From contig NZ_JACHJR010000001.1 in the NCBI RefSeq assembly GCF_014203705.1, positions 7,874,001-7,938,000 of the forward strand: DNA of 64,000 nt. Reading direction: 5' to 3'. The position numbers were made by a program, and so were the translations under genes. This document shows positions 1 through 64,000 of the stretch, one piece after another (the first letter of the stretch is position 1; each line of letters begins with the position of its first letter). The DNA comes from Kitasatospora gansuensis. Lineage in GTDB: Bacteria > Actinomycetota > Actinomycetes > Streptomycetales > Streptomycetaceae. The notes below the pieces were generated by a model. It was not told the origin of the DNA, ran no database searches, and saw nothing but the letters and a program-made list of their open reading frames with translations.

Positions 1-429
1 CGGGGTCGAGGTGTCCTGGATGGCGATGCCGAGCCAGAGCAGCGGGAGGACCAGGACGGCGGTGGAGATCGCGGTGAAGCGGCGCTGGCCGATCCTGGGG
101 CCGAGGAAGGTGTAGAAGATCCGGGCCGTGCCGCCGGTGAGACCGGGGATGGCGGTCAGCCAGAACAGCTGCGAGGTGGAGATGTCGAAGCCGACGTCCT
201 TGAGGTTGGTCGCGGTGACCGACCAGACCTGCCAGACCACGAAGGCCACCAGCAGGGCCGGTACCGCGATCCACAGGTTCCGGGTGGCGACGCGTCTGCC
301 GACCGACTTCCAGAAGACCTCGTCCTCCGGCTCCCACACCGTGACGGTGCGGCCGGGCCGGTAGTCCTCCGGGTCGGATACGGAGCCGCCTGCGGGCGGC
401 TGCGAGGCGCGCTGGAGCGTGGAACTCAT
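1..429 (-). CDS. narK: Nitrate/nitrite MFS transporter, NarK type (partial, 5' part only)
   Basis: Only the first about 143 residues lie in the window; the gene runs off the left edge. The start is the ATG at 427-429, preceded by a purine-rich AGGGGAA ribosome site. After a soluble tail rich in Pro and acidic residues, the first membrane segment (residues about 52-70) is followed by a second hydrophobic stretch containing TAIPGLTGGTARI, the hallmark first NNP motif of NarK-family nitrate/nitrite porters. Predicted role is nitrate uptake or nitrite export across the cytoplasmic membrane. The long N-terminal extension before TM1 is common in actinobacterial NarK2. Identification is from the motif and from memory of the family; the C-terminal half is unseen. 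Confidence 0.8.
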   Translation of the reverse strand, partial: MSSTLQRASQPPAGGSVSDPEDYRPGRTVTVWEPEDEVFWKSVGRRVATRNLWIAVPALLVAFVVWQVWSVTATNLKDVGFDISTSQLFWLTAIPGLTGGTARIFYTFLGPRIGQRRFTAISTAVLVLPLLWLGIAIQDTSTP

Positions 430-685
430 GGTGCTTCCCCTGCTGTTGAGACGGAGCGCCTGCCGGCCGGGCGGAGGACGCCCGCGCAGGTCCCGATGTC
501 TCCACAGTGCTCCTTTAACCAGGGCTTACCGAGAGTCCAACGCCACCTCCGGGCCGGCCGAAAGTCCCGCCGGACGGCCGCCCCGGAGCGAGGGAGCGGC
601 GTAGCGGTCGGCGCCTGAGCGGAATGTGAGCCTCCGTAAGTTCCGTTCCGGATGCGGAAGTTACTGACTCGCAGGTATTTTATGG

Positions 686-1222
686 ATGATCATCGGGTGC
701 GAGGATGCGGATGATCACATACCCGGCGCCGGAATCGCCGGTACGGCGGCGGCGTACTGGCCGCACCGGCACGGCTTCGAGCCGACCGTGGTGGAGCGGG
801 CGGGCGGGATCCGGGAGGGCGACTACAAGGTCGACATCCGCGGCGCCGCCCTGGACGTGGTGACCCGGATGGGGCTGCGGGAGCAGATCCGCGCGCAGCG
901 CACCGCCGTACGCACCGGCTCGATCGTCGACGCCGCCGGGAAGCGGGTGGCCGCGATCGACGGGGACACCTTCGGCGGCCGACAGGCGCAGGACGCCGGG
1001 CTGGCCGGGTACGAGCGGGAGCTGCGCCCGTTCGTCGCGGTGAACCAGAAGCTCGGCTCGGCCAACATCAAGCGGATGGTGCTGCGCAGCGCGGGCCAGG
1101 TCCGGATGTCGATGACGATGCTGCGGCTGATCAACCGCCTGCCCGGCAAGGACCGGCTGATGGCGAAGACGATGGAGCCCATCCACAAGGCTGCCGCCGC
1201 CATCGTGCTCAAGGAGTACTGA
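686..1222 (+). pseudogene. FAD-dependent monooxygenase relic with internal deletion
   Basis: The 178-residue reading frame starts with a dinucleotide-binding GAGIAG motif and an FAD-ribose end motif (EPTVVERA), typical of the N-terminus of aromatic-ring/tetracycline-type FAD monooxygenases, which are normally about 380-420 residues. At about residue 95 (DGDTFGGR) it jumps directly into what looks like the C-terminal part of the same family (YERELRPFVAVNQKLG to the end), so the middle with the second FAD motif (GD-containing) and substrate domain is missing. The N-terminus is also abnormal, the residues before GAGIAG not forming the usual hydrophobic beta strand. I read this as an in-frame internal deletion making a non-functional remnant. 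It could still be translated. Confidence 0.7.
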
Positions 1223-1229
1223 GCGCTGC

Positions 1230-2141
1230 TCAGCGCGAGTGGGCGTGGGCGGGCTGCTCCTGCCGGGGTGCCCAGAGGGGCGTGCCGAGCTGGGTCTCCA
1301 TCTCGTCCAGCGCCTGCCGCACCGCGGTGATCCGCAGCCGCAGCTCGTCGGTCGGGTCCGTGACGGCGACCTCGACCGCCGGGCGGGCGGCTTCGGCGGC
1401 CTGGGCGGCCTCGATCTCGCGCGCCTCGTCGAGGGCGTTCAGCACCACCCCGATCAGCACGTTGACCAGGACGAAGGAGCCGAACAGTACGTAGGAGGCG
1501 TAGAACACGATGCTGAACGGCGAGATCTCGAGCCCGGCCCGGACGGACTCGCCGAGCCCGTCCAGCGTCATCAGCAGAAACAGCGTCAGCGAGGCCCGGC
1601 CCAGCGAACCGTAGTGCTCCGGGTCGTACGGGGCGAAGCAGATCCAGCCGACCATCGAGTACACGTACAGCACGAGCGCCCCGACCACCAGGAAGCTCGC
1701 CGTCCCCGGCAGGCTGCGGCCGACCGCCACCAGCAGGACGCGCAGCTGCGGCATGAAGCGCGCCGTGCGCAGTACCCGGGCCAGCCGGAGCAGCCGCAGC
1801 AGGGTGGTGTTCTCACGTAGGAACGGGATGAACGCGGACGAGACCACCAGCAGGTCGAAGACGTTCCACGGGTCGCGGAAGAAGGCCGCGGGCCGGTCCA
1901 GGTGGGCGCCCAGTCGGACCAGCATTTCCAGCGTGAACACCACCAGACAGGCGAACTCGGCCCCGTCGAGGGCCCGGCTGTACGTGCTTGACAGCCCGGG
2001 GTAGGTCTCCACGCCGAGCAGGACGGCGTTCAGCAGGATCACCGTGAGCACGGTGAACGCGAACACGGGTGCCTCGTTCACCGTCCGGCAGCGGGTGGCC
2101 AGCTTGCCGATACCGTTCTGCACTGTGGTCAGGTCTGTCAT
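1230..2141 (-). CDS. Voltage-gated-type ion channel (Ion_trans)
   Basis: A 303-residue single-domain channel subunit, expected to tetramerise in the membrane. The S4 voltage sensor is visible as LRLLRLARVLRTARF (residues about 123-137) with Arg every third residue, followed by S5, a pore loop LFLLMTLDGLGESV and S6 (VLVNVLIGVVLNAL). A polar, helical C-terminus with heptad-like spacing could be a coiled coil, as in bacterial NaV channels. The selectivity-filter region reads TLDGLGE, whereas NaChBac-type channels have TLESW; a Glu to Asp change at the key filter position leaves ion selectivity uncertain. Start chosen at ATG 2139-2141 because GGGGAAC precedes it; the frame is open further upstream but without initiation signals. 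Ends eight bases from the relic gene on the other strand. Confidence 0.85.
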   Translation of the reverse strand: MTDLTTVQNGIGKLATRCRTVNEAPVFAFTVLTVILLNAVLLGVETYPGLSSTYSRALDGAEFACLVVFTLEMLVRLGAHLDRPAAFFRDPWNVFDLLVVSSAFIPFLRENTTLLRLLRLARVLRTARFMPQLRVLLVAVGRSLPGTASFLVVGALVLYVYSMVGWICFAPYDPEHYGSLGRASLTLFLLMTLDGLGESVRAGLEISPFSIVFYASYVLFGSFVLVNVLIGVVLNALDEAREIEAAQAAEAARPAVEVAVTDPTDELRLRITAVRQALDEMETQLGTPLWAPRQEQPAHAHSR

Positions 2142-2239
2142 CGCTGTTCCCCTTGTACCGACCGCCGGGCGGGACGGTGATCGCCATTCCGCACGCCCAA
2201 CGCCTGACTCTCCATCAGGGCACGCGGCCGGCCCGAACC

Positions 2240-3271
2240 TCACCCGAACGTGGACGGCCCGAGGGACGGTGCGGCGGTGGAGTGACGGACCCTCAACTCG
2301 GTCGCCAGCTCCACCCGGGAGCTCACCGGCGGCCGGCCGTCCAGCATCTGGAAGAGCATCCGGGCGGCGACCCGGCCCATCTCCTCGAGCGGCTGGCGGA
2401 CGGTGGTCAGCGGGGGTGACAACCAGTCACACATCGGGAGGTCGTCGAAGCCGACGATGCTGAGGTCCTGGGGGATGCGGAGCCCGGCCTGCCGGGCGGC
2501 CTCGTAGGCGCCCATGGCCTGCACGTCACTGCCGGCGAAGATCGCGGTGGGCCGGTCGGGCAGCGCCAGCAGGTCGACCGCGTTGCGGAAGCCGCCCTCG
2601 TGCTGGAAGTCGCCGAAGCGGATCAGGTCGCGGTCGACCTCGATCCCGGCGCGTTCCAGCGCGGCCCGGTAGCCGTCGATGCGGGCCTGACTGCACAGCA
2701 GTTCCTTGCGGCCGCCGATGACCCCGATCCGCCGGTGCCCGAGCGACAGCAGGTGCTCGGTGGCCGCCAGGCCGCCCGCCCAGTTCGTCGCGCCGACGCT
2801 CGGCACGTTCTGGCCCGGCAGGTGCACCGGGTCGATGACGACCAGTTCGACACCGGCGGCCCGGACCTTCCTGATCTGCTGCTCCGTCACGTCGGAGGTC
2901 ACCAGGATGACGCCCTCGCTGTGGTGCAGCACCGGCAGGTCGGTCCAGCTCGGCGGGACGGCCTCGTCCGACCGGACGATGGAGACCACCGTGCCGACGC
3001 CGTGGTCGGCGCACTCGGCTTCGACGCCGCGCAGGATCTCCACCGCCCAGGCGCTGTCGAGCCCGCTGATCACGAGGTCGACCAGGCCGGACCGGCGGGC
3101 CCGGGTGTGCCGTCCGGGCGGCAGGTAGTTGTGGGCGCTCAGGATCCCCTCGACGCGTTCGCGGGTGCCGGGGGCGACGTCGCTCCGACCGTTGACCACC
3201 TTGGAGACCGTGGCCTGGGAGACGCCGGCCTCTGCGGCGATGACCGCCAGGGTCGGGCGCTGCTCGCTCAA
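2240..3271 (-). CDS. LacI-family transcriptional regulator (xylanase locus)
   Basis: A 343-residue repressor: N-terminal LacI helix-turn-helix (TLAVIAAEAGVSQATVSKVV), hinge helix, then a periplasmic-binding-protein-like effector domain with the family's C-terminal IVGFDDLP motif. The start is taken as the TTG at 3269-3271, nine bases after a GGAGGAG ribosome site; a second TTG three codons upstream directly abuts that site and is less likely. It is transcribed divergently from the GH10 xylanase gene, and the shared intergenic region holds a perfect 16-bp palindrome plus a degenerate copy, so local control of the xylanase and of itself is likely. The effector is probably a xylo-oligosaccharide; this is inference from context. 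Confidence 0.9.
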   Translation of the reverse strand: MSEQRPTLAVIAAEAGVSQATVSKVVNGRSDVAPGTRERVEGILSAHNYLPPGRHTRARRSGLVDLVISGLDSAWAVEILRGVEAECADHGVGTVVSIVRSDEAVPPSWTDLPVLHHSEGVILVTSDVTEQQIRKVRAAGVELVVIDPVHLPGQNVPSVGATNWAGGLAATEHLLSLGHRRIGVIGGRKELLCSQARIDGYRAALERAGIEVDRDLIRFGDFQHEGGFRNAVDLLALPDRPTAIFAGSDVQAMGAYEAARQAGLRIPQDLSIVGFDDLPMCDWLSPPLTTVRQPLEEMGRVAARMLFQMLDGRPPVSSRVELATELRVRHSTAAPSLGPSTFG

Positions 3272-3306
3272 CTCTCTCAACTCCTCCGTGCGATGCGTCG
3301 AATTTA

Positions 3307-3322
3307 TCGCAAATATTTCGAA
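3307..3322. promoter_or_regulatory. Degenerate operator copy near the lacI-family gene start
   Basis: TCGCAAATATTTCGAA shares its right 12 bases with the perfect palindrome at 3419-3434, while its left arm diverges. It lies about 36 bases upstream of the LacI-family start codon, where binding would allow autoregulation. Inference from sequence similarity. Confidence 0.45.
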
Positions 3323-3418
3323 GCCTCCAGAGCCGTGCAGTTCCTAGATTTTCCCGCTCCAGACCTTGACCGAGACCGGCTCGGTTTCTAGGTTATGGCG
3401 TCGGCGCTCCGAGATGAT

Positions 3419-3434
3419 TTCGAAATATTTCGAA
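3419..3434. promoter_or_regulatory. Perfect 16-bp palindrome, probable LacI-family operator of the xylanase gene
   Basis: TTCGAAATATTTCGAA is a perfect palindrome about 60 bases before the xylanase ATG, in the region between divergent regulator and target. It is strikingly AT-rich for this genome. It contains CGAAA and TTTCG half-sites, which resemble the motif I recall upstream of other Streptomyces xylanase genes. LacI-family proteins bind such palindromes as dimers. Confidence 0.65.
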
Positions 3435-3492
3435 GTCGTCGTCGCCCGCCAGCTCAGAACCTGCACCTCCACCCGACAGCAGGAGATGAATC

Positions 3493-5349
3493 ATGTCCAG
3501 ATCTGTCACGTCCGCCCTCAGAGCGGGAGCGGCCTGCGCCCTGGCGCTCGGCCTGTTCTCGGCCGTCGCGCCGCCCGCGGCAGCCGCCCCGACCACCCTC
3601 AAGGAAGCCGCCCAGGCCAAGGGCCGCTACTTCGGCGGGATCATGAGCTCGAACTCCCTGAACAACCCCACGGCCACCTCCCTGGCCGCCCGGGAGTTCG
3701 GCGTGATCACCCCCGAGAACGAGATGAAGTGGGACACCAGCGAGCCCAGCCCGGGCAACTTCAACTACGGCCCCGGTGACCGGATCCAGGAATGGGCCGC
3801 CGGCAAGGGAATGAAGGTCCGCGGCCACACCCTGGTCTGGTACAACCCCGACGTCGAGAGCCAGCTGCCGGCCTGGGTCAAGCAGCTCCCGCTGCAGCAG
3901 GTGCGCGGGGCGATGGAGAACCACGTCACCCAGCTGGTGAAGCACTACAAGGGCAAACTGCTCGCCTGGGACGTGGTCAACGAGCCGTTCAACGACGACG
4001 GAAGCTACCGCAACAGCGTCTTCTACCAGGCGATGGGCAAGGACTACATCGCCATCGCGCTGCGCGCCGCCCGGGCCGCCGACCCCGACGTCAAGCTGTA
4101 CCTCAACGACTACAACACCGAGGGCGACAACTCGCCCAAGAGCAACGCCATGTACAACCTGGCGAAGCAGCTCAAAGCCGACGGGGTGCCGCTCGACGGC
4201 ATCGGCCTGGAGAGCCACTTCGAGGTCGGCACGGTGCCGTCCACCATCCAGTCGAACATGCAGCGCCTGACCGGCCTCGGGCTCGACGTCGCGGTCACCG
4301 AGTACGACAACCGGATGCAGGTCAAGGAGAAGCAGAACCAGACGCCGGTCAATCCGGGCGACCTGAACACCCAGGCCACCGAGACCAAGAACCTCGTCAC
4401 CGCCTGCCTCAACGTCGCCCGCTGCGTCGGGATGTCCCAGTGGGCGGTCGGCGACGCCGACAACTGGGTGCCGCTGTTCTTCCCCGGCAGCTGGGGATCG
4501 GCGACCCTGTTCGACGTCAACTACCAGCCGAAGCCCGCCTATTACGCCGCGCTGAACGCCTTCGGCGGCGGCTCGGGCGGCGGCCAGGGTTCCACCTCGC
4601 TCGGCGCCTACGTGTGGCTCGTCGGCGCCAAGTCCGGCAGGTGCCTGGACGTCCCGGCGGGCGGGGACGGCACGCAACTACAGCTGTGGGACTGCACCGG
4701 CTCGTCCAGCCAGTCGTTCCTGCTGCACGCCGACGGCTCGGTCCGGGGCGGGGGCAAGTGCCTGGACGCCCCGAACGGCGCGGCCCCCGGCTGGAACCTC
4801 CAGGTGTGGAGCTGCTCGGGTGCCGCCAACCAGAAGTGGACGCTGACCACGGACGGAAACCTGCGGAGCAACTCCTCGGGCCTGTGCGCCGATCCGTGGG
4901 GCGGCGCCACCGGCAACGGCACGAAGCTCGTCCTGTGGAACTGCTACGTCGGCGCCAACCAGCAGTGGTCCTTCAGCTCCCGGCCCCTGATCGGCGACAA
5001 CTCCGGGCGCTGCCTCGACGTGCCGCTGAACGGCGCCAACGGGTCGCTCGGACAGCTGTGGGACTGCTGGGCCAGCCCCAACCAGACCTTCACGCTCACG
5101 TACGACGGCAGCCTCCGCGTCCAGGGCAAGTGCCTGGACTTCCCGACCGGCGGGGCGCCCGGCACGAACCTGCAGATCTGGGACTGCGGGGGAACGGCCA
5201 ACCAGAAGTGGACCCTGACGAGCGCCGGCACGATCGTCAACCTCGCCTCGGGCCTGTGCCTTGACACCTCTTACGGGGCCACCGGCAACGGCGCTCGGGC
5301 GATCCTCTGGACCTGCCACGGCGGGGCCAGTCAGAAGTGGCACATGTAG
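3493..5349 (+). CDS. Secreted endo-1,4-beta-xylanase, GH10 with two ricin-type CBM13 modules
   Basis: A 618-residue secreted enzyme. A signal peptide with twin-charged start and Ala-rich cleavage region ends at about residue 31 (AAAAP). The GH10 barrel (about 35-350) shows the acid/base Glu in WDVVNEPF and the nucleophile Glu in VAVTEYD, where most family members have TELD. A Gly/Ser linker ([10 protein letters not shown]) leads to two consecutive beta-trefoil carbohydrate-binding units (about 375-495 and 500-618), each with three repeats carrying the CLD and QxW (NQKW, NQQW, SQKW) signatures. Tandem CBM13 modules are an expansion over the usual single module. The start ATG follows AGGAG. A LacI-family regulator is divergent, with a palindromic operator between. 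It hydrolyses xylan outside the cell. Confidence 0.95.
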
Positions 5350-5362
5350 GACGCACGCACCG

Positions 5363-5394
5363 GGGGAGGGCCCTGTTGGCCAGGGGTCCTCCCC
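5363..5394 (+). terminator. Hairpin terminator after the xylanase gene
   Basis: GC-rich inverted repeat (arms 5363-5375 and 5381-5394, seven plus five base pairs with a small bulge) beginning 14 bases after the xylanase stop codon; no U tract, as is usual in high-GC actinomycetes. Confidence 0.55.
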
Positions 5395-5418
5395 TTCCCA
5401 CCCTGACCGCGAGCGCTG

Positions 5419-5432
5419 TGGGAGCGCTCCCG
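5419..5432. promoter_or_regulatory. CebR-type operator upstream of the GH9 cellulase
   Basis: TGGGAGCGCTCCCG matches 13 of 14 positions of the palindrome TGGGAGCGCTCCCA, the known binding site of the cellobiose-responsive LacI-family repressor CebR of Streptomyces. It sits 26 bases before the GTG start of the cellulase gene. The cebR gene itself is not in this window. Confidence 0.8.
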
Positions 5433-5458
5433 GCATCCTTTCCTCGAGGAGTTCAGAC

Positions 5459-7699
5459 GTGAAACGACGCAGCACCACCCTGCTGTCCCTGGCGGCCCTG
5501 CTGGCGGCGGGGCTCACCGCACTCCCCGCCGTACCGGCTGCCGCGGCGGAGTCCGAGCAGCTCAAGAACGGCACCTTCGACAGCACCACCGACCCCTGGT
5601 GGGTGAGCGCCAACGTCACCGCCGGCCTGTCCGGCGGACGGCTCTGCGCGAACGTGCCCGGCGGCACCACCAACGCCTGGGACGCCGGCATCGGCCAGAA
5701 CGACATCGCCCTGGTGAAGGGGGAGTCGTACCGGTTCTCGTTCTACGCCGACACCGCGCCCGACGGGCACAAGGTACGGGCGATCGTCGGCCTGTCGGCG
5801 GCACCGTACGACACCTACTTCGAGGTGGCGCCGCAACTGAGCGTCTCCGGCAACTCGTATGCGTACACCTTCACTTCGCCCGTCGACACCCCGCAGGGCC
5901 AGGTCGCCTTCCAGCTCGGCGGCAGTGCGGACGCCTGGCGCTTCTGCCTGGACGACGCCTCGCTGATCGGCGGTGTACCGCCGGAGGTGTACAAGCCGGA
6001 CACCGGGCCGCGGGTGCGCGTCAACCAGGTCGCGTATCTGCCCGCCGGGCCGAAGAACGCCACGCTCGTCACCGACAAGACGACGAAGCTGCGCTGGCAG
6101 CTGAACAACGCCAACGGCACGGTGGCCGCCCGGGGTTGGACGGTTCCCAAGGGGATAGACCCCTCGTCCGGACAGAACGTCCACACCATCGACTTCGGGT
6201 CCCAGCACAGGCCGGGGCAGGGCTTCACCCTGATCGCCGACGGGGAGCGCAGCCGTCCGTTCGACATCGGCACGGCCGCCTACGACAAGCTGCGCCTGGA
6301 CGCCGCGAAGTACTACTACACGCAGCGCAGCGGCATCGCGATCCGCGCGGACCTGCGGCCCGGCTACGCCCGCCCCGCCGGGCACCTGGGCACCGCACCC
6401 ACCGGGGACGGGGCCGTGCCCTGCCAGCCGGGGGTCTGCGACTACACCCTCGACGTCACCGGCGGTTGGTACGACGCGGGCGACCACGGCAAGTACGTGG
6501 TCAACGGCGGTATCGCCACCTGGGAGTTGCTGAGCACCTACGAGCGCTCCCTGCACGCCCGCACCGGCCGGCCCGCCGCGCTCGGCGACGGCACACTCGC
6601 CATTCCGGAGAGCGGCAACGGGGTGCCGGACATCCTCGACGAGGCCCGCTGGGAGCTGGACTTCCTGCTGAAGATGCAGGTGCCCGAGGGGCATCCGCTG
6701 GCCGGAATGGCCCACCACAAGATCCATGACGAGAAGTGGACGGGCCTGCCGCTGCTGCCGAGCGACGACCCGCAGAAGCGCGAGCTGCACCCGCCGTCCA
6801 CCGCGGCGACCCTGAACCTGGCGGCGACGGCCGCGCAGGCGGCCCGCCTGTACCGTCCGTACGACCCGGCCTTCGCCGCCAAGGCCCTGCAGGCCGCCCG
6901 CACGGCCTGGACCGCAGCGCTCGCCCACCCCGACCTGTACGCCTCCGCGAACGACGGCACGGGCGGCGGCGCCTACGCCGACGACAACGTGACCGACGAG
7001 TTCTACTGGGCGGCCGCCGAGCTGTACCTGACCACGGGGGAGAAGGCGTTCGAGACCTACGTCCTCAACTCCCCGGTCCACCAGGCCGACATCTTCGGCC
7101 CGCTCGGCTACGACTGGGCCAGGACGGCGGCCGCGGCCCGGCTGGACCTGGCGACCGTGCCGAGCGGGCTGCGCGACCGGCGCGAGGTGCGCCGTTCGAT
7201 CGTCAGCGGCGCCGACCGCTATCTGGCCACGCTCAAGGCCCACCCGTACGGCATCCCGTACGCCCCCGACGGCAACCTCTACGACTGGGGCTCCAACCAC
7301 CAGATCCTGCACAACGCCGTCGTCATCGCCACCGCCTATGACCTCACCGGCGACGGCAAGTACCGGGACGGCGCCGTGCAGAGCATGGACTACCTGCTCG
7401 GTCGCAACGCGCTGAACATGTCGTACGTGACCGGCTACGGCGAGGTCAACTCTCATAACCAGCACGCACGTTGGTACGCCCACCAGCTCGACCCCAAGCT
7501 GCCGAGCCCGCCCGCCGGCACCCTGGCCGGCGGCCCGAACTCGAGCATCCAGGACCCCTTCGCGCAGGGCAAACTGCAGGGCTGCAAGGGCCAGTTCTGC
7601 TACATCGACGACATCCAGTCCTGGTCGACGAACGAACACACCGTCAACTGGAACTCAGCCCTGGCCCGGCTGGCGTCGTTCGTGGCGGACCAGAGCTGA
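5459..7699 (+). CDS. Secreted GH9 endoglucanase with CBM4/9-like and CelD N-terminal Ig-like domains
   Basis: A 746-residue cellulase. Start is GTG 5459-5461 after GAGGA; the signal peptide runs to about residue 31. An N-terminal jelly-roll module (about 35-180, beginning [12 protein letters not shown] and ending [11 protein letters not shown]) resembles CBM4/9. An Ig-like CelD_N domain (about 190-280, [11 protein letters not shown]) precedes the alpha/alpha-barrel catalytic domain. The catalytic Asp cluster is in [12 protein letters not shown], the family motif [19 protein letters not shown] follows, and the C-terminal catalytic Glu is in [10 protein letters not shown]; the His motif near the C-terminus reads [12 protein letters not shown] rather than the commoner HHR form. 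It cleaves beta-1,4-glucan outside the cell, and the CebR-like operator upstream indicates cellobiose induction. Confidence 0.95.
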
Positions 7700-7775
7700 G
7701 GCTGTGACAGGGATGTTGCGGGAGGTGTGGCCCGGGTCATAGCCCGTCAGGGGCCAGGGCTGATCGACTCGGTGG

Positions 7776-8723
7776 ATGCGTAGCTCCTGGTGTGCTCTCC
7801 CCGTTGCCCTGGCCGGCGCCTTGGTGCTCACCGCGTGTGGGTCTGAGGCGGCCGGCCCGGGGAGCGGGGGTGGGGTGGTGTCGGCCGAACCGCTGCCCGG
7901 GGCGCCCTCCTGCGGTCCGGTGCCTTCGAAGGGGGCGGCGACGCCGACGTTGCTCGGTGATCCCGCCGATCTGCGGAGGGACGGGGTGCGGATCACCGCC
8001 TTCCGGGGCAGCTGCGCCGACTTCGAGGTCACCAATCACGAGGCCGGGCCACTCTCCTACTCGATCGCCTTCACCTTCCGGTCGGCTTCCGGGGAGGCGT
8101 TGGTGACGGCTGATCAGACCGTCCCGGCGGTCGGGCCCGGCGAGACCGTGAAGGGCACGGCGGTCGCCGAGCTCGCCCGGCGGCTGGACGGTGGCGCCCC
8201 GCGAAGTGTCCGGATCGCCAAGGTGCGGAGCGTGCCGGGCGCCGAGGCGTCGGCCGAGACCGGGCCCTGCCCGCCGTCCGGGGTGCGGGTCTTCGCGGAC
8301 CAGGGCGCTGCCGCGCTGGGGCTCCGGGCGGTGGGGCTGTTCCTGGAGAACTGCGGTGCGGGCACCGTTCGGTTGAACGGCTACCCGCAGCTCCAACTCC
8401 TCGACGAGCAGCACCGGGTGGTGGACGGCGTTCAGGTCCTGCAGGGCGGCAGCGCCATCGCCACCGGAGCCGACGGCACGCCGGAGCCGCTGGCCCTGGG
8501 CCCGGGCGAGCGCGCCCGCGCCACGGTGGTGTGGCGCAACACGGTCGACGTCGGCGTCGGCGAGGCCGTGCACGCGCCGTACCTGCGGGTGCGGGCGAAG
8601 GCGGACTCCGACCCCGTGATGGTGATCCCGGAACTCGACCTGGGCACCACCGGCCGGCTCGGCGTCGGCCCGTGGACGCGGGACGAGACGAAGGGGCCGG
8701 TCACCGGTACGACGCGTGGATAG
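7776..8723 (+). CDS. Lipoprotein with DUF4232-like domain
   Basis: A 315-residue predicted lipoprotein: signal peptide with lipobox LTAC (Cys at about residue 21), low-complexity Gly-rich linker, then two beta-rich halves. The C-terminal half (about 165-290: CPPSGVRVF through VIPELDLGTTG) has the pattern of DUF4232 domains of actinobacterial lipoproteins. No enzymatic motif is visible, and no function is assigned. It is convergent with the LCP gene, stop codons only eight bases apart. It follows the cellulase but shows no sign of belonging to the CebR regulon beyond position. Confidence 0.75.
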   Translation: MRSSWCALPVALAGALVLTACGSEAAGPGSGGGVVSAEPLPGAPSCGPVPSKGAATPTLLGDPADLRRDGVRITAFRGSCADFEVTNHEAGPLSYSIAFTFRSASGEALVTADQTVPAVGPGETVKGTAVAELARRLDGGAPRSVRIAKVRSVPGAEASAETGPCPPSGVRVFADQGAAALGLRAVGLFLENCGAGTVRLNGYPQLQLLDEQHRVVDGVQVLQGGSAIATGADGTPEPLALGPGERARATVVWRNTVDVGVGEAVHAPYLRVRAKADSDPVMVIPELDLGTTGRLGVGPWTRDETKGPVTGTTRG

Positions 8724-8731
8724 CCCGGGGC

Positions 8732-10261
8732 TTACTTGACTTTGGTGCAGCCGGTCTCGTCCGCCTGGTGCACCGCTACGTCGCTCGGCACGGCGGTGGG
8801 TACCGGCGCGGCAGTCGGGGAGGTGGCGGTGGGGCGGTAGTCGGCGCCGAGGGTGACCACCACACCGGTGCCCGGGCCGCCCGCCACGACGGCGGACTCG
8901 GGGAGGCCGAGAGCGCGTGCGATGGCGAGGGCGGCGTCCTTCTGGTCGGCCCGCGCGTGCCGGACGGTGCTGGTGGTCACGTTCTTCGGAGCGCCGGTGC
9001 CGGCTTCGGCCTTGTACTTGAGCCTGGCCAGGGTCTCGGCCGTGCTGGTGGCCAGGCCCTTCTGGGCGGTGCTGTTGAGGACGGTGACGCTGACCGTGGC
9101 CGGATCCACCACCGGCGGCGCGGGAGCGCTCGGGGCCGGGGCGGTGGGCTGCCCTCCGCTGTGGTCCTCGCCGCCGCTGAGCGGCTTGTCCAGCCGGATC
9201 AGCGTGAAGAGGTCGCGGGCCCCGGGGTTGACCAGCTTGTTCTTCTCCTTGTAGTTCGGGTTCGGGTCGTCGTGGGTGAACGCGGTGGGCGGCTGGACGA
9301 ACTCGACCTCGGACGGCTTGACGTTCTTCAGGTCGGTGGCCAGCGAGACCAGCTTCGTGGTGCCGGCGATGTTCTCGGAGACGGTGAGCGACTTGGTGGC
9401 GGCCTCGATCACCGGGAACGCCTTGGTCGGGTCGAGCAGGGTGCCCTTGTCGGTGAGCTTGCGCAGCAGGGAGGAGAGGTACGCGCGCTGCATCGAGAAC
9501 CGGCCGATCGCGGTGCCGTCCCCGACGGCGTGGCGGGTGCGGACGAACTGGAGGCCCTGTTCACCCGTCAGTTTGACCGGTCCGGCCGGGATGTCGAGGT
9601 GCGAGCCCGAGTCGTCGACCGGGGAGCACAGGTTGACGTCGACACCGCCGACGGCGTCGGTGAGGTCCTTGACGCCCTGGAAGTTGACCAGGACCCAGGA
9701 ATCGATCTTCAGGCCGGTCAGGGCCTGGACGGTGTCCTGTACGCAGCCGGGGCCGCCCCGGCTCATCGCGTCGTTGAGCGGCACGTGGGTCACCGCCGGG
9801 GAGACCTTGCCGTCCTTGGAGGTGCACTTCGGGATGTCGATCAGAGAGTCCCGGGGCAGGTCCAGGGCGACCGCCGCGCGCTTGTCGGGGTAGACGTGCA
9901 GCACGATGTTGACGTCGTTGTTGCCGAGGCCGATGTTCTGCCGGTCGCCGTAGCCGCCGCCGAGGCCCTTCCGGCTGTCGGTGCCGATGATCAGGATGTT
10001 CATCGCGACCCGGCCGTTGGCGTCGGCCTGGCCGGGCGGCGGCGGGGCGTTGCCCGCGCCGAGCCGGTCGGACTGGATGTTGGAGTCCAGGTGCCGCAGG
10101 TAGAGGAACGCACCCCCGCAGCCCGCGAGCAGCACCGCCCCGGCGGTCAGCAGGGTCGGCACCACCCAGCGGGGTCGGGTCTTCGGCCGGCGCTGGCCGC
10201 GCTTCTTGGCGGCCTGCCGGGCGGCCGCCCGTCCGCCGGGAGTCGGCTCGTCGTTCGGCAT
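8732..10261 (-). CDS. LytR-CpsA-Psr (LCP) family glycopolymer ligase
   Basis: A 509-residue membrane-anchored protein with a basic cytoplasmic N-terminus, one membrane segment (about 35-55), the LCP catalytic domain (NILIIGTDSRKG, then DLPRDS and later FVRTRHAVGDGTAIGR, carrying the conserved Arg and Asp residues) and a C-terminal LytR_C domain (SVTVLNSTAQKGLA to VVVTLGADY). LCP proteins transfer lipid-linked glycopolymers such as teichoic or teichuronic acids or arabinogalactan to peptidoglycan. Start placed at ATG 10259-10261, with GGGGGA upstream; the frame is open 22 codons further but those residues do not look like an N-terminus. The window also holds other envelope-polymer genes at 56-60 kb. 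Confidence 0.92.
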   Translation of the reverse strand: MPNDEPTPGGRAAARQAAKKRGQRRPKTRPRWVVPTLLTAGAVLLAGCGGAFLYLRHLDSNIQSDRLGAGNAPPPPGQADANGRVAMNILIIGTDSRKGLGGGYGDRQNIGLGNNDVNIVLHVYPDKRAAVALDLPRDSLIDIPKCTSKDGKVSPAVTHVPLNDAMSRGGPGCVQDTVQALTGLKIDSWVLVNFQGVKDLTDAVGGVDVNLCSPVDDSGSHLDIPAGPVKLTGEQGLQFVRTRHAVGDGTAIGRFSMQRAYLSSLLRKLTDKGTLLDPTKAFPVIEAATKSLTVSENIAGTTKLVSLATDLKNVKPSEVEFVQPPTAFTHDDPNPNYKEKNKLVNPGARDLFTLIRLDKPLSGGEDHSGGQPTAPAPSAPAPPVVDPATVSVTVLNSTAQKGLATSTAETLARLKYKAEAGTGAPKNVTTSTVRHARADQKDAALAIARALGLPESAVVAGGPGTGVVVTLGADYRPTATSPTAAPVPTAVPSDVAVHQADETGCTKVK

Positions 10262-10404
10262 GGCGCGTCCCCCGGTTCTCGCGGTCGGGCCCCCGTCGGG
10301 CACCTGTACGAACCTATCGGAGATCACGCGCCAGGATTGAGATCTGTTACGGAATCAGAACGCTTCGGTGAACAGAGGTTTGATGTCCTGCCCATCGATA
10401 CCGG

Positions 10405-10803
10405 TCAGGTCCGGTCGCCGAGGCAGAGGATGAAGGTCCTGCTGGTCCGCTTTTCGGTGTAGGTGGCGACGACTCCGGGCTCGGTGTCGCACTGCTTCTC
10501 GTCGGCGCCGTTGACCACCTTGAGGACCTTGAGGTCGGTGCCCGCGGCCGCCGAGCAGTCGACGATCGTCACGTCGGGGTCGCTGTCGCTGCCGGCGTTG
10601 TGGACGCAGTCGCCGGCCTTCGCGGCCCTCGGGTCGTCCTTGTAGAAGTAGGTGGCGGCGGTCAGGGCGAGTGCCGCCCCGACGGCCACGACGAGCGCCG
10701 CCCGGACGCCCGGGCCGAACCAGCGCCTGCGCGGTGCGGCGTTCTCCTCCGGGAGCGGCGGGGCTTCGGTGGCGTCGGGGAGCTCGGGAGCGGGGCTGGT
10801 CAA
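10405..10803 (-). CDS. LppU/SCO3897-like small membrane protein
   Basis: About 132 residues: a short acidic/Pro-rich cytoplasmic part, RRR positive patch, one membrane segment (AALVVAVGAALALTAATYFY) and an extracellular domain with three Cys (GDCVHNAG, TIVDCSAAAG, FILCLGD). The DCVHNAGSDSDPDVTIVDC pattern resembles the LppU/SCO3897 family I recall from Streptomyces, whose function is unknown. Start tentatively TTG 10801-10803, preceded by AGAGGACG; the open frame extends to about 10920 and an ATG upstream at 10858-10860 is also possible. It lies 143 bases behind the LCP gene, same strand, possibly co-transcribed. Confidence 0.6.
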   Translation of the reverse strand: MTSPAPELPDATEAPPLPEENAAPRRRWFGPGVRAALVVAVGAALALTAATYFYKDDPRAAKAGDCVHNAGSDSDPDVTIVDCSAAAGTDLKVLKVVNGADEKQCDTEPGVVATYTEKRTSRTFILCLGDRT

Positions 10804-10943
10804 GGTCGTCCTCTGGTCGGGCGCGGCAGGGTGTCGCCAGAGAGTAGGGCATGTCATGCCAAGCGATCGAGCGGAAAAGCGAATTGTCCGACCTGGGGTG
10901 GGTTCGGCTCGATCGGGCAAAGTTCACATGGATCTACCAGAGC

Positions 10944-10958
10944 GAACATCCGTATGTT
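10944..10958. promoter_or_regulatory. Short inverted repeat before the DeoR-family gene
   Basis: AACAT-CCGT-ATGTT lies 12 bases before the DeoR-family ATG, in an AT-richer stretch, and could be its autoregulatory operator. Short arms, so weak evidence. Confidence 0.35.
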
Positions 10959-10969
10959 AGAAATGCGTC

Positions 10970-11755
10970 ATGACTACCGCGAACCGCCTCGACGTCACCT
11001 TGCGCCTGGTCCAGGGCGCCGAGCAGATGGGTGTCGGCGAACTGGCCCGGCGGCTCGGCGTGTCCGAGATGACGGTGCGGCGGGATCTGGACGAGCTGGA
11101 GCGCCAGGGGATGGTGGAGCGGGTGCGTGGCGGTGCCCGGGCGACCGGGACGCGGGAGCGGGGGGTGGGGTTCGCGGCGCGGGAGCCGTGGCAGGCCGCC
11201 ACCAAGAACCGGCTTGGCGCCGCGGTGGCGGAGTTGGTGGAGCCGGGACAGACGGTGCTGCTGGACGCCGGCACCACCACCGTGCACGTCGCGGCGCAGC
11301 TGATCGCGCGGGCGCCGCTGACGGTGGCGGTGCTCAGCCTGCAGGCGGCCGTCCGGCTGGCGGACCAGCCCGGGATCCGGCTGCTGGTGCTGGGGGGAGA
11401 GGCGCGGCCGAACGAGCAGTCGCTGATCGGGCCGCTCGCGCTGCGGGCGGTGGACGCGCTGGCCTTCGACTGCTTCGTGATGTCGATCGGCGGGGTGCAC
11501 GCCGACCACGGGTGGTCGGAGTTCTCGCTCGACGACTGCGCGGTCAAGCAGACGGCGCTGGCCCGGGCGGCCAGGACCGTCGCGGTGGCGGACGCCACCA
11601 AGCTCGGGGTGCAGGCGTTCAGCCGGGTCGCCCCGCTGTCCGCCGTGGACGTCTTCGTCACCGACGCCACCGGGGCCGACCCGGACACCCACCCCAGCGG
11701 TCCGCACACCCTCACCGCCCTGCGCGAGGCCGGGGTCGACACCCGCCTGATCTGA
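10970..11755 (+). CDS. DeoR-family transcriptional regulator
   Basis: A 261-residue regulator: N-terminal DeoR helix-turn-helix (VGELARRLGVSEMTVRRDL) and a C-terminal DeoRC sensor of the ISOCOT fold that typically binds a phosphorylated sugar, with TVLLDAGTTTVHVA and VLGGEARPNEQSLIG motifs. No clear ribosome site precedes the ATG, so translation may be leaderless. It heads a three-gene block with a DUF4406 protein 39 bases downstream and a NUDIX hydrolase overlapping that, so it probably controls nucleotide-sugar or nucleoside metabolism. The exact effector is not inferable. Confidence 0.9.
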   Translation: MTTANRLDVTLRLVQGAEQMGVGELARRLGVSEMTVRRDLDELERQGMVERVRGGARATGTRERGVGFAAREPWQAATKNRLGAAVAELVEPGQTVLLDAGTTTVHVAAQLIARAPLTVAVLSLQAAVRLADQPGIRLLVLGGEARPNEQSLIGPLALRAVDALAFDCFVMSIGGVHADHGWSEFSLDDCAVKQTALARAARTVAVADATKLGVQAFSRVAPLSAVDVFVTDATGADPDTHPSGPHTLTALREAGVDTRLI

Positions 11756-11794
11756 CCGTTCACCCCGCCCGAACCACCGACGAAAGGCCCCCCG

Positions 11795-12172
11795 ATGCCC
11801 GGCAGCCCCCGCCCCCTGATGATCCTGGTCGCCGGTCCGTACCGGTCGGGCACCGGAGACGACCCGGCCAAGCTGGCCGCGAACGTCGAGGCGATGAACC
11901 GGGCCGCCCTCACCCTCTTCCGGGCGGGCCACCTGCCCGTCACCGGCGAGGCGCTGGCCCTGCCGCTGATCGAGACGGCCGGCTCCGCGAAGGTCGGCGA
12001 CCCGGCCTTCGACGAGATCTTCCACCCCGTCGCCGAACGCCTGCTGGCCCGCTGCGACGCGGTCTGGCGGATCGGCGGCCCCTCCGCGGGAGCCGATCTG
12101 ATGACCGCTCAGGCCGCCGACCAGGGCAAGCGGGTCTTCCACCGCCTCGACGAGATCCCGGCCGCACGGTGA
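11795..12172 (+). CDS. DUF4406-like nucleoside deoxyribosyltransferase-fold protein
   Basis: A 125-residue protein beginning ILVAGPYRSGTGDDP and containing a central ALPLIETAG segment and CDAVWRIGGPSAGADLM, the pattern of small proteins related to nucleoside 2-deoxyribosyltransferases (DUF4406). GAAAGG precedes the ATG. Catalysis has not been shown for this subgroup as far as I know. Its stop codon overlaps the start of the NUDIX gene (GTGA), so the two are translationally coupled, which supports a joint role in salvage or clean-up of nucleotides. Confidence 0.65.
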   Translation: MPGSPRPLMILVAGPYRSGTGDDPAKLAANVEAMNRAALTLFRAGHLPVTGEALALPLIETAGSAKVGDPAFDEIFHPVAERLLARCDAVWRIGGPSAGADLMTAQAADQGKRVFHRLDEIPAAR

Positions 12173-12825
12173 CGGCCGGCCTCGACACCCCCGACCGACG
12201 CGGCCGCACCCACCTCGACCGGGCCGGCCGCGACCTCACCGGCAACCCCCGGGTCAAGGTCCGCGACGTCACCCTGCTGTCCTGCCACTGGTACGTGCTG
12301 CGCACCACCACCTTCGACTACCGGCACCGCGACGGGCGGTGGAGCACCGAGCAGCGCGAGACGTACGACCGGGGCAACGGCGCCACCGTCCTGCTGTACG
12401 ACACCGAACGTGGGACGGTGCTGCTCACCCGGCAGTTCCGCTACCCCGCGTACGTCAACGGCCACCCGGACGGCATGCTGCTGGAGACGGCGGCCGGGCT
12501 GCTGGACCAGGACGACCCGGAGACCGCGATCCGCCGGGAGGCCGCCGAGGAGACCGGGCACACCATCGGGGAGGTGCAGCACGTGTTCGACGTCTACATG
12601 AGCCCCGGTTCGGTCACCGAACGCCTGCACTTCTACGCGGCCCCCTACAGCCAGGGCACCCGTACCGGGGCGGGCGGCGGGGTGGCCGAGGAGGGGGAGG
12701 ACATCGAGGTGCTGGAGCTGCCCTTCACCGAAGCGCTGGACTTGGTGCGCACCGGTGCGATCGCCGACGCGAAGACCATCATGTTGCTCCAATGGGCGGC
12801 GCTGGACGGCCCGTTCGGAAAATAA
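12169..12825 (+). CDS. NUDIX hydrolase, ADP-sugar/GDP-mannose pyrophosphatase-like
   Basis: A 218-residue protein starting at GTG 12169-12171, overlapping the previous stop by four bases. The Nudix box is visible in AAGLLDQDDPETAIRREA followed by AEETGH, with the REAxEETG metal-binding core intact. The upstream YVNGHPDGMLLETAAGLL segment and the YMSPGSVTERLHFY segment are those of NudF/NudK-type nucleoside-diphosphate-sugar pyrophosphatases. It would split an ADP- or GDP-sugar into a sugar phosphate and NMP in the cytoplasm. The DeoR regulator upstream may respond to that sugar phosphate; this link is inference. Confidence 0.85.
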   Translation: MTAGLDTPDRRGRTHLDRAGRDLTGNPRVKVRDVTLLSCHWYVLRTTTFDYRHRDGRWSTEQRETYDRGNGATVLLYDTERGTVLLTRQFRYPAYVNGHPDGMLLETAAGLLDQDDPETAIRREAAEETGHTIGEVQHVFDVYMSPGSVTERLHFYAAPYSQGTRTGAGGGVAEEGEDIEVLELPFTEALDLVRTGAIADAKTIMLLQWAALDGPFGK

Positions 12826-12855
12826 GTGGATATTCCGATGAGTGTGCTGTGGTGA

Positions 12856-12873
12856 CCGCCGACACGTCGGCGG
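12856..12873. terminator. Perfect short hairpin after the NUDIX gene
   Basis: CCGCCGAC-AC-GTCGGCGG, eight base pairs around a two-base centre, 31 bases after the NUDIX stop. Could terminate the DeoR operon or act as a palindromic protein site. Confidence 0.4.
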
Positions 12874-12959
12874 GATCCGCTGGGGTCATTTCCCCCGGAG
12901 TCGGCGCGGTTCTGTTACAGTTACGGAAGTTGCAGTTTTGGTTCCCATGACTTTTGTGT

Positions 12960-12996
12960 GCGCCTGCTGGTTTGAACGCAGGCGCGTTTTTGTTTC
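12960..12996 (+). terminator. Canonical hairpin plus U tract upstream of the cold-shock gene
   Basis: GCGCCTGC (12960-12967) pairs with GCAGGCGC (12978-12985) around a ten-base loop and is followed by GTTTTTGTTT. It is a textbook Rho-independent terminator, unusual in a high-GC actinomycete. It lies 88 bases before the cold-shock ATG, so it could be a premature terminator within that gene's 5' leader rather than the end of the upstream operon. Confidence 0.65.
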
Positions 12997-13083
12997 CCGG
13001 CTTCGACCGGATGGGTAATCCTCGCGGCGACGCGGCTCCCGCACAGGGCGGGCGCTGGTCAGCCTCTTGAAGGAGATTTTCTT

Positions 13084-13287
13084 ATGGCTAACGGCACTGT
13101 GAAGTGGTTCAACGCGGAAAAGGGCTTCGGCTTCATCGAGCAGGAGGGTGGCGGCCCGGACGTCTTCGCCCACTACTCGAACATCAACGCCAACGGCTTC
13201 CGCGAGCTGCTCGAGGGCCAGAAGGTCGAGTTCGACGTCACGCAGGGTCAGAAGGGCCCGCAGGCCGAGAACATTCGCCCGCTGTAG
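13084..13287 (+). CDS. Cold-shock protein, CspA family
   Basis: A 67-residue single-domain nucleic-acid chaperone with both RNA-binding motifs intact: KGFGFIE (RNP1) and DVFAHYS (RNP2). The ATG follows AAGGAGA. It binds single-stranded RNA/DNA and melts secondary structures. A strong 15-bp terminator hairpin follows the gene, and a DEAD-box RNA helicase is next on the same strand, a common functional pairing in RNA remodelling at low temperature. A leader of at least 100 bases with a hairpin suggests post-transcriptional control, as in other csp mRNAs. Confidence 0.97.
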
Positions 13288-13316
13288 TTTTCACTGCGCA
13301 GGCACCTGCCACGCAG

Positions 13317-13357
13317 GAGAGGCCCGCACCGCGCATCATGCACGGTGCGGGCCTCTC
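13317..13357 (+). terminator. Strong terminator hairpin between csp and helicase genes
   Basis: Perfect 15-bp stem, GAGAGGCCCGCACCG (13317-13331) with its complement at 13343-13357 and an 11-base loop. It separates the cold-shock gene from the helicase transcriptionally, unless read-through occurs. Confidence 0.8.
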
Positions 13358-13436
13358 GGCATTTCTGCCGAAACCGGATGTTCACGGTTCGAGATTTCGG
13401 CCTCGTGGCATGCCGCTCCGAGGAAGGTCTTAATCC

Positions 13437-14957
13437 ATGAACCGTTCCAGCCGTTCGTCGTACCAGAATGCCAACTCCCGTTCCGCACAGGGTTCGCGCT
13501 CCGGCGGCTCGCGCTCGTCCGGCCCGTCGAACCGTCAGCGCTCCGCCCCCCAGGGCGAGTTCGCGCTGCCCGTCACCACGACTCCGGCGCTCCCCGCCGT
13601 CGAGTCCTTCGCCGAGCTGGACATGCCGCACGCGCTGCTGACCACGCTCACCCGCCAGGGCGTCACCGCGCCGTTCCCGATCCAGGCGGCCACGCTGCCG
13701 AACACCCTGGTCGGCCGGGACGTGCTGGGCCGTGGCCGGACCGGCTCCGGCAAGACCCTCGCGTTCGGCCTCGCGCTGCTCGCCCGGACCGCCGGCCGCC
13801 GCGCCGAGCCCCGCCGTCCGCTGGCCCTGGTGCTGGTGCCGACCCGCGAGCTCGCGCAGCAGGTCACCGAGGCGCTCACCCCGTACGCCCAGTCGCTCCG
13901 GCTCCGGATGGTGACCGTGGTCGGCGGTATGTCGATCGGCCGTCAGGCGATGGCGGTGCACCGTGGGGCCGAGGTCGTCGTCGCCACCCCGGGCCGGCTC
14001 AAGGACCTGATCCAGCGCGGTGACTGCCTGCTCGACCAGGTCGGCGTGACCGTCCTCGACGAGGCCGACCAGATGGCCGACATGGGCTTCATGCCGCAGG
14101 TCACCGAGCTGCTGACGCAGGTCGAGGAGGGCGGCCAGACGATGCTGTTCTCCGCCACGCTGGACCGCAACGTCGACAAGCTGGTCCGCCGCTTCCTCAG
14201 CGACCCGGTGGTCCACTCGGTCGACCCGACGGCCGCCACGGTCAGCACGATGGAGCACCACCTCCTGCACGTGCAGGGCCACGACAAGAACGCCGTGGTG
14301 GCCCGGATCGCCTCCCGTGACGGCGGGGTCATCATGTTCACCGACACCAAGCACGGCGCGGACCGGCTGGTGGAGAACCTGCTGGCCGTCGGCGTCCGGG
14401 CGGCCGCCCTGCACGGCGGCAAGTCCCAGCCGCAGCGCACCCGGACCCTGGACCAGTTCCGCTCGGGTGCGGTGACCGCGCTGATCGCCACCAACGTGGC
14501 CGCCCGCGGCATCCACGTGGACGGTCTTGACCTGGTGGTCAACATCGACCCGCCGACCGACCACAAGGACTACCTGCACCGCGGCGGCCGGACCGCCCGC
14601 GCGGGGGAGTCCGGCACCGTGGTCACCCTCGTGCTGCCCAACCAACGCCGCGAGATGGCCCGGATGATGACCGCCGCCGCCCTCGTCCCCGGCTCCGTCA
14701 AGGTGCACTCCACGGACGAGGAACTGGCCCGGATCACCGGCGCCCGGGTCCCGACCGGGGAGCCCGTCGTGGTGGCCGACCCGGTGCGGGAGCGGCCGCG
14801 CCGCAGCCCCTCGGCCGGCGGCCGGGGCCGGGCCCGTGACCGCCGTGGCGGCGGCTCGGGTTCGGGCACCCGCAGCGGTGGTACCGGTTCGGGCAGCCGC
14901 GGCGGTTCCACCGGCCGTTCGGGCCGCTCGGGCGGGCGGGTCGGCCTCGCCGCGTAG
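13437..14957 (+). CDS. DEAD-box ATP-dependent RNA helicase
   Basis: A 506-residue helicase. A low-complexity Ser/Arg/Gly N-terminus precedes the Q motif region (GVTAPFPIQAATLP), motif I GRGRTGSGKT, Ia PTRELAQQV, Ib VATPGRLKD, II DEAD (VLDEADQMADMG), III SAT, then the second RecA domain with RGIHVDG and HRGGRTARAG. The C-terminal tail is rich in Arg, Gly and Ser (RGG-like), typical of RNA-binding extensions. Motif I starts GRGRTGSGKT rather than the usual AxTGxGKT form, a minor change. It unwinds short RNA duplexes, likely in ribosome assembly or mRNA turnover at low temperature, next to the cold-shock gene. Confidence 0.95.
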   Translation: MNRSSRSSYQNANSRSAQGSRSGGSRSSGPSNRQRSAPQGEFALPVTTTPALPAVESFAELDMPHALLTTLTRQGVTAPFPIQAATLPNTLVGRDVLGRGRTGSGKTLAFGLALLARTAGRRAEPRRPLALVLVPTRELAQQVTEALTPYAQSLRLRMVTVVGGMSIGRQAMAVHRGAEVVVATPGRLKDLIQRGDCLLDQVGVTVLDEADQMADMGFMPQVTELLTQVEEGGQTMLFSATLDRNVDKLVRRFLSDPVVHSVDPTAATVSTMEHHLLHVQGHDKNAVVARIASRDGGVIMFTDTKHGADRLVENLLAVGVRAAALHGGKSQPQRTRTLDQFRSGAVTALIATNVAARGIHVDGLDLVVNIDPPTDHKDYLHRGGRTARAGESGTVVTLVLPNQRREMARMMTAAALVPGSVKVHSTDEELARITGARVPTGEPVVVADPVRERPRRSPSAGGRGRARDRRGGGSGSGTRSGGTGSGSRGGSTGRSGRSGGRVGLAA

Positions 14958-15035
14958 CCGTACGGCCGCCGCCGGAACTCACCAGGCGTCACTTCAGCGA
15001 AGAGCTGTCGGATCACCACCACAAGAGGGAACCGA

Positions 15036-16172
15036 ATGAAGCAGCTCAGCCTCGGCGTACTTGCGCAGTCCCGCAAGGAGAACGAGTTCCGGCGGCCCAT
15101 CCACCCCGCGCACTTCGACCGGATCGACCCCGAGTTGCGCAGCGACATCTTCCTCGAACACGGCTACGGCGAGCGCTTCGGGTTCACGGACGAATCGTTG
15201 AAGTCACTGGTCGGAGGCTTCCGTTCGCGCGATGAGCTGATCGCCGAGTGCGACGTCATCCTGCTCGCCAAGCCCTTGGCGGCGGACCTCGCGGACCTGC
15301 GCGACGGCCAGGTCCTGTGGGGCTGGCCGCACTGCGTGCAGGACCGGGAGCTCACCCAGCTGGCCATCGACCGGAAGCTGACGGTCATCGCCTTCGAGGC
15401 GATGAACCACTGGACCAACGACGGCTCGTTCAACCTGCACGTCTTCCACAAGAACAACGAACTGGCCGGCTACTCCTCCGTCCTGCACGCCTTGCAGATC
15501 AACGGGTCGACCGGTGACTACGGCCGCCGGCTGCGCGCCGCCGTGATCGGTTTCGGCGCGACGGCCCGAGGCGCGGTCACCGCCCTGGCCGCCCTCGGCG
15601 TGCACGACGTCGACGTGCTCACCCAACGGGGCGTCACCGCCGTCAGTTCGCCCATCCACTCGGCGCGGATCGTCCAGTTCGACCGGGACGCCGCCGAACC
15701 GCGCCCGATCCACGCCCTCACCGAGGACGGCCGGATCCCGCTGGCGGGCTTCCTCGCCGAGCACGACATCATCGTGAACTGCGTCCTGCAGGACACCGCC
15801 GCGCCGCTGGTCTTCCTCGACGAGGAGGACCTCGGCCTGCTCGCGCCGGGCACCCTGGTCATCGACGTCTCCTGCGACGAGGGCATGGGCTTCAGCTGGG
15901 CGCGTCCCACCACGTTCACCGAGCCGACCTTCGTGGTGGGCGACAACGTCCGCTACTACGGTGTCGACCACAGCCCGTCCTACCTGTGGAACTCCGCGAC
16001 CTGGGAGAACAGTGAAGCGCTGCTGCCCTTCCTGGGCGCGGTCCTCACCGGATCCGCGGCCTGGGACACCAGCGAGACGATCCGCCGCGCCACCGAGATC
16101 CGCGACGGCGTCATCCAGAACCCCGCCATCCTCGCCTTCCAGGACCGCGCCCCGGAGCACCCGCACCACTGA
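15036..16172 (+). CDS. N5-(carboxyethyl)ornithine synthase-like dehydrogenase (AlaDH/PNT fold)
   Basis: A 378-residue protein with an N-terminal alanine-dehydrogenase/transhydrogenase-like domain (RKENEFRRPIHP, then DVILLAKP) and a Rossmann domain with RAAVIGFGATARGAVTAL as the nucleotide-binding loop. Overall pattern matches N5-(carboxyethyl)ornithine synthases, which reductively condense pyruvate with ornithine or lysine, and saccharopine-dehydrogenase-like relatives. ATG follows AGAGGGAA. The physiological substrate in actinomycetes is not established; the assignment is to family rather than reaction. It is a single gene, convergent with the prenyltransferase. Confidence 0.7.
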   Translation: MKQLSLGVLAQSRKENEFRRPIHPAHFDRIDPELRSDIFLEHGYGERFGFTDESLKSLVGGFRSRDELIAECDVILLAKPLAADLADLRDGQVLWGWPHCVQDRELTQLAIDRKLTVIAFEAMNHWTNDGSFNLHVFHKNNELAGYSSVLHALQINGSTGDYGRRLRAAVIGFGATARGAVTALAALGVHDVDVLTQRGVTAVSSPIHSARIVQFDRDAAEPRPIHALTEDGRIPLAGFLAEHDIIVNCVLQDTAAPLVFLDEEDLGLLAPGTLVIDVSCDEGMGFSWARPTTFTEPTFVVGDNVRYYGVDHSPSYLWNSATWENSEALLPFLGAVLTGSAAWDTSETIRRATEIRDGVIQNPAILAFQDRAPEHPHH

Positions 16173-16195
16173 GCCGGGTGCGCCCGGGTGCGCTC

Positions 16196-16984
16196 CTACT
16201 TGCCGTAGCGGCGGTCGCGTTCGGCGTAGGAGCGCAGGGCCCGGAGGAAGTCCACCCGGCGGAACGCGGGCCAGTACACGTCCACGAAGTGGAACTCGGA
16301 GTACGCGGACTGCCAGAGCAGGAAGCCGGACATCCGCTGCTCGCCGCTGGTGCGGATGACCAGGTCGGTGGCGTCGGCGCCGGCGGCGGAGTACAGGTTC
16401 GCGCTGATGTCCTCGATGTCGATGCGGTCGGCGAACTCAGCGGGGTCGCCGCCCGCGTCGATGTGCTGGCGGAACGCCGTCCGGACCGCGTCCACGATCT
16501 CGCGGCGGCCCCCGTACCCGATCGCGACGTCCACCTGCGGGCCCGTGCGGCCGGCGGTCGCGGCGGCGGCCTCCTTCAGGGCGGCGGCGTGCTCGCCCGG
16601 TAGCAGGTCGAGGGAGCCGATCACGTTGACGCGCCACGGCTTTCCGGGGGCGGCCAGGCCGGTGACAGTGTCCTCGATGATGCGCAGCAGCGGGACGAGT
16701 TCGTGCTCGGGGCGGCCGGACACGTTGTCGTCGGAGAGCATGAACAGGCTGACGTGGCCGATGTCCGCCGCCGCGCACCAGGTCAGGAACTCCTCGGCCT
16801 TGGCCCCGCCGACGCGGTAGCCTTCGGCGACGTCCGTGTGGCCCATCTGGCGGGCCCAGCGGCGGTTGCCGTCCAGCATGATCCCGACGTGCCGGGGCCG
16901 GGGGAGACCGGCCAGGCCCTTCATGACGCGCTGCTCGTAGATCGGCATCGCGGCGTTGCGCATCCACGCGGGCAGAAGTGCCAT
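16196..16984 (-). CDS. uppS: Cis-prenyltransferase (isoprenyl/undecaprenyl diphosphate synthase family)
   Basis: A 262-residue enzyme with the catalytic Asp and phosphate-binding loop in GIMLDGNRRWAR, plus the later conserved motifs (VAIGYGGRREIVDAVR, LVIRTSGEQRMSGFLLWQSAYSEFHFVD split over two segments) carrying RxSGExR. It condenses isopentenyl diphosphate units to make Z-polyprenyl diphosphates, used as lipid carriers in wall synthesis. Streptomycetes usually have more than one such gene, and this copy's chain length is not predictable here. ATG follows GGAGG with five-base spacing. It is monocistronic between convergent and divergent neighbours. Confidence 0.92.
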   Translation of the reverse strand: MALLPAWMRNAAMPIYEQRVMKGLAGLPRPRHVGIMLDGNRRWARQMGHTDVAEGYRVGGAKAEEFLTWCAAADIGHVSLFMLSDDNVSGRPEHELVPLLRIIEDTVTGLAAPGKPWRVNVIGSLDLLPGEHAAALKEAAAATAGRTGPQVDVAIGYGGRREIVDAVRTAFRQHIDAGGDPAEFADRIDIEDISANLYSAAGADATDLVIRTSGEQRMSGFLLWQSAYSEFHFVDVYWPAFRRVDFLRALRSYAERDRRYGK

Positions 16985-17049
16985 GGGCCCTCCAGGGACA
17001 AATCCGGATCAACTGGACGACGAACGTACCAGGCGGAGCGTCAATCCCC

Positions 17050-18540
17050 CTATTCGGGCTGGTACTTGACGGAGTGAATGCCGCCCTGCCGGTCGGCGCG
17101 GTAGCCGAGGGTGGCTGCCGCTGCGGCGGCCAGGACCAGGAGGGCGACCAGGCGGAGGCCGAGGGCCATGGCCGGGACGAATTCCGCCGCCCCGGTGGGG
17201 TGGCCGCCGGAGTGGGCGGCGAGGACCGTGCCGACCGCCGCGACACCGAGGGCGGCGCCGATCTCGCGGGCTGCGGTGTTCAGGCCGGCGCCCAATCCGG
17301 CCTGGCCGGGCGGGAGTTCGGAGACGACGCCGAAGGCGAGTGCGGGTGCGGAGAGGCCCATGCCGCAGGAGAGCACCAGCAGGTAGGCGGCGTACAGCGG
17401 GTAGGGCGTGCCCGCGTCGGCGGTGGAGACGCAGAGCAGGCCGAGGCCGATCAGCAGCAGGCCGCCGCCGATCAGCGGGCGCGGGCCGTAGCGGGCCTGG
17501 AGGCGGACGGCGGCCTTGGGGGCCAGGGTCATGCCGACGGTGAGGGGCACGATGGCCAGGCCGGTGAGCGCGGCCGAGAAGCCCTTGACGTACTGCAGGT
17601 ACTGGGAGTTGACGTAGAACAGCGCGAACAGGCCGAAGAAGCTCGCGGCCGAGCCGAGGGCGGCGGCCCGCAGGCGCCGGTTGCGGAACAGTCGGGGGTC
17701 GACGAGCGGGTGGGTGGCCCGGAGCGCGTGGCCGGTGAAGAGCGCGAGGAGCAGCGCGCCGACGGCGAAGCCGGTCAGGACCCGGACCGCTGCCCAGCCC
17801 TGCGAGGGGCCCTCGATGATGCCGTAGAGCACGGCGGCCAGACCGCTGATCAGCAGCAGGGAGCCGAGGCCGTCGGTGGCGGCGGGGTGCCGGGGCGAGT
17901 CGGGCACGGTGCGGGCGACGGCGCAGGCGAGGACGGCGGCCAGCGGGAGCATCGACCAGAACAGCGCCTGCCAGGGCAGGAATTGGGCGACCAGTCCGCC
18001 GCCGACGTTGCCCGCGAGACCGCCGAGGCCGAGGGCGAGCGTCCAGGAGGCCAGCGCGCGGGCCCGGCCTTCGGGGCCGGCCAGCTGGACCAGGATCGAC
18101 ATGGTGGCGGGCATGATCAGTGCCGCCCCGGCGCCCGAACCGGCCCGCCCCGCGATCAGCAGCACCGGCCCGGTGGCCAGGGCACTGACCGCCGCGCCGA
18201 GTGCGAACAGGCCGAGCCCGGCCAGCAGCGCGCGCCGACGGCCGTACCGGTCGCCGAGCGCCCCGGCGGGGATCAGCAGGCCGGCGAACACGATCACGTA
18301 GGCGTCGACCGCCCAGACCAGCTGACTGGAGCTCAAGTCGAGCCCGGAGTCGGCGAGTTGCGGAATCATCAGGTTGATCGCGGCGACCATGCTCTGGGCG
18401 ACCAGCACGCAGGCGCAGACGGCGAACACCACCAGTCGGCCGGGTGGGGTGGTGGCGGCGGCGGGTGCCGGGACGGGCGTTCGGGCAGGCGTGGACAAGG
18501 CTCCCCCTGGAGCTGGCGTGGTTGACGGTGTGTCTGTCAC
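17050..18540 (-). CDS. MFS multidrug exporter (DHA2/EmrB-QacA-like)
   Basis: About 496 residues with 14 predicted hydrophobic segments. The first segment follows a Pro/Ala-rich tail; loop 2-3 carries the MFS signature GALGDRYGRRRAL, and motif C-like glycines occur in the fifth segment (LALGLGGLAGNVGGGL). It would export a drug or metabolite by proton antiport. The start is uncertain: GTG 18538-18540 is used because an AGGAG lies 14 bases upstream; ATG 18571-18573 is the longer alternative. A LysR-type regulator is divergent only about 50 bases away and is the obvious candidate controller. Confidence 0.85.
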   Translation of the reverse strand: MTDTPSTTPAPGGALSTPARTPVPAPAAATTPPGRLVVFAVCACVLVAQSMVAAINLMIPQLADSGLDLSSSQLVWAVDAYVIVFAGLLIPAGALGDRYGRRRALLAGLGLFALGAAVSALATGPVLLIAGRAGSGAGAALIMPATMSILVQLAGPEGRARALASWTLALGLGGLAGNVGGGLVAQFLPWQALFWSMLPLAAVLACAVARTVPDSPRHPAATDGLGSLLLISGLAAVLYGIIEGPSQGWAAVRVLTGFAVGALLLALFTGHALRATHPLVDPRLFRNRRLRAAALGSAASFFGLFALFYVNSQYLQYVKGFSAALTGLAIVPLTVGMTLAPKAAVRLQARYGPRPLIGGGLLLIGLGLLCVSTADAGTPYPLYAAYLLVLSCGMGLSAPALAFGVVSELPPGQAGLGAGLNTAAREIGAALGVAAVGTVLAAHSGGHPTGAAEFVPAMALGLRLVALLVLAAAAAATLGYRADRQGGIHSVKYQPE

Positions 18541-18589
18541 CGTAGGGCGACCGGCTCCTGTCTTCCAGTGCATGTTTCACAAGGGATGA

Positions 18590-19504
18590 ATGCGTGTGAC
18601 GCAATCCAGTCTGGACCTCAACCTGCTGATCGCCCTCGACCTGCTGCTGGAGGAGGGCAGCGTCTCCGGGGCGGCCCGGCGGATGCACCTCTCGGAGCCC
18701 GCGATGAGCCGCACGCTGGGCCGGATCCGCAAGGCGCTCGGCGATCCGGTGCTGGTCCGGGCCGGACGCGGCATGGTGCCGACCCCGCACGCGCTCTCGC
18801 TGCGGGCGGAGGTGCGGGCGGTGGTCGAGCGGGCCCAGGCGCTGTTCACCCCCACCGGGCAGGTGGATCTCGGCACGCTGTCGCGCACCTTCACCGTGCT
18901 CGCCCACGACGCGTTCGCCGCCTCGTACGGGGCGGCCCTGCTGGCCCGGGCGGCGGCCGAGGCGCCCGGGGTGCGGCTGCGGTTCCTGGCCGAGAGCCAC
19001 CTGGACGCGCCGACGCTGCGCGAGGGCGGCGCCGATCTGGAGGTCGGGGTGATCGACACCACCGCGCCCGAGGTACGGGTCGAGCACCTCTTCGACGACC
19101 GGATGGTCGCGGTGGTCCGCCCCGGGCACCCGCTGCTGACCGGCGGTCCGGTCACCCCGGAGCGGTTCGCCGCCGCCCCGCAGCTGAGCGTCTCCCGGCG
19201 CGGTCTGCTGCACGGCCCGATCGACACCGCGCTGGCCGAACTCGGCCTGTCCCGGCGGGTGTTGGGCAGTGCGCCGACCTACCCCGCCGCGCTGTTCATG
19301 CTGCTCGACAGTGATCTGGTGGGCCTGGCCGCCAGCCGGTCGCGCGGCCTGGCCGACGCGCTCGGCCTGGCCGTCTTCGAGATCCCGCTGACGCTGCCCC
19401 CGCTGCCGTTCGCCCTCGCCTGGCACCCCCGGCACGACGCCGACCCCGCGCACGCGTGGCTGCGTGAGCGGGTCAGAGAGCTGATGACCGCGCCGGTCGG
19501 CTGA
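18590..19504 (+). CDS. LysR-family transcriptional regulator
   Basis: A 304-residue regulator with an N-terminal winged helix-turn-helix (LNLLIALDLLLEEGSVSGAA through RMHLSEPAMSRTLGRIR) and a C-terminal type-2 periplasmic-binding-like domain. The sequence, with LDLNLL at the start and DPVLVRAGRGMVPT, matches the NodD/LinR-like subgroup. Start ATG 18590, or GTG 18596, which has better spacing from AAGGG. Divergent from the MFS exporter, which it probably controls; LysR T-N11-A sites would lie in the 50-base intergenic space. It ends three bases before the convergent sigma-factor gene. Confidence 0.9.
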   Translation: MRVTQSSLDLNLLIALDLLLEEGSVSGAARRMHLSEPAMSRTLGRIRKALGDPVLVRAGRGMVPTPHALSLRAEVRAVVERAQALFTPTGQVDLGTLSRTFTVLAHDAFAASYGAALLARAAAEAPGVRLRFLAESHLDAPTLREGGADLEVGVIDTTAPEVRVEHLFDDRMVAVVRPGHPLLTGGPVTPERFAAAPQLSVSRRGLLHGPIDTALAELGLSRRVLGSAPTYPAALFMLLDSDLVGLAASRSRGLADALGLAVFEIPLTLPPLPFALAWHPRHDADPAHAWLRERVRELMTAPVG

Positions 19505-19507
19505 GCC

Positions 19508-20764
19508 TCAGTCAAGTGGTTGGGCGAGCCGGGCCGCCCGTATCGTCAGGTGGTGGCGCTCCGGAAGGCTGGCGGTGTGCCGGGCGGCGGCGCGGTACTG
19601 CTCGGCGGCGCCGGCCCGGTCGCCGGAGAGCTCCAGCAGGTAGCCGCGGACCACGGCGGGCCGGTGACGGCCGGTCAGGCGCCCGTCGTCCCGCAGGGCG
19701 TCCAGTTCGGCCAGGCCGACGGCCGGGCCGTGCACCATGGCGGTGGCGACGACCCGGTTGAGGGCGACCACCGGGCTGGGGGCGAGCCGCTCCAACACCC
19801 CGTACAGCGCGAGGATCTGTGGCCAGTCGGTCTCCTCGGCGGTCGCGGCCTCGTCGTGGACGGCGGCGATCGCCGCCTGCACCTGGTACGGGCCGACCGG
19901 GCCGCGCGGGAGGGCGGCGGTGATCAGCGCGATGCCCTCGGCGATCGCTTCGGTGTCCCAGCGGCTGCGGTCCTGCTCGGCGAGCGGGACCAGTTCGCCC
20001 AGGCCGTCGGTGCGGGCCCGGCTGCGGGCGTGGTTGAGCAGCATGAGCGCGAGCAGACCGGTGACCTCGCTGTGCTCGGGCAGCGCGCTGTGCAGGGCGC
20101 GGGTCAGCCGGATCGCCTCGCGGGAGAGTTCGACCCGCTGGAGGTCGGGGCCCGCGCTGCTGGCGTAGCCCTCGTTGAAGATCAGGTAGAGCACGTGCAG
20201 CACCGAGGCGAGCCGGGCCGGCCGGTCCTCGGGCGCGGGCATCCGGAACGGGATCCCGGAGCTCCTGATCCGCTGTTTGGCCCGGCTGATCCGCTGCCCC
20301 ATGGTCGCCTCGGGGACCAGGAAGGCGTCCGCGATCTGACCGGTGGTCAGGCCGCCGACCGACCGCAGCGTGAGGGCGATCGCGGCGGCGGGCGACAGCG
20401 CGGGGTGGCAGCACAGGAACAGCAGGAGCAGGGTGTCGTCCCGCCCGGCGGCGTCCTCGGCGTCGGCGGGCGGCGCCGCCCAGTGGTCGGCGGGCAGCTG
20501 CCCGGCGACCCGGTCCTCCCGGCGGCGCCGGGCCTGTTCGCTGCGGACCTCCTCGGTCATCCGCCGTTGGGCGACCTGGATCAGCCAGCCGCGGGGACGG
20601 TCGGGCAGACCCTCGGCGGGCCACTGGAGGGCGGCGGCGAGCAGCGCCTCCTGGACGGCGTCCTCGGCGGCGGCGAAGTCGCCGAACCTGCGCGTGAGCA
20701 CGCCGAGGACCTGCGGCGCCAGTTCGCGCAGCAGGTCCTCGGCGGCCGGGTCGAGTCCGGTCAG
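19508..20764 (-). CDS. ECF42-like RNA polymerase sigma factor with C-terminal extension
   Basis: About 418 residues: sigma-2 (FGDFAAAEDAVQEALLAAAL, then RPRGWLIQVAQRR), sigma-4 HTH (GGLTTGQIADAFLVPEATMGQRISRAKQRI) and a long helical C-terminal extension with TPR-like repeats (LYLIFNEGYASS, LLALMLLNHARS, IALYGVLERL), characteristic of the ECF42 group, which travels with DGPF/YCII proteins. That partner gene lies directly upstream. The start is odd: in this frame there is no ATG, GTG or TTG between the last upstream stop and GTG 20699-20701, yet family-typical residues LRELAPQVLG precede that GTG. I therefore place the start at CTG 20762-20764, ten bases after GAGGAG. This start is inferred and not proven. 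Confidence 0.85.
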   Translation of the reverse strand: MTGLDPAAEDLLRELAPQVLGVLTRRFGDFAAAEDAVQEALLAAALQWPAEGLPDRPRGWLIQVAQRRMTEEVRSEQARRRREDRVAGQLPADHWAAPPADAEDAAGRDDTLLLLFLCCHPALSPAAAIALTLRSVGGLTTGQIADAFLVPEATMGQRISRAKQRIRSSGIPFRMPAPEDRPARLASVLHVLYLIFNEGYASSAGPDLQRVELSREAIRLTRALHSALPEHSEVTGLLALMLLNHARSRARTDGLGELVPLAEQDRSRWDTEAIAEGIALITAALPRGPVGPYQVQAAIAAVHDEAATAEETDWPQILALYGVLERLAPSPVVALNRVVATAMVHGPAVGLAELDALRDDGRLTGRHRPAVVRGYLLELSGDRAGAAEQYRAAARHTASLPERHHLTIRAARLAQPLD

Positions 20765-20768
20765 GGGT

Positions 20769-21170
20769 TCACAGCTCCTCGGTCGGCGCCGACATCACCT
20801 GGCGCACCTCGATCGGCATGTTCAGCGGCTTCCCGCCCGGGCCGGGCGCGGCCGACACCCGGGCGGCGATCTCCACCGCGCGCTCGGGGCTCTCGCAGTC
20901 GACGATCCACCAGCCCGCCACCCACTCCTTGGTCTCCGCGAACGGGCCCTCGGTGACCACCGGCGCGCCGTTCGCCCCGGAGCGGACGATCTTCGCGGTG
21001 TCGGGCATCGCCAGCCCCTGGGCGTCGACGAACTCGCCGTCGGCGGCCAGCTTGCGGTTGGTCTCGCCCATGAAGCCGATGTGGGCCCGGAGCTCCTCCG
21101 GCGTCCAGGTGTCGATGGTCGGGAAGTCGACGGTCGCCGCGCTGAACTGCATCAACAGCATGTACTTCAT
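20769..21170 (-). CDS. YCII/DGPF-type protein, partner of the ECF42-like sigma factor
   Basis: A 133-residue cytoplasmic protein of the YCII-related fold: MKYMLLMQF start, a variant DGPF motif (VVTEGPFAET) and KEWVAGWWIVDC followed by ERAVEIAARV. Members sit beside ECF42 sigma factors and may act with them in stress responses; molecular role unknown. ATG 21168-21170 follows GAGGAG. The sigma-factor gene follows within a few bases, and its ribosome site lies inside this gene's last codons, so the two are translationally coupled. Confidence 0.85.
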   Translation of the reverse strand: MKYMLLMQFSAATVDFPTIDTWTPEELRAHIGFMGETNRKLAADGEFVDAQGLAMPDTAKIVRSGANGAPVVTEGPFAETKEWVAGWWIVDCESPERAVEIAARVSAAPGPGGKPLNMPIEVRQVMSAPTEEL

Positions 21171-21312
21171 GACCTGCTCCTCGGTGTCCTCGGCGCCCTC
21201 GGCGGGCGCCCGCACCAACAGGTAGAGGCACGCGCCGGGATTTCGACATCTCTGGCGATGATTTCGCAGAAAACTTCTCCGGAGGTGGTGGACGCGGCCC
21301 CCGGACAGAGGA

Positions 21313-22107
21313 TCAGAGCGGGAGCACGGGCCGGGTGGAGAGGCCGTCGGTGAGGTCCGAGCCGTCCGGCCCGTACACCAGCTCGGCCAGGGACGGGTTG
21401 CGGTTGGCGGTGGCCAGCGGCAGCCAGCCCAGCAGGGCGCCGTAGGCACCGCAGGCCGACTCCCCGCCGTCGCCGCCGTGCACCGAGCTGAGGTCGCTGG
21501 TGATCTCGGTGCGGTAGGTGTCGTAGGCGATGCGCAGGCCGAAGGCGTTCCGCTGGAACTGCGGCCCCTCGTCGTCGTACGGGATCCGGTCGAGGGGACA
21601 TTCGTTGCCCCAGCGGAAGAGGGTGTCCGCCCCGGCTCCGCAGGCGTGCTCCCACTCGTCGGCGCTCGGCAGTCGCAGGCCGCGGGCGGCCAGGGCGGCC
21701 GGCATGTCGGCGGGCGGCTCGGCCAGTGGCTCGTCCTGAACTGCCATCAGGACCGTGGCCAGGGTGACGTTCCGGCGCGGACTGAGCAGCTCCGCGAGGT
21801 GCGTCCGCAGATCGGGACCGCAGCTGAAGCCCTCCTCCACGCTCTCGGCGTAGTCGGCCGCCTGCTCCGGGCTCGGCTGCCAGGCGTCGAGGTCGAACCC
21901 GAGCGTCAGCCGGCCGCCGGGGATCAGGGCGAACGCCCGGCCGTCCCGCTCGATCCTGACCCGGTGCAGCGGAGCACCGAGGTGTTCGACGGTCTCGACG
22001 GCGGTCAGTCGACCGCCGACCAGCCCGGCGGCGGTGTCGGCGACTGTCCGTGCGGTCGGCAGGTCGAACGACCGCCACTGGGTGAGGCTGAGATCGGCGA
22101 GAGACAT
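21313..22107 (-). CDS. SUMF1/formylglycine-generating-enzyme-like protein
   Basis: A 264-residue protein whose C-terminal half shows LRLPSADEWEHACGAGADTL, then RWGNECP and NAFGLRIAYDTY, the core pattern of the FGE-sulfatase (SUMF1) fold used by formylglycine-generating enzymes, EgtB-like oxidases and non-catalytic relatives. The copper-binding Cys pair of true FGE is not evident, although isolated Cys residues are present, so a sulfatase-activating role is doubtful. The N-terminal half shows no recognisable domain. No strong ribosome site is seen before ATG 22105-22107. No sulfatase gene is nearby. Confidence 0.65.
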   Translation of the reverse strand: MSLADLSLTQWRSFDLPTARTVADTAAGLVGGRLTAVETVEHLGAPLHRVRIERDGRAFALIPGGRLTLGFDLDAWQPSPEQAADYAESVEEGFSCGPDLRTHLAELLSPRRNVTLATVLMAVQDEPLAEPPADMPAALAARGLRLPSADEWEHACGAGADTLFRWGNECPLDRIPYDDEGPQFQRNAFGLRIAYDTYRTEITSDLSSVHGGDGGESACGAYGALLGWLPLATANRNPSLAELVYGPDGSDLTDGLSTRPVLPL

Positions 22108-22197
22108 GGACCGCAGTGTTCCAGGAGCGTCCGACAGCGAGCCCCTCGGGATCAGGCGTCCACGGGCTGCTGGAGCGGGCCGTCACGGTCCCGTAGA

Positions 22198-22992
22198 TCA
22201 GGCGGGCTGCCGCGCACCCGCCCGGCGGACGGGGAGCATGGTCGGGATCGGATCGTGCCCCAGGAAGTCGAGGATGATCCGGTTGGTCTCGGCGGGCTTC
22301 TCCAGTGGCAGCGCGTGGGAGGCGCCGGGCACGACGGCCAGTTCGGAGTGCGGAATCGTGCGGTAGAGCTCGACGGTGTGCTCGAGCGTCATCATGTCGT
22401 CGTCGCCGACCAGGACGAGGGTCGGCGCGCCGATCCCGGCCAGCTCCGCGAGGGAGATGGTCGGCTGGGTGGCGAACATCCGGAACATCTTGTCGGCCAC
22501 CACCGGCCAGTGCTCGGCGCCGTCGGGTGAGACGGCGGCGTACATCTCGCGGAACGGCGCCAGCTCGGGACCGTCGGGCGTGAGATGGTCCAGCATGGCC
22601 GGGGCGGCCACGACCTCCGGGGTCGGGCGGAAGTTGGCCCCGATCGCCACGACCTTCCGGACCAGGTCGGGGCGGGCGATCGCGACGAGCAGGGCGACGA
22701 TCCCGCCGTCGCTCCAACCGACCAGGTGGGCGGGACCGCGCACCACCGACTCGAGAAAGCGGACGGTGTCGTCGGCCATGTCCCGGTAGGAGAGCGGGCC
22801 CGCGACGTCGGGGGTACGCCCGTGGGCGCGACGCTCCGGGAGGAACACGCGGTACTCGGCCGCGAGGGCGGGGCGCTGGGCGTCCCAGGTCTCGTTGGTG
22901 CAGAGGCCGCCGTGCAGCAGGAGCAGCGGATCACCGTCGCCCTCGGCCTCGTACCAGGTCCTGATGCCGGAGAGCTCCACGTAGTCGCCCAT
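22198..22992 (-). CDS. Alpha/beta hydrolase
   Basis: A 264-residue alpha/beta-fold hydrolase: oxyanion-hole LLLHGGLCTNETW, nucleophile elbow GWSDGG (Ser about residue 94), catalytic Asp in VLVGDDDMM and His in PGASHALPLE. The lid region is short. Probable esterase or C-C hydrolase without further substrate clues. ATG 22990-22992 with GAGAGGA upstream is preferred to a GTG two codons earlier. Stand-alone gene. Confidence 0.88.
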   Translation of the reverse strand: MGDYVELSGIRTWYEAEGDGDPLLLLHGGLCTNETWDAQRPALAAEYRVFLPERRAHGRTPDVAGPLSYRDMADDTVRFLESVVRGPAHLVGWSDGGIVALLVAIARPDLVRKVVAIGANFRPTPEVVAAPAMLDHLTPDGPELAPFREMYAAVSPDGAEHWPVVADKMFRMFATQPTISLAELAGIGAPTLVLVGDDDMMTLEHTVELYRTIPHSELAVVPGASHALPLEKPAETNRIILDFLGHDPIPTMLPVRRAGARQPA

Positions 22993-23059
22993 GGTCACGG
23001 TCCTCTCTGGAGTGCCCTTTCCAGTCTCCGCCGGCCCTCCGCCCCGTGCCCGGTGCCGG

Positions 23060-23434
23060 TCAGACGGCGGTCAGTACGTGCTCGTGCGCGCCGTCGAGGA
23101 CGAACCCGTTGTCGAAGCGGACCCGGACCGTCACGCTGATCCCCCGCTCCTGGAAGGCGGACCACTCGGACTGCAGGGCGTCGATCTGCGATTCGAGCCG
23201 CTTCCGGCTCTCCGTGGGCATGGTGTGGCCGTAGTCGTCGAGCAGCGCCTTGAGCCGCCGGTACTCGCGGACCTCCTCGGGCTCGGGCAGCAGCCCGTCC
23301 ACCCGTTCCACGGTGCCCTCGGTGCCCGCCGCCAGGGAGAGGAATCCGACCACGGCACCCGTCGTCCCCGTCACCGCGTCGGCCAGCCCGATGTCCGCCG
23401 CGAGCCTGACCCGCCGGCCCTTCGTCAAGGTCAT
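23060..23434 (-). CDS. Hypothetical protein, small beta-barrel plus helical region
   Basis: A 124-residue protein I do not recognise. The N-terminus (KGRRVRLAADI followed by TGTTGAVVGFLSLAAGTEGTV) resembles a short SH3-like/KOW barrel, followed by a charged helical stretch (EVREYRRLKALLDDYGHTM and RKRLESQIDALQ) and a final strand pair (ISVTVRVRFDNGFVLDG). ATG 23432-23434 follows AGGGA. The open frame extends 23 codons upstream but with no good start. No neighbour points to a function. Confidence 0.6.
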   Translation of the reverse strand: MTLTKGRRVRLAADIGLADAVTGTTGAVVGFLSLAAGTEGTVERVDGLLPEPEEVREYRRLKALLDDYGHTMPTESRKRLESQIDALQSEWSAFQERGISVTVRVRFDNGFVLDGAHEHVLTAV

Positions 23435-23521
23435 TGCTCTGCTGTCCCTCGGTTCGATTTCGGTTCGGTACGGGCCGCACACGGAGGCGTCCGGCGTGGC
23501 CATTATCCGCAGTGCGAGGGC

Positions 23522-24064
23522 TCAGACGCGTTCGAGGGGCCGGTGGGGCCCGTCCGGGAGCTCGACCGTGATGGGGTCGCCGGGGCGGACCGGGCCGCCG
23601 CTGAGGACGACGCTCATGATGCCGGCCTTGCGGACGACGTTGCCCGCCTCGTCACGGCCGACGACCCGCTTCAGCAGCCCGTCCTGGAAGTTGTCGATCT
23701 GCCGGCAGGGATTGCGCAGGCCGGTGACCTCGACGACCGCCTCGGCGCCGATCCGCAGCAGCGCTCCGACGGGCAGGCCGAGCAGGTCGATCCCGCTGGT
23801 GGTGATGTTCTCGCCGAGCTGACCGGGGGTCACCTCGAAGCCCTCCGAGCCGACCTCGGCGAAGAGCTCCTGGTGGATCAGGTGGACCTGACGGAGGTTC
23901 GGCTGGGTGGGGTCCTGGGCGACCCGCGAGCGGTGCTTGACCGTCACGCCGGCGTGTATGTCGCCCTCCACGCCGAGCCCGGCCAGCAGCGTGATGGCGG
24001 CGCGGTTGGGCTTGGTGAAGGAGTACGCCTCGTTGCTGCTGACTGCGGTGACCGTGCCGTTCAT
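23522..24064 (-). CDS. MOSC-domain protein
   Basis: A 180-residue MOSC (molybdenum cofactor sulfurase C-terminal) protein. It contains GVEGDIHAG, the QVHLIHQE stretch, PGQLGENITTSG and the conserved Cys in VTGLRNPCRQI, the expected sulfur/metal-binding residue. Free-standing MOSC proteins such as YiiM reduce N-hydroxylated compounds using a Mo cofactor or move sulfur to metal centres. No molybdenum cofactor gene is in the window. ATG 24062-24064; upstream ribosome site AAGGGAG. Confidence 0.88.
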   Translation of the reverse strand: MNGTVTAVSSNEAYSFTKPNRAAITLLAGLGVEGDIHAGVTVKHRSRVAQDPTQPNLRQVHLIHQELFAEVGSEGFEVTPGQLGENITTSGIDLLGLPVGALLRIGAEAVVEVTGLRNPCRQIDNFQDGLLKRVVGRDEAGNVVRKAGIMSVVLSGGPVRPGDPITVELPDGPHRPLERV

Positions 24065-24258
24065 CCTGCGAACTCCCTTGACCGGTGACGATGATCCGCC
24101 GAGAGCCTAACCTGCGGCCGCGCACCAGGGCGGGCCGGTGCCGGGAGCCGCAGGCATGCTCAATCTTGCTCGGTCGGGCTGATGTTCAATCAACTATTGA
24201 CATGGACAAGCGAGTTGCGCTGCACTTGTGCGCAGTTCACCACCGGCTGGAGGCCGTC

Positions 24259-26208
24259 ATGCGCATCCGCCCCGCCCTCACTGCCGCCCTGTGCGCGCTG
24301 ACCTGCGCCCTCGGCATCGCCGCGCCCGCCCGGGCCGCGGACGCCACCTTCTACGTGGACTGCGCCGCGGGCAGCGACGCCGCGGCCGGTACCTCACCCG
24401 CCACCGCGTGGCGTTCGCTCGCCAAGGTGAGTGCCACCGTCTTCGGGCCGGGTGACCGGATCCTGCTCAAGCGGGGGACGGCCTGCGCCGGGACGCTCGC
24501 TCCGGAGGGATCCGGCGCCCCCGGCCGGCCGATCACCGTCGACGCCTACGGCAGCGGCGCCGCCCCGCTGGTCGCGGGCGGCGGGGCGCCGCGTGCGGTC
24601 CTGCTGCGGAACCAGCAGCAGTGGGAGATCCGTAACCTGGAGATCACCAACACCGGTGCGAGCAAGGGCAATCGGCGCGGTGTCTCGGTCGAACTGGCCG
24701 ACTACGGCACCGCGAGCCACTTCGTGCTGGAGAACCTCGACATCCACGACGTCAACGGTGCCGACACCAAGGACCTCGGCGGCAGCGGCGGCATCTACCT
24801 GACGGTCGGCGGCACCGCCGTCCAGACCCGGTTCGACGACGTGGCGATCCGCGGCAACAGCGTCCGCACCGTGGACCGGGAGGGGATCTTCTTCGTCTCC
24901 AGCTGGAACCGCTCCGGCTTCGAGACCCCGAGCGCGGGCACCTTCGTGCCCTGGACCGGGGTGGTGGTCAGCGGCAACCGGCTGAGCGACCTCGGCGGCG
25001 ACGGCATCGTGGCCGGGAACACCACCGGCGTCCTGGTGGAGCACAACACCGTCGCCGGGTTCCAGCGACGCTCGGCCGGCTACAACGCGGGCATCTGGGC
25101 GTACGACTCCGACCAGGCCCTGTTCCAGTACAACGAGGCGAGCGGCGGCATCTCCACCCGGGACGGCATGGCGTACGACATCGACCAGGGGAGCGTCGGC
25201 ACGGTCTTCCAGTACAACTACAGCCACGACAACGCGGGCGGCTTCTTCCTGCTGTGCAACGCCACCGGCATCCTGCGCGGGGCCGTGGTGCGCTACAACA
25301 TCAGCCAGAACGACGCCTACCGAGGCTTCGAGAACTGCTCGGGCCCGATCGAGTCCGCGGACGTCCACAACAACACGATCTACGTCGGGCCCGGCATCGG
25401 CCAGTCCGTGATCCAGGAGAACAACACCACCGCGCGGCAGGTCAGGTTCCGCAACAACCTGGTGGTGAAGGCCGGTTCGGGCACCGCCTCGATGACCCTG
25501 CGCGGCGGTGGCTACCAGCTCGACCACAACCAGCTGGTCAACGTCACCGGCGCCCCCGCCGGTGCGGGCAGCACCGCCGACCCGCTCCTGCGGGCCGCCG
25601 GCACCGCCACCGACCGCGCGCACGCCGACGGTTACCGGCTCTGCACCGGGTCGTCGGCCCTGGCGGCCGGGGTGGTGGTCCCCGGCAACGGCGGGTACGA
25701 CTACTTCGGCGCGCCGGTTTCCGCAGCCGCCGCACCGGCGATCGGCGCGTCCGAAGGACCGGGTGTGGACTGCGCCGGGCCGGTCAACTCCGGTGCCACG
25801 TACCGGATCGGGCGCACCGGCACCGCTCAGGTGGTGGACGTGCCCGGGGCCGTCGGCACGGGTGGTACCCAGCTGATCCAGTGGACCTGGCACGGCGGCG
25901 ACAACCAGCGCTGGACGTTCACCGCCAACGCCGACGGCAGCTGGACGGCCCGCAACGCCCGGTCCGGGCTGTGCATGGACGTCAACGCCGGTTCCACCAG
26001 CGCCGGAGCGGCCGTCATCCAGTGGACCTGCTCCGGCAACGACAACCAGCGCTGGCGGATCACCCCGGCCACCGGTGGCGGCCACACCCTGGCCTCCGTC
26101 CGCAGCGGCCTGCTGCTCACCGCCGCGGACGGCACCGACGGCGCCCGGCTCACCCAGCAGCCCAACTCCGGTACCGCCGCCCAGAACTGGACCTTCACCC
26201 TCAGCTGA
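24259..26208 (+). CDS. Secreted right-handed beta-helix protein with ricin-type lectin domain
   Basis: A 649-residue secreted protein. Signal peptide to about residue 26 (APARA), then a DUF1565-like start (TFYVDCAAGSDAAAGTSPAT) and a long parallel beta-helix with repeated Asn-rich turns (HNTVAGF, YNYSHDNAGG, HNNTIYVG), the architecture of polysaccharide lyases or glycoside hydrolases such as GH28/PL families. The C-terminal 140 residues form a ricin-type beta-trefoil with three QRW/QNW repeats for carbohydrate binding. Start ATG 24259 with GGAGG five bases upstream. The substrate is not readable from the sequence. It is followed 17 bases later by the GH20 gene, apparently co-transcribed, suggesting joint degradation of an aminosugar-containing glycan. 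Confidence 0.85.
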   Translation: MRIRPALTAALCALTCALGIAAPARAADATFYVDCAAGSDAAAGTSPATAWRSLAKVSATVFGPGDRILLKRGTACAGTLAPEGSGAPGRPITVDAYGSGAAPLVAGGGAPRAVLLRNQQQWEIRNLEITNTGASKGNRRGVSVELADYGTASHFVLENLDIHDVNGADTKDLGGSGGIYLTVGGTAVQTRFDDVAIRGNSVRTVDREGIFFVSSWNRSGFETPSAGTFVPWTGVVVSGNRLSDLGGDGIVAGNTTGVLVEHNTVAGFQRRSAGYNAGIWAYDSDQALFQYNEASGGISTRDGMAYDIDQGSVGTVFQYNYSHDNAGGFFLLCNATGILRGAVVRYNISQNDAYRGFENCSGPIESADVHNNTIYVGPGIGQSVIQENNTTARQVRFRNNLVVKAGSGTASMTLRGGGYQLDHNQLVNVTGAPAGAGSTADPLLRAAGTATDRAHADGYRLCTGSSALAAGVVVPGNGGYDYFGAPVSAAAAPAIGASEGPGVDCAGPVNSGATYRIGRTGTAQVVDVPGAVGTGGTQLIQWTWHGGDNQRWTFTANADGSWTARNARSGLCMDVNAGSTSAGAAVIQWTCSGNDNQRWRITPATGGGHTLASVRSGLLLTAADGTDGARLTQQPNSGTAAQNWTFTLS

Positions 26209-26225
26209 CCCCCTCGGGAGCCCCC

Positions 26226-28523
26226 ATGCGACTGCTCAGACTGCTCATCGCCGCACTCTGCACCGTGGCCGCACTCGCCCTGCCGGGCCTGGCAGGCAGT
26301 CCGGCACAGGCCGCCGCCGGGCCCCCGCAGACCGTACCGGCGCTGCGCCAGTGGACCGCCGGCGCCGGCTCGTTCACCTTTACCGCCACCGGCCGAATAG
26401 CCGTCGACCCGGCGTACAGTGCCCAACTCGCCGACGAGGCGAGCACGTTCGCCGATGATCTGCGGGACCTGACCGGTCGGACCGTCCCGGTGGTCACCGG
26501 CAGCCCGGCGGCCGGGGACATCGCGCTGACGCTTGGCGACGCCGCCCTGCCCGCCGAGGGCTACCGGATGACGGTCGGTCAGGGCATCACCCTCCAAGGT
26601 GCCACCGACACCGGGGTGTTCAACGGTACCCGTAGCGTGCTGCAACTCCTGCATCAGTCGGCCACCGTCCCGGCCGGCACCGCCGTGGACTGGCCGACCA
26701 AGGCCGAACGCGGGCTGATGATCGACCAGGGACGGAAGTTCTTCACCGTGCCGTGGGTGAAGCAGCACATCAAGGAACTGGCCTACCTCAAGCTGAACTA
26801 CTTCCACTTCCACCTGTCGGACACCTACGGCTTCCGGCTGGAGAGTTCCACCCACCCGGAGATCGTCTCCACCGACCACTACAGCAAGCAGGACATCGCC
26901 GACCTGGTGGCACTGGGCCAGAAGTACCACGTCACGATCGTCCCGGAGATCGACACCCCCGGGCACATGAACGCGGTCCTGGCCGCCCACCCCGAACTCA
27001 AGCTCAAGAACAACTCCGGCACCGCCAGCCCGGACTTCATCGACCTCTCGCTACCCGGCACGTACACCCTGGTCAAAGACCTGATCGAGGAGTACCTGCC
27101 GCTCTTCCCGGCCCCCTACTGGCACATCGGCGCGGACGAGTACGTCACCGACTACAGCAAGTACCCCCAGCTGCTCAGCTACGCCCGCGCCCACTACGGG
27201 GCAACCGCCACCGCCAAGGACACCTACTACGGCTTCGTCAACTGGTCCAACGCGCTGGTGCGGGCCGCCGGGAAGACCACCAGGATGTGGAACGACGGCA
27301 TCAAGTCCGGTGACGGCACGATCCAGCCGGACCGGAACATCCTGGTCGAGTACTGGTACAGCTACGGCCTGACGCCCCAGCAACTCGCCGACAGGGGCCA
27401 CGTGGTGGCCAACGAGTCGTGGACCCCGACGTACTACGTGCTCGGCGGCGCGAAGCCGGACACCCGCTGGATGTACGAGAGTTGGCAGCCCGACCTGTTC
27501 CAGGGCAACACCACGCTCGCCGACCCGTCCCGCAACCCCGGCTCGCTGATCCACGTCTGGTGCGACAACCCCACCGCCGAGACCGAGACCCAGATCGCCG
27601 CCGGCATCATGTACCCGCTCCGGGTGCTGGCCCAGCAGACCTGGGGCTCCCCGAAGCCGGCCGCCACGTACGCCGCGTTCACCCCGGTCGTCGCCGCCGT
27701 CGGCCACCACCCCGGCTGGCCCTCCACCGCCCAGCCCGGCGACCTCGCGCACAACCGCCCGACCACCGCCTCCAGCACCGAGACCCCCAACTTCCCCGCC
27801 CCCTTCGCCACCGACGGCGACCCCGGCTCCCGCTGGGCCAGCGCCTACGCCGACCCGCAGTGGATCCAGGTCGACCTCGGCTCCACCCAGACGGTCAACC
27901 GGGTGGTGCTCCGCTGGGAGGCCGCGTACGGCAAGTCCTTCCAGATCCAGCTCTCCGACGACGCGGTGACCTGGCGCACCATCCACTCCACCACCACCGG
28001 CACCGGGGGCGTCCAGGACCTCACCGGGCTCACCGGATCCGGCCGCTACATCCGGATGTACGGCACCCAGCGCGGCACCAGCTACGGCTACTCGCTGTAC
28101 GAATTCGAGGTCTACGGCAGCCAGTTGAGCGGCACCCGGACGCTCACCGCGAACGGCAAGGCACTCGACGACCCGGCCTCCTCGACGGCCTCCGGCACCC
28201 AGCTGATCACCTGGAAGCCGCACGGCGGCCCCAACCAGCAGTGGCAGCTCACCGCCAACGCCGACGGCAGCCACACCATGGTCAACGGCGCCTCCGGGCT
28301 CTGCGCCGACGTGACCGCCACTACCGCGAACGCGCCCGTCGTCCAGGCCACCTGCACCGGCGGCGACAGCCAGCGCTGGCTGATCACCGCCACCGGCAGC
28401 GGCTACACCGTCGCCAACAAGAAGAGCACCCTGCTGCTGACCACCGCCTCCGGGGCGGACGGCGCCCTGGTCACCCAGCAGGCGCCCGGTGGCTCGGCGC
28501 TGCAGCTCTGGCAGATCAGCTGA
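26226..28523 (+). CDS. Secreted GH20 beta-N-acetylhexosaminidase with F5/8C and ricin-type modules
   Basis: A 765-residue secreted enzyme. Signal peptide ends near residue 29 (AQAAAG). A GH20b-like alpha/beta domain (about 35-155) precedes the GH20 barrel (about 160-500): GLMIDQGRKFF, the HFHLSDTYGFR stretch, VPEIDTPGHMNA and the catalytic Asp-Glu pair in YWHIGADEY, which supports substrate-assisted hydrolysis of terminal GlcNAc/GalNAc. An F5/8 type C (CBM32-like) module follows (about 505-635), then a ricin-type beta-trefoil with QQW/QRW motifs. ATG 26226 with GGGAG upstream. Probably same transcript as the beta-helix gene; a strong hairpin ends the unit. Confidence 0.93.
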   Translation: MRLLRLLIAALCTVAALALPGLAGSPAQAAAGPPQTVPALRQWTAGAGSFTFTATGRIAVDPAYSAQLADEASTFADDLRDLTGRTVPVVTGSPAAGDIALTLGDAALPAEGYRMTVGQGITLQGATDTGVFNGTRSVLQLLHQSATVPAGTAVDWPTKAERGLMIDQGRKFFTVPWVKQHIKELAYLKLNYFHFHLSDTYGFRLESSTHPEIVSTDHYSKQDIADLVALGQKYHVTIVPEIDTPGHMNAVLAAHPELKLKNNSGTASPDFIDLSLPGTYTLVKDLIEEYLPLFPAPYWHIGADEYVTDYSKYPQLLSYARAHYGATATAKDTYYGFVNWSNALVRAAGKTTRMWNDGIKSGDGTIQPDRNILVEYWYSYGLTPQQLADRGHVVANESWTPTYYVLGGAKPDTRWMYESWQPDLFQGNTTLADPSRNPGSLIHVWCDNPTAETETQIAAGIMYPLRVLAQQTWGSPKPAATYAAFTPVVAAVGHHPGWPSTAQPGDLAHNRPTTASSTETPNFPAPFATDGDPGSRWASAYADPQWIQVDLGSTQTVNRVVLRWEAAYGKSFQIQLSDDAVTWRTIHSTTTGTGGVQDLTGLTGSGRYIRMYGTQRGTSYGYSLYEFEVYGSQLSGTRTLTANGKALDDPASSTASGTQLITWKPHGGPNQQWQLTANADGSHTMVNGASGLCADVTATTANAPVVQATCTGGDSQRWLITATGSGYTVANKKSTLLLTTASGADGALVTQQAPGGSALQLWQIS

Positions 28524-28539
28524 CGGTACGTCACAAGTC

Positions 28540-28589
28540 GGGAGAAGGCCGTTGGCCCGGGAGTGATCCCGGGTCGGCGGCCTTCTCCC
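28540..28589 (+). terminator. Two-tier terminator hairpin after GH20
   Basis: Outer 12-bp stem GGGAGAAGGCCG (28540-28551) with CGGCCTTCTCCC (28578-28589), and an inner CCCGGGA/TCCCGGG stem. Located 17 bases after the GH20 stop codon. Confidence 0.8.
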
Positions 28590-28623
28590 GGTGGAGGACC
28601 GGACCGGCCCTAGAGTCCTTCCT

Positions 28624-29253
28624 GTGGCGGATCATCAGGAGGAGACCAGGGCGGCCTACGACGGGGTCGTCGAGCTGTACGCGTCGCTGTTCGCGAACCG
28701 GCTGGAGAGCCAGCCGTTCGCCCGCGCCATGATCGGCACCTTCGCCGAACTGGTCCGCGCGACGGGCAACCCACGGGCAGCGGACATCGGGTGCGGGCCG
28801 GGCCATCTGACGGCCATGCTGCGCGAACTGGGCCTGGACGCCCTCGGGTTCGACCTCTCACCGGGCATGGTTGACCACGCTCGGCGGGCCCATCCGGCGC
28901 TGCGCTTCCAGGGGGCGCGGATGGAGTCCCTGCCGGTCGAGGACGGCGCGCTCGGCGGCGTACTGGCCCACTACTCGATGATCCACACCCCACCGGCGGA
29001 GCTGCCGGAGCTGCTCGCCGAGCAGGTACGCGTCCTGGCGCCGGGCGGCCTGCTCCTGGTCTCCTTCTTCGGGACCGACGGACCGGAGCCGGTGCGCTTC
29101 GACCACAAGGTGACGCCCGCCTACAGCTGGCCGGCGGACCGCCTCGCCGACCTGCTGGCCGACGCCGGGCTGGTGCCCTTCGCCCGACTGCTGCACGACC
29201 CGGCCTCCGAACGGGGCTTCCTCGACGCCCACTTGCTGGCCCGCCGTTCGTAG
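28624..29253 (+). CDS. Class I SAM-dependent methyltransferase
   Basis: A 209-residue enzyme with SAM-binding motif I ADIGCGPGHLT, acidic loop GFDLSPGMVDHAR, and a post-II motif GALGGVLAHYSMIH. The GTG start at 28624 is preferred because the common family N-terminus ADHQEETRAAYDG starts there. The substrate is unknown. It lies immediately upstream of the biosynthetic cluster, separated by a 371-base gap, so membership in the cluster is possible but unsupported; it resembles widespread streptomycete housekeeping-type methyltransferases. Confidence 0.82.
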   Translation: MADHQEETRAAYDGVVELYASLFANRLESQPFARAMIGTFAELVRATGNPRAADIGCGPGHLTAMLRELGLDALGFDLSPGMVDHARRAHPALRFQGARMESLPVEDGALGGVLAHYSMIHTPPAELPELLAEQVRVLAPGGLLLVSFFGTDGPEPVRFDHKVTPAYSWPADRLADLLADAGLVPFARLLHDPASERGFLDAHLLARRS

Positions 29254-29624
29254 GGCCCGCGTCGGCCGGTGCACATTCTTACCCCCGCAGACGAACGACC
29301 AGCGGATCCGGTCGATGATTCGGTCACCGACCTCCCTTTGTGGGTCGGCGAACGTCGCCTATCCATCCAATCCTTGATCTAACGGACCGTCAGAGTAAGC
29401 GCTTTACTCTACCGGCTGGAACCGATGCGACCCATGCTGTCGGAGTGAACGCGTGGGGGTGATAGTTCTCCGACGACCTTGATCCGAACGCATTCCGTCG
29501 TCGCGATCTCCCACCGCGCCCACCGTGCCCGTCGTCCCCGCGGCCAAGGCCGCGGCCCCGACAAGACGGCCGCAGAGGCACGCCCCGTAGCAGATCAACG
29601 TATCCCGCCGAACCGGAGGAACCC
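29254..29624. other. Promoter and leader region of the NRPS cluster (no gene)
   Basis: A 371-base stretch with no convincing gene on either strand. It holds an inverted repeat at 29392-29410, a very tight 8-bp hairpin with two-base centre at 29538-29555 (CCGCGGCC-AA-GGCCGCGG), and a GGAGG ribosome site just before the MbtH gene. It is presumably the main promoter region of the biosynthetic operon. Confidence 0.6.
29392..29410. promoter_or_regulatory. Inverted repeat in the NRPS promoter, candidate operator
   Basis: AGAGTAA-GCGCT-TTACTCT: perfect 7-bp arms around a five-base spacer, AT-rich in a GC-rich context, 215 bases before the MbtH start. A dimeric pathway regulator (for example the LuxR or ArsR-like protein of this cluster) could bind here. 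Inference only. Confidence 0.4.
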
Positions 29625-29828
29625 ATGGACGGCGACACCCAGTCCTATGTGGTCGTACTCAACGACGAGGAGCAGTACTCAATCTGGCCCGCCGACCGTG
29701 ACCTGCCGCTGGGCTGGCGCGGCGACGGCGTCAGCGGTTCCAAGGCGGAATGCCTGTCCCACATCGGCGAGGTCTGGACGGACATGCGCCCGTCGAGCCT
29801 TCGCCGGTCCGTGGAGCAAGCCGGTTAG
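29625..29828 (+). CDS. MbtH-like NRPS accessory protein
   Basis: A 67-residue protein with the family signature: YVVVLNDEEQYSIWPADRDL, then GWRGDGVSGSKAECLSHIGE and WTDMRPSSL (conserved Ser, Glu and three Trp residues). MbtH proteins bind NRPS adenylation domains and are often needed for their solubility and activity. GGAGG precedes the ATG with ideal spacing. It is the first gene of the assembly-line operon, 36 bases ahead of the first NRPS, and presumably serves its three adenylation domains. Confidence 0.97.
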   Translation: MDGDTQSYVVVLNDEEQYSIWPADRDLPLGWRGDGVSGSKAECLSHIGEVWTDMRPSSLRRSVEQAG

Positions 29829-29864
29829 CCACCCCCACTCTCAGCAGTGAAGGAATCGTGCGAG

Positions 29865-32800
29865 ATGGTCCTCAATGAATTCCACGCCCGGGTGGCCGAG
29901 GCACCGGATGCCGTCGCGGTGCAGGACGGTGACCTGAGACTGACCTACCGGAGCCTTGCCGTGCACGCGTCCGCGCTGGCAACCGAGCTCACCGAGCGGG
30001 GGGTGGGCCAGGACAGCGTCGTGGCCGTCTACGCCGACCGGTCGGCGGAACTGGTGGTCGGCGAGCTGGCCGTCCTGCTGGCGGGCGCGGCCTACCTGCC
30101 GCTGGACCCGGCCCACCCGTCCGCCCGGATCCGCCAACTGCTGGAGGTCTCCGGCGCCGCCGCGGTCCTCAGCACCGCGCCGCTGGTGTCCGGTGGGGCA
30201 CCGCTCGGCGACGACGTCCTGGTGATCGACCTGACCAAGGAACCGTCCGACGCGACCGTCCTGGCACCGCCCCGGCTGCACGGCGCCGCGCTGGCGTACG
30301 TGATCTACACCTCGGGTTCCACCGGTCAGCCCAAGGGCGTCGCGGTGTCCCACGCGAGCCTGGCCAACCTGATGCACTGGCACCACAAGACCTACGGGAC
30401 GCGGCCGGAGGACCGGTCGACCCTGCTGGCCAGTCCCGGGTTCGACGTGTCCGTCCAGGACATCTGGTTCACCATCACCGCCGGCGCCACGCTGGTGATT
30501 CCGCCCGCCGAGGTACGCACCTCGCCGCCCGCGCTCGCCGCCTGGCTGGCCGACGAGCAGATCACCGTGACCTTCCTGCCGACCCCGCTGGCCGAGGCCG
30601 TCCTCGACGAGACCTGGCCCGCCCACACGGCGCTCCGGTACCTGCACACCGGCGGCTCGGCGATGCAGCGCGGCGTGCCGGACGGGCTGCCGTTCACGGT
30701 GATCAACCTCTACGGGCCGACCGAAGGCACGGTGAAGGTGACGGCCGGCGAGGTGGTGCCGGGCGGACCCGTGCCGCCCCCGATCGGGGAGCCCGTCGGC
30801 GGCGTGCGCTGCTACGTGCTCGACGGGCTCGACCCGGTGCCCGACGGCGAGGCCGGTGAGCTGTACCTGGCCGGCGCGTGCGTGGCACGCGGATACCTGA
30901 ACGACCCGGCGGCCACCGCGGCGGCGTTCGTGCCGGACATCGGCGCCCCCGGGCAGCGGATGTACCGGACCGGCGACAAGGTCCGCCGCCGCCCGGACGG
31001 GGTCTTCGAGTACATCGGCCGGTACGACGACCAGGCCAAGATCCGCGGGTTCCGGATCGAACCCGGCGAGGTCGCCACGGTGCTCAAGCAGCACCCCGGC
31101 GTCCGGGACGCCTTCGTGGCGGTCGAACACTCGGGCCGCCCGGACGCACGCCTGGTCGGCTACGTGGTCACCGAGGTCCCGACGGCCGAGCTGGTCGAGT
31201 TCGTCGCGGGCCGACTGCCCAGCTACATGGTGCCGGCGGCGATGGTCGTGCTGCCCGTGCTGCCGCTGACACCCAACGGCAAGGTCGACCGCGCCGCGCT
31301 GCCCGCTCCCGACCGGACCGCGGCCGGCTTGGCCGACGCCGTGGCGCCCCGTACCCCGACCGAGGAGGCGCTGGCGAGGATCGTGGCCTCGCTGCTCGGC
31401 GGCGCGGAGGTCGGCGTGTACGACGACTTCTTCGCGCTGGGCGGGAACTCCTTGCTGGTCGCGGCGCTGGCGGGCCGGATCGCGGCGGAACTGCACGTCG
31501 GGGTGGGCATCCCCGAGGTGTTCTGCACGCCCACCGTCGCCGGTCTCGCGGAGATCATCGACGAGCGGGCCGCCGGGACGGACGGCGAAGCCGTCGCCCA
31601 GGCGATCGCACCGATCGCGCCGCCGGTACGCCGGGCCGACCGGAACCGACCGATCCCGCTGTCCCTGCCGCAGGAACGGGTCTGGTTCTTCGAGCAGCTG
31701 TCGCCCGGCAACCTGGCCTACAACTTCCAGGCCACCGTGTCCCTGCAGGGCGACGTGAACGTCGACGCCATGCGCGCGACGCTGGACGAGATCGTCCGCA
31801 GGCACGAGATCCTGCGGACCGCCTTCGTCTCGGTCGACGGCGTGGGGTACCAGCGTCCGCTGGCGGAGGCCAAGGCCTCGCTGAAGGTCATCGACGTCCC
31901 GGCCGCGCAGGCCGACGAGGTGGTCGCCGCGCAGCTGCGCGAGCCCTTCGACCTGACCGCGCCGCCCCTGGCCCGCTGGGTCCTGCTGCGGCACGAGGAC
32001 GGGCAGAACACCTTCCTGCACGTGGAGCACCACTTCGTCCACGACGGCTGGTCGCTCTCGGTGTTCCTGTCCGAGTTCCGCGCCCTCTACCCGGCCTTCG
32101 CCGCCGGGCAGCCCTCACCCCTGCCCGACCTGGCCGTCCAGTACGCGGACTACGCGATCTGGCAGCGGGACTGGATGCGCGGCGAGGTGCTGCAGGCCCA
32201 CGTCGACCACTGGACCGGCCTGCTGGCCGGCGCCCCGGACACCCTGGAACTGCCCGCCGACCGGCCGCGGCCGCCGGTGATGACCTTCCGGGGCAGGGCA
32301 CCGCGCATCCTCATCCCGGCCGAGCTGGCCCGCAAGCTGCGAGCCTTCAGCCGCGAGAACCGGGTGTCGCTGTTCTCCACCATGTACGCCGGCTTCACGG
32401 CGCTGCTGCACCGCTACACCGGACAGCACGACATGCTGATCGGGACCGGCGCGGCGAACCGCAACATCCCCGAGCTGGAGCCGCTGCTCGGCATGCTCGT
32501 CAACACCCTGGTCATGCGCACCAAGGTGTCCGCCGACCAGCCGTTCACCGATCTGCTGGCGCAGGTACGGGAGAGCGTCGCCGAGACGCTGGCCTGGTCG
32601 GACACCCCGGTGGACGCGGTGATCGACGCGCTCGACCCGGCCCGTGACCCGTCGCGCACCCCGCTGTTCCAGGTGATGTTCAGCTTCCACGACTCCGGGA
32701 TACCCGACATCGACTTCGGCGGGCTCACCGGCCGGGTCACCGAACGCTCGAACGCCTCGGCCAAGGCCGACCTCAACGTGATCGTGATCCCGCGGGCCGA

Positions 32801-34862
32801 GCAGCGCCTCGGCCGGGCCCCCCGGCCCGAGGACGACGACCTCGCCATGATCTGGGAGCACTCGGCCGACCTGTTCGACGAAGCCACCATGGCACGGATG
32901 ATCACGCACTACCTGACCCTGCTCGAGGACGCGGTGGCCAGGCCGGCAGCGCCGGTGGGGACACTGCGCCTGCTCCCCGAGGCGGAGGCGGAGCAGCTCG
33001 ACCGCTGGTCCCACGGGCCCGCCGCGGTCGAAAGCCGACCGGTGACCGAGCTGATCGCGCGTCAGGTGCAGACCCGGCCGGACGCCGTCGCGGTGCGTTG
33101 GCCGGACGGGCAGCTCAGCTACGCAGAGCTGTGGCAGCGCGCCGGCGGACTGGCCCACCGGCTGCGCGAGTCCGGCATCACCGCCGAGGAACCGGTGGCG
33201 GTGGTCGCCGACCGTTCCGTCGAGCTGGTGGTCGGCGAGCTCGCGGTGCTGATGGCCGGCGGGTGCTACCTGCCCGTGGACCCGAGCTACCCGGCCGAGC
33301 GGATCGCCTTCATCCTGCAGGACGCCGGGGTGAAGAAGACTCTGGTCACGCCCGAGACGCGGCCGCAGCTGCCGGCGTCCACGGCGAGCCTGCAGGTGTT
33401 CGAGCTGGACTCCGCCGGCCCGGACGAGCCGGTCCACGCGGACCAGGTCGCCCCGGAGCGGCTGGCGTACCTCATCTACACCTCGGGATCGACCGGCCGG
33501 CCCAAGGGGGTGGCCCTGGAGCACGGGGGGCTCGCCAACCTGGTCGCCTGGCACCTGGCCGAGTACGCGCTCGAGCCGACGGACCGGACCACGCTGTTCG
33601 CGAGCCCCGGGTTCGACGCGTCGACGTGGGAGATCTGGTCCACCCTCGCGGCGGGCGCCACCCTGAACGTCGTCCCGCCGCAGCTGCGGGCCGCGCCCGC
33701 GGAACTGGTGCGCTGGCTCGGCGCCGAGAAGATCACCGCGGCGTTCCTGCCGACCCCGATCGCCGCGGCCGTCCTGACCGAGCCGTGGCCGGCCGACACC
33801 GCGCTGCGTGCGCTGCTGACCGGTGGCGACGCGCTGCCGGCCGCGCCCGCCGAGGGCTTGCCGTTCCGGTTGTTCAACCACTACGGACCGACGGAGAACA
33901 CCGTCGTGGCGACGGCGGGCCTGGTCCCGCCGGACCCGGCGGGACTGCGCCCGGCCATCGGCAGGCCGATCAGCGGGATCCAGGCCCACGTGCTGGACGC
34001 CGAAGGGCAGCCCGTGCCCACCGGCGTGCGTGGCGAGCTGTTCCTCGGCGGTACGCAGGTGGCCCGCGGCTACGTGAACCGCTCGACGCTCACCGCGGAG
34101 AGCTTTCGCTCCGATCCGTTCGCCGGCCAGCCCGGCGCACGCCTGTACCGGACCGGTGACCTGGTCCGCTGGCGTCCCGACGGGCAGCTGGAGTTCCTCG
34201 GCCGCGCGGACGAGCAGGTGAAGATCCGGGGATTCCGGATCGAGCCCGGAGAGGTCGCGGCAACGCTCCGGGAGCACCCGGACGTACGGGACGCCGTGGT
34301 CGTCGTCCGCACGGCCGCAGAAGGCGCCTCGCTGGTGGCGTACGCCTGTGCGGACGGCCCGAGCGAGAACCTCCCCGAGGAGAAGCTGCTGGCGTTCCTG
34401 GGGGACCGGCTGCCCGCGTACATGCTGCCGGACAAGGTCCTGGTGCTGGCCGCCCTGCCACTCACCGCGCACGGCAAGGTGGACCACGCCGCGCTGGCCG
34501 CCCTGACGCCGAGCACCCAGGCCGAACCCGAGGCCGACCAGGCGCCGCGGACACCGACGGAGGAGCGCGTCGCGCAGCTCGCCTCGGCGTTGCTGCACGA
34601 CCAGCCGGTGGGGCGCGCGGACGACTTCTTCCGCGCCGGTGGCCACTCCCTGTTGGCAGCCCGGCTGGTGGCCCAGGTGAACGAGGCCTTCGGCGTCCAG
34701 GTGCCGATGGCGACGTTCCTCCAGCGGCCCACCGTGGCGAGCCTGGCGGACGCCGTGACCCTCGCGACGACAGGAGCGACGGCAGGGCCCGGTCCGATCA
34801 GGCCGCGTACCCGCCGTGCGGCCGTGCGGCCGCTCGATCAGTCCAGTGAGGTGCAGCAGTGA
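29865..34862 (+). CDS. NRPS, loading plus one extension module (A-PCP-C-A-PCP)
   Basis: About 1665 residues. A1 (1-495): A3 [11 protein letters not shown] near 148, A4 FDVSVQDIW near 193, A5 NLYGPTE near 281, A10 NGKVDR near 471. PCP1 Ser in LGGNSLL near 527. C (595-1035) with intact HHFVHDG near 722. A2 (1050-1560): A4 FDASTWEIW near 1249, A5 NHYGPTE near 1341. PCP2 Ser in AGGHSLL near 1595. It starts with an A domain and no C, so it is the chain starter. Reading pocket residues by alignment to GrsA by eye gives DVQFHGLVK(K) for A1 (no match I know) and DAWFLGHVV(K) for A2, one change from a known Leu code. ATG 29865 with AAGGA is chosen; GTG 29847 lacks a ribosome site. Its stop overlaps the next start (GTGA). 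Confidence 0.95.
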
Positions 34863-37800
34863 GTGGAGCGATCGAACCAGAGGTCGGGGACGAGGACAGT
34901 TCGGCTCCGCTGTCGTACGCGCAGCAGCGGCTGTGGTTCCTCGACCAGCTGCAGCCGGGCAGCTCGGTCTACAACGTCCCGCTCGGCTACGACATCACCG
35001 GCCCGTTGGACCCCACGGCGCTCGAACGGGCGCTGACCGAGGTCGTGCGGCGCCACGAGATCCTGCGGACCGCCTTCCGGTCGACCGGTGGGACGCCGCA
35101 CCAGGTGGTCCTGCCGCCCGCCCCAGTGTCCATCCCCGTCGTCGACCTGACCGCACCCGGTCGCTCGGCGGACGAGGTGGCGCGGCTCACGGACGAGGAA
35201 GCCGGTGTCCCGTTCGACCTGGTGGCCGGCCGGGTCATCCGGGCCCGTCTGCTGCGCCTCGGTGAGCAGCAGCACCGGCTGCTGCTCACCGTGCACCACC
35301 TCGCCTGTGACGGCGCGTCGGTCGGGACGCTCGGCCGGGAGCTCGAGGTCCAGTACCTGGCCGCGCTGCGCGGCCAGGACCGGCCCGAGCCCGAACTGCC
35401 CATGCAGTACGCCGACTTCGCCGACTGGCAGCAGAACACCCTGGCCGGGCCCGAGCTCGACCGGCTGCTGGCGTACTGGACGGACAGCCTGGCCGGCCTG
35501 CCCGCCCAGCAGCTGCCCACCGACCACGCCCGCCCGCCGGTGCAGAGCTACCGTGGCGCCGCGCTCACGTTCGAGCTGCCGTCGGCCTCGGTCCAGCAGC
35601 TGGAGGAGCTGGGCAGGTCGGAAGGCGTCACGCTCTACAGCGTCCTGCTCGCCGCCTTCTCGGTGCTGCTACGGGCGCACGTCGGCCAGGACGAGGTCGT
35701 GGTCGGAACCCCGGTGTCCGGGCGGGAGCGGCCCGAACTGGCCGGTCTCATCGGGTTCTTCACCAACACCCTGGTGCTCCGCTGCGACCTCGGGTCAGGC
35801 CCGACGTTCCGTCAGCTGATCCAGCGGCTGTGGACGGAGGTCAAGGGAGCGCTGGCCCACCAGGACCTGCCGTTCGAGAAGCTGGTCGAAGAGCTGCACC
35901 CCGACCGTGACCTGGCCCAGAACCCGTTGTTCCAGGTGCTGTTCAGCTACCGGTACGAAGAAGAGGGAGCGGGCCTCCGCCTCGACGGCTGCCAGGTGCA
36001 GCCGGTGCTGGGCGACACCGGGGCGGCGCGGTTCGACCTGACGCTGAGTCTGACCCGGACCCCGGCCGGGGTGCGAGGCCGGCTCGAGTACAACACGGAC
36101 CTGTTCGAGGGCACGACCGCCGAGCGGATCGCCGAGCGGTACGTCCAGGTGGTGACCGCCGCCGCGCAGGCCCCGGACCGGCCCGTCGACGAGCTGGCCG
36201 TGCTGCCGGCCGGCGAACTCGCCACCTTGGCCGACTGGCAGACCGGTGCCGAGGCCGGGACCGACGACGCCTTGGTGCACCAGCTGTTCGCGCAGCGGGT
36301 GGCCGCGACACCCGACGCGGTCGCCGTGGTCGCCGCCGACACCACCTTGACCTATCGCGAACTCGACCGGCTCGCCGACCGGTTCGCGGGTCAGCTGCGG
36401 CAGCTCGGGGTGGCGCCCGACGAGCCGGTCGGCGTCCACCTCGGCCGCACCTCCCTGCTGATGGTCACCCTGCTGGGGATCCTCAAGGCGGGCGCGGCAT
36501 ATCTCCCGCTGGACCCCGGCTACCCGCGCGATCGACTGGCGTTCATGGTCGGCGACGCCGGCGTGCGGCTGGTCGTGGCGGACTCCAGGTCCGCCGCGGC
36601 CGCCGGCCGGCTCGGCGCCGGTCAGGTCGTGGTGCCCGACCTGGCTGGGGAGCCGGACGCTTCGCCGTCGGCGGTCACCGCCGACAACCTGGCGTACGTG
36701 ATCTACACGTCCGGGTCCACCGGACTGCCCAAGGGCGTCATGGTCACCCACCGGAACGTGGTCAACCTGTTCGCCGGGATGGACGACGTCTTCGGTGCCG
36801 ACGAGCCCAGCACCTGGCTCGCGGTGACCAGCGTCTCCTTCGACATCTCCGTGGTCGAGCTGCTGTGGGCGCTGATGCACGGTCACCGGATCGTGCTGCG
36901 CGGCGAACCGCCGCTGCCGTCGGCCTCGGCCGCCGCGGAGTCGGCGGCGGTGGCCGAGGCGCGTGCCCGCCCCATCGACTTCAGCCTGCTCTACTTCGGC
37001 AGCGACGCGGAAGCCAGCTCCGAGGACCGCTACCGGCTGCTGCTCGACGGCGCGAAGTTCGCCGACCGCAACGGCTTCACGGCCGTGTGGACTCCCGAGC
37101 GGCACTTCCACCAGTTCGGCGGGCTGTACCCGAACCCCTCGGTGATGGCGGCGGCCGTCGCGGCCGTCACCGAGCGGGTCCAGGTGCGCGCGGGCAGCGT
37201 GGTGCTGCCGTTGCACGACCCGCTGCGGGTGGCCGAGGAGTGGTCCGTGGTGGACAACATCTCGGCCGGCCGGGCCGGCATCTCCCTCGCGTCCGGGTGG
37301 CACGCCAACGACTTCGCGCTCGCACCGGACCGGTACGAGAAGCGCAAGCAGCTGATGATGGACGGCCTCGCGGAGGTCCGGAAGCTGTGGCGCGGCGAGA
37401 AGGTGTCGCGGCGCAACGGCGTCGGCGCCGAGGTCGAGGTCGGGGTGTTCCCCCGTCCCGTCCAGCCGGAGCTGCCGGTGTGGCTGACCAGCGCCAAGCA
37501 TCCGGAGACCTTCCGGATGGCGGGCGAGGCCGGCACCGGGGTGCTCACCCACCTCCTCGGGCACAGCCTGGAGGAGCTGGCGGAGAAGATCGCGCTGTAC
37601 CGCAGGACCTGGCGCGAGCACGGGCACGGACCCGGGGACGGCCACGTGGCGGTGATGGTCCACACCTTCGTCGGTCAGGATCTCGACGAGGTGCGGGAAC
37701 TGGTCCGGGAGCCGATGAGCCGGTACCTGGAGACCTCCTTCGACCTGATCGCCTCGCTCGGCGCCACCACCGGCAGCGCCGAGGACTTCAGGGCGTTGCC

Positions 37801-39232
37801 GCCCGGGGAACTGCGGGAGTTGGTGGACCGGGCGTTCGAGCGGTTCTTCGCCACCGCGAGCCTGCTCGGCACGCCGCAGGTCTGCGCCGACATGGTGGAC
37901 CGGATGAAGGCCGCCGGCGTCGACGAGGTCGCCTGCCTGATCGACTTCGGGGTCGAGGAGAAGGCGGCACTGGACGCCCTGACCCACCTGACCACCGTTC
38001 GGGAGATCAGCGCCGAGCGCAGGGAAGCCGTACTGGCCAAGGCCGAGGAGCCGATCGCCGAACAGCTGCGGGCGCACGCCGTGACGCACCTGCAGTGCAC
38101 GCCGTCACTGGCCCGCGCACTGCTGGCGGACCAGGACGCGCGGGCCGAACTGCCGCGGCTCAGCCGGTTGTTGGTGGGCGGTGAGGCGTTCCCCGCCGAC
38201 CTGGCCCGCGAGCTAGCCGACGCCGTCGGCGGCACGGTGCACAACATGTACGGGCCGACCGAGGCCGCGGTCTGGGCGACCACCTCGCAGATCGCGCCCG
38301 GTGGCGGCCCGGTGTCCATCGGGCGGCCGTTGGCGAACGTACGGGCCTACGTGGTCGACCGCGATGCGCGGCTCTGCCCGACGGGCGTACCCGGAGAGCT
38401 GTGGCTCGGCGGGGGCGGCGTGGTCCGCGGCTACCTCAACCGCACCGAGGTGACCGCCGAACGCTTCCAGCCCGACCCGTTCGCCGACCGGCCGGGAGCC
38501 AGGGTCTACCGTACGGGCGACCTGGCCCGCTGGGGGACCGGCGGCGCACTCGAGTTCCTCGGCCGCATCGACGACCAGGTGAAGCTGCACGGTCACCGGA
38601 TCGAGCTCGGCGAGATCGAGACGGCGCTCGCCGAACACGCGGGCGTCCGGTCGGCGGTCGCGGTCATCCGGGGCACCGGCGCGGAACAGCGGATCATCGG
38701 CCACTACGTGCCGGCGACCGACCGGGCGACCACCGGTGCCGAGCTGCGCGCCTTCCTCGCCACGCGGTTGCCCGGCTACATGGTGCCCAGCGCCGTGCAC
38801 CCGATCGACGCGCTGCCGTTGACCCCGAACGGCAAGGTCGACCGCAGGGCGCTGCCCGACCGGTCGGAGGCGCGGCCCGAGGGCACGACGGCGTACGCGC
38901 CGCCGACGAACGCGACCGAGCGGCTGGTCACCGAGGTGTGGCGAGAGGTCCTCGGCGTCGACCGGGTGGGCCTGGACGACAGCTTCTTCGACCTCGGCGG
39001 GAACTCGCTGCTGGTGGTGGTGGCCAGGGCCCGGCTGATCGAACACCGCGACAGCGGGCTCTCGTTGGTGGACATGTTCCGCTATCCGTCCGCACGGGCC
39101 CTGGCCGAGGCGATGGACCGCAAGCCGGACGAAGGGCCCGACGAGGCGGTCGGCGCGGGTGCCGCACGGGGCGCCGCTCGGCGCGTCGCCGGACAGGCTG
39201 CCGCACGGCGTGCGGGCAGGACAGGGGTGTGA
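34859..39232 (+). CDS. NRPS module C-A-PCP with luciferase-like monooxygenase inserted in the A domain
   Basis: A 1457-residue single module. C domain (15-440) with HHLACDG near 146. A domain begins near 474, with A3 [11 protein letters not shown] near 616 and A4 FDISV near 661; then an FMN-dependent luciferase-like monooxygenase (about 706-1045; hallmarks [11 protein letters not shown] and [12 protein letters not shown]) interrupts it, and the A domain resumes with A5 NMYGPTE near 1131, A7 YRTGD near 1217, A10 NGKVDR near 1324. PCP Ser in LGGNSLL near 1383. No TE or R domain. Pocket residues read by eye give DIVQLGMVW(K), conservatively close to the Gly code DILQLGLIWK. This recalls myxothiazol MtaG, where an embedded oxygenase acts on Gly to release an amide. 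GTG start overlaps the previous stop. Confidence 0.93.
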
Positions 39233-39281
39233 GCGTGCCAGCGAACCATTCGACACGGCATCGAACCATGGGGGGTCTTGG

Positions 39282-41753
39282 GTGAGTACCGAGATGGAAG
39301 ACGGGACGGAGCTGATCGCGGTCGTCGGGATCGCCGGGCGGCTGCCGGGAGCCCCGACCATCGAGGCGTTCTGGCGCAACCAGCGCGACGGCGTCGAGTC
39401 GGTCTCCAGGTTCAGTACCCAGCAGCTGGTCGAGGCCGGGTGGCCGGCGGAGATGCTGTCCCACCCCGACTACGTGCCCGCCGCCGCGGTCATCGAGGAC
39501 GCCGACCACTTCGACCGGGAGTTCTTCGGGTACACCGAGGAACAGGCGGAGATCAGCGACCCGCAGCAGCGGATCTTCGCCGAGACCGTCTGGCACGCGC
39601 TGGAGGACACCGGGCACGACCCGGCGCGGTTCGACGGCGCCGTCGGTGTCTACGCGGGCCAATTCGCCAACAAGTACCTGCCGTTGAACCTCCTGGCGAA
39701 CGCGAAGTTCCGGGGATCGATGGCGGCCTTCTCCGCTCGCCCGTACAACGACAAGGACTTCCTCGCGACCAGGGCGGCGTACCTGTGCGACCTGCGGGGT
39801 CCCGCGATCACCGTGCAGGCGGCATGTTCCACGTCGCTCGTCGCCATCCACCTCGCCTGCCAGGCGCTGCTGGGTCACGAGTGCGACATGGCGCTGGCGG
39901 GGGGAGTGGCGCTGCCCGTCCCGTTGATCGGCGGCTACCCGGTGGTCGCGGGCGGCATCTTCGCGCGGGACGGCCACTGCCGGCCGTTCGACGTCGCGTC
40001 CAGCGGAACCGTGCCCGGATACGGCGTCACGGTCGTGGCGCTCCGCAGGCTGAGCGACGCGATCGCGGACGGCGACAACATTCGCGCCGTGATCCTCGGC
40101 AGCGCGGTCAACAACGACGGTTCGGCGAAGTTCGGGTTCAACGCGCCGAGCATGCAGGCCCAGGCCGAGGTGATCGCCACCGCGCACGCGGTCGCCGGCG
40201 TGCGGTCGGAGAGCATCGGCTACATCGAGGCGCACGGCACCGGCACCCCGCTCGGCGACCCGATCGAGGTGGGCGGGCTCACCAAGGCCTTCAACACCAG
40301 TGAGCGCGGCTTCTGCGCGATCGGTTCGGCGAAGGCCAACATCGGTCACCTGGACGCCGCCGCAGGGGCGGCGGGCTTCGCCCGGGCGGTGCTGGCGCTC
40401 GAACACGGCGAGATCCCGCCGAGTATCAACTACGAAGCGCCCAATCCGGCGCTGCTGCTGGACCGCACGCCGTTCTACGTGCCGACCACCGTCCGACCCT
40501 GGCCGCGTGGCGCGACGCCGCGACGGGCCGGTGTCAGCGCCTTCGCGGTCGGCGGCACCAACGCGCACGTGGTGCTCCAGGAGGCGCCGGCACCGCGAGC
40601 CAGCGCGCCGCACGTACGTGACCGGCAGCTGCTCGTGCTGTCCGCACGGACCGGCAAGGCCCTGGCGGACGCGGCGAACAATCTCGCCGACCGCCTGGAC
40701 CGGCAGGACGACCTCGACCTCGCCGACGTCGCGCACACCCTGCAGGTCGGCCGGCGCAGGTTCCCGCTCCGCCGGCATCTGGTGTGCGGCGACCGGACCG
40801 AGGCGATCGCCGCGCTCCGGGCGTTGGCCCGGCCGGGGACCGTGGACACCACCGGTGAGGTGGAGGCCCAGCAGGTGGTCTTCATGTTCCCCGGCAGCGC
40901 CTCGTACCGGCCCGACGCCGCCTCGACGATTTACCGCAGCGAACCGGTCTTCGCCCAGGAGGTGGACCGCTGCGCCGAACTGGCGCGACCACTGCTGGGG
41001 TACGACCTGCGTGCGCTGCTCTCGCCGTCCACCTGGGACGGACCGCAGGTGGGACACGACGACCCGCGCGGCGTGGCCGCCGCGGCCTTCGGCCTGCAGT
41101 GGGCCCTCGCCCGGCTGTGGCAGTCGTGGGGGGTGCACCCCGCCGCGATGATCGGCGACGGCGACGGCGAGTACGTGGCAGCCTGCCTGGCCGGCGTGAT
41201 CGACCTGGCGGACGCCATCGACGTCACGATCGCCGGGGCCGGCGCCGGGGCGGACGAGTTCGCCGCCAAGGTGGCGCGCTACGAACTCAAGCCGCCGCAG
41301 GTGCCGTACATCTCCGGAGCGACCGGGACCTGGATCGGTCCGGAGGAGGCCGTGGAGCCGGCCCACTGGGCCCGCCACCTCCGCGAGCCGTCCCGGTTCA
41401 CCGACGGTCTGCGGGAACTGGCCGGCGAGCCCGGCCGGATCCTGCTGGAGGTGGGGCCGGGCAGCACGCTCACCGAGGCTGTCGCACGGCAGGAGCAGCA
41501 CCTGGTGGCGCTGCCCTCGCTGGCACTCGCGGACGGGAACCGATCCGACCTCGGGGCCCTGCTCGACGCCGTCGGCAGGCTGTGGCAGCAGTCCACCGTG
41601 GAGATCGACTGGGACGCGTTCCGCGCCACGTCGCGACCGCGGCGGGTGTCGCTGCCGGGCTACCCGTTCCAGCGGAGCCGGTACTGGATCGGGCCCGACT
41701 CCGGCAGTTACGAACCACTGGGTATGGAGGAGGCGTCATGGACGAGCCGCTAG
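39282..41753 (+). CDS. PKS ketosynthase with truncated, catalytically dead AT and no ACP
   Basis: About 823 residues. The KS (10-445) is complete: Cys182 in VQAACSTSL, His318 in EAHGTGT, His356 in ANIGH. The C-terminal part is recognisably an acyltransferase but is short (about 220 residues) and degenerate: the entry motif GQGSQ is replaced by PGSASY, the nucleophile motif GHSxG reads GDGDG (625-629), so both the His and Ser are changed, and the small subdomain with the YASH/HAFH specificity motif is missing. The protein ends after the post-AT linker (RVSLPGYPFQRSRYW) without KR, ACP or TE. It presumably elongates the peptide with an extender already carried by the discrete FkbJ-type ACP. GTG 39282 start inferred from GGGGGG; ATG 39294 is an alternative. 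Confidence 0.93.
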   Translation: MSTEMEDGTELIAVVGIAGRLPGAPTIEAFWRNQRDGVESVSRFSTQQLVEAGWPAEMLSHPDYVPAAAVIEDADHFDREFFGYTEEQAEISDPQQRIFAETVWHALEDTGHDPARFDGAVGVYAGQFANKYLPLNLLANAKFRGSMAAFSARPYNDKDFLATRAAYLCDLRGPAITVQAACSTSLVAIHLACQALLGHECDMALAGGVALPVPLIGGYPVVAGGIFARDGHCRPFDVASSGTVPGYGVTVVALRRLSDAIADGDNIRAVILGSAVNNDGSAKFGFNAPSMQAQAEVIATAHAVAGVRSESIGYIEAHGTGTPLGDPIEVGGLTKAFNTSERGFCAIGSAKANIGHLDAAAGAAGFARAVLALEHGEIPPSINYEAPNPALLLDRTPFYVPTTVRPWPRGATPRRAGVSAFAVGGTNAHVVLQEAPAPRASAPHVRDRQLLVLSARTGKALADAANNLADRLDRQDDLDLADVAHTLQVGRRRFPLRRHLVCGDRTEAIAALRALARPGTVDTTGEVEAQQVVFMFPGSASYRPDAASTIYRSEPVFAQEVDRCAELARPLLGYDLRALLSPSTWDGPQVGHDDPRGVAAAAFGLQWALARLWQSWGVHPAAMIGDGDGEYVAACLAGVIDLADAIDVTIAGAGAGADEFAAKVARYELKPPQVPYISGATGTWIGPEEAVEPAHWARHLREPSRFTDGLRELAGEPGRILLEVGPGSTLTEAVARQEQHLVALPSLALADGNRSDLGALLDAVGRLWQQSTVEIDWDAFRATSRPRRVSLPGYPFQRSRYWIGPDSGSYEPLGMEEASWTSR

Positions 41754-42592
41754 TCGCCATTGTGGGCGCGGGGGTCATGGGCACCGGGATCTCGACGCTC
41801 GTCGTCGGGCACGGACTGCCGGTCGTACTGGTGGACATCGACGAGGGCGTGCTGGACCGCGCCACCGCGGCGTCCGCCAACGGCCTGCGGCACGCGCAGT
41901 TGGCGGGTGCGCTGCCGGCCGGGGTCACCCCCGGGAAGCTGCGCACCACGCTCTCGCTGAACGACGTCGCCGACGCGACGGTGGTCATCGAGGCGGTCAC
42001 CGAGCTGCCCGAGCAGAAGGCGGACGTGCTGGCCGGGGTATCGGCCCTGGTCCGGCCCGGAACCCCCTTGATCTCCAACACGTCCGGCATCCCCATCGAC
42101 GAGATGGCCGCGTGGGTGAAGCACCCCGGTGACCTCATCGGCACGCACTTCATGAATCCCGCGTACCTGATCAAGATGGTCGAGGTGATCCGCGGCCCGC
42201 AGACCACGGACGAGACCGTCGAGGCGGTGCTCTCGCTGCTGACCCGGATCGGTCGGCGGGCGGTGGTGGTCCGTGACGCGCCCGGCTTCGTGACCAGCCG
42301 GCTCCTGCACCCGATGATCAACGACGCCGCCGAGGTGGTCCGGGCCGGCACTTCCACCGTCGAGGACGTGGACACCCTGATGCAGGGCTGCCTCGGTCAT
42401 CCGACGGGCCCGCTGCGCACCGCGGACCTGATCGGCATCGACAACCTCGTCGACGCTCTGGAGGCGCTGTACGCCCGGACCGGAGACGAGCGGTGCCGCC
42501 CCAGTGAGCTTCTTCTCGAAAAGGTTCGGCGAGGCGAGCTCGGCCGAAAGAGCGGCCGTGGCTTCTACAACTACAGTGAGGCACAGTCATGA
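41738..42592 (+). CDS. fkbK: 3-hydroxyacyl-CoA dehydrogenase-like, FkbK type (methoxymalonyl-ACP pathway)
   Basis: A 284-residue Rossmann dehydrogenase with GAGVMGTGIS as NAD-binding loop, conserved Ser and His of the family (SNTSG, IGTHFMNP) and a C-terminal helical dimer domain. In methoxymalonyl-ACP loci (FK520, ansamitocin) the homologous enzyme oxidises the glyceryl-ACP hydroxyl to the aldehyde/tartronate semialdehyde level. Preceded by GGAGGAGG; its start lies 16 bases inside the KS gene and its stop overlaps the ACP start (ATGA). Its identity as FkbK rests on synteny with FkbJ, FkbI and FkbH. Confidence 0.92.
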   Translation: MDEPLVAIVGAGVMGTGISTLVVGHGLPVVLVDIDEGVLDRATAASANGLRHAQLAGALPAGVTPGKLRTTLSLNDVADATVVIEAVTELPEQKADVLAGVSALVRPGTPLISNTSGIPIDEMAAWVKHPGDLIGTHFMNPAYLIKMVEVIRGPQTTDETVEAVLSLLTRIGRRAVVVRDAPGFVTSRLLHPMINDAAEVVRAGTSTVEDVDTLMQGCLGHPTGPLRTADLIGIDNLVDALEALYARTGDERCRPSELLLEKVRRGELGRKSGRGFYNYSEAQS

Positions 42593-42882
42593 CGGAACAG
42601 CAGACCGCAAAGGCGCCCTTCGACGTGGACGCCGTCATCGACGAGATCACGAAGTTCGTGGCCGGGCAGACCCGGACCACCCCCGAGGCGGATCAGGACC
42701 TCTTCGCCACCGGGGTCGCCAACTCCATGATCGCCATGCAGCTGGTCGTGTTCCTGGAGCAGACCTACGCCGTGACGGTCTCCGGCCCTGACCTGCAGCT
42801 GTCCAACTTCTTCACGGTCAAGAGCATGGCCGCGCTGGTCGGCCGACTCCAGGCAGAGTCTGCCGCCGACAGCGATGTCTGA
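42589..42882 (+). CDS. fkbJ: Discrete acyl carrier protein, FkbJ type
   Basis: A 97-residue carrier protein with the phosphopantetheine Ser in TGVANSMIAMQ (near residue 46), where the usual DSL is NSM, as in extender-unit ACPs. It is the carrier on which FkbH loads 1,3-bisphosphoglycerate-derived glyceryl units, later oxidised to hydroxymalonyl and methylated. With no ACP in the KS protein, it may also be the carrier used directly in elongation. Overlaps both neighbours. Confidence 0.93.
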   Translation: MTEQQTAKAPFDVDAVIDEITKFVAGQTRTTPEADQDLFATGVANSMIAMQLVVFLEQTYAVTVSGPDLQLSNFFTVKSMAALVGRLQAESAADSDV

Positions 42883-44011
42883 CGGCATCTCCCCAGGGCA
42901 CGAGGACATCTGGCGTTCCGTCGGGGAGAACGCCGGCGGATGGGACATCGCCGGCGAGATCCCACGGACCGTCCTGACCGAACTCGGCGCGGCCGGCCTG
43001 CTCTGTGCCGAAGTGGGCAAGCAGTACGGCGGCCTCGGCCTGGGCAGCCAGGAGAGCGGGCAGCTGACCGCGTACGTCGGGAGCCTGTGCAGCTCGGTCC
43101 GCAGTGTGATGACCTCGCAGGGCATGGCGGCCTGGACGATCCAACGCCTCGGCACCCGTGAGCAGCGGGACGTGTTCCTGCCGCAGCTGACCGGCGGCCG
43201 CCTCGCGGCCGTCGCCTTCAGCGAGCCGGAGGCCGGCAGCGACCTCGGGGCGATGACCACCGAGCTGCGTCTCGACGGTGACACGGTGATCGTGGACGGC
43301 AGCAAGACCTGGATCACGGCCGCTGCCTATGCCGACGTGATCGTCGTGATCGGAAAGCTGGGCGACGACGCGGCGGCGGTCGTGGTGCCGACGGACGCCG
43401 AGGGGGTCCGGATCGAGAAGATCCCGCACCCGATGGGCTGCCGGGCGGCCGGGCACGCGCAGGTGCGGCTGGACGGCGTACGACTGCCGGCCGCGAACGT
43501 CCTCGGCGGCACCGGGCTGCCGCTGCCGTTCCTGGTGACGACGGCCCTGGCCTACGGCCGGATGTCGGTGGCCTGGGGCTGCGTCGGGATCCTGCGCGGC
43601 TGTCTCGACGCGGTGACCGAACACGCGAGATCGCGGCGGCAGTTCGGCAAGCCGATCGGGGAGCACCAGCTGGTCTCCCGCAGGGTCGCCGAGCTCTACG
43701 CCGCGGAGCAGGTCGCCACCGCGGTGTGCCGACAGGCCGCCGAGAGCTGGGAGTCGGGTTCGCCGGAGCTCGTGATCGCCACGGTGCTCGCGAAGCACGT
43801 GAGCGCGACCGAGGCCGTGCGGGGAACCGCGTCGGCCATGCAGATCATGGCCTCGGCGGGCGCGTCGGACGGCCACGTGGTCGCCCGGGCGTACCGGGAC
43901 GCGAAGTTGATGGAGATCATCGAGGGCAGCAGCGAGATCTGCCAGCTCGAACTCGCCAGACACGCCCTGGCGACCGGGAACAGCACCGTCCGGCAGAAGG
44001 AGGCGCAGTGA
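42875..44011 (+). CDS. fkbI: Acyl-CoA dehydrogenase-like, FkbI type
   Basis: A 378-residue flavoprotein of the acyl-CoA dehydrogenase fold: N-terminal helical domain, FAD-binding AFSEPEAGSDLGAMTT and TWITAAAYAD, and C-terminal helices with the quinone-like YRDAKLMEIIEGSSEI motif. In methoxymalonyl-ACP biosynthesis the homologue oxidises the aldehyde stage to the carboxylate on the ACP. Starts within the last codons of the ACP gene and overlaps the FkbH start by four bases. Confidence 0.93.
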   Translation: MSDGISPGHEDIWRSVGENAGGWDIAGEIPRTVLTELGAAGLLCAEVGKQYGGLGLGSQESGQLTAYVGSLCSSVRSVMTSQGMAAWTIQRLGTREQRDVFLPQLTGGRLAAVAFSEPEAGSDLGAMTTELRLDGDTVIVDGSKTWITAAAYADVIVVIGKLGDDAAAVVVPTDAEGVRIEKIPHPMGCRAAGHAQVRLDGVRLPAANVLGGTGLPLPFLVTTALAYGRMSVAWGCVGILRGCLDAVTEHARSRRQFGKPIGEHQLVSRRVAELYAAEQVATAVCRQAAESWESGSPELVIATVLAKHVSATEAVRGTASAMQIMASAGASDGHVVARAYRDAKLMEIIEGSSEICQLELARHALATGNSTVRQKEAQ

Positions 44012-45108
44012 GCGGACCAGTGCCATCGAGCGAACCGATCACCACGGTCAAGTGTGTCGTCTGGGACCTGGACAACACGCTGTGGAAAGGCACCCTGCTC
44101 GAGGGTGACGACGTGGTCATCGACGACCAGGTCCACCGCACCATCGTGGAGCTCGACTCCCGCGGCATCCTGCAGGCCGTGGCCAGCAAGAACGACCACG
44201 GCCCCGCCTGGCAGCGCCTCGAGGACCTCGGCGTCGCCGAGTACTTCGTGCTCGCCAGGATCGGGTGGGGCCCGAAGTCGGCGTCGGTACGCGAGATCGC
44301 CGACGAACTGAAGTTCGCCCACCACACGATCGCCTTCGTCGACGACCAGCCGGCCGAACGCGCGGAGGTGGAGTTCCACCTGCCGGAGGTGCGCTGCTAT
44401 CCGGCCGAGTCGGTGACCGAGCTGCTGACGCTGCCCGAGTTCATCCCGGCGACGGTGACGGCCGACTCGGGCCGGCGCCGCCAGATGTACCAGGCGAACG
44501 CGCGGCGCCAGGCCGAGCAGGAGTCGTTCACCGGGCCGTCGGAGGAGTTCCTGCGCTCGTTGGAGCTCGAGATGGAGATCGGCCGGGCCACGGCCGACGA
44601 CCTGTCCCGGGTGGAGGAACTGACCCTGCGGACCAGCCAGATGAACGCCACCGGTGTCCACTACTCCGACGCCGACCTGCGGGTGCTCCTGGACGACGCG
44701 CGCCACGAGGTCCTCACGATGACGATGAGCGACCGTTTCGGGTCGCACGGCGCGGTCGGTGTCGCGCTGGTGGAGACCGGATCTGCGGTGTGGCACCTGA
44801 AGCTGCTGGCGACCTCGTGCCGGGTGGTCTCGTTCGGTGCCGGCGCCACCGTGCTGAACTGGCTGGTCAACGAGGCGGCGACGGCCGGCGTCCATCTGGT
44901 CGCGGACTTCCGGCCGACCAGCCGGAACCGGATCATGGAAGTCGCGTACCGGTTCGCCGGGTTCACCGACGAGCCCTGTGCCTGTCTGGCCGAACTGCCG
45001 TCGTCGGAGTCGGACGGCGGGGAGACGCAACGACTGCACATCGCACCGGCACCGAGGCCGGCGCCCGGCACGCTGCGCCTCACCGCGGTCCGACTGGCCA
45101 CGGCCTGA
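44008..45108 (+). CDS. fkbH: FkbH-like HAD enzyme (glyceryl-ACP formation)
   Basis: A 366-residue two-part protein. The N-terminal HAD-like phosphatase domain has VVWDLDNTLWKGTLLEGD (nucleophile Asp and DxDxT form), SKNDHG and FVDDQPAER. The C-terminal part is GNAT-like (SRVEELTLRTSQMNATG). FkbH proteins dephosphorylate and transfer the glyceryl group of 1,3-bisphosphoglycerate to the ACP, the committed step towards hydroxy- and methoxymalonyl-ACP. The GTG start overlaps the previous stop. Last gene of the left arm; a perfect 18-bp terminator hairpin follows 22 bases later. Confidence 0.96.
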   Translation: MSGPVPSSEPITTVKCVVWDLDNTLWKGTLLEGDDVVIDDQVHRTIVELDSRGILQAVASKNDHGPAWQRLEDLGVAEYFVLARIGWGPKSASVREIADELKFAHHTIAFVDDQPAERAEVEFHLPEVRCYPAESVTELLTLPEFIPATVTADSGRRRQMYQANARRQAEQESFTGPSEEFLRSLELEMEIGRATADDLSRVEELTLRTSQMNATGVHYSDADLRVLLDDARHEVLTMTMSDRFGSHGAVGVALVETGSAVWHLKLLATSCRVVSFGAGATVLNWLVNEAATAGVHLVADFRPTSRNRIMEVAYRFAGFTDEPCACLAELPSSESDGGETQRLHIAPAPRPAPGTLRLTAVRLATA

Positions 45109-45130
45109 CGACACGTCATACGTCATACCG

Positions 45131-45172
45131 AAACGCTCGCCGCCCCGCTCGTCTGCGGGGCGGCGAGCGTTT
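45131..45172 (+). terminator. Terminator of the biosynthetic operon
   Basis: Perfect 18-bp stem (AAACGCTCGCCGCCCCGC, 45131-45148, with its complement at 45155-45172) and a six-base loop, flanked by A and T runs so that it can work in both directions. It lies between the convergent FkbH and O-methyltransferase genes. Confidence 0.92.
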
Positions 45173-45199
45173 GGCGTCGCGTCACCGACACACGCACGC

Positions 45200-45240
45200 C
45201 GTAGGGCGGGGAGACGCAAGGTGCGTCTCCCCGCCCTACG
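45200..45240 (-). terminator. Second terminator hairpin, serving the convergent - strand genes
   Basis: Perfect 19-bp stem (45200-45218 with 45222-45240) around a three-base loop, starting eight bases beyond the stop codon of the O-methyltransferase gene. Confidence 0.9.
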
Positions 45241-45247
45241 GGATGGG

Positions 45248-45910
45248 TCACTTCTTCCGGGCGAGAGTGATCCCGTCGGCCATCGTGAGCATCGAGACGT
45301 CCACGCGCGGGTCGTCGCGCAGTGACGCGTTGAGCGCCCGGATCGCGGTGGTGTCCGGGTCCTGGCGGTCCGGGTCGATCACGCGGCCGAAGAAGAGCGT
45401 GTTGTCGATGACGATCAGCCCTTCCGGACGCGTGAGTTTGAGCGCGGCCTCGTAGTACGTCCCGTAGTTGGCCTTGTCCGCGTCGATGAAGACGAGGTCG
45501 AAGGTCTCGCTGCCCCGCTCGTCCGCGAGGGCGGCGAGGCTCTGCGTCGCGTCACCGAGGCGAACGTCGATGCGTTCGCGGACTCCGGCGCGCTGCCAGT
45601 AGTCGGCGCCGATCGCCGGCCACCGGCCGTCGAGGTCCAGGGTGACGAGCGTGCCGTCCGCCGGCAGGGCACGCGCCATGCACAGCGTGCTGTAGCCGGT
45701 GAAGGTGCCGATCTCCAGCACCGATCTGGCACCCGTCAGGCCGACGAGCAGCGCCAGCAGCTGGCCCTCCTCGGCCATCACCTGCATGGCCGAGCCGGCC
45801 GGCAACCCCGCGGTCTGGGCCCGGAGTTCGGCCAGGATCGGGTCCTCCCGCAGGGACACGGCGCGGACGTAGTCGCGGATCTCCGCCGTCGCCACGATCT
45901 GATCTGCCAC
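45248..45910 (-). CDS. fkbG: O-methyltransferase, FkbG type
   Basis: A 220-residue SAM-dependent O-methyltransferase of the caffeoyl-CoA/catechol family: [12 protein letters not shown] (motif I), [10 protein letters not shown], and the metal-ligand region [18 protein letters not shown] with [11 protein letters not shown]. In FK520 and ansamitocin loci an enzyme of this type methylates the hydroxyl of hydroxymalonyl-ACP. It completes the five-step methoxymalonyl-ACP set, though it is encoded on the opposite strand. The second methyltransferase gene ends nine bases upstream, so both are co-transcribed from the - strand. Confidence 0.9.
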
Positions 45911-45918
45911 GGCGCGGC

Positions 45919-46737
45919 CTACTTCTTCCTGGCGACGCAGGCGAAGGACAGCGGGATCGGGTCACCCGGAATCCGCCAGTTGTGGTCGCCGTCCGGCACC
46001 ATCAGCGGGAGCCGCTGCCGCGCGTCGTACGGAGCCTCGCGGACGCGCTCGATGGTCAGGCCGGCGCCTATCAGCGCGTTGACCACCTCTTCCACGGTCC
46101 ACCGCCAGCCGTAGATGCTGTGCGTCTCCACCTCCACCTCGTCGGCGATCCGGTCGGCGTAGCTCGTGGACATCTCGTGGTGCACATGCTTGGACTGGAA
46201 CAGCGAGCGGGCCACCCGCAGTTCCCCGTCGACGTCGCCCATGAGCGTGAGCATCGGGTGGATCTCCACCACCGTGAGGGTGCCACCCGGCTTGACGTAC
46301 TGCGCCGCCACCTGGGCCCAGCCGGCGATGTCGGGCAGGAAGGACAGGGTGCCGTATCCGGTGAACACCATGTCGAACTGGCCGTCGAGCACCTTCGGCA
46401 GGTCGTAGAGGTTCGCCTGGACGAAACTCGCGTCGAGGTCGAGGTCCGCGGCGAGCTCGCGGGCGATGTCGATCGCCTCGTCCGAGATGTCGGTGCCGGT
46501 CACCTTCGCGCCCAGGCGGGCGAGCGAGAGCGAGTTGACGCCGATGTGGCACTGGAGTTCGAGCAGGGTCCGGCCGCGGACGTCGCCCAGCTCCTCCTGC
46601 TCCAGCTTGCGCAGCATGTTGTGGCCCTGCTTGAAGCGCTCTACGTCGTAGTACGAGGACTGCATATGCGCTCGTGCTCGCAGGTTGAAGCCTTCTCGGT
46701 TGGCCGAGATTTTGTCGAGGTCGCTCATGGAGGTCAT
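45919..46737 (-). CDS. Class I SAM-dependent methyltransferase, cluster tailoring enzyme
   Basis: A 272-residue methyltransferase: [19 protein letters not shown] (motif I region, with an unusual ELQCHIG in place of DxGxGxG), [11 protein letters not shown], and [17 protein letters not shown]. This ELQCHFG-type motif I occurs in a known subgroup of small-molecule methyltransferases. The methyl acceptor (enol oxygen, amide nitrogen or N-terminus) cannot be told. ATG 46737 follows AAGGG. It lies 44 bases after the LuxR stop and nine before the FkbG-type gene. Confidence 0.88.
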
Positions 46738-46781
46738 CGTTGATTCCCTTCGGCATGGACGGGTGGGTTATGGACGGCTGG

Positions 46782-48068
46782 TCATGGACGGTCGCCGACG
46801 ACCAGCGGGGCCAGATCGCGGCGGCTGGTCACCCCGAGCTTCTGGTAGGTGCGGCCCAGGGTGTTGTCGACGGTGCGGGCGGACAGCCCCAGCCGGTGCC
46901 CGATGGCGGGGCTGGTGAATCCGTTGGCGGCCAGCAGCGCCACGTCCCGCTCACGGCCGGTGAGTTCGGCCAGCGGGGCGGTGAGCTGCAACAGCGGGGT
47001 GGTCGCGTTTCGGCACGCGATGGCGCTGGGGGGCGTGGAAGTGTGTCGCAGCGCGGCCGCGACGGTGGCGGTCTCCGCGGCGAGCAGCTCCATCCCGAGT
47101 TCGGTGAACTCCGCCGTGGCGACGTCCAGGGCTCCGGGATCGGAGCGGGCCAACGCGGCCGCGGCGCCGGCCATGGCCGGTACGACCGGCCCCGGCACCA
47201 GGTCGGCCAGCGCGGCGAGGCGATGCCGTACGGCGTTGGGATTGCCGAGGCGGGCCACGTCGTAGCTGGCCGTGGCCTCGACGGCGTACTGGCCCAGGGC
47301 CATGGCGATGTCGGCCGCGGCGAGGGCCTGTCTGGCGGCGAGCGTGGTGTCCCCACCGGCCGCCGTGGTCCACGCCTGGCTCAGGGTCGACCACGGGAGG
47401 AACTGGCGACTCTCGGGTGCCCGGTCGGCGAGCTGCCGGGTGCCGGCCTGATCGCCGAACACGGCGAGCTCGGCCAGTCGCGGGGCCAGTCTGAGGCACG
47501 AGTTGCCGCCGCCGAACAGCAGCGAGGCGGTCTCCGCCTCGGCGATGGCGTTGGCCACGCTGGCGACCTGGCCGCGCAGGGCCAACCAGCTGCCGGCCAC
47601 CGCGATGTTTCCGGCGGCCACTTCGTCCCGGTACCCGTTCTCGGCTATCCGGCACGCGTGCCGCACCTGACCGGCCATCAGCAACGCGAAACAGTGCGCG
47701 TAGCCGATCTCGGCGAACCAGGGCTGGCCCGGGTCGGGCCGGTCAACGGCCGCCGACGCCTGGTCCGGCCAGCCGGCCGGTCGGGCCGCGACCACCACGG
47801 TGGTCACCGCCGGCCGGATCGCCCCGTCGGGCACCTGCCGGTCCCGTAACTCTCCCTGGCGTGCGGCCGGTGCCGCGTGGGTACAGCCGTCCAGCAGCAG
47901 TAGGCCGGCCCAGGGTGCCTCGGTCACCGGACCGCCGAATTCGGCCGGCCCCCGGTGCGGTATCGCCGCCGCGGTCACTGCCCAGTGGGTGCAGCGTGCT
48001 GTCGGGGCGGTACCTAATCGGTGTAAGGCCGATTCGTTCGTCGGCCTTTTCTCGGCAATTAACTGCAC
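46782..48068 (-). CDS. LuxR-family pathway regulator with early TTA codons
   Basis: A 428-residue protein with a C-terminal LuxR helix-turn-helix (LTGRERDVALLAANGFTSPA then HRLGLSARTVDNTLGRTYQK) and an Ala-rich helical, TPR-like remainder resembling the C-terminal half of LAL regulators; the AAA ATPase part of typical 900-residue LAL proteins is absent. Start taken as GTG 48066-48068 because AGAGGGGGG stands nine bases upstream. Codons 3, 15 and 18 are TTA, so translation should depend on the bldA tRNA. If the real start were a downstream GTG (codon 30), the TTAs would fall in the leader, but that GTG lacks a ribosome site. It probably activates the cluster. Confidence 0.88.
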   Translation of the reverse strand: MQLIAEKRPTNESALHRLGTAPTARCTHWAVTAAAIPHRGPAEFGGPVTEAPWAGLLLLDGCTHAAPAARQGELRDRQVPDGAIRPAVTTVVVAARPAGWPDQASAAVDRPDPGQPWFAEIGYAHCFALLMAGQVRHACRIAENGYRDEVAAGNIAVAGSWLALRGQVASVANAIAEAETASLLFGGGNSCLRLAPRLAELAVFGDQAGTRQLADRAPESRQFLPWSTLSQAWTTAAGGDTTLAARQALAAADIAMALGQYAVEATASYDVARLGNPNAVRHRLAALADLVPGPVVPAMAGAAAALARSDPGALDVATAEFTELGMELLAAETATVAAALRHTSTPPSAIACRNATTPLLQLTAPLAELTGRERDVALLAANGFTSPAIGHRLGLSARTVDNTLGRTYQKLGVTSRRDLAPLVVGDRP

Positions 48069-48078
48069 GACAATTAAC
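48056..48078. repeat. Direct repeat CAATTAAC flanking the LuxR start codon
   Basis: CAATTAAC occurs at 48056-48063 and 48071-48078, 15 bases apart, overlapping the ribosome site and start codon of the LuxR gene. AT-rich in context; may be a binding site for autoregulation or simply chance. Confidence 0.4.
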
Positions 48079-48116
48079 CCCCCTCTGCGTCGTAGAATGA
48101 GACCCTTCGTGCTGAG

Positions 48117-48141
48117 CCCACGGTCCGGTTCGGACCGTGGG
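48117..48141 (-). terminator. Hairpin between the NAD(P)-binding and LuxR genes
   Basis: Perfect 10-bp stem CCCACGGTCC/GGACCGTGGG with five-base loop, 53 bases after the stop of the NAD(P)-binding gene and about 50 bases before the LuxR start. It suggests that luxR has its own promoter. Confidence 0.65.
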
Positions 48142-48193
48142 TGAGTAAATTGACGTCACCAACTACAGGCAATGGTGATCCACGGGAAACGCC

Positions 48194-48865
48194 CTAGGCG
48201 TCGATCGCCTTTTCGATGGGGGTCCCGCCGCCGACCACCACGTAGATGCGGCCGGCGGTTTCGGGCCGGTCGATCAGCGCCACGAGCACGGCGGCGACGT
48301 CTTCCCTGGCGACCTGGTCGAACCTGGCGTGCCGGGGCGCGACCCTGTTCCCGACGGTGAGTTCGACGGTGCCGTCGCCGGCTCCGTCGGTGAGCACGCC
48401 GGGCCGCAGGACCGTCCAGTCGAGCTGGGTCCGGGCGAAGATGTGCTGTTCGGCGGCGTGCTTGGCCCGCAGGTAGACGGCGTACCCGTCACCGATGCCG
48501 CGCTCCTCGGCACAGCCCACGTTGATGGAGCTGACGTGCAAGAACCGTTGCACACCGGCCTGTTCGGCCGCGTCCATGACGAGCACGACGGCGGCCCGGT
48601 CCATCTTGTCCCGGCGTGCGGAGGTGGCGCTGTTGCCCGAGCCGGCCGAGAAGACGACGGCGTCCGCGCCGACCACGGCCGCGGCCACCTGATCGACCGT
48701 CGCGTGCTCGAGGTCGAGCACGACGGCCTCACCACCCGCCGCCCTGATGTCGTCGACGTGGCGGGGGTTGCGCACGATGCCCACGACGGAGTCGCCACGC
48801 TTGGCGAGTTGCCGGGTCAACCGCAGGGCGATCTTGCCGTGGCCGCCGGCGATGACAATCTTCAT
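48194..48865 (-). CDS. NAD(P)-binding oxidoreductase, atypical SDR (NmrA/YwnB-like)
   Basis: A 223-residue Rossmann protein starting KIVIAGGHGKIALRLTRQLA, with DAVVFSAGSG, VSSINVG and the YLRAKHAAEQ segment in which Tyr-x-x-x-Lys is altered to YLRAK. Members of this atypical extended SDR group (SDR_a5) act as reductases or as redox sensors. AAGGG precedes the ATG. Being inside the cluster it could reduce the beta-keto function formed by the KS protein, which has no KR domain, but nothing in the sequence proves this. Confidence 0.85.
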   Translation of the reverse strand: MKIVIAGGHGKIALRLTRQLAKRGDSVVGIVRNPRHVDDIRAAGGEAVVLDLEHATVDQVAAAVVGADAVVFSAGSGNSATSARRDKMDRAAVVLVMDAAEQAGVQRFLHVSSINVGCAEERGIGDGYAVYLRAKHAAEQHIFARTQLDWTVLRPGVLTDGAGDGTVELTVGNRVAPRHARFDQVAREDVAAVLVALIDRPETAGRIYVVVGGGTPIEKAIDA

Positions 48866-49040
48866 TCGATACCCTTTTCCCGAATTCGGTGCTGAGGGCG
48901 TGTAGCGCTGCCCCCGCCAAGCCTGCGCCGTGCCGAATGATCAGTGCCGGCAACTAGGCCCAGCCCGTTCATTGACGTACAAGTTCGGACAAGCAACTCA
49001 TGACATCGTCATGCTGGCCGCCATGGGCGACCTCAGGCGC

Positions 49041-49186
49041 GTCATCCGAATGTTTCACGAGTCAAGCATCGGTCGGACCAATTGGTCAATCGTGCCAGGA
49101 GCACTGTGGCGACCACAGGTTCGTCACCCGAATGTTTACGAGTCAAGCATCGGTCACACCTATCGGTCAATCGTGCCAGGAGCACT
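49041..49186. repeat. Tandem duplication, two copies of a 65-bp sequence 82 bp apart
   Basis: Copy 1 (49041-49105) and copy 2 (49123-49186) share long identical blocks, GAATGTTT, ACGAGTCAAGCATCGGTC and GGTCAATCGTGCCAGGAGCA, with about seven substitutions and one single-base gap. Copy 2 covers the last codons and stop of the ArsR-like gene, so copy 1 looks like a duplicate of that gene's 3' end. Copy 1 contains a perfect palindrome GACCAATTGGTC (49076-49087), whose counterpart in copy 2 has decayed. Confidence 0.85.
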
Positions 49187-49702
49187 CTCCCGGGGGTCCG
49201 GGTCGAGCGGGGGCCGTGCCGCGAGTGACCACAGGTAGCTCAGCGGCTCGCCGTCGGGCTCGTCGGTGTACTCGGCGATCAGGTCCTCGATCCGGCGGTG
49301 GAGCGACTCCACGGACTCGGGCCGCAGCCGCAGGACGCCGCGCTTGGCGCCACGGCCGGAGTCCTTGCCGGCGGCGATCAGTTCGGTGCGGTGGGCGCCG
49401 AGCACGGCCAGGTCGACCTGCTGGGCCAGGCCGGCGTCGTCGAGCGGGATGGTCAGGCCCCGGGTGCGTGCGGTGGCCCGATAGGGCCGCTGCAGTGCGC
49501 CGTGCTCACCGGTGTTGACGGGTTCGGCGACCAGGAAGTCCGTCTTCACCAGGGCGCGGACGTGACGCAGGGTGGTCGCCGGGGCGAGGTCGAGCTCGAC
49601 CGACAGCTCCTTGTTGGTGAACGCACGGTCCAGGCACAGCCGCAGGATGCGCCAGCGGATCGGGTGCCCGAGTGCTTTGAGATCTTCGATCGTCGCTTCC
49701 AC
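49160..49702 (-). CDS. ArsR-like winged-helix transcriptional regulator
   Basis: About 180 residues. The N-terminal winged helix is clear: IEDLKALGHPIRWRILRLCL, FTNKELSVEL and PATTLRHVRALVKTDFLV. The C-terminal half (from about residue 80) is helical and of unknown ligand class, without the Cys clusters of metal sensors. Start uncertain: GTG 49700-49702 is used, GTG 49730-49732 is possible. It is divergent from the M20 peptidase gene, with an inverted repeat in the shared promoter region, so it probably represses the peptidase/exporter arm. Confidence 0.82.
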   Translation of the reverse strand: MEATIEDLKALGHPIRWRILRLCLDRAFTNKELSVELDLAPATTLRHVRALVKTDFLVAEPVNTGEHGALQRPYRATARTRGLTIPLDDAGLAQQVDLAVLGAHRTELIAAGKDSGRGAKRGVLRLRPESVESLHRRIEDLIAEYTDEPDGEPLSYLWSLAARPPLDPDPRESAPGTIDR

Positions 49703-49749
49703 AACCGTGACTGTACCTTGCCAAGTCGTCACCGGTTTGGTTGAATACC

Positions 49750-49774
49750 ATCGATTTCATATTGTGCAATCGAT
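49750..49774. promoter_or_regulatory. Inverted repeat in the ArsR-like/M20 divergent promoter
   Basis: ATCGATT (49750-49756) and AATCGAT (49768-49774) form perfect 7-bp arms around an 11-base AT-rich spacer, located just upstream of the M20 start and downstream of the regulator's start on the other strand. It is a plausible operator for the adjacent winged-helix regulator. Confidence 0.5.
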
Positions 49775-49784
49775 TGGGGGGCCT

Positions 49785-51110
49785 GTGATCGAGCAGCTCA
49801 GGGGCTGGGTTGGCGCCCATGACCTGGACCGCGAGCTGGCGGACTGGGTCTCCCGGCCGAGCGTGAGCCGGACCGGCGAGGGCATGGTCGAGGCCGCAGC
49901 CCACGGTCTTCGGCTGTTACGTGCCTCGGGTCTGGAGGCGCGCGAAGTCGAGACCGGTGGCTGGCCCGCGCTGGTGGGGACGGCGGACGGGCCCGGGCTG
50001 CACGTGCTGATCTACGGTCACTACGACGTGCAGCCGGCCGGGCCGCTCGAGCTGTGGACCACGCCACCGTTCGTACCGTCGATCCGTGACGGCCGGATGT
50101 ACGGGCGTGGTACGGGCGACAACAAGGGGCAACATCTCGCGCAACTGCTCGGGTTACGTGCCCTGCGGGACCTGACCGGCGGATTTCCCTGCCGGGTCAC
50201 GGTGTTGCTCGACGGCGAGGAAGAGATCGGCAGCCCCAACCTGGCGGTGGCGTTACGCCAGGTCGGTCAGCCCGATCTGGTGATCTGGAGCGACGGGCCG
50301 GTGCACGACTCGGGCCGGGCGACCGTGGTCCTCGGGGTACGCGGAATCCTGATGTTCGAACTGCGTGCGCGCGGCGCGAACCGGCCGCTGCACTCGGGGA
50401 ACTGGGGCGGAGTCGCACCGAATCCGGCGTGGACGCTGGTCCAGCTGCTGGCCACCATGCGGTCGGCGGACGGCACCGTGACCGTGCCCGGATTCGCCGA
50501 CGACGTCCCGCCGTTGACCGATGGTCAGCGGGCCGCGCTGGCGGATCTTCCGGTGGACGTGGCCGGGACGCTCGAAGCGATCGGGGCGGCCGGCCTGGAG
50601 CCGCCGATCGGGCTGGGATTCCACGAACGCCTGGCCCTGCCCACGCTGACCGTGAACTCGTTGAGCTGCGAGGACTCCGGCGACCACCGCGCGGTGATCC
50701 CCGACGTCGCCATCGCCAGATGCGAGGCGCGGCTGGTCGACGGTCAGACGCCGGACCAGGTCGCGGACGCCATCCGGCGGCACGTCGCGAAGTACGCGCC
50801 CGAGGTCGAGTTCGTGCCCGGCGCGGCGATGTCACCGTCCGTGACGTTACCCGAGACCCCTTATACGGCCACGATTTTCCGGGCGGTGGAGGAAGTACTC
50901 GGCCACCGGCCGCTGCTGGTTCCCTCGCTGGGCGGAAGCCTGCCGATCGCCGCGCTCAGCGAGGTGTTCTCCTGCCCCTGTTACGGCGTGCCGCTGGCGA
51001 ACGTCGACGAGGCCAACCACGCGGCCGACGAGAACCTCGACCTCGACCTGTTCCGCCGTGGAGTCGTCGCCGCGGCGACGATCCAGCTCGCACTGGCGGC
51101 GCTCTCATGA
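49785..51110 (+). CDS. M20-family metallopeptidase (dipeptidase-like), bldA-dependent
   Basis: About 441 residues with the dinuclear zinc site of M20 enzymes: LIYGHYDVQP (His and first catalytic Asp), YGRGTGDNKGQ, DGEEEIGSPN (Glu general base and ligand) and later ligands in SDGP and in the C-terminal LANVDEANHAADEN. A central dimerisation domain is present. Such enzymes cleave dipeptides, amides or acyl groups from amino acids. Four TTA codons (49917, 50154, 50253, 50847; codons 45, 124, 157, 355) predict strong dependence on bldA. GTG 49785 follows GGGGGG. Overlaps the S9 peptidase gene (ATGA). In the cluster it may remove a protecting residue from the product or degrade it for self-protection. 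Confidence 0.9.
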   Translation: MIEQLRGWVGAHDLDRELADWVSRPSVSRTGEGMVEAAAHGLRLLRASGLEAREVETGGWPALVGTADGPGLHVLIYGHYDVQPAGPLELWTTPPFVPSIRDGRMYGRGTGDNKGQHLAQLLGLRALRDLTGGFPCRVTVLLDGEEEIGSPNLAVALRQVGQPDLVIWSDGPVHDSGRATVVLGVRGILMFELRARGANRPLHSGNWGGVAPNPAWTLVQLLATMRSADGTVTVPGFADDVPPLTDGQRAALADLPVDVAGTLEAIGAAGLEPPIGLGFHERLALPTLTVNSLSCEDSGDHRAVIPDVAIARCEARLVDGQTPDQVADAIRRHVAKYAPEVEFVPGAAMSPSVTLPETPYTATIFRAVEEVLGHRPLLVPSLGGSLPIAALSEVFSCPCYGVPLANVDEANHAADENLDLDLFRRGVVAAATIQLALAALS

Positions 51111-52846
51111 CCGTTTGGGGCGCCTGGCCCGCGAAGGAGGGCTTCGCGTACGTCAGCGACGAGTCCGGCCGGCCGCAGCCCTGGTTCCAGACCTGGGCGG
51201 GGGAGCGCCGGATGTTCCCGGTCGACGGCGCGGTCACCCGGCTGGCGTGGCGGCCCGACGAGAGCCGCCTCCTGGTGGTGGTGGACGTGACCGGCGTCCA
51301 GGACTACCGGCTGGCCGAACTCGACCCGGTCACCGGCGAGTTGGAGTGGTTGGCGGCGGAGCCCGGGGTCAGGCGCGAGATCGGCGTGCCGTACTCGAGC
51401 GCGAGCCAGCCGTACAGCCCGGACGGCCGCCTGCTCGCGTACGCGACCAGCGCGCGCGACGTCACCTGCCTCGACGTCTACGTGCGGGACCTGACGACCG
51501 GCGCGTCCAGGATGGTCCTGCAGGGCGACGACCGGTACCTGCCGATATGTTTCTCACCGGACTCCAGGTACCTGCTCGTGCTGAAGTTCCATCAGAACAC
51601 CGACCAGGACCTGTTCGCCTGTGATCTCTCCACCGGCCGGACGCTGCACCTCACCCCGCACGAGGGCCCGGCGAAGTACCAGCCGGGCGGGTGGACCGAG
51701 GACGGGATCTACCTGTGCACCACCGAGGGCCGTGACTTCCTCGGTGTCGCCCTGCTCGTCCCCGGCCGGCCGTTGCAGTGGATCGCCACGCCGGACACCG
51801 ACGTGGAGAACGTGATGGTGGGTCCGCAGGTCGTCTGGGCCGTGCCCGAGGACCAGCGCACGCTGCTGTGCACGTCGGAGACCACGGTCGAACTGCCCGG
51901 ATTCGCCTCCCAGCCGTTCGGCTACGACGGCTTCGTGCCGCGGTTCGCCGGGGACCGGCTGCTGGCCCAGGTCGGCGCCGGCGACCGGGCGGTCGAGTTC
52001 TTCCTGGTGGACCCGGTATCCGGCGACTTAGAGCAACTCACCGACTTCAGCGCCGAGTTGCCGGACGACCTGGTCGCGCCGGAAACGGTCTGGTTCACCG
52101 GTGCGGACGGGCTGGAGATATCCGGCCTGCTGTACCGCCCGCGTTCCACGGCCGGTTCGGTCCCCGCGGTGCTGACCATCCACGGTGGTCCGGAGTGGGC
52201 CGCGCTGCCGGTCCACGACCCGGTGATCCAGCGGATGGTGCGAGCCGGAATGGCCGTGCTGGCACCGAACGTGCGCGGGTCGACCGGGCGAGGGCTGGCC
52301 TACCAGCGGCTGATCTACCGCGACTGGGGACGCGGTGACCTGGCCGACTTCGAAGCCGCCGCACGGTTCCTGCGCAGCCTGGACTGGGTGGACGGCGACC
52401 GGCTCGGTGTCCACGGGATGTCCTACGGCGGGTTCGCGGCGCTCAGTTGCCTGACGAGGCTGCCGGACCACTGGCGGGCCGGGGTCGCGATCTGCGGGCC
52501 GGTGGACCTCGAAGCGGACGTCCGGGCCCTGCCGCCGACCTGGAGCCGACGGGTCGTGGAGTGGATCGGCGACGTGGACAACCCGGCGGACCTGGCGCGG
52601 CTGAGGGCGGCGAGTCCGCTGACCCACGCGGCGGACATCCAGGCGCCGCTGCTGCTGGCCCATGCGGAAGGTGACGCCACGGTGGTCATCGGCGGCACCG
52701 AGCAGCTGTACCGGACGCTGACCGAACTGGGCAAGACCGTGCGGTTCATCCGCCTCTCCCGCGGTCATCTTCCGGACGACCGGGACGAGCGGGACGAGCT
52801 CGACGCCGCCGTCGTGCAGTGGTTCTGCGACTACCTCAAGCCGTGA
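51107..52846 (+). CDS. S9-family serine peptidase (acylaminoacyl/dipeptidyl peptidase-like)
   Basis: A 579-residue two-domain peptidase. The N-terminal half is a beta-propeller (repeated DGRLLAYATSARD, SPDSRYLLVLKF type blades); the C-terminal alpha/beta hydrolase has the nucleophile in GVHGMSYGGF, Asp in LAHAEGDATVV and His in LSRGHLPDD. There is no signal peptide, so it acts in the cytoplasm. One TTA codon (52028-52030, codon 308). It is translationally coupled to the M20 gene. S9 enzymes of this kind release N-acyl amino acids or dipeptides; in this position, maturation or inactivation of the peptide product is plausible. Confidence 0.9.
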   Translation: MTVWGAWPAKEGFAYVSDESGRPQPWFQTWAGERRMFPVDGAVTRLAWRPDESRLLVVVDVTGVQDYRLAELDPVTGELEWLAAEPGVRREIGVPYSSASQPYSPDGRLLAYATSARDVTCLDVYVRDLTTGASRMVLQGDDRYLPICFSPDSRYLLVLKFHQNTDQDLFACDLSTGRTLHLTPHEGPAKYQPGGWTEDGIYLCTTEGRDFLGVALLVPGRPLQWIATPDTDVENVMVGPQVVWAVPEDQRTLLCTSETTVELPGFASQPFGYDGFVPRFAGDRLLAQVGAGDRAVEFFLVDPVSGDLEQLTDFSAELPDDLVAPETVWFTGADGLEISGLLYRPRSTAGSVPAVLTIHGGPEWAALPVHDPVIQRMVRAGMAVLAPNVRGSTGRGLAYQRLIYRDWGRGDLADFEAAARFLRSLDWVDGDRLGVHGMSYGGFAALSCLTRLPDHWRAGVAICGPVDLEADVRALPPTWSRRVVEWIGDVDNPADLARLRAASPLTHAADIQAPLLLAHAEGDATVVIGGTEQLYRTLTELGKTVRFIRLSRGHLPDDRDERDELDAAVVQWFCDYLKP

Positions 52847-52892
52847 GCGGCTCCCGGCTTGTTTCCCGATTCCCCTTACCGAAGGCATCCCT

Positions 52893-52931
52893 ATGAGACC
52901 CGACCCAAGCGTCGAACCCCTGCGTTACTGA
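52893..52931 (+). CDS. 12-residue leader peptide upstream of the exporter gene
   Basis: ATG AGA start to TGA encodes MRPDPSVEPLRY, preceded by GAAGG at 52881-52885 with seven-base spacing, a good ribosome site. It lies in the 123-base gap between the S9 stop and the MFS start and ends 38 bases before the latter. Such short translated leaders upstream of exporters can mediate ribosome-stalling attenuation. The coding claim rests only on ribosome site, start and stop. Confidence 0.45.
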   Translation: MRPDPSVEPLRY

Positions 52932-52969
52932 CAAGTACTCGAAAAACCCGGAAGGGACAGGCACAGATA

Positions 52970-54448
52970 ATGCCTTCTGCAGTCGCCGGCGCGGAAGCGC
53001 CACCCCGCCGACGCCTCGGCTTGATCCTGGCACTGCTGGCTTTCGCCCAGTGCATCTACGCAGTTGACTACAGCATCGTTTTCGTCGCATTGCCCGAGAT
53101 CCGTACCGGTCTCGGCTTCTCCGCCCAGACCCTCCAGTGGGTCGTCAGCGGCTATGCCGTCGCGTTCGGCGGCTTCCTGCTGCTCGGCGGCCGTGCGGCC
53201 GACCTGTTCGGACGCCGCCGGATGTTCACCTTTGGCCTGTTCCTGTACGCGGTCTCCTCGCTTGCCGGAGCGCTCGCGGGTGACCCGACGACCTTGATCA
53301 TCGCGCGTGCGGTGCAGGGTATCGGTGGCGCCTTCCTCGCCCCCGCAACGCTTTCACTGGTCACCACGACCTTCGCCGAAGGCCCTGAGCGCAACCGTGC
53401 GCTGGCGATCTGGGGCGGTGCCGGCGGTAGCGGCATGATCCTCGGCTCGCTGCTCGGTGGCGTGCTGACGGGTGCGTTCGGCTGGGCGTCGATCTTCTTC
53501 GCCAACGTCCCGCTCGCCGGTGGCGCCATGCTGCTCGCGTTCGCCGTCATCCCGAAGGACACCGAACTGGGGGCCTCCGGGCGCAAGTTCGACCTGCCCG
53601 GCGCGCTGACTGCGACCGTGGGTTCGACGCTGCTGGTGTTCACCCTGGTCCAGGCCCCGGTGTCGGGTTGGACTTCGCCGACGATCCTGATCACCGCGGC
53701 CATCGCGGTGGCCACGCTCGCCGCGTTCCTCACCATCGAGGGCCGCGGCCGTGACCCGCTGCTGCCGCTCCGGCTGTTCCGCAACCGCAACCTGAGCACC
53801 GGTACCGTCGTCACCTTCGTCTTCATGGGGACGTTCGGCGCGCTGCCGTACTTCTTCACCGTCTACTTCCAGACCGTGCACGGCTACTCCGCGACGAAGA
53901 GCGGTCTCGCCTTCCTGCTGCCGTGTGTCGGGGTGCTCATCGGCAACCTGTCCGGCGGGAAGCTGGCCACCCGCTTCGGGGTGCGTGCCACGTTGATCGG
54001 CGCGCTCCTGATGGGTCTCGTCGGTACCATCGCCTTCGCCTTCTCCGTCTCGGAGAGCGGTTCGTACCTGCAGCTGGTGCCGGGCGTGCTCATCCTCAGC
54101 CTCGGTCAGGGCACCATCTTCACCGCGATGTACGCGGCGGCGACCACCGGGGTCGCGGCCGAGGACCAGGGCATCGCCTCGGGTGTCGCGGCGACCGGCC
54201 AGCAGGTCGGTGCCGCGGTCGGCCTCGCCGTCCTGGTGGCGGTCGCCAACTCCGGTCACGAAGGACTGACCGGTGAGGCGTTGCGCGTCGCCACCGCCGA
54301 TGGTGTGCGCTCCGCGATGTGGGCCACCGTGGCCGGCATCGTGCTGATCGTGCTGGTGGTGCTGAACTTCAGGCGGAGCGCAGCCGTTCCGGTTGTCGAG
54401 GCGTCGGAGGAGTCCGAGGAGCAGGACGGCGTGAAGTCTGCTGTCTGA
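52970..54448 (+). CDS. MFS exporter, DHA2/EmrB-like (probable product export and resistance)
   Basis: A 492-residue protein with 14 hydrophobic segments. Motif A is RAADLFGRRRMF between TM2 and TM3, TM4 has IIARAVQGIGGAFLAPATLS, and TM5 carries the antiporter motif GGAGGSGMILGSLLGGVL. The C-terminal tail is acidic (EASEESEEQDG). It would pump a small molecule out using the proton gradient. A short leader peptide precedes it; a perfect 16-bp terminator hairpin follows. Within the cluster it is the only transporter, so it is the likely self-resistance exporter. The start ATG 52970 lacks an ideal ribosome site (AGG nine bases upstream). Confidence 0.92.
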   Translation: MPSAVAGAEAPPRRRLGLILALLAFAQCIYAVDYSIVFVALPEIRTGLGFSAQTLQWVVSGYAVAFGGFLLLGGRAADLFGRRRMFTFGLFLYAVSSLAGALAGDPTTLIIARAVQGIGGAFLAPATLSLVTTTFAEGPERNRALAIWGGAGGSGMILGSLLGGVLTGAFGWASIFFANVPLAGGAMLLAFAVIPKDTELGASGRKFDLPGALTATVGSTLLVFTLVQAPVSGWTSPTILITAAIAVATLAAFLTIEGRGRDPLLPLRLFRNRNLSTGTVVTFVFMGTFGALPYFFTVYFQTVHGYSATKSGLAFLLPCVGVLIGNLSGGKLATRFGVRATLIGALLMGLVGTIAFAFSVSESGSYLQLVPGVLILSLGQGTIFTAMYAAATTGVAAEDQGIASGVAATGQQVGAAVGLAVLVAVANSGHEGLTGEALRVATADGVRSAMWATVAGIVLIVLVVLNFRRSAAVPVVEASEESEEQDGVKSAV

Positions 54449-54467
54449 GCTTCTGATCTGAATGAAT

Positions 54468-54517
54468 AAAAGGTGATTCCACCTCGTGTTCAGCGCGCGC
54501 GGGTGGAATCACCTTTT
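54468..54517 (+). terminator. Terminator after the exporter gene
   Basis: Perfect 16-bp stem AAAAGGTGATTCCACC (54468-54483) with GGTGGAATCACCTTTT (54502-54517), 18-base loop, A and T runs at the ends so it could work in both directions. Begins 19 bases after the stop codon. Confidence 0.9.
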
Positions 54518-54592
54518 GTTCATGTGGAGTCGATTGCACCGCTGTCACGCACACACCCGCAGGTCCCCGACACAGAAGGAGGCGCAATCCCA

Positions 54593-55177
54593 GTGCACCA
54601 GATCGTGAAGGTGGTCGGTGTCGGCGGTTCGAGCCGGGCCGGATCAAGCGCCGAGCAGGCCCTGCGGGTGGTACTGGACGCGGCGCAACGACGCGGCGCG
54701 TCCGTGCAGTTGATAGGGGGCCCCGAACTGGCCATGCCGCTGTACGACCCCCGGAACGGCGCCAGCACACCGCAGGCCCGACAGTTGCTGTCCGCCATAG
54801 CCGGCGCCGACGGCCTCGTGCTCGCCAGCCCCGCCTACCACGGCGGGATCTCCGGCCTGGTGAAGAACGCCCTGGACTATGTCGAGGAACTCAACAAGGA
54901 CATCCGGCCCTACTTCAGCGAACGGCCGGTCGGCTGCGTGGCGGTCGCCGACGGTTGGCAGGGCGCCGTTTCCACCCTGGCCGCACTCCGCGACGTGACC
55001 CATGCACTGCGCGGCTGGCCCACATCGCTGGGCGCCGCGATCAACACGTCAGCGGCACGCTTCTCACCCGCCGGAGTATGCGAGGACACCCGTGTCCAAG
55101 GACAGCTGGAGGAAATAGCGGCGCAGGTCGTCGAGTTCGCCAGGATGCGCGTCGCGGCTGCTGCAGCTTCTCGGTGA
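54593..55177 (+). CDS. NADPH-dependent FMN reductase
   Basis: A 194-residue flavodoxin-fold enzyme: phosphate-binding GGSSRAGSSAEQ near the N-terminus and SPAYHGGISGLVKNALDYVEE, the signature of NADPH-dependent FMN reductases (SsuE/chromate reductase family). It would supply reduced FMN. GTG 54593 follows GGAGG. It stands just beyond the terminator of the exporter gene and is a natural partner for the FMN-dependent oxygenase embedded in the NRPS at 34859-39232. That pairing is inference, because general flavin reductases also exist. Confidence 0.88.
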   Translation: MHQIVKVVGVGGSSRAGSSAEQALRVVLDAAQRRGASVQLIGGPELAMPLYDPRNGASTPQARQLLSAIAGADGLVLASPAYHGGISGLVKNALDYVEELNKDIRPYFSERPVGCVAVADGWQGAVSTLAALRDVTHALRGWPTSLGAAINTSAARFSPAGVCEDTRVQGQLEEIAAQVVEFARMRVAAAAASR

Positions 55178-55278
55178 GGTGAGGGTGCGGTGAGGTGTGG
55201 CGCTTGCCGACACCGTCACCTTCCCCCACCGATCCCTCCTCGACCGTCTGAGCGCTCCGCTCTGGATAGTCTGTCGGC

Positions 55279-56073
55279 ATGACGGAGCACCCCGGGTTCG
55301 GCGCGATGCTGACGTGGTTGCTGGACCACGGAGAGCTCAGCGCACAGGAGTTGGCCGACCAGGCCGGGTCGACCGCAGACGAGGTCCGAGCGGTACTCGT
55401 GGGGGAGCGCCCCGGCGAGATGCTGCTCCGACGGCTTGCGCCCGCGCTGGGTTTCCGTGCTGTCGATCTGTTCGTCCTCGCGGGGCGGAAGGTCCCGGAC
55501 GACCTGGCGCCGGTGGACGCCACGGCCGTGCGGTGGGTGGCGAGCACGGTGACGGATGCGGTGCGCCTCCCCGGAGCGGGACGCCGTGAACTTCTGCAGG
55601 TGATTCGCGCACTGCCGCAGGAGGAACGGCGTTCCAGCCTCGCCCCGAAGCTGCCCGTACCCCTCGCCGACGGCCCGGGCGCTCGGGTCATCCGCATGCT
55701 CCAGAACCGCAACCTGAACTGGATGGGCATGGCGAAGGTGCTTGGGTCTGTGACGCCCACCTACCTGTCGGCAGCGACCTACGGCGTGATCGGCTCCGGT
55801 CGCCAGGAACTGACCCCACGTCTGGTGACGGACTTCGCCGCCCTGTTGGGGATCGACGCCCGCGAACTGGCCGCGCTGACGGGCGTCTTCCTGCGCGAGG
55901 AGCCGCCCCCTCCCTCCCCGGAGGCCGTGGACGCCGCAGCTCTGCTGTGGGAGATGCGACGGCTGTCCGCTGTCCAAGCGCAGAACGTCTCCGAGCTCGG
56001 ACGCTCGCTGCGCGAGGACTTCCACAATGGGCGGCGATCGGTCAGGGGAGCCGGCCGCGTTCGTACCTGTTGA
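55279..56073 (+). CDS. XRE-like DNA-binding protein
   Basis: A 264-residue protein with an N-terminal helix-turn-helix-like region (LSAQELADQAGSTADEVRAVL) and a second one (NWMGMAKVLGSVTPTYLSAA then LTPRLVTDFAALLGIDARELAAL). No ligand domain is recognisable. The last about 10 codons overlap the convergent ABC ATPase gene by 32 bases. This family occurs in many copies in streptomycetes as regulators of unknown targets; I place it just outside the cluster. Confidence 0.7.
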   Translation: MTEHPGFGAMLTWLLDHGELSAQELADQAGSTADEVRAVLVGERPGEMLLRRLAPALGFRAVDLFVLAGRKVPDDLAPVDATAVRWVASTVTDAVRLPGAGRRELLQVIRALPQEERRSSLAPKLPVPLADGPGARVIRMLQNRNLNWMGMAKVLGSVTPTYLSAATYGVIGSGRQELTPRLVTDFAALLGIDARELAALTGVFLREEPPPPSPEAVDAAALLWEMRRLSAVQAQNVSELGRSLREDFHNGRRSVRGAGRVRTC

Positions 56074-56857
56074 CCACCTCGTCGGTCGGGCCGTCCATGA
56101 CGAGTTCGCCGGACTCCATCCAGAGGGTCCGCTCGCAGGTGGTGCGGATCGTGTTGCTGTTGTGGCTGACCAGGAACACCGTGCCTGCTGCCGCGCACAG
56201 TTGGCGGATCCGGGCCTTGCTGCGCCGGCGGAACGCCTGGTCGCCGGTGGCCAGTGCCTCGTCGATCAGCAGTACCTCGTGGGTCCGGGCGGCCGCGATG
56301 GCGAAGCGGAGTCGGGCGGCCATGCCGGAGGAGTAGGTGCGCATGGGGAGGCTGATGAAGTCGCCCTTGTCGTTGATGCCGGAGAAGTCGACGATGCCCT
56401 GGTAGGCGGACCTGGCCTGGGCCGGTGTCATCCCCATGGCCAGGCAGCCGAGGACCACGTTGCGTTCGCCGGTCAGGTTGGCCATCAGGACCGATTTCAC
56501 CCCGAGCAGCGTGGGCCGGCCGCCGGTGTAGATCGCGCCGCGTGCGGTCGGGAGCAGCCCGGCGACGGCGGCCAGGAGGCTCGACTTGCCCGAGCCGTTG
56601 GAGCCGATCAGGCCGATGGAGTCACCCTTGTACGCGGTGAAACTGACGCCCCGTACGGCGTGCACCTCGGCGGTGGTCGGCGTCAGCCGGCCGGTGAGCA
56701 GCCGGTTGAGCGCCGAGGCCGCGCCGCTGCCCGCCTTCGCCGCCCGGGGTGTCCGGTAGACGACGTGGACGTCGTCGACCACCACGGTGGGCAGCCGGGT
56801 CGGCGCGGCGGCCCGAGCAGCCGTGCCGCGTTCCTGCCGAGCGTGGATCTTCTGCAC
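56042..56857 (-). CDS. ABC transporter ATP-binding protein, Wzt/TagH (polysaccharide export) type
   Basis: About 271 residues: Walker A GLIGSNGSGKSS, the Q-loop region, a signature YSSGMAARLRFA, Walker B VLLIDEALATGD and switch His in LVSHNSN. The YSSGM signature and long first loop are typical of ATPases exporting teichoic acids or O-antigen-like glycans. The usual membrane partner is not adjacent: next genes are two CDP-alcohol phosphotransferases on the other strand. GTG 56857 is chosen since AGGA lies seven bases upstream. Divergent from the first phosphotransferase gene, suggesting one envelope-related locus. Confidence 0.9.
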   Translation of the reverse strand: MQKIHARQERGTAARAAAPTRLPTVVVDDVHVVYRTPRAAKAGSGAASALNRLLTGRLTPTTAEVHAVRGVSFTAYKGDSIGLIGSNGSGKSSLLAAVAGLLPTARGAIYTGGRPTLLGVKSVLMANLTGERNVVLGCLAMGMTPAQARSAYQGIVDFSGINDKGDFISLPMRTYSSGMAARLRFAIAAARTHEVLLIDEALATGDQAFRRRSKARIRQLCAAAGTVFLVSHNSNTIRTTCERTLWMESGELVMDGPTDEVVNRYERGRLP

Positions 56858-57001
56858 CTGGCCATCCTGGCGCCCCGGGGGCGGTCGGTGGCTCAGGCGC
56901 GCGCGGCCGTTCGTGCACCACCACCAGTGCAGGCCCGGCGAAACGACGTCGAACGTGTGACGTTCCCTCAGTCCCGGCCGGTTCACCCTATGGTGCACCG
57001 C

Positions 57002-57976
57002 ATGCCGACCATTGACCTCCAGACCCGATCCGACGAGCCGCCCGGAAGCGGCAGGGAGATCAGCACGGCCGAGCTCCGCGCACTCGTCTGCAAACGGCAC
57101 GACGCGTGGTGGACGGTGCTGTTGGTGGATCCGTTGGCGCTGAGGCTGGTCCGCTGGACGGACCGGCACACCGAGGTCACCCCCGACCAGGTGACCGCGG
57201 CCGCCCTGGCCCTCGGGCTGGGCGCGGCCGGCTGCTTCGTCCAGGGCGCACCGGGCTGGGTGCTGGCCGGTTCGCTGCTGTACCACCTGAGCTTCGTCCT
57301 GGACTGCGTGGACGGGAAGTTGGCCCGGCTCCAGGAGCGCGACACGCTGTTCGGCGGCTGGGTCGACTTCGCCCTCGACCGGGCCCGGGTGGCCTACTGC
57401 GCGGTGGCACTGATGACCGGTCAGTGGCTGCACCAGGGAGACCCGTGGTACCTGGTGCTCGCCGTGGGGGTGATCTTCCTGGACATGTTCCGTTCCCTCA
57501 ACGTGCTGAAGATCGATCAGATCCGGCCCGCCATGCGGGAACAGATCACCAACCACCCGGGCTCCCGCCTCGCCGGACCTCCGGTCGTCCTCGCGCAGTT
57601 GACGCACCAGGACGTGGCCCGCGCAGCCGACTGCGGCGGCACGGTCGACCTGCACCGGGGATTCCGGCACCGCTTCCCCTGGTACACCGGCTTCCGCGAC
57701 CGGATGATCAAGCGCCGGATCCGCCTGCACCTGGTCAGCGGGATCGAGTTCCAGATGGCCGTGTTCATCGTCGGCCCGCTGCTGGGGCAGATCGTCGGCG
57801 TGACCCTGGCCGCCGGTGCGGCGCTGGTCGCGTTCGAGGCCGCGGTGATCTACAAACTCGTGCTCTCCTTCCGCGACTTCGACCAGGCGATGACCCGCCT
57901 GTCAGCAACGGCGCGGGCGCTGCCCGCACCGCCGGCATACGGCAGGCCGCCGCACGACACGACTTCGATCGTGTGA
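57002..57976 (+). CDS. CDP-alcohol phosphatidyltransferase family protein (copy 1)
   Basis: A 324-residue membrane enzyme. The complete signature DG-x2-AR-x8-G-x3-D-x3-D is present in DGKLARLQERDTLFGG and WVDFALD (about residues 101-123), binding the CDP-alcohol and metal. Several membrane segments surround it. Products could be phospholipids, phosphodiester-linked polyols or inositol derivatives; the substrate is unknown. It is about two-thirds identical by eye to the next gene, indicating recent tandem duplication. The N-terminal soluble part (ALVCKRHDAWWTVLLVDP) is specific to this pair. No clear ribosome site; ATG 56990 is an alternative. Confidence 0.9.
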   Translation: MPTIDLQTRSDEPPGSGREISTAELRALVCKRHDAWWTVLLVDPLALRLVRWTDRHTEVTPDQVTAAALALGLGAAGCFVQGAPGWVLAGSLLYHLSFVLDCVDGKLARLQERDTLFGGWVDFALDRARVAYCAVALMTGQWLHQGDPWYLVLAVGVIFLDMFRSLNVLKIDQIRPAMREQITNHPGSRLAGPPVVLAQLTHQDVARAADCGGTVDLHRGFRHRFPWYTGFRDRMIKRRIRLHLVSGIEFQMAVFIVGPLLGQIVGVTLAAGAALVAFEAAVIYKLVLSFRDFDQAMTRLSATARALPAPPAYGRPPHDTTSIV

Positions 57977-58017
57977 GGCTCCCGGAACTCCGCGCCACGG
58001 CACCTAAGGTCCTTCGC

Positions 58018-58989
58018 ATGACGACCGCTGACCGTGCGATCCGGTCCAACGAACCACCCGGTACCTGCGAGAACATCACGGTGGCGGAGCTCAGAGAACT
58101 CGTCTGCAAGGGACGTGACTCGTGGTGGACGGTGCTCCTGGTGGACCCGGTGGCCCTGCGGCTGGTCCGCTGGACCGATCGGCACACCGAGGTCACCCCC
58201 GACCAGGTCACCTGGGCCGCCCTGGCGCTCGGGCTGGGCGCGGCCGGCTGCTTCACCCAGGGCACACCGGGCTGGCTGCTGGCCGGGGCACTGCTGTACC
58301 ACCTGAGCTTCGTCCTGGACTGCGTGGACGGGAAGTTGGCCCGGCTGCAGGACCGGCGCTCGCTGTTCGGCGGCTGGCTCGACTTCGTCCTGGACCGGGT
58401 CAGGGTGGCCTGCTGCGCGCTCGCGCTGATGGGCGGTCAGTGGCTGCTCGGCGGTGACCCCGGCTATCTGGTGCTCGCCGCGCTGGTGGTCTTCCTCGAC
58501 ATGTTCCGCTACCTCAACGGGCTGAAGGTCGCCCAGATCCGCGCGGTGATGCGCAAGCAGATCACCGAGTACGAGGCCGCCCAGCAGGGCGATTCCCCGT
58601 TGCCTGTCGTCGAGTTGACGGAGCGTCAGCTGCCTTCGGTCGAGGCGGTCGACGTCCACCAGGGGTTCCGGCACCGCTTCCCCTGGTACGCGGAGTACCG
58701 CACGCGCCTGGTGGACCTGCGGATCCGCCCGCACCTGGTCGGTGGCATCGAGTTCCAGATGGCCGTGTTCATCGTCGGCCCGGTGCTGGGGCAGATCGTG
58801 GGCGTGACCCTGGTCACCGGTGCCGCGCTGGTGGCGTTCGAGCTGGCGCTGATCTACAAACTGCTGCTCTCCACCCGCGACTTCGACCTGACGGTGGGTC
58901 GGCTCGTCCCGGCGGGCGCCGTGCTGCCCGCACCGGCCGGCGCACCCGTCACGGAGTCCGGCGGGTGGCGAACTCCCGTCCCGGAGTGA
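58018..58989 (+). CDS. CDP-alcohol phosphatidyltransferase family protein (copy 2)
   Basis: A 323-residue paralogue of the preceding gene with the same signature (DGKLARLQDRRSLFGG and WLDFVLD). It also shares the N-terminal block WWTVLLVDP and C-terminal membrane block IEFQMAVFIVGP; they differ most in the hydrophilic segment around residues 180-205 and at the C-terminus. It starts 41 bases after copy 1. Its last 41 bases overlap the convergent phosphodiester glycosidase gene. Two paralogues could use different acceptors or form a heterodimer; this family normally dimerises. Confidence 0.9.
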   Translation: MTTADRAIRSNEPPGTCENITVAELRELVCKGRDSWWTVLLVDPVALRLVRWTDRHTEVTPDQVTWAALALGLGAAGCFTQGTPGWLLAGALLYHLSFVLDCVDGKLARLQDRRSLFGGWLDFVLDRVRVACCALALMGGQWLLGGDPGYLVLAALVVFLDMFRYLNGLKVAQIRAVMRKQITEYEAAQQGDSPLPVVELTERQLPSVEAVDVHQGFRHRFPWYAEYRTRLVDLRIRPHLVGGIEFQMAVFIVGPVLGQIVGVTLVTGAALVAFELALIYKLLLSTRDFDLTVGRLVPAGAVLPAPAGAPVTESGGWRTPVPE

Positions 58990-60121
58990 CCGGAGTGACC
59001 GGAGTGACCGGAGCGACCAGTGCCAGGCCGTTCGGCACCGGCCGCTCCTGGTGGCCGCTCGGGACGTTGACGGTCCGCAGGGCCGCCGGGCCGGTGCGCG
59101 CCATCATCTGGGTGGATCCGCCGCCGTCCAGCATGACGGCGTTGGCGGCGCCCAGGCGCTTGAGCAGCCGGGCGGTGCCGGCGACGGTCAGTCCGGCCGC
59201 GTGGGAGGACCGGCCGTCGACGGTCAGCAGCCACAGCCGACGGCCGGTACCGTCCCAGCCGAGCGCGGTGCGGGGCTCGCGGGTCTCGTACCAGTGGGTG
59301 CCAGGGAAGCGCGGGATCTCGCCCTTGCGCAGCAGCGTTCCCCGGTAGCCCAGCGCCAGCTCCCACGGCGAGCCGCCGCCTGCCTGCCCGGCCTTGAAGG
59401 AGGCGGGCGCCCCGGCCCGGACGGCGGCCAGCGCCGTCGCGGCGGGGCCGACCGCGACCAGCACGAACCCGTCCTCGGGGACCGAGCTGTTGTCCGCCCG
59501 ATCGCGGACGTCCACCACGCGGCCCGCCGAGACGGTCAGTTGGCGCACCGGTCCGGGGGAGCGTACGGGGCGCGGCGCGCTGCCCCAGTCGGGGGTGTAG
59601 ACCGCGAAACCCGGCTTCAGGGAGCGGCAGTTGAGGCAGTCGAGCCGGTGGGGAGTCCCGGCGACCGCGACCGCCCCGCCGAGCCGTACCCGCCCTTGGC
59701 GCAGGCGTCCCCGCGGGTCGGTGCCGACGGCCTTCACCGGTACGGCGGAGGCTTTGAGCACCTGCCCGTCACGGATGACCGGCCCCAGCGGCACCCCGCT
59801 GCCGACGATGTCGAAGAAGTCACCGTTCACCGCGGCCAGCACGCCGGGACCGCCGACCGCGGCCAGTGCCGACAGCGGCTGCCGAGCGGTCAACCTGCCG
59901 CCGAGCGGGGTGAGTTCGGCCCTAGCCACCGTCGTCTCCAGGACCCGGTAGCTCAGCCGCTGACGCGGGACCTCCGCCACCGTCAGCTGGATCCCCGAGC
60001 CCAGTGCGTACCGTTGGACGGTGGCCTGAGCCGCACCGTCCGGCAGTGCCGTGGTCAGGGCCAGCACCGTGCAGAGCAGCATCGCGCCCAGCAGGACGGG
60101 CGCGGACGGCAGCTTGCGCAT
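58949..60121 (-). CDS. Secreted phosphodiester glycosidase (NAGPA domain)
   Basis: A 390-residue exported protein: signal peptide to about residue 33 (AAQA), then the NAGPA/phosphodiester-glycosidase domain with LAAVNGDFFDI, a central LWLLTVDGRSSHAAG and ANAVMLDGGGSTQMM, the hallmark DGGGS motif. The family removes GlcNAc from phosphodiester-linked sugars (lysosomal uncovering enzyme) and bacterial members act on exopolysaccharide or teichoic-acid-like bonds. ATG 60121 is preferred to upstream starts as the signal peptide begins there. The C-terminus (APVTPVTPVTPG) is encoded by a 9-bp microsatellite shared with the end of the convergent gene. Fits an envelope-glycopolymer role with its neighbours. 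Confidence 0.88.
   Translation of the reverse strand: MRKLPSAPVLLGAMLLCTVLALTTALPDGAAQATVQRYALGSGIQLTVAEVPRQRLSYRVLETTVARAELTPLGGRLTARQPLSALAAVGGPGVLAAVNGDFFDIVGSGVPLGPVIRDGQVLKASAVPVKAVGTDPRGRLRQGRVRLGGAVAVAGTPHRLDCLNCRSLKPGFAVYTPDWGSAPRPVRSPGPVRQLTVSAGRVVDVRDRADNSSVPEDGFVLVAVGPAATALAAVRAGAPASFKAGQAGGGSPWELALGYRGTLLRKGEIPRFPGTHWYETREPRTALGWDGTGRRLWLLTVDGRSSHAAGLTVAGTARLLKRLGAANAVMLDGGGSTQMMARTGPAALRTVNVPSGHQERPVPNGLALVAPVTPVTPVTPGREFATRRTP
58981..59016. repeat. 9-bp microsatellite across two convergent gene ends
   Basis: CCGGAGTGA repeated three times (58981-59007) plus a fourth copy with one change. The first copy contains the stop codon of CDP-alcohol transferase copy 2, and all copies encode the VTP repeats of the convergent glycosidase. 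Being a multiple of three, copy-number changes would keep the glycosidase in frame. Confidence 0.9.
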
Positions 60122-60205
60122 GGACACGAGCCGAATGCTAGGCGATTCGGCCCACCGGTTCAGGTAGCCCATGCGGTTGGCACACGTCTGGCGGTACAGC
60201 CGGTT

Positions 60206-60238
60206 CGAGCCCGCTCCCCAGGGTGGGGAGCGGGCTCG
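60206..60238 (-). terminator. Terminator downstream of the iron permease gene
   Basis: Perfect 14-bp stem CGAGCCCGCTCCCC with its complement and a five-base loop, 18 bases beyond the permease stop codon. Confidence 0.85.
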
Positions 60239-60256
60239 GAGAGTGGTTGCCTGGTG

Positions 60257-61108
60257 TCAGGAGGCGGCTTCGGCCTCGACGGGCACCGGGGAGGTCGGCT
60301 TGGGCGCGGTGCCGCCGGATCCGCTCAGGAAGAACATCAGGGTCGGGACCAGGTAGACCGCCCAGGCGGTCAGCTGAAGGATCGTCGGGTCGGGCTGGAA
60401 GTTGAACACGCCCTTCAGCAGCGTGCCGTACCAGCTGTCCTTCGGGACGACCGAGGAGATGTCGAACGCCAGGTCGTTCATCCCGCCGAGCCAGCCGGCC
60501 TCCTGCAGGTCGTGGACGCCGTACGCGAGGACCCCGGCCGCGACGACGACCAGCATCGCGCCGGTCCAGGTGAAGAACTTCGCCAGGTTGATCTTCAGCG
60601 CGCCGCGGTAGAACAGCCAGCCGAGCACCACCGAGGTGAGCAGGCCGAGGATCGCGCCGGTCAGCGGGTCCCAGCCGTCGCCGGTGGCCTGGACGGCGGT
60701 CCAGATGAACAGCGCGGTCTCCAGGCCCTCCCGGCCGACGGCGAGGAACGCGGTGGCGACCAGGGCGAAGGTGCCCATGGCGAGCGCGGCGTCGAGCTTG
60801 CCGTGCAGCTCTGCCTTCAGGTGCCGGGCGGTGCGGCGCATCCAGAAGACCATCCAGGTGACCAGGCCGACGGCGATGATCGACAGCGAGCCGCCGAGCG
60901 CCTCCTGCGCCTCGAAGGTGAGCTGGGACGATCCGAACTGCAGGATCGCGCCGAACGCCATGCTGAGCACGACGGCGGCGGCGATGCCGGCCCACACCGG
61001 GGTGAGCCGGTCGCGCCGGCCGGTCTTGACCAGGTAGGCGATCAGGATGCAGACGACCAGGCTGGCTTCGAGGCCCTCGCGCAGGCCGATCAGGTAGTTG
61101 CCGAACAC
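60257..61108 (-). CDS. efeU: FTR1-family iron permease (EfeU)
   Basis: A 283-residue membrane protein with both iron-binding REGLE motifs, LREGLEASL at the N-terminus and GREGLETALF in TM4, as in the ferrous/ferric permease EfeU/Ftr1. Seven membrane segments can be counted. GTG start follows GAGGAG. It sits 31 bases after the EfeO-like gene, in the same operon under an iron box. No EfeB peroxidase gene follows, so the system is EfeUO-like. Confidence 0.93.
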   Translation of the reverse strand: MFGNYLIGLREGLEASLVVCILIAYLVKTGRRDRLTPVWAGIAAAVVLSMAFGAILQFGSSQLTFEAQEALGGSLSIIAVGLVTWMVFWMRRTARHLKAELHGKLDAALAMGTFALVATAFLAVGREGLETALFIWTAVQATGDGWDPLTGAILGLLTSVVLGWLFYRGALKINLAKFFTWTGAMLVVVAAGVLAYGVHDLQEAGWLGGMNDLAFDISSVVPKDSWYGTLLKGVFNFQPDPTILQLTAWAVYLVPTLMFFLSGSGGTAPKPTSPVPVEAEAAS

Positions 61109-61139
61109 GGCATTCTCCTCAGGAGTCGGTGCTGCGCGG

Positions 61140-61934
61140 TCAGTTGACGGTGAAGGTGGCGGTCATGCCCTTGTCGGCGTGCGCGCCGATGCCGCACTTG
61201 AGGGTGTAGGTGCCGGGCACGGTGAGGGAGACGACCGCCTTGCCCTTCTGGCCGGGCTTGACCGGGGCGACCTCGCCGATCACCTTGCCGTCCGGGCCGA
61301 ACAGCTCCAGCTCGTGTTCGACCGAGCCCTTGTTCTCCAGCGTGAACTCGATCCGCTCGCCGACCTTGGCGGTGAGCTTGTCCATGCCTTCGAACTCGAG
61401 CTCGTACTCCTTGGCCTCGACCTCGATCTCCCGGTCGGGCGCGCCGGTCGGCGAGGGGCTCGGCTGCGCGGTCTCGGTCACCGTGGCGGAGGCGCTCGGG
61501 GAGGCCGGGGCCGCGCTCGGGCTCGGGCTCGCCGCGTCGCCCTGGACGGTGATCCGCTTGCGGATGCCGTCGCCGGTCTGGCCCGGCTTGCAGGCGATCT
61601 CGTACGTGCCGGGGGTCAGCTTGACCGGCATGTCGCGGGACGTGCCGGGGCCGATGTTCTCGACCTCGGTGACCACCTTGGTGAAGGTGCCCTTCTGCTC
61701 GCCGTAGACGTAGACCTCGGTGGTGCGCCGGCCCTTGTTGTGGAGGGCGAAGGTGACGTCGCCGGGCTGGAAGTCGGTCTTGGCTATGTCGCAGGCGCTG
61801 TCGGTCGCGGTGATCGCGACCTTTCCGCTGTCCGCGGAAGCGGAGGAGTTCTCGGTGCCGCTGCCACAGGCCGCGACGAGCGGGAGGGCGAGCAGAGCGG
61901 CACCGAGGACGGCGAGGGTGCGGTGGGAGCGCAA
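61140..61934 (-). CDS. efeO: EfeO-like lipoprotein with two cupredoxin domains
   Basis: About 264 residues. Lipobox LVAAC anchors it outside the membrane. A first cupredoxin-like domain (about 40-125, ending GTYEIACKPG) and a second (about 170-264, YELEFEGMDKLTAKVGERIE to GTYTLKCGIGAHADKGM, with Cys, His and Met in a type-1 copper-like arrangement) are joined by a Pro/Ser/Ala linker. The M75 peptidase domain of canonical EfeO is missing, so this is a shortened, cupredoxin-duplicated version. Start is TTG 61934 after GGAGA. The iron box at 62022-62040 indicates iron repression. Confidence 0.82.
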   Translation of the reverse strand: MRSHRTLAVLGAALLALPLVAACGSGTENSSASADSGKVAITATDSACDIAKTDFQPGDVTFALHNKGRRTTEVYVYGEQKGTFTKVVTEVENIGPGTSRDMPVKLTPGTYEIACKPGQTGDGIRKRITVQGDAASPSPSAAPASPSASATVTETAQPSPSPTGAPDREIEVEAKEYELEFEGMDKLTAKVGERIEFTLENKGSVEHELELFGPDGKVIGEVAPVKPGQKGKAVVSLTVPGTYTLKCGIGAHADKGMTATFTVN

Positions 61935-62021
61935 GGGTTCTCCAGGCAATGGCAGGTGAGGATGCACAGCAGGAGCCACCGGTGGGCGGCCGGTGACGGT
62001 ATGTCCGGCGCGGACTCTAGG

Positions 62022-62040
62022 GGAGATTAGCCTTGCCTAA
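62022..62040 (-). promoter_or_regulatory. Iron box (DmdR/IdeR-type operator) of the efe operon
   Basis: Read on the - strand TTAGGCAAGGCTAATCTCC agrees with the recalled 19-bp consensus TTAGGTTAGGCTAACCTAA at about 14 positions. It lies 88 bases before the EfeO start, in the promoter region, so the operon should be repressed by iron-loaded DmdR. Confidence 0.7.
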
Positions 62041-62126
62041 CAAGTTACTGAGCGTTAGATTTGCCCCCCGTTTGCCCAGGGCCCGGATCCGTCCCGCGCA
62101 TCGCCTGTCGCCGCCGGTCCCGCCGG

Positions 62127-63008
62127 TCACCGGTCGTCGAAGCTGGCGAAGTACGCGGCGGCCATGTCCTCGTCGCCGTGCCCCTGGGCCGCGGCGCGGG
62201 CGAAGCGTTCGGCGCCGGCGGCGGCCAGGTCGAGGCGGACGCCGTGCTGTTGGCCGGCCTGGACGATCAGCTGGGCGTCCTTCGCGGCCGTGGTCACCGC
62301 GAAGCTCGCGGGCAACAGTCGGTCCTCCAGGACCAGGGCGGCCTTCGCGTGCAGGTAGCCCATGTCGAGCGGGCCGCCCGCGATGAGGTCGAAGAAGTCC
62401 TGCGGGTCCACGCCGAGGCCCTTGGAGAGGGCCAGCACCTCGCCCGTCGCGTTGGTGGCGGCGAGGACCCAGCTGTTGGCGACCAGCTTGAGGCGGGTGG
62501 CGCTGCCGGCCGCGCCGTCCTCGCCGGTCCACAGCGTGCGGGCGCCGACGGCGTCGAGAACCGGTGCCACGGCTGCCCGGCTCGCGGCCGGCCCGGCGGC
62601 GAGCACGGTCAGCCGACCGGCCTCGGCGGGCTCGCGGGTGCCGAGGACGGGTGCGTCGAAGAAGACCAGCCGGTGCTGCCGGGCGAAGTCGGCCAGTTCG
62701 CCAACTGCCGTCACCCCGACGGTGGTTGACTGCATCCATGCGGCACAGGGCCGCAGGGCGGGTGCGGCCTCCTGGATGACCTGGAGGGCGGCGGCGCCGT
62801 CGTGCAGCATCGTGAGGACGACGTCCGCGTCCCGTACGGCTTCGGCCGGGGTGTCGGCGATCAGGGCGCCGTCGGCGGCCAGCGGTTCGGCCTTGGCCCG
62901 GGTGCGGTTCCACGCGTGGACGGTGTGTCCGGCCCGGAGGAGGTTGCGGGCCATCGCGGCCCCCATGATGCCGGTACCGAGGACGCCGACGGTGATGGTG
63001 TCTGTCAT
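62127..63008 (-). CDS. Beta-hydroxyacid dehydrogenase family (3-hydroxyisobutyrate dehydrogenase-like)
   Basis: A 293-residue NAD(P)-dependent enzyme: GVLGTGIMGAAMARNLLRAG with NRT at the end of strand beta-2 (NADP preference), substrate-binding motif DAPVLGTREPAEAG, catalytic Lys in LKLVANSW, C-terminal helical domain. It may reduce short semialdehydes or an imine. ATG 63006-63008 with AAGGAG. Stand-alone gene, separated from the iron operon by the iron-box promoter. Confidence 0.88.
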   Translation of the reverse strand: MTDTITVGVLGTGIMGAAMARNLLRAGHTVHAWNRTRAKAEPLAADGALIADTPAEAVRDADVVLTMLHDGAAALQVIQEAAPALRPCAAWMQSTTVGVTAVGELADFARQHRLVFFDAPVLGTREPAEAGRLTVLAAGPAASRAAVAPVLDAVGARTLWTGEDGAAGSATRLKLVANSWVLAATNATGEVLALSKGLGVDPQDFFDLIAGGPLDMGYLHAKAALVLEDRLLPASFAVTTAAKDAQLIVQAGQQHGVRLDLAAAGAERFARAAAQGHGDEDMAAAYFASFDDR

Positions 63009-63140
63009 GATCGACTCCTTCCCAGCGCTGCGCGGACCATGCCACCTGGCGGCCAGGCGGGCGGCAGGCGGGTCGGCGCGGGGGAAGCGTGGGTGATCAG
63101 GCAGACTCGGGTGCAGCACCCACGACCGAGAGGATCACGC

Positions 63141-63725
63141 ATGATCACGTTGAAGAAGGAAGACGGCCCGGCGGACCTCGACGGGGTGACCCACCTGTCC
63201 ATCGGCGTCTCCTGGGACCCGACGGTCGGGAGCAGCGGTGGGCTGATCGGCAAGCTCCGGCAGAAGGCCGGCACCGACCTCGACCTGATCGCCATCGCGA
63301 TGCAGGGCGCGGAACCCGTACGGCTGGCGGGGCTGGACTCCCTGGACCCGCTGGGCAACGGCGGGTTGATACACAGTGGGGACAACCAGACCGGGCACGG
63401 CGACGGTGACGACGAGACGGTGACCGTCGACTTCTCGCGGGTCCCGGAGAACATCACGTCCATCGTGTTCATCGCCGCCGCCTACAAGAAGCGCAGCGCC
63501 TTCCAGAACGCGCGGAACATCAGCTTCAAGGTGTACGACGCGACGGGCGGCAGCTCGCAGCAGGTCGCCGACATCTGGCCCAGCATGCTGACCAACGACA
63601 ACGGCTGCGCCGTGGCGAAGGCGATGCGGGTCGGCGGGAGCTGGAAGCTGCAGGTGATCAACGAGACGGGGAAGATCAAGCAGGGGGACGAGAAGGACCT
63701 GATGCGCTTCGCGGTGAGCAAGTAA
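63141..63725 (+). CDS. TerD-family protein
   Basis: A 194-residue protein with the TerD fold: ISLKK-like start (MITLKKEDG), VSWDPTVG, and the Ca-binding loop SGDNQTGHGDGDDE, followed by IVFIAAAY and FKVYD. TerD proteins occur in many copies in streptomycetes and take part in stress and developmental responses, binding calcium. GAGAGGA precedes the ATG. Single gene, ending one base before the convergent neighbour. Confidence 0.92.
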   Translation: MITLKKEDGPADLDGVTHLSIGVSWDPTVGSSGGLIGKLRQKAGTDLDLIAIAMQGAEPVRLAGLDSLDPLGNGGLIHSGDNQTGHGDGDDETVTVDFSRVPENITSIVFIAAAYKKRSAFQNARNISFKVYDATGGSSQQVADIWPSMLTNDNGCAVAKAMRVGGSWKLQVINETGKIKQGDEKDLMRFAVSK

Positions 63726-63726
63726 C

Positions 63727-64000
63727 CTACGCGCCCGGCGCGGGCCCCGGCGTCCCGACGGTCTTGCCGTCGGCGCCGGGCCGCGCGACACCGTCGACCG
63801 AGGTGCAGATGCCGAAGACGCGGTCGTGACCGGTCCAACCGTTGACGCGGCCACGGTTGTTGCTGATCTGCACCCGCCTCCTGGCCGGGTCCACGGCGGA
63901 CACCAGGTGCAGGTACACCGTCCCGGCGACCCGCGCGAGGACGATGTCCCCGGCCTGCAGCTTCGACGGGTCGGCGGGGGTGACGACCACCTGCTGTCGG
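63727..64000 (-). CDS. S24/S26-like peptidase-fold protein (partial, runs off the right edge)
   Basis: The last about 90 residues of a protein whose start lies beyond the window, because the frame stays open to the edge. LQAGDIVLARVAGTVYLHLV and VQISNNRGRVNGWTGHDRVFG resemble the beta fold of S24/S26 peptidases (LexA C-terminal domain, signal peptidase). This type is common in streptomycetes with no established function. A start inside the window at GTG 63988-63990 is possible but would truncate the fold. Confidence 0.6.
   Translation of the reverse strand, partial: RQQVVVTPADPSKLQAGDIVLARVAGTVYLHLVSAVDPARRRVQISNNRGRVNGWTGHDRVFGICTSVDGVARPGADGKTVGTPGPAPGA

Follow-up and report, generated by a model that had tools for sequence, protein, structure and literature searches.

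Positions 29625 to 55177 of the window, which is the whole 64,000-nucleotide stretch of Kitasatospora gansuensis DNA analysed here, form a compact and conserved block of 25.5 kb that is a single real and sharply bounded gene unit. Its domain content was taken from Pfam and NCBIfam scans, and its features are listed below with coordinates, strand and supporting evidence.

29625..29828, + strand, MbtH-like protein (PF03621, 6.9e-20)
29847..34862, + strand, NRPS1, A1-T1-C-A2-T2 (Pfam)
34859..39232, + strand, NRPS2, C-A3(monooxygenase)-T3 (Pfam/NCBIfam)
36980..38002, + strand, luciferase-type monooxygenase inside the NRPS2 A domain (TIGR04020, 519 bits, cut-off 244)
39282..41753, + strand, KS with pseudo-AT and conserved post-AT linker (Pfam, motifs, AlphaFold model)
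40869..41609, + strand, pseudo-AT (11 clusters aligned with 5 sister ATs)
41738..42592, + strand, 3-hydroxyacyl-CoA dehydrogenase (PF02737/PF00725; start placed by eye)
42589..42882, + strand, discrete ACP, the expected carrier of the extender unit (PF00550)
42875..44011, + strand, acyl-CoA dehydrogenase (PF00441 etc.)
44008..45108, + strand, FkbH-like HAD protein (TIGR01686, 364 bits, cut-off 147)
45248..45910, - strand, O-methyltransferase, Methyltransf_3 (PF01596, 2.1e-67; PDB 5lhm, 1.4e-70)
45919..46737, - strand, second SAM methyltransferase (Pfam)
46782..48068, - strand, LuxR-type regulator (PF00196; matched in 11/11 clusters)
48194..48865, - strand, NmrA-like NAD(P)-binding protein (PF13460; matched in 11/11)
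49160..49732, - strand, winged-helix (ArsR-like) regulator (weak HTH_20/HTH_24 matches; 85-91% identity in the 10 others)
49785..51110, + strand, M20 dipeptidase-type peptidase (PF01546; start placed by eye)
51107..52846, + strand, S9 prolyl-oligopeptidase-family peptidase (PF00326)
52970..54448, + strand, MFS exporter (PF07690; matched in 11/11)
54473..55177, + strand, NADPH-dependent FMN reductase (PF03358; matched in 7/10 others)

Stretch comparison showed that the block from MbtH to the MFS exporter is found again in 10 other genomes, either in order or as rearranged blocks, with neighbour genes that differ among the copies, and this recurrence indicates that the grouping exceeds chance. 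The 11 carrier strains belong to four genera of soil bacteria: Kitasatospora, Streptomyces, Amycolatopsis and Actinokineospora. MbtH was found in 8/11 stretches; the other three (L037, L039 and L040) begin inside the cluster, and a separate comparison placed MbtH there too. Synteny starts at 29625 in the six copies that were compared with their upstream flanks and, in the seven further copies with an FMN reductase gene, ends just beyond it; an HTH gene at 55279 has no counterpart in the stretches from the other genomes. Together with this recurrence, the domain scans confirm the hybrid NRPS-PKS cluster described in the first-pass annotation, including its MbtH, A-T-C-A-T and C-A(oxygenase)-T proteins, KS protein, two peptidases and exporter. 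Two of its three proposed regulators are clear (46782-48068 and 49160-49732), while the third (48194-48865) is the NmrA-like protein. The gene set also takes in the second methyltransferase (45919-46737) and the FMN reductase (54473-55177), which lay beyond the earlier gene list.

The A-domain codes, each identical in 10/10 clusters with the window included, support the predicted short peptide. By alignment, the A2 code DAWFLGHVV is Leu-like (published Leu code: DAWFLGNVVK), and the A3 code DIVQLGMVW reads as Gly (published code for Gly domains with a monooxygenase: DILQLGMIWK), in agreement with the Leu-like and then Gly order proposed earlier. The starter had been called unknown, but the aligned A1 code DVQFHGLVK is Pro-like, carrying the Val236 and Gln239 that are found in most published Pro domains, and the starter X is thus likely to be a cyclic imino acid, either Pro or a different one. 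His299, Leu322 and Lys331 are odd for Pro, an oddity that counts against the main reading given below, and the main text of a published A-domain code survey does not contain DVQF. The monooxygenase is inserted between FDISVV and YGPTE, that is, between A4 and A5, and its nearest solved relative by sequence is PuwE (6ket, 1.3e-123). The FMN reductase is the likely supplier of its FMNH2. The reductase was not found in the Amycolatopsis and Actinokineospora stretches, both of which span the whole right arm, and this too counts against the main reading; in K. phosalacinea B-16228 the contig ends at the reductase position, and the gene was not found there.

The KS protein keeps its Cys-His-His residues and has no ACP in cis. 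A fold search with its AlphaFold model (mean pLDDT 79) was headed by OzmQ KS1 (Z 48.4) and OzmN KS2 (48.3), with ClbI tied at 47.5, although such a search lists only known KS and KS-AT folds and is silent on activity. The two leading folds come from the oxazolomycin PKS, a large trans-AT line that uses methoxymalonyl-ACP and, unlike the present cluster, has discrete ATs. In the pseudo-AT, the alignment places Gly at the catalytic Ser in 11/11 clusters, and the stretch holding the catalytic His column is deleted, again in 11/11, with an Asp standing two positions after the lost His and a motif distance of 71 versus 148 residues; sister ATs keep both Ser and His (5/5). Median pairwise dN/dS, calculated by Nei-Gojobori over 55 non-independent pairs, was 0.147 for the KS, 0.145 for the post-AT linker, 0.41 for the N-terminal half of the pseudo-AT and 0.83 for its C-terminal half, which appears to drift almost neutrally. 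Pairs with dS outside 0.05-2 were dropped (1/55 for the C-terminal half, none in the other regions of the KS protein). Values for NRPS1 were set aside, since this gene is missing from the S. gardneri and LBL stretches, where paralogues were matched instead, as were those for MbtH, which is present in 8 stretches only. The dead AT noted earlier holds, as a lineage-wide decay rather than a local oddity. The 17 genes scanned across 29625-55177 encode neither an intact AT nor a TE or reductase domain, and neither a discrete AT of the kind used by trans-AT PKSs nor any other AT gene that could deliver an ACP-bound extender lies in the block.

In the KS tree, from which tblastn pieces shorter than 350 residues were excluded, the 11 clusters form one clade, which joins a sister family in a shared clade of 16 rows (SH-aLRT 100). 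This sister family (S. actinomycinicus G128:C52, G057:C12, G084:C1, G181:C1 and G625:C69) is also an orphan, with no product found. In all five of its stretches, homologues of NRPS1, NRPS2 with its monooxygenase and the KS are adjacent and accompanied by MbtH and an FMN reductase, and a Gly code precedes the KS. Unlike the present family, it retains the AT motif GHSLG (5/5), has the codes DAFT(V/I)AAVW (5/5) and DA(F/Y)F(I/L/M)GGTF (4/5 read), and lacks matches to M20, S9 and the methoxymalonyl set; domain scans found KS-AT-ACP-reductase in one member (L110), and another (L102) has an amidohydrolase. A separate case of AT loss occurs in G148, where a second KS with a largely deleted AT adjoins an FkbH set. 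As that protein has a reductase and a carrier domain in cis, the extender ACP need not be the acceptor for its KS, and this carrier counts against the main reading.

A methoxymalonyl-ACP set of the FkbG-K type comprises FkbH, a discrete ACP, an acyl-CoA dehydrogenase, a 3-hydroxyacyl dehydrogenase and an O-methyltransferase, and all five members were matched in 11/11 clusters, so that the complete set reported earlier is upheld. We take the 3-hydroxyacyl-CoA dehydrogenase to be FkbK-like, the acyl-CoA dehydrogenase to be FkbI-like and the O-methyltransferase to be of FkbG/MdmC type, while the FkbH-like protein presumably forms glyceryl-ACP. The discrete extender ACP recognised earlier keeps its phosphopantetheine Ser, in the motif ANSM, in 11/11. 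Where a methoxymalonyl or hydroxymalonyl unit had been left open, one unit of methoxymalonyl type is now the likelier because the O-methyltransferase accompanies the FkbH set in every cluster. The second methyltransferase was found at 89-100% identity in 7/297 family genomes, the window's own included, with the next matches listed at 34-45%, and a more stringent search across 391 genomes of the order added one further genome, in agreement with Streptomyces sp. LBL by contig number and position; the enzyme thus appears specific to this cluster family. Its wider genomic context was uninformative, with only the 34-45% matches outside the cluster, and PDB sequence searches with the methyltransferases and M20 gave family-level answers only.

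Both peptidases lack a signal peptide by eye. Metal-site motifs of M20 are kept in 11/11, and its PDB relatives are Sso-CP2 and cytosolic dipeptidases; S9 has its catalytic motifs and is 80-90% identical in 10/10 others. With an M20 dN/dS of 0.138, the pair appears as constrained as the core. Their cytosolic location, intact motifs and linkage to an exporter would also suit self-protection, either by breaking down the product inside the cytosol or as resistant copies of its target. We consider this somewhat unlikely, as the sister stretches do without either peptidase (5/5), and the amidohydrolase in the one sister stretch scanned for accessory genes is equally compatible with trimming as the shared role.

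On balance, we think it slightly more likely than not that this orphan NRPS-PKS line makes X-Leu-Gly, hydroxylates the Gly alpha-carbon, extends the chain from methoxymalonyl-ACP without an AT, and trims, caps and exports the product. This reading starts from what is legible in the DNA, namely the domain content, the codes, the retained KS, ACP and peptidase motifs and the loss of the AT; each chemical step and the final ring we infer. NRPS1 would make X-Leu and NRPS2 would add Gly, which the embedded FMN monooxygenase would hydroxylate using FMNH2 from the cluster reductase. FkbH, the two dehydrogenases and the O-methyltransferase would build methoxymalonyl on the discrete ACP, and the KS would condense the peptide once, directly with this ACP-bound unit. 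The carrier used to build the extender would then also act as the module's acceptor ACP, making an AT and a cis-ACP unnecessary, and since the unit probably arrives already attached to its carrier, the AT could have decayed until only a remnant was left between the KS and the post-AT linker. Lacking a thioesterase and a reductase, the line probably releases its product through cyclisation, or through hydrolysis followed by loss of CO2. In the cytosol, S9 and M20 would take X, or X-Leu, off the product, which the second methyltransferase would cap and the MFS protein export. If X alone were removed, the freed Leu amine could close on the Gly-derived ketone, and dehydration at the alpha-hydroxy carbon would then lead to a 3-isobutyl pyrazinone with no extra oxidation needed. 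A pyrazinone is our favoured guess, though unproven. The full combination of an extender-building carrier as chain acceptor, lineage-wide AT loss and a ring closure primed by hydroxyglycine and triggered by the peptidases, yielding for example 3-isobutyl-5-(methoxymethyl)pyrazinone or its O-methyl ether, is doubtful as a whole. The peptide, extender and dead-AT parts of the first-pass interpretation therefore stand, with its starter, methoxy-versus-hydroxy and AT-decay points sharpened.

Epoxyketone, caerulomycin, bestatin and prodigiosin-type pathways were set aside because they differ in parts or order. The prodrug lines of zwittermicin and colibactin have an N-terminal C domain of starter type, with acyl-D-Asn, and a membrane S12-type peptidase, whereas NRPS1 begins with an A domain and the peptidases are M20 and S9. 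In the zwittermicin system the hydroxymalonyl extender is likewise built on a discrete ACP and the prodrug peptidase logic is similar, but a functional AT, ZmaA-AT, transfers the extender to a second ACP (PMC4207774), while here the AT is dead and the cluster has no second ACP. The ichizinone cluster shares MbtH, MFS, an FMN luciferase-like monooxygenase, an NRPS with an AT-less KS-ACP protein and a pyrazinone product; it differs in its separate monooxygenase, four-module NRPS, TE and cyclase, with no FkbH set in the part of its gene table that was compared (PMC12144821). A precedent for the proposed ring closure is coralinone, in which an N-terminal amine and a PKS ketone form a pyrazinone; its synthase CorA is A-T-C-A-T-KS-AT-ACP-TE in one gene and uses malonyl-CoA (PMC10979478). 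CorA resembles the present line in having A-T-C-A-T and then one KS extension, with a dipeptidyl beta-keto acid and a clustered protease, but it has no Gly-monooxygenase module, extra residue or methoxymalonyl (PMC10979478). In place of two amino acids and a cis KS-AT-ACP-TE, the present cluster has three A domains, a dead AT, no cis ACP and no TE.

Tetramate release, in which the glycyl amide N attacks the methoxy-beta-keto thioester to give an N-acyl 3-methoxytetramate that the second methyltransferase O-methylates and the peptidases free at the ring N, is unlikely: the missing TE and reductase domains across 29625-55177, the single PKS extension of an N-acyl Gly and the two methyltransferases agree with it, but no dedicated cyclase was found in the cluster and the alpha-hydroxyl would have no clear role. 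There is a similarly small chance that the cluster makes an already described metabolite, given that some of the eleven carrier strains in four genera have named type-strain records; in agreement with the earlier failure to name a pathway, no matching product or pathway was found in the open-access literature, a comparison that left MIBiG outside. As in the Gly A domains of MtaG and MelG (myxothiazol and melithiazol), the monooxygenase sits between A4 and A5, a position at which hydroxyglycine is cleaved to the amide in those two systems, with a TE following (PMC10204066). Such cleavage would break the chain before the KS, which counts against the main reading, but release of X-Leu-NH2 here, with the glyoxylyl thioester discarded or passed to the KS, is the least likely alternative despite the shared insertion site and Gly-MOX code, as T3 is followed not by a TE but, in 11/11 clusters, by a KS with a dedicated extender set, and the sister family likewise has a KS at this point.

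Returning to the reading of AT-free extension, what appears to be new here is an AT dead by two lesions in 11/11 clusters and drifting in its C-terminal half. The cluster should make a small modified peptide, and because it is compact and conserved in strains of four genera, what it makes and what its monooxygenase does can both be tested directly. With its motifs intact in the sister family and dead or drifting here, the AT provides a natural experiment in the removal of this domain from a modular PKS; should the reading prove right, there may be no need to engineer an AT in order to introduce methoxymalonate or other rare units.

ORF, Pfam and NCBIfam scans bore out the parts list that the first-pass annotation had drawn up for a hybrid NRPS-PKS cluster at window positions 29625-55177.

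Genes of the cluster in order, with strand and basis of the call
From 29625, +: MbtH (ORF/Pfam/NCBIfam)
After MbtH, +: NRPS1, A-T-C-A-T (ORF/Pfam/NCBIfam)
After NRPS1, +: NRPS2, C-A-T, with a TIGR04020 luciferase-like monooxygenase within the A domain (Pfam/NCBIfam)
After NRPS2, +: KS protein with a partial AT (ORF/Pfam/NCBIfam)
After the KS protein, +: 3-hydroxyacyl-CoA dehydrogenase, discrete ACP, acyl-CoA dehydrogenase, FkbH (Pfam/NCBIfam)
After FkbH, -: O-methyltransferase, second methyltransferase (Pfam/NCBIfam)
After the methyltransferases, -: LuxR-type regulator, NmrA-like protein, winged-helix regulator (Pfam/NCBIfam)
After the winged-helix regulator, +: M20 peptidase, S9 peptidase (Pfam/NCBIfam)
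Ending at 55177, +: MFS exporter, FMN reductase (Pfam/NCBIfam)

A Pfam scan of all 17 genes found no TE domain, reductase domain or intact AT. Upstream of the unit (24085-28523) lie a beta-helix/ricin-lectin protein and a GH20 protein with lectin domains.

Among 394 genomes of the family, seven (the window's own included) have KS protein matches at 75-100% identity, the next match being 58%. The window's genes were compared with the six other copies, using 40 kb of surrounding sequence for five and the whole 28.7-kb contig for the sixth; the stretch running from MbtH through FMN reductase proved to be shared (E 1e-8). At this threshold the flanking genes on both sides have no match in the six copies, apart from paralogue-like ones: MFS-like proteins at 31-32% in all six, one match at 46% in G137 and, in G143, a fragment that covers 10% of the GH20 protein. 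The contig of K. phosalacinea B-16228 stops short of the FMN reductase position. A scan of genome contigs returned 18 loci, nine at 34-48%, where neither the methoxymalonyl set nor the genes downstream of it (the right arm) were found in the stretches compared, and nine close ones (71-86%). Five of the latter were already among the family matches; the others are from Streptomyces gardneri, Streptomyces sp. LBL, Amycolatopsis oliviviridis and Actinokineospora spheciospongiae, giving 11 clusters spread over four genera. The Amycolatopsis and Actinokineospora clusters have a rearranged right arm, and the FMN reductase was not found in the stretches compared; the NmrA, winged-helix, M20, S9 and MFS genes still adjoin the core. 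The KS tree places the window and K. aureofaciens with S. gardneri, and LBL with the remaining Kitasatospora copies. These two branches, at SH-aLRT values of only 91 and 84, suggest that horizontal transfer may have taken place.

Alignment to five ATs of a related sister family shows that in all 11 clusters Gly replaces the catalytic Ser, the preceding His has become Asp, Glu or Arg, and a gap falls at the catalytic-His position. The spacing between two flanking motifs is 71 residues in the window vs. 148 in the sister ATs. In two Kitasatospora loci, L045 (KCB) and L043 (Kpho30), the AT remnant is shorter still, by roughly 40-45 aligned residues, and decay thus seems to be still going on. Median pairwise dN/dS (Nei-Gojobori; 55 non-independent pairs among the 11 clusters) is low in the KS (0.147) and the post-AT linker (0.145), and higher in the KS-AT linker (0.453) and in the N (0.414) and C (0.834) halves of the AT. 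The KS Cys, His and His are present in all ten clusters read. An AlphaFold model of the KS protein (19 sequences) has a mean pLDDT of 79, with block values of about 74 to 96 in the AT remnant; its nearest solved folds, tied in Z, are the oxazolomycin OzmQ and OzmN KS domains and the ClbI KS-AT. In zwittermicin biosynthesis, an AT passes hydroxymalonyl on from the ACP that bears it to another ACP (PMC4207774); here a working AT and a second ACP are both lacking from the cluster. The simplest reading is therefore that the KS would use the extender while it is still bound to the carrier that it was assembled on, and both the cluster architecture and this AT bypass are likely. A different NRPS-PKS, in G148 (L108/L109), has an FkbH set next to a KS from which, by eye, most of the AT has gone. 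This may be a second case of AT loss linked to an extender carried on an ACP; since the KS protein there includes a carrier domain and a reductase, it supports the bypass only in part.

The A-domain signatures, read by alignment, are DVQFHGLVK (A1), DAWFLGHVV (A2) and DIVQLGMVW (A3), and all three are identical in ten clusters (the window and nine others, with G137 outside the set). Comparison with survey codes, in which DAWFLGNVVK is the commonest for Leu and DILQLGMIWK is shared by four Gly domains that carry a monooxygenase insertion (PMC12283262), makes Leu for A2 and Gly for A3 well supported assignments. The first residue, X, is Pro-like by its code; Val236 and Gln239 are common to 59 of 71 proline domains in the same survey. 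Another imino acid is possible, because His299, Leu322 and Lys331 look unusual for Pro and the string DVQF is absent from the survey's main text. The residue order X-Leu-Gly is likely.

Of 394 genomes sampled from the class, 28 have TIGR04020 matches at E 1e-80 or better, and every one of these scores above the cut-off. In NRPS2 the monooxygenase is inserted between the A4 (FDISVV) and A5 (YGPTE) motifs, the position seen in the myxothiazol and melithiazol synthases, which cleave hydroxyglycine to give a terminal amide; the solanimycin domain instead lies between A8 and A9, and hydroxyglycine is retained there (PMC10204066). Here a KS comes next, in 11 of 11 clusters and likewise in the sister family, which makes it likelier that the chain is kept than that it is cleaved.

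If the peptidases removed X, then Leu and an alpha-hydroxyglycyl ketone could close to an aromatic ring by water loss alone. In coralinone the N-terminal amine and a PKS-made ketone also close to a pyrazinone, but with an oxidation step (PMC10979478). A pyrazinone-type product is a guess by this analogy, and tetramate formation and amide cleavage are both live rivals. No paper on the cluster was found in the open-access literature, and it is an orphan solely in that sense.

The M20 metal-site motifs and the S9 Ser and His motifs are kept in all 11 clusters, the S9 Asp motif varying around a conserved Asp. Their dN/dS values (M20, 0.138; S9, 0.218) indicate constraint on par with the core, and inspection by eye shows no signal peptide in either. 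The nearest solved structures to M20 are the metallo-carboxypeptidase Sso-CP2 and dipeptidases. A maturation role is plausible, in which S9 would take off X or X-Leu and M20 would split or trim peptides; self-protection is equally compatible with these features. Away from its cluster, Streptomyces sp. LBL carries a fragment (L062, G397:C1:430787-431044) with 84% identity to the first 86 residues of M20.

The sister family, likewise an orphan, comprises clusters in S. actinomycinicus, which also carries a window-type cluster, and four other genomes. At its loci (L100/L101, L102/L103, L104/L105, L106/L107 and L110) MbtH and FMN reductase accompany homologues of NRPS1, NRPS2 and the KS protein; none of the five stretches has a match to M20, S9 or the methoxymalonyl set of the window. 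Domain scans covered the NRPS/PKS proteins of one member (L110: A-T-C-A-T, C-A-MOx-T and KS-AT-ACP-thioester reductase) and the accessory genes of another (L102: amidohydrolase, FMN reductase, carboxyltransferase and an AurF-like protein). The codes, as we read them, are aromatic-like (5/5), Val-like (4/4 readable of five) and Gly (5/5), and the AT motif GHSLG is present in all five. In a quick tree, the KSs of both families form one clade (16 rows, SH-aLRT 100). As the AT remnant is all that survives, the direction of change, towards loss in the window-type clusters, is only inferred. The comparison suggests that the AT, cis-ACP and reductase were lost or replaced upon acquisition of the methoxymalonyl set.
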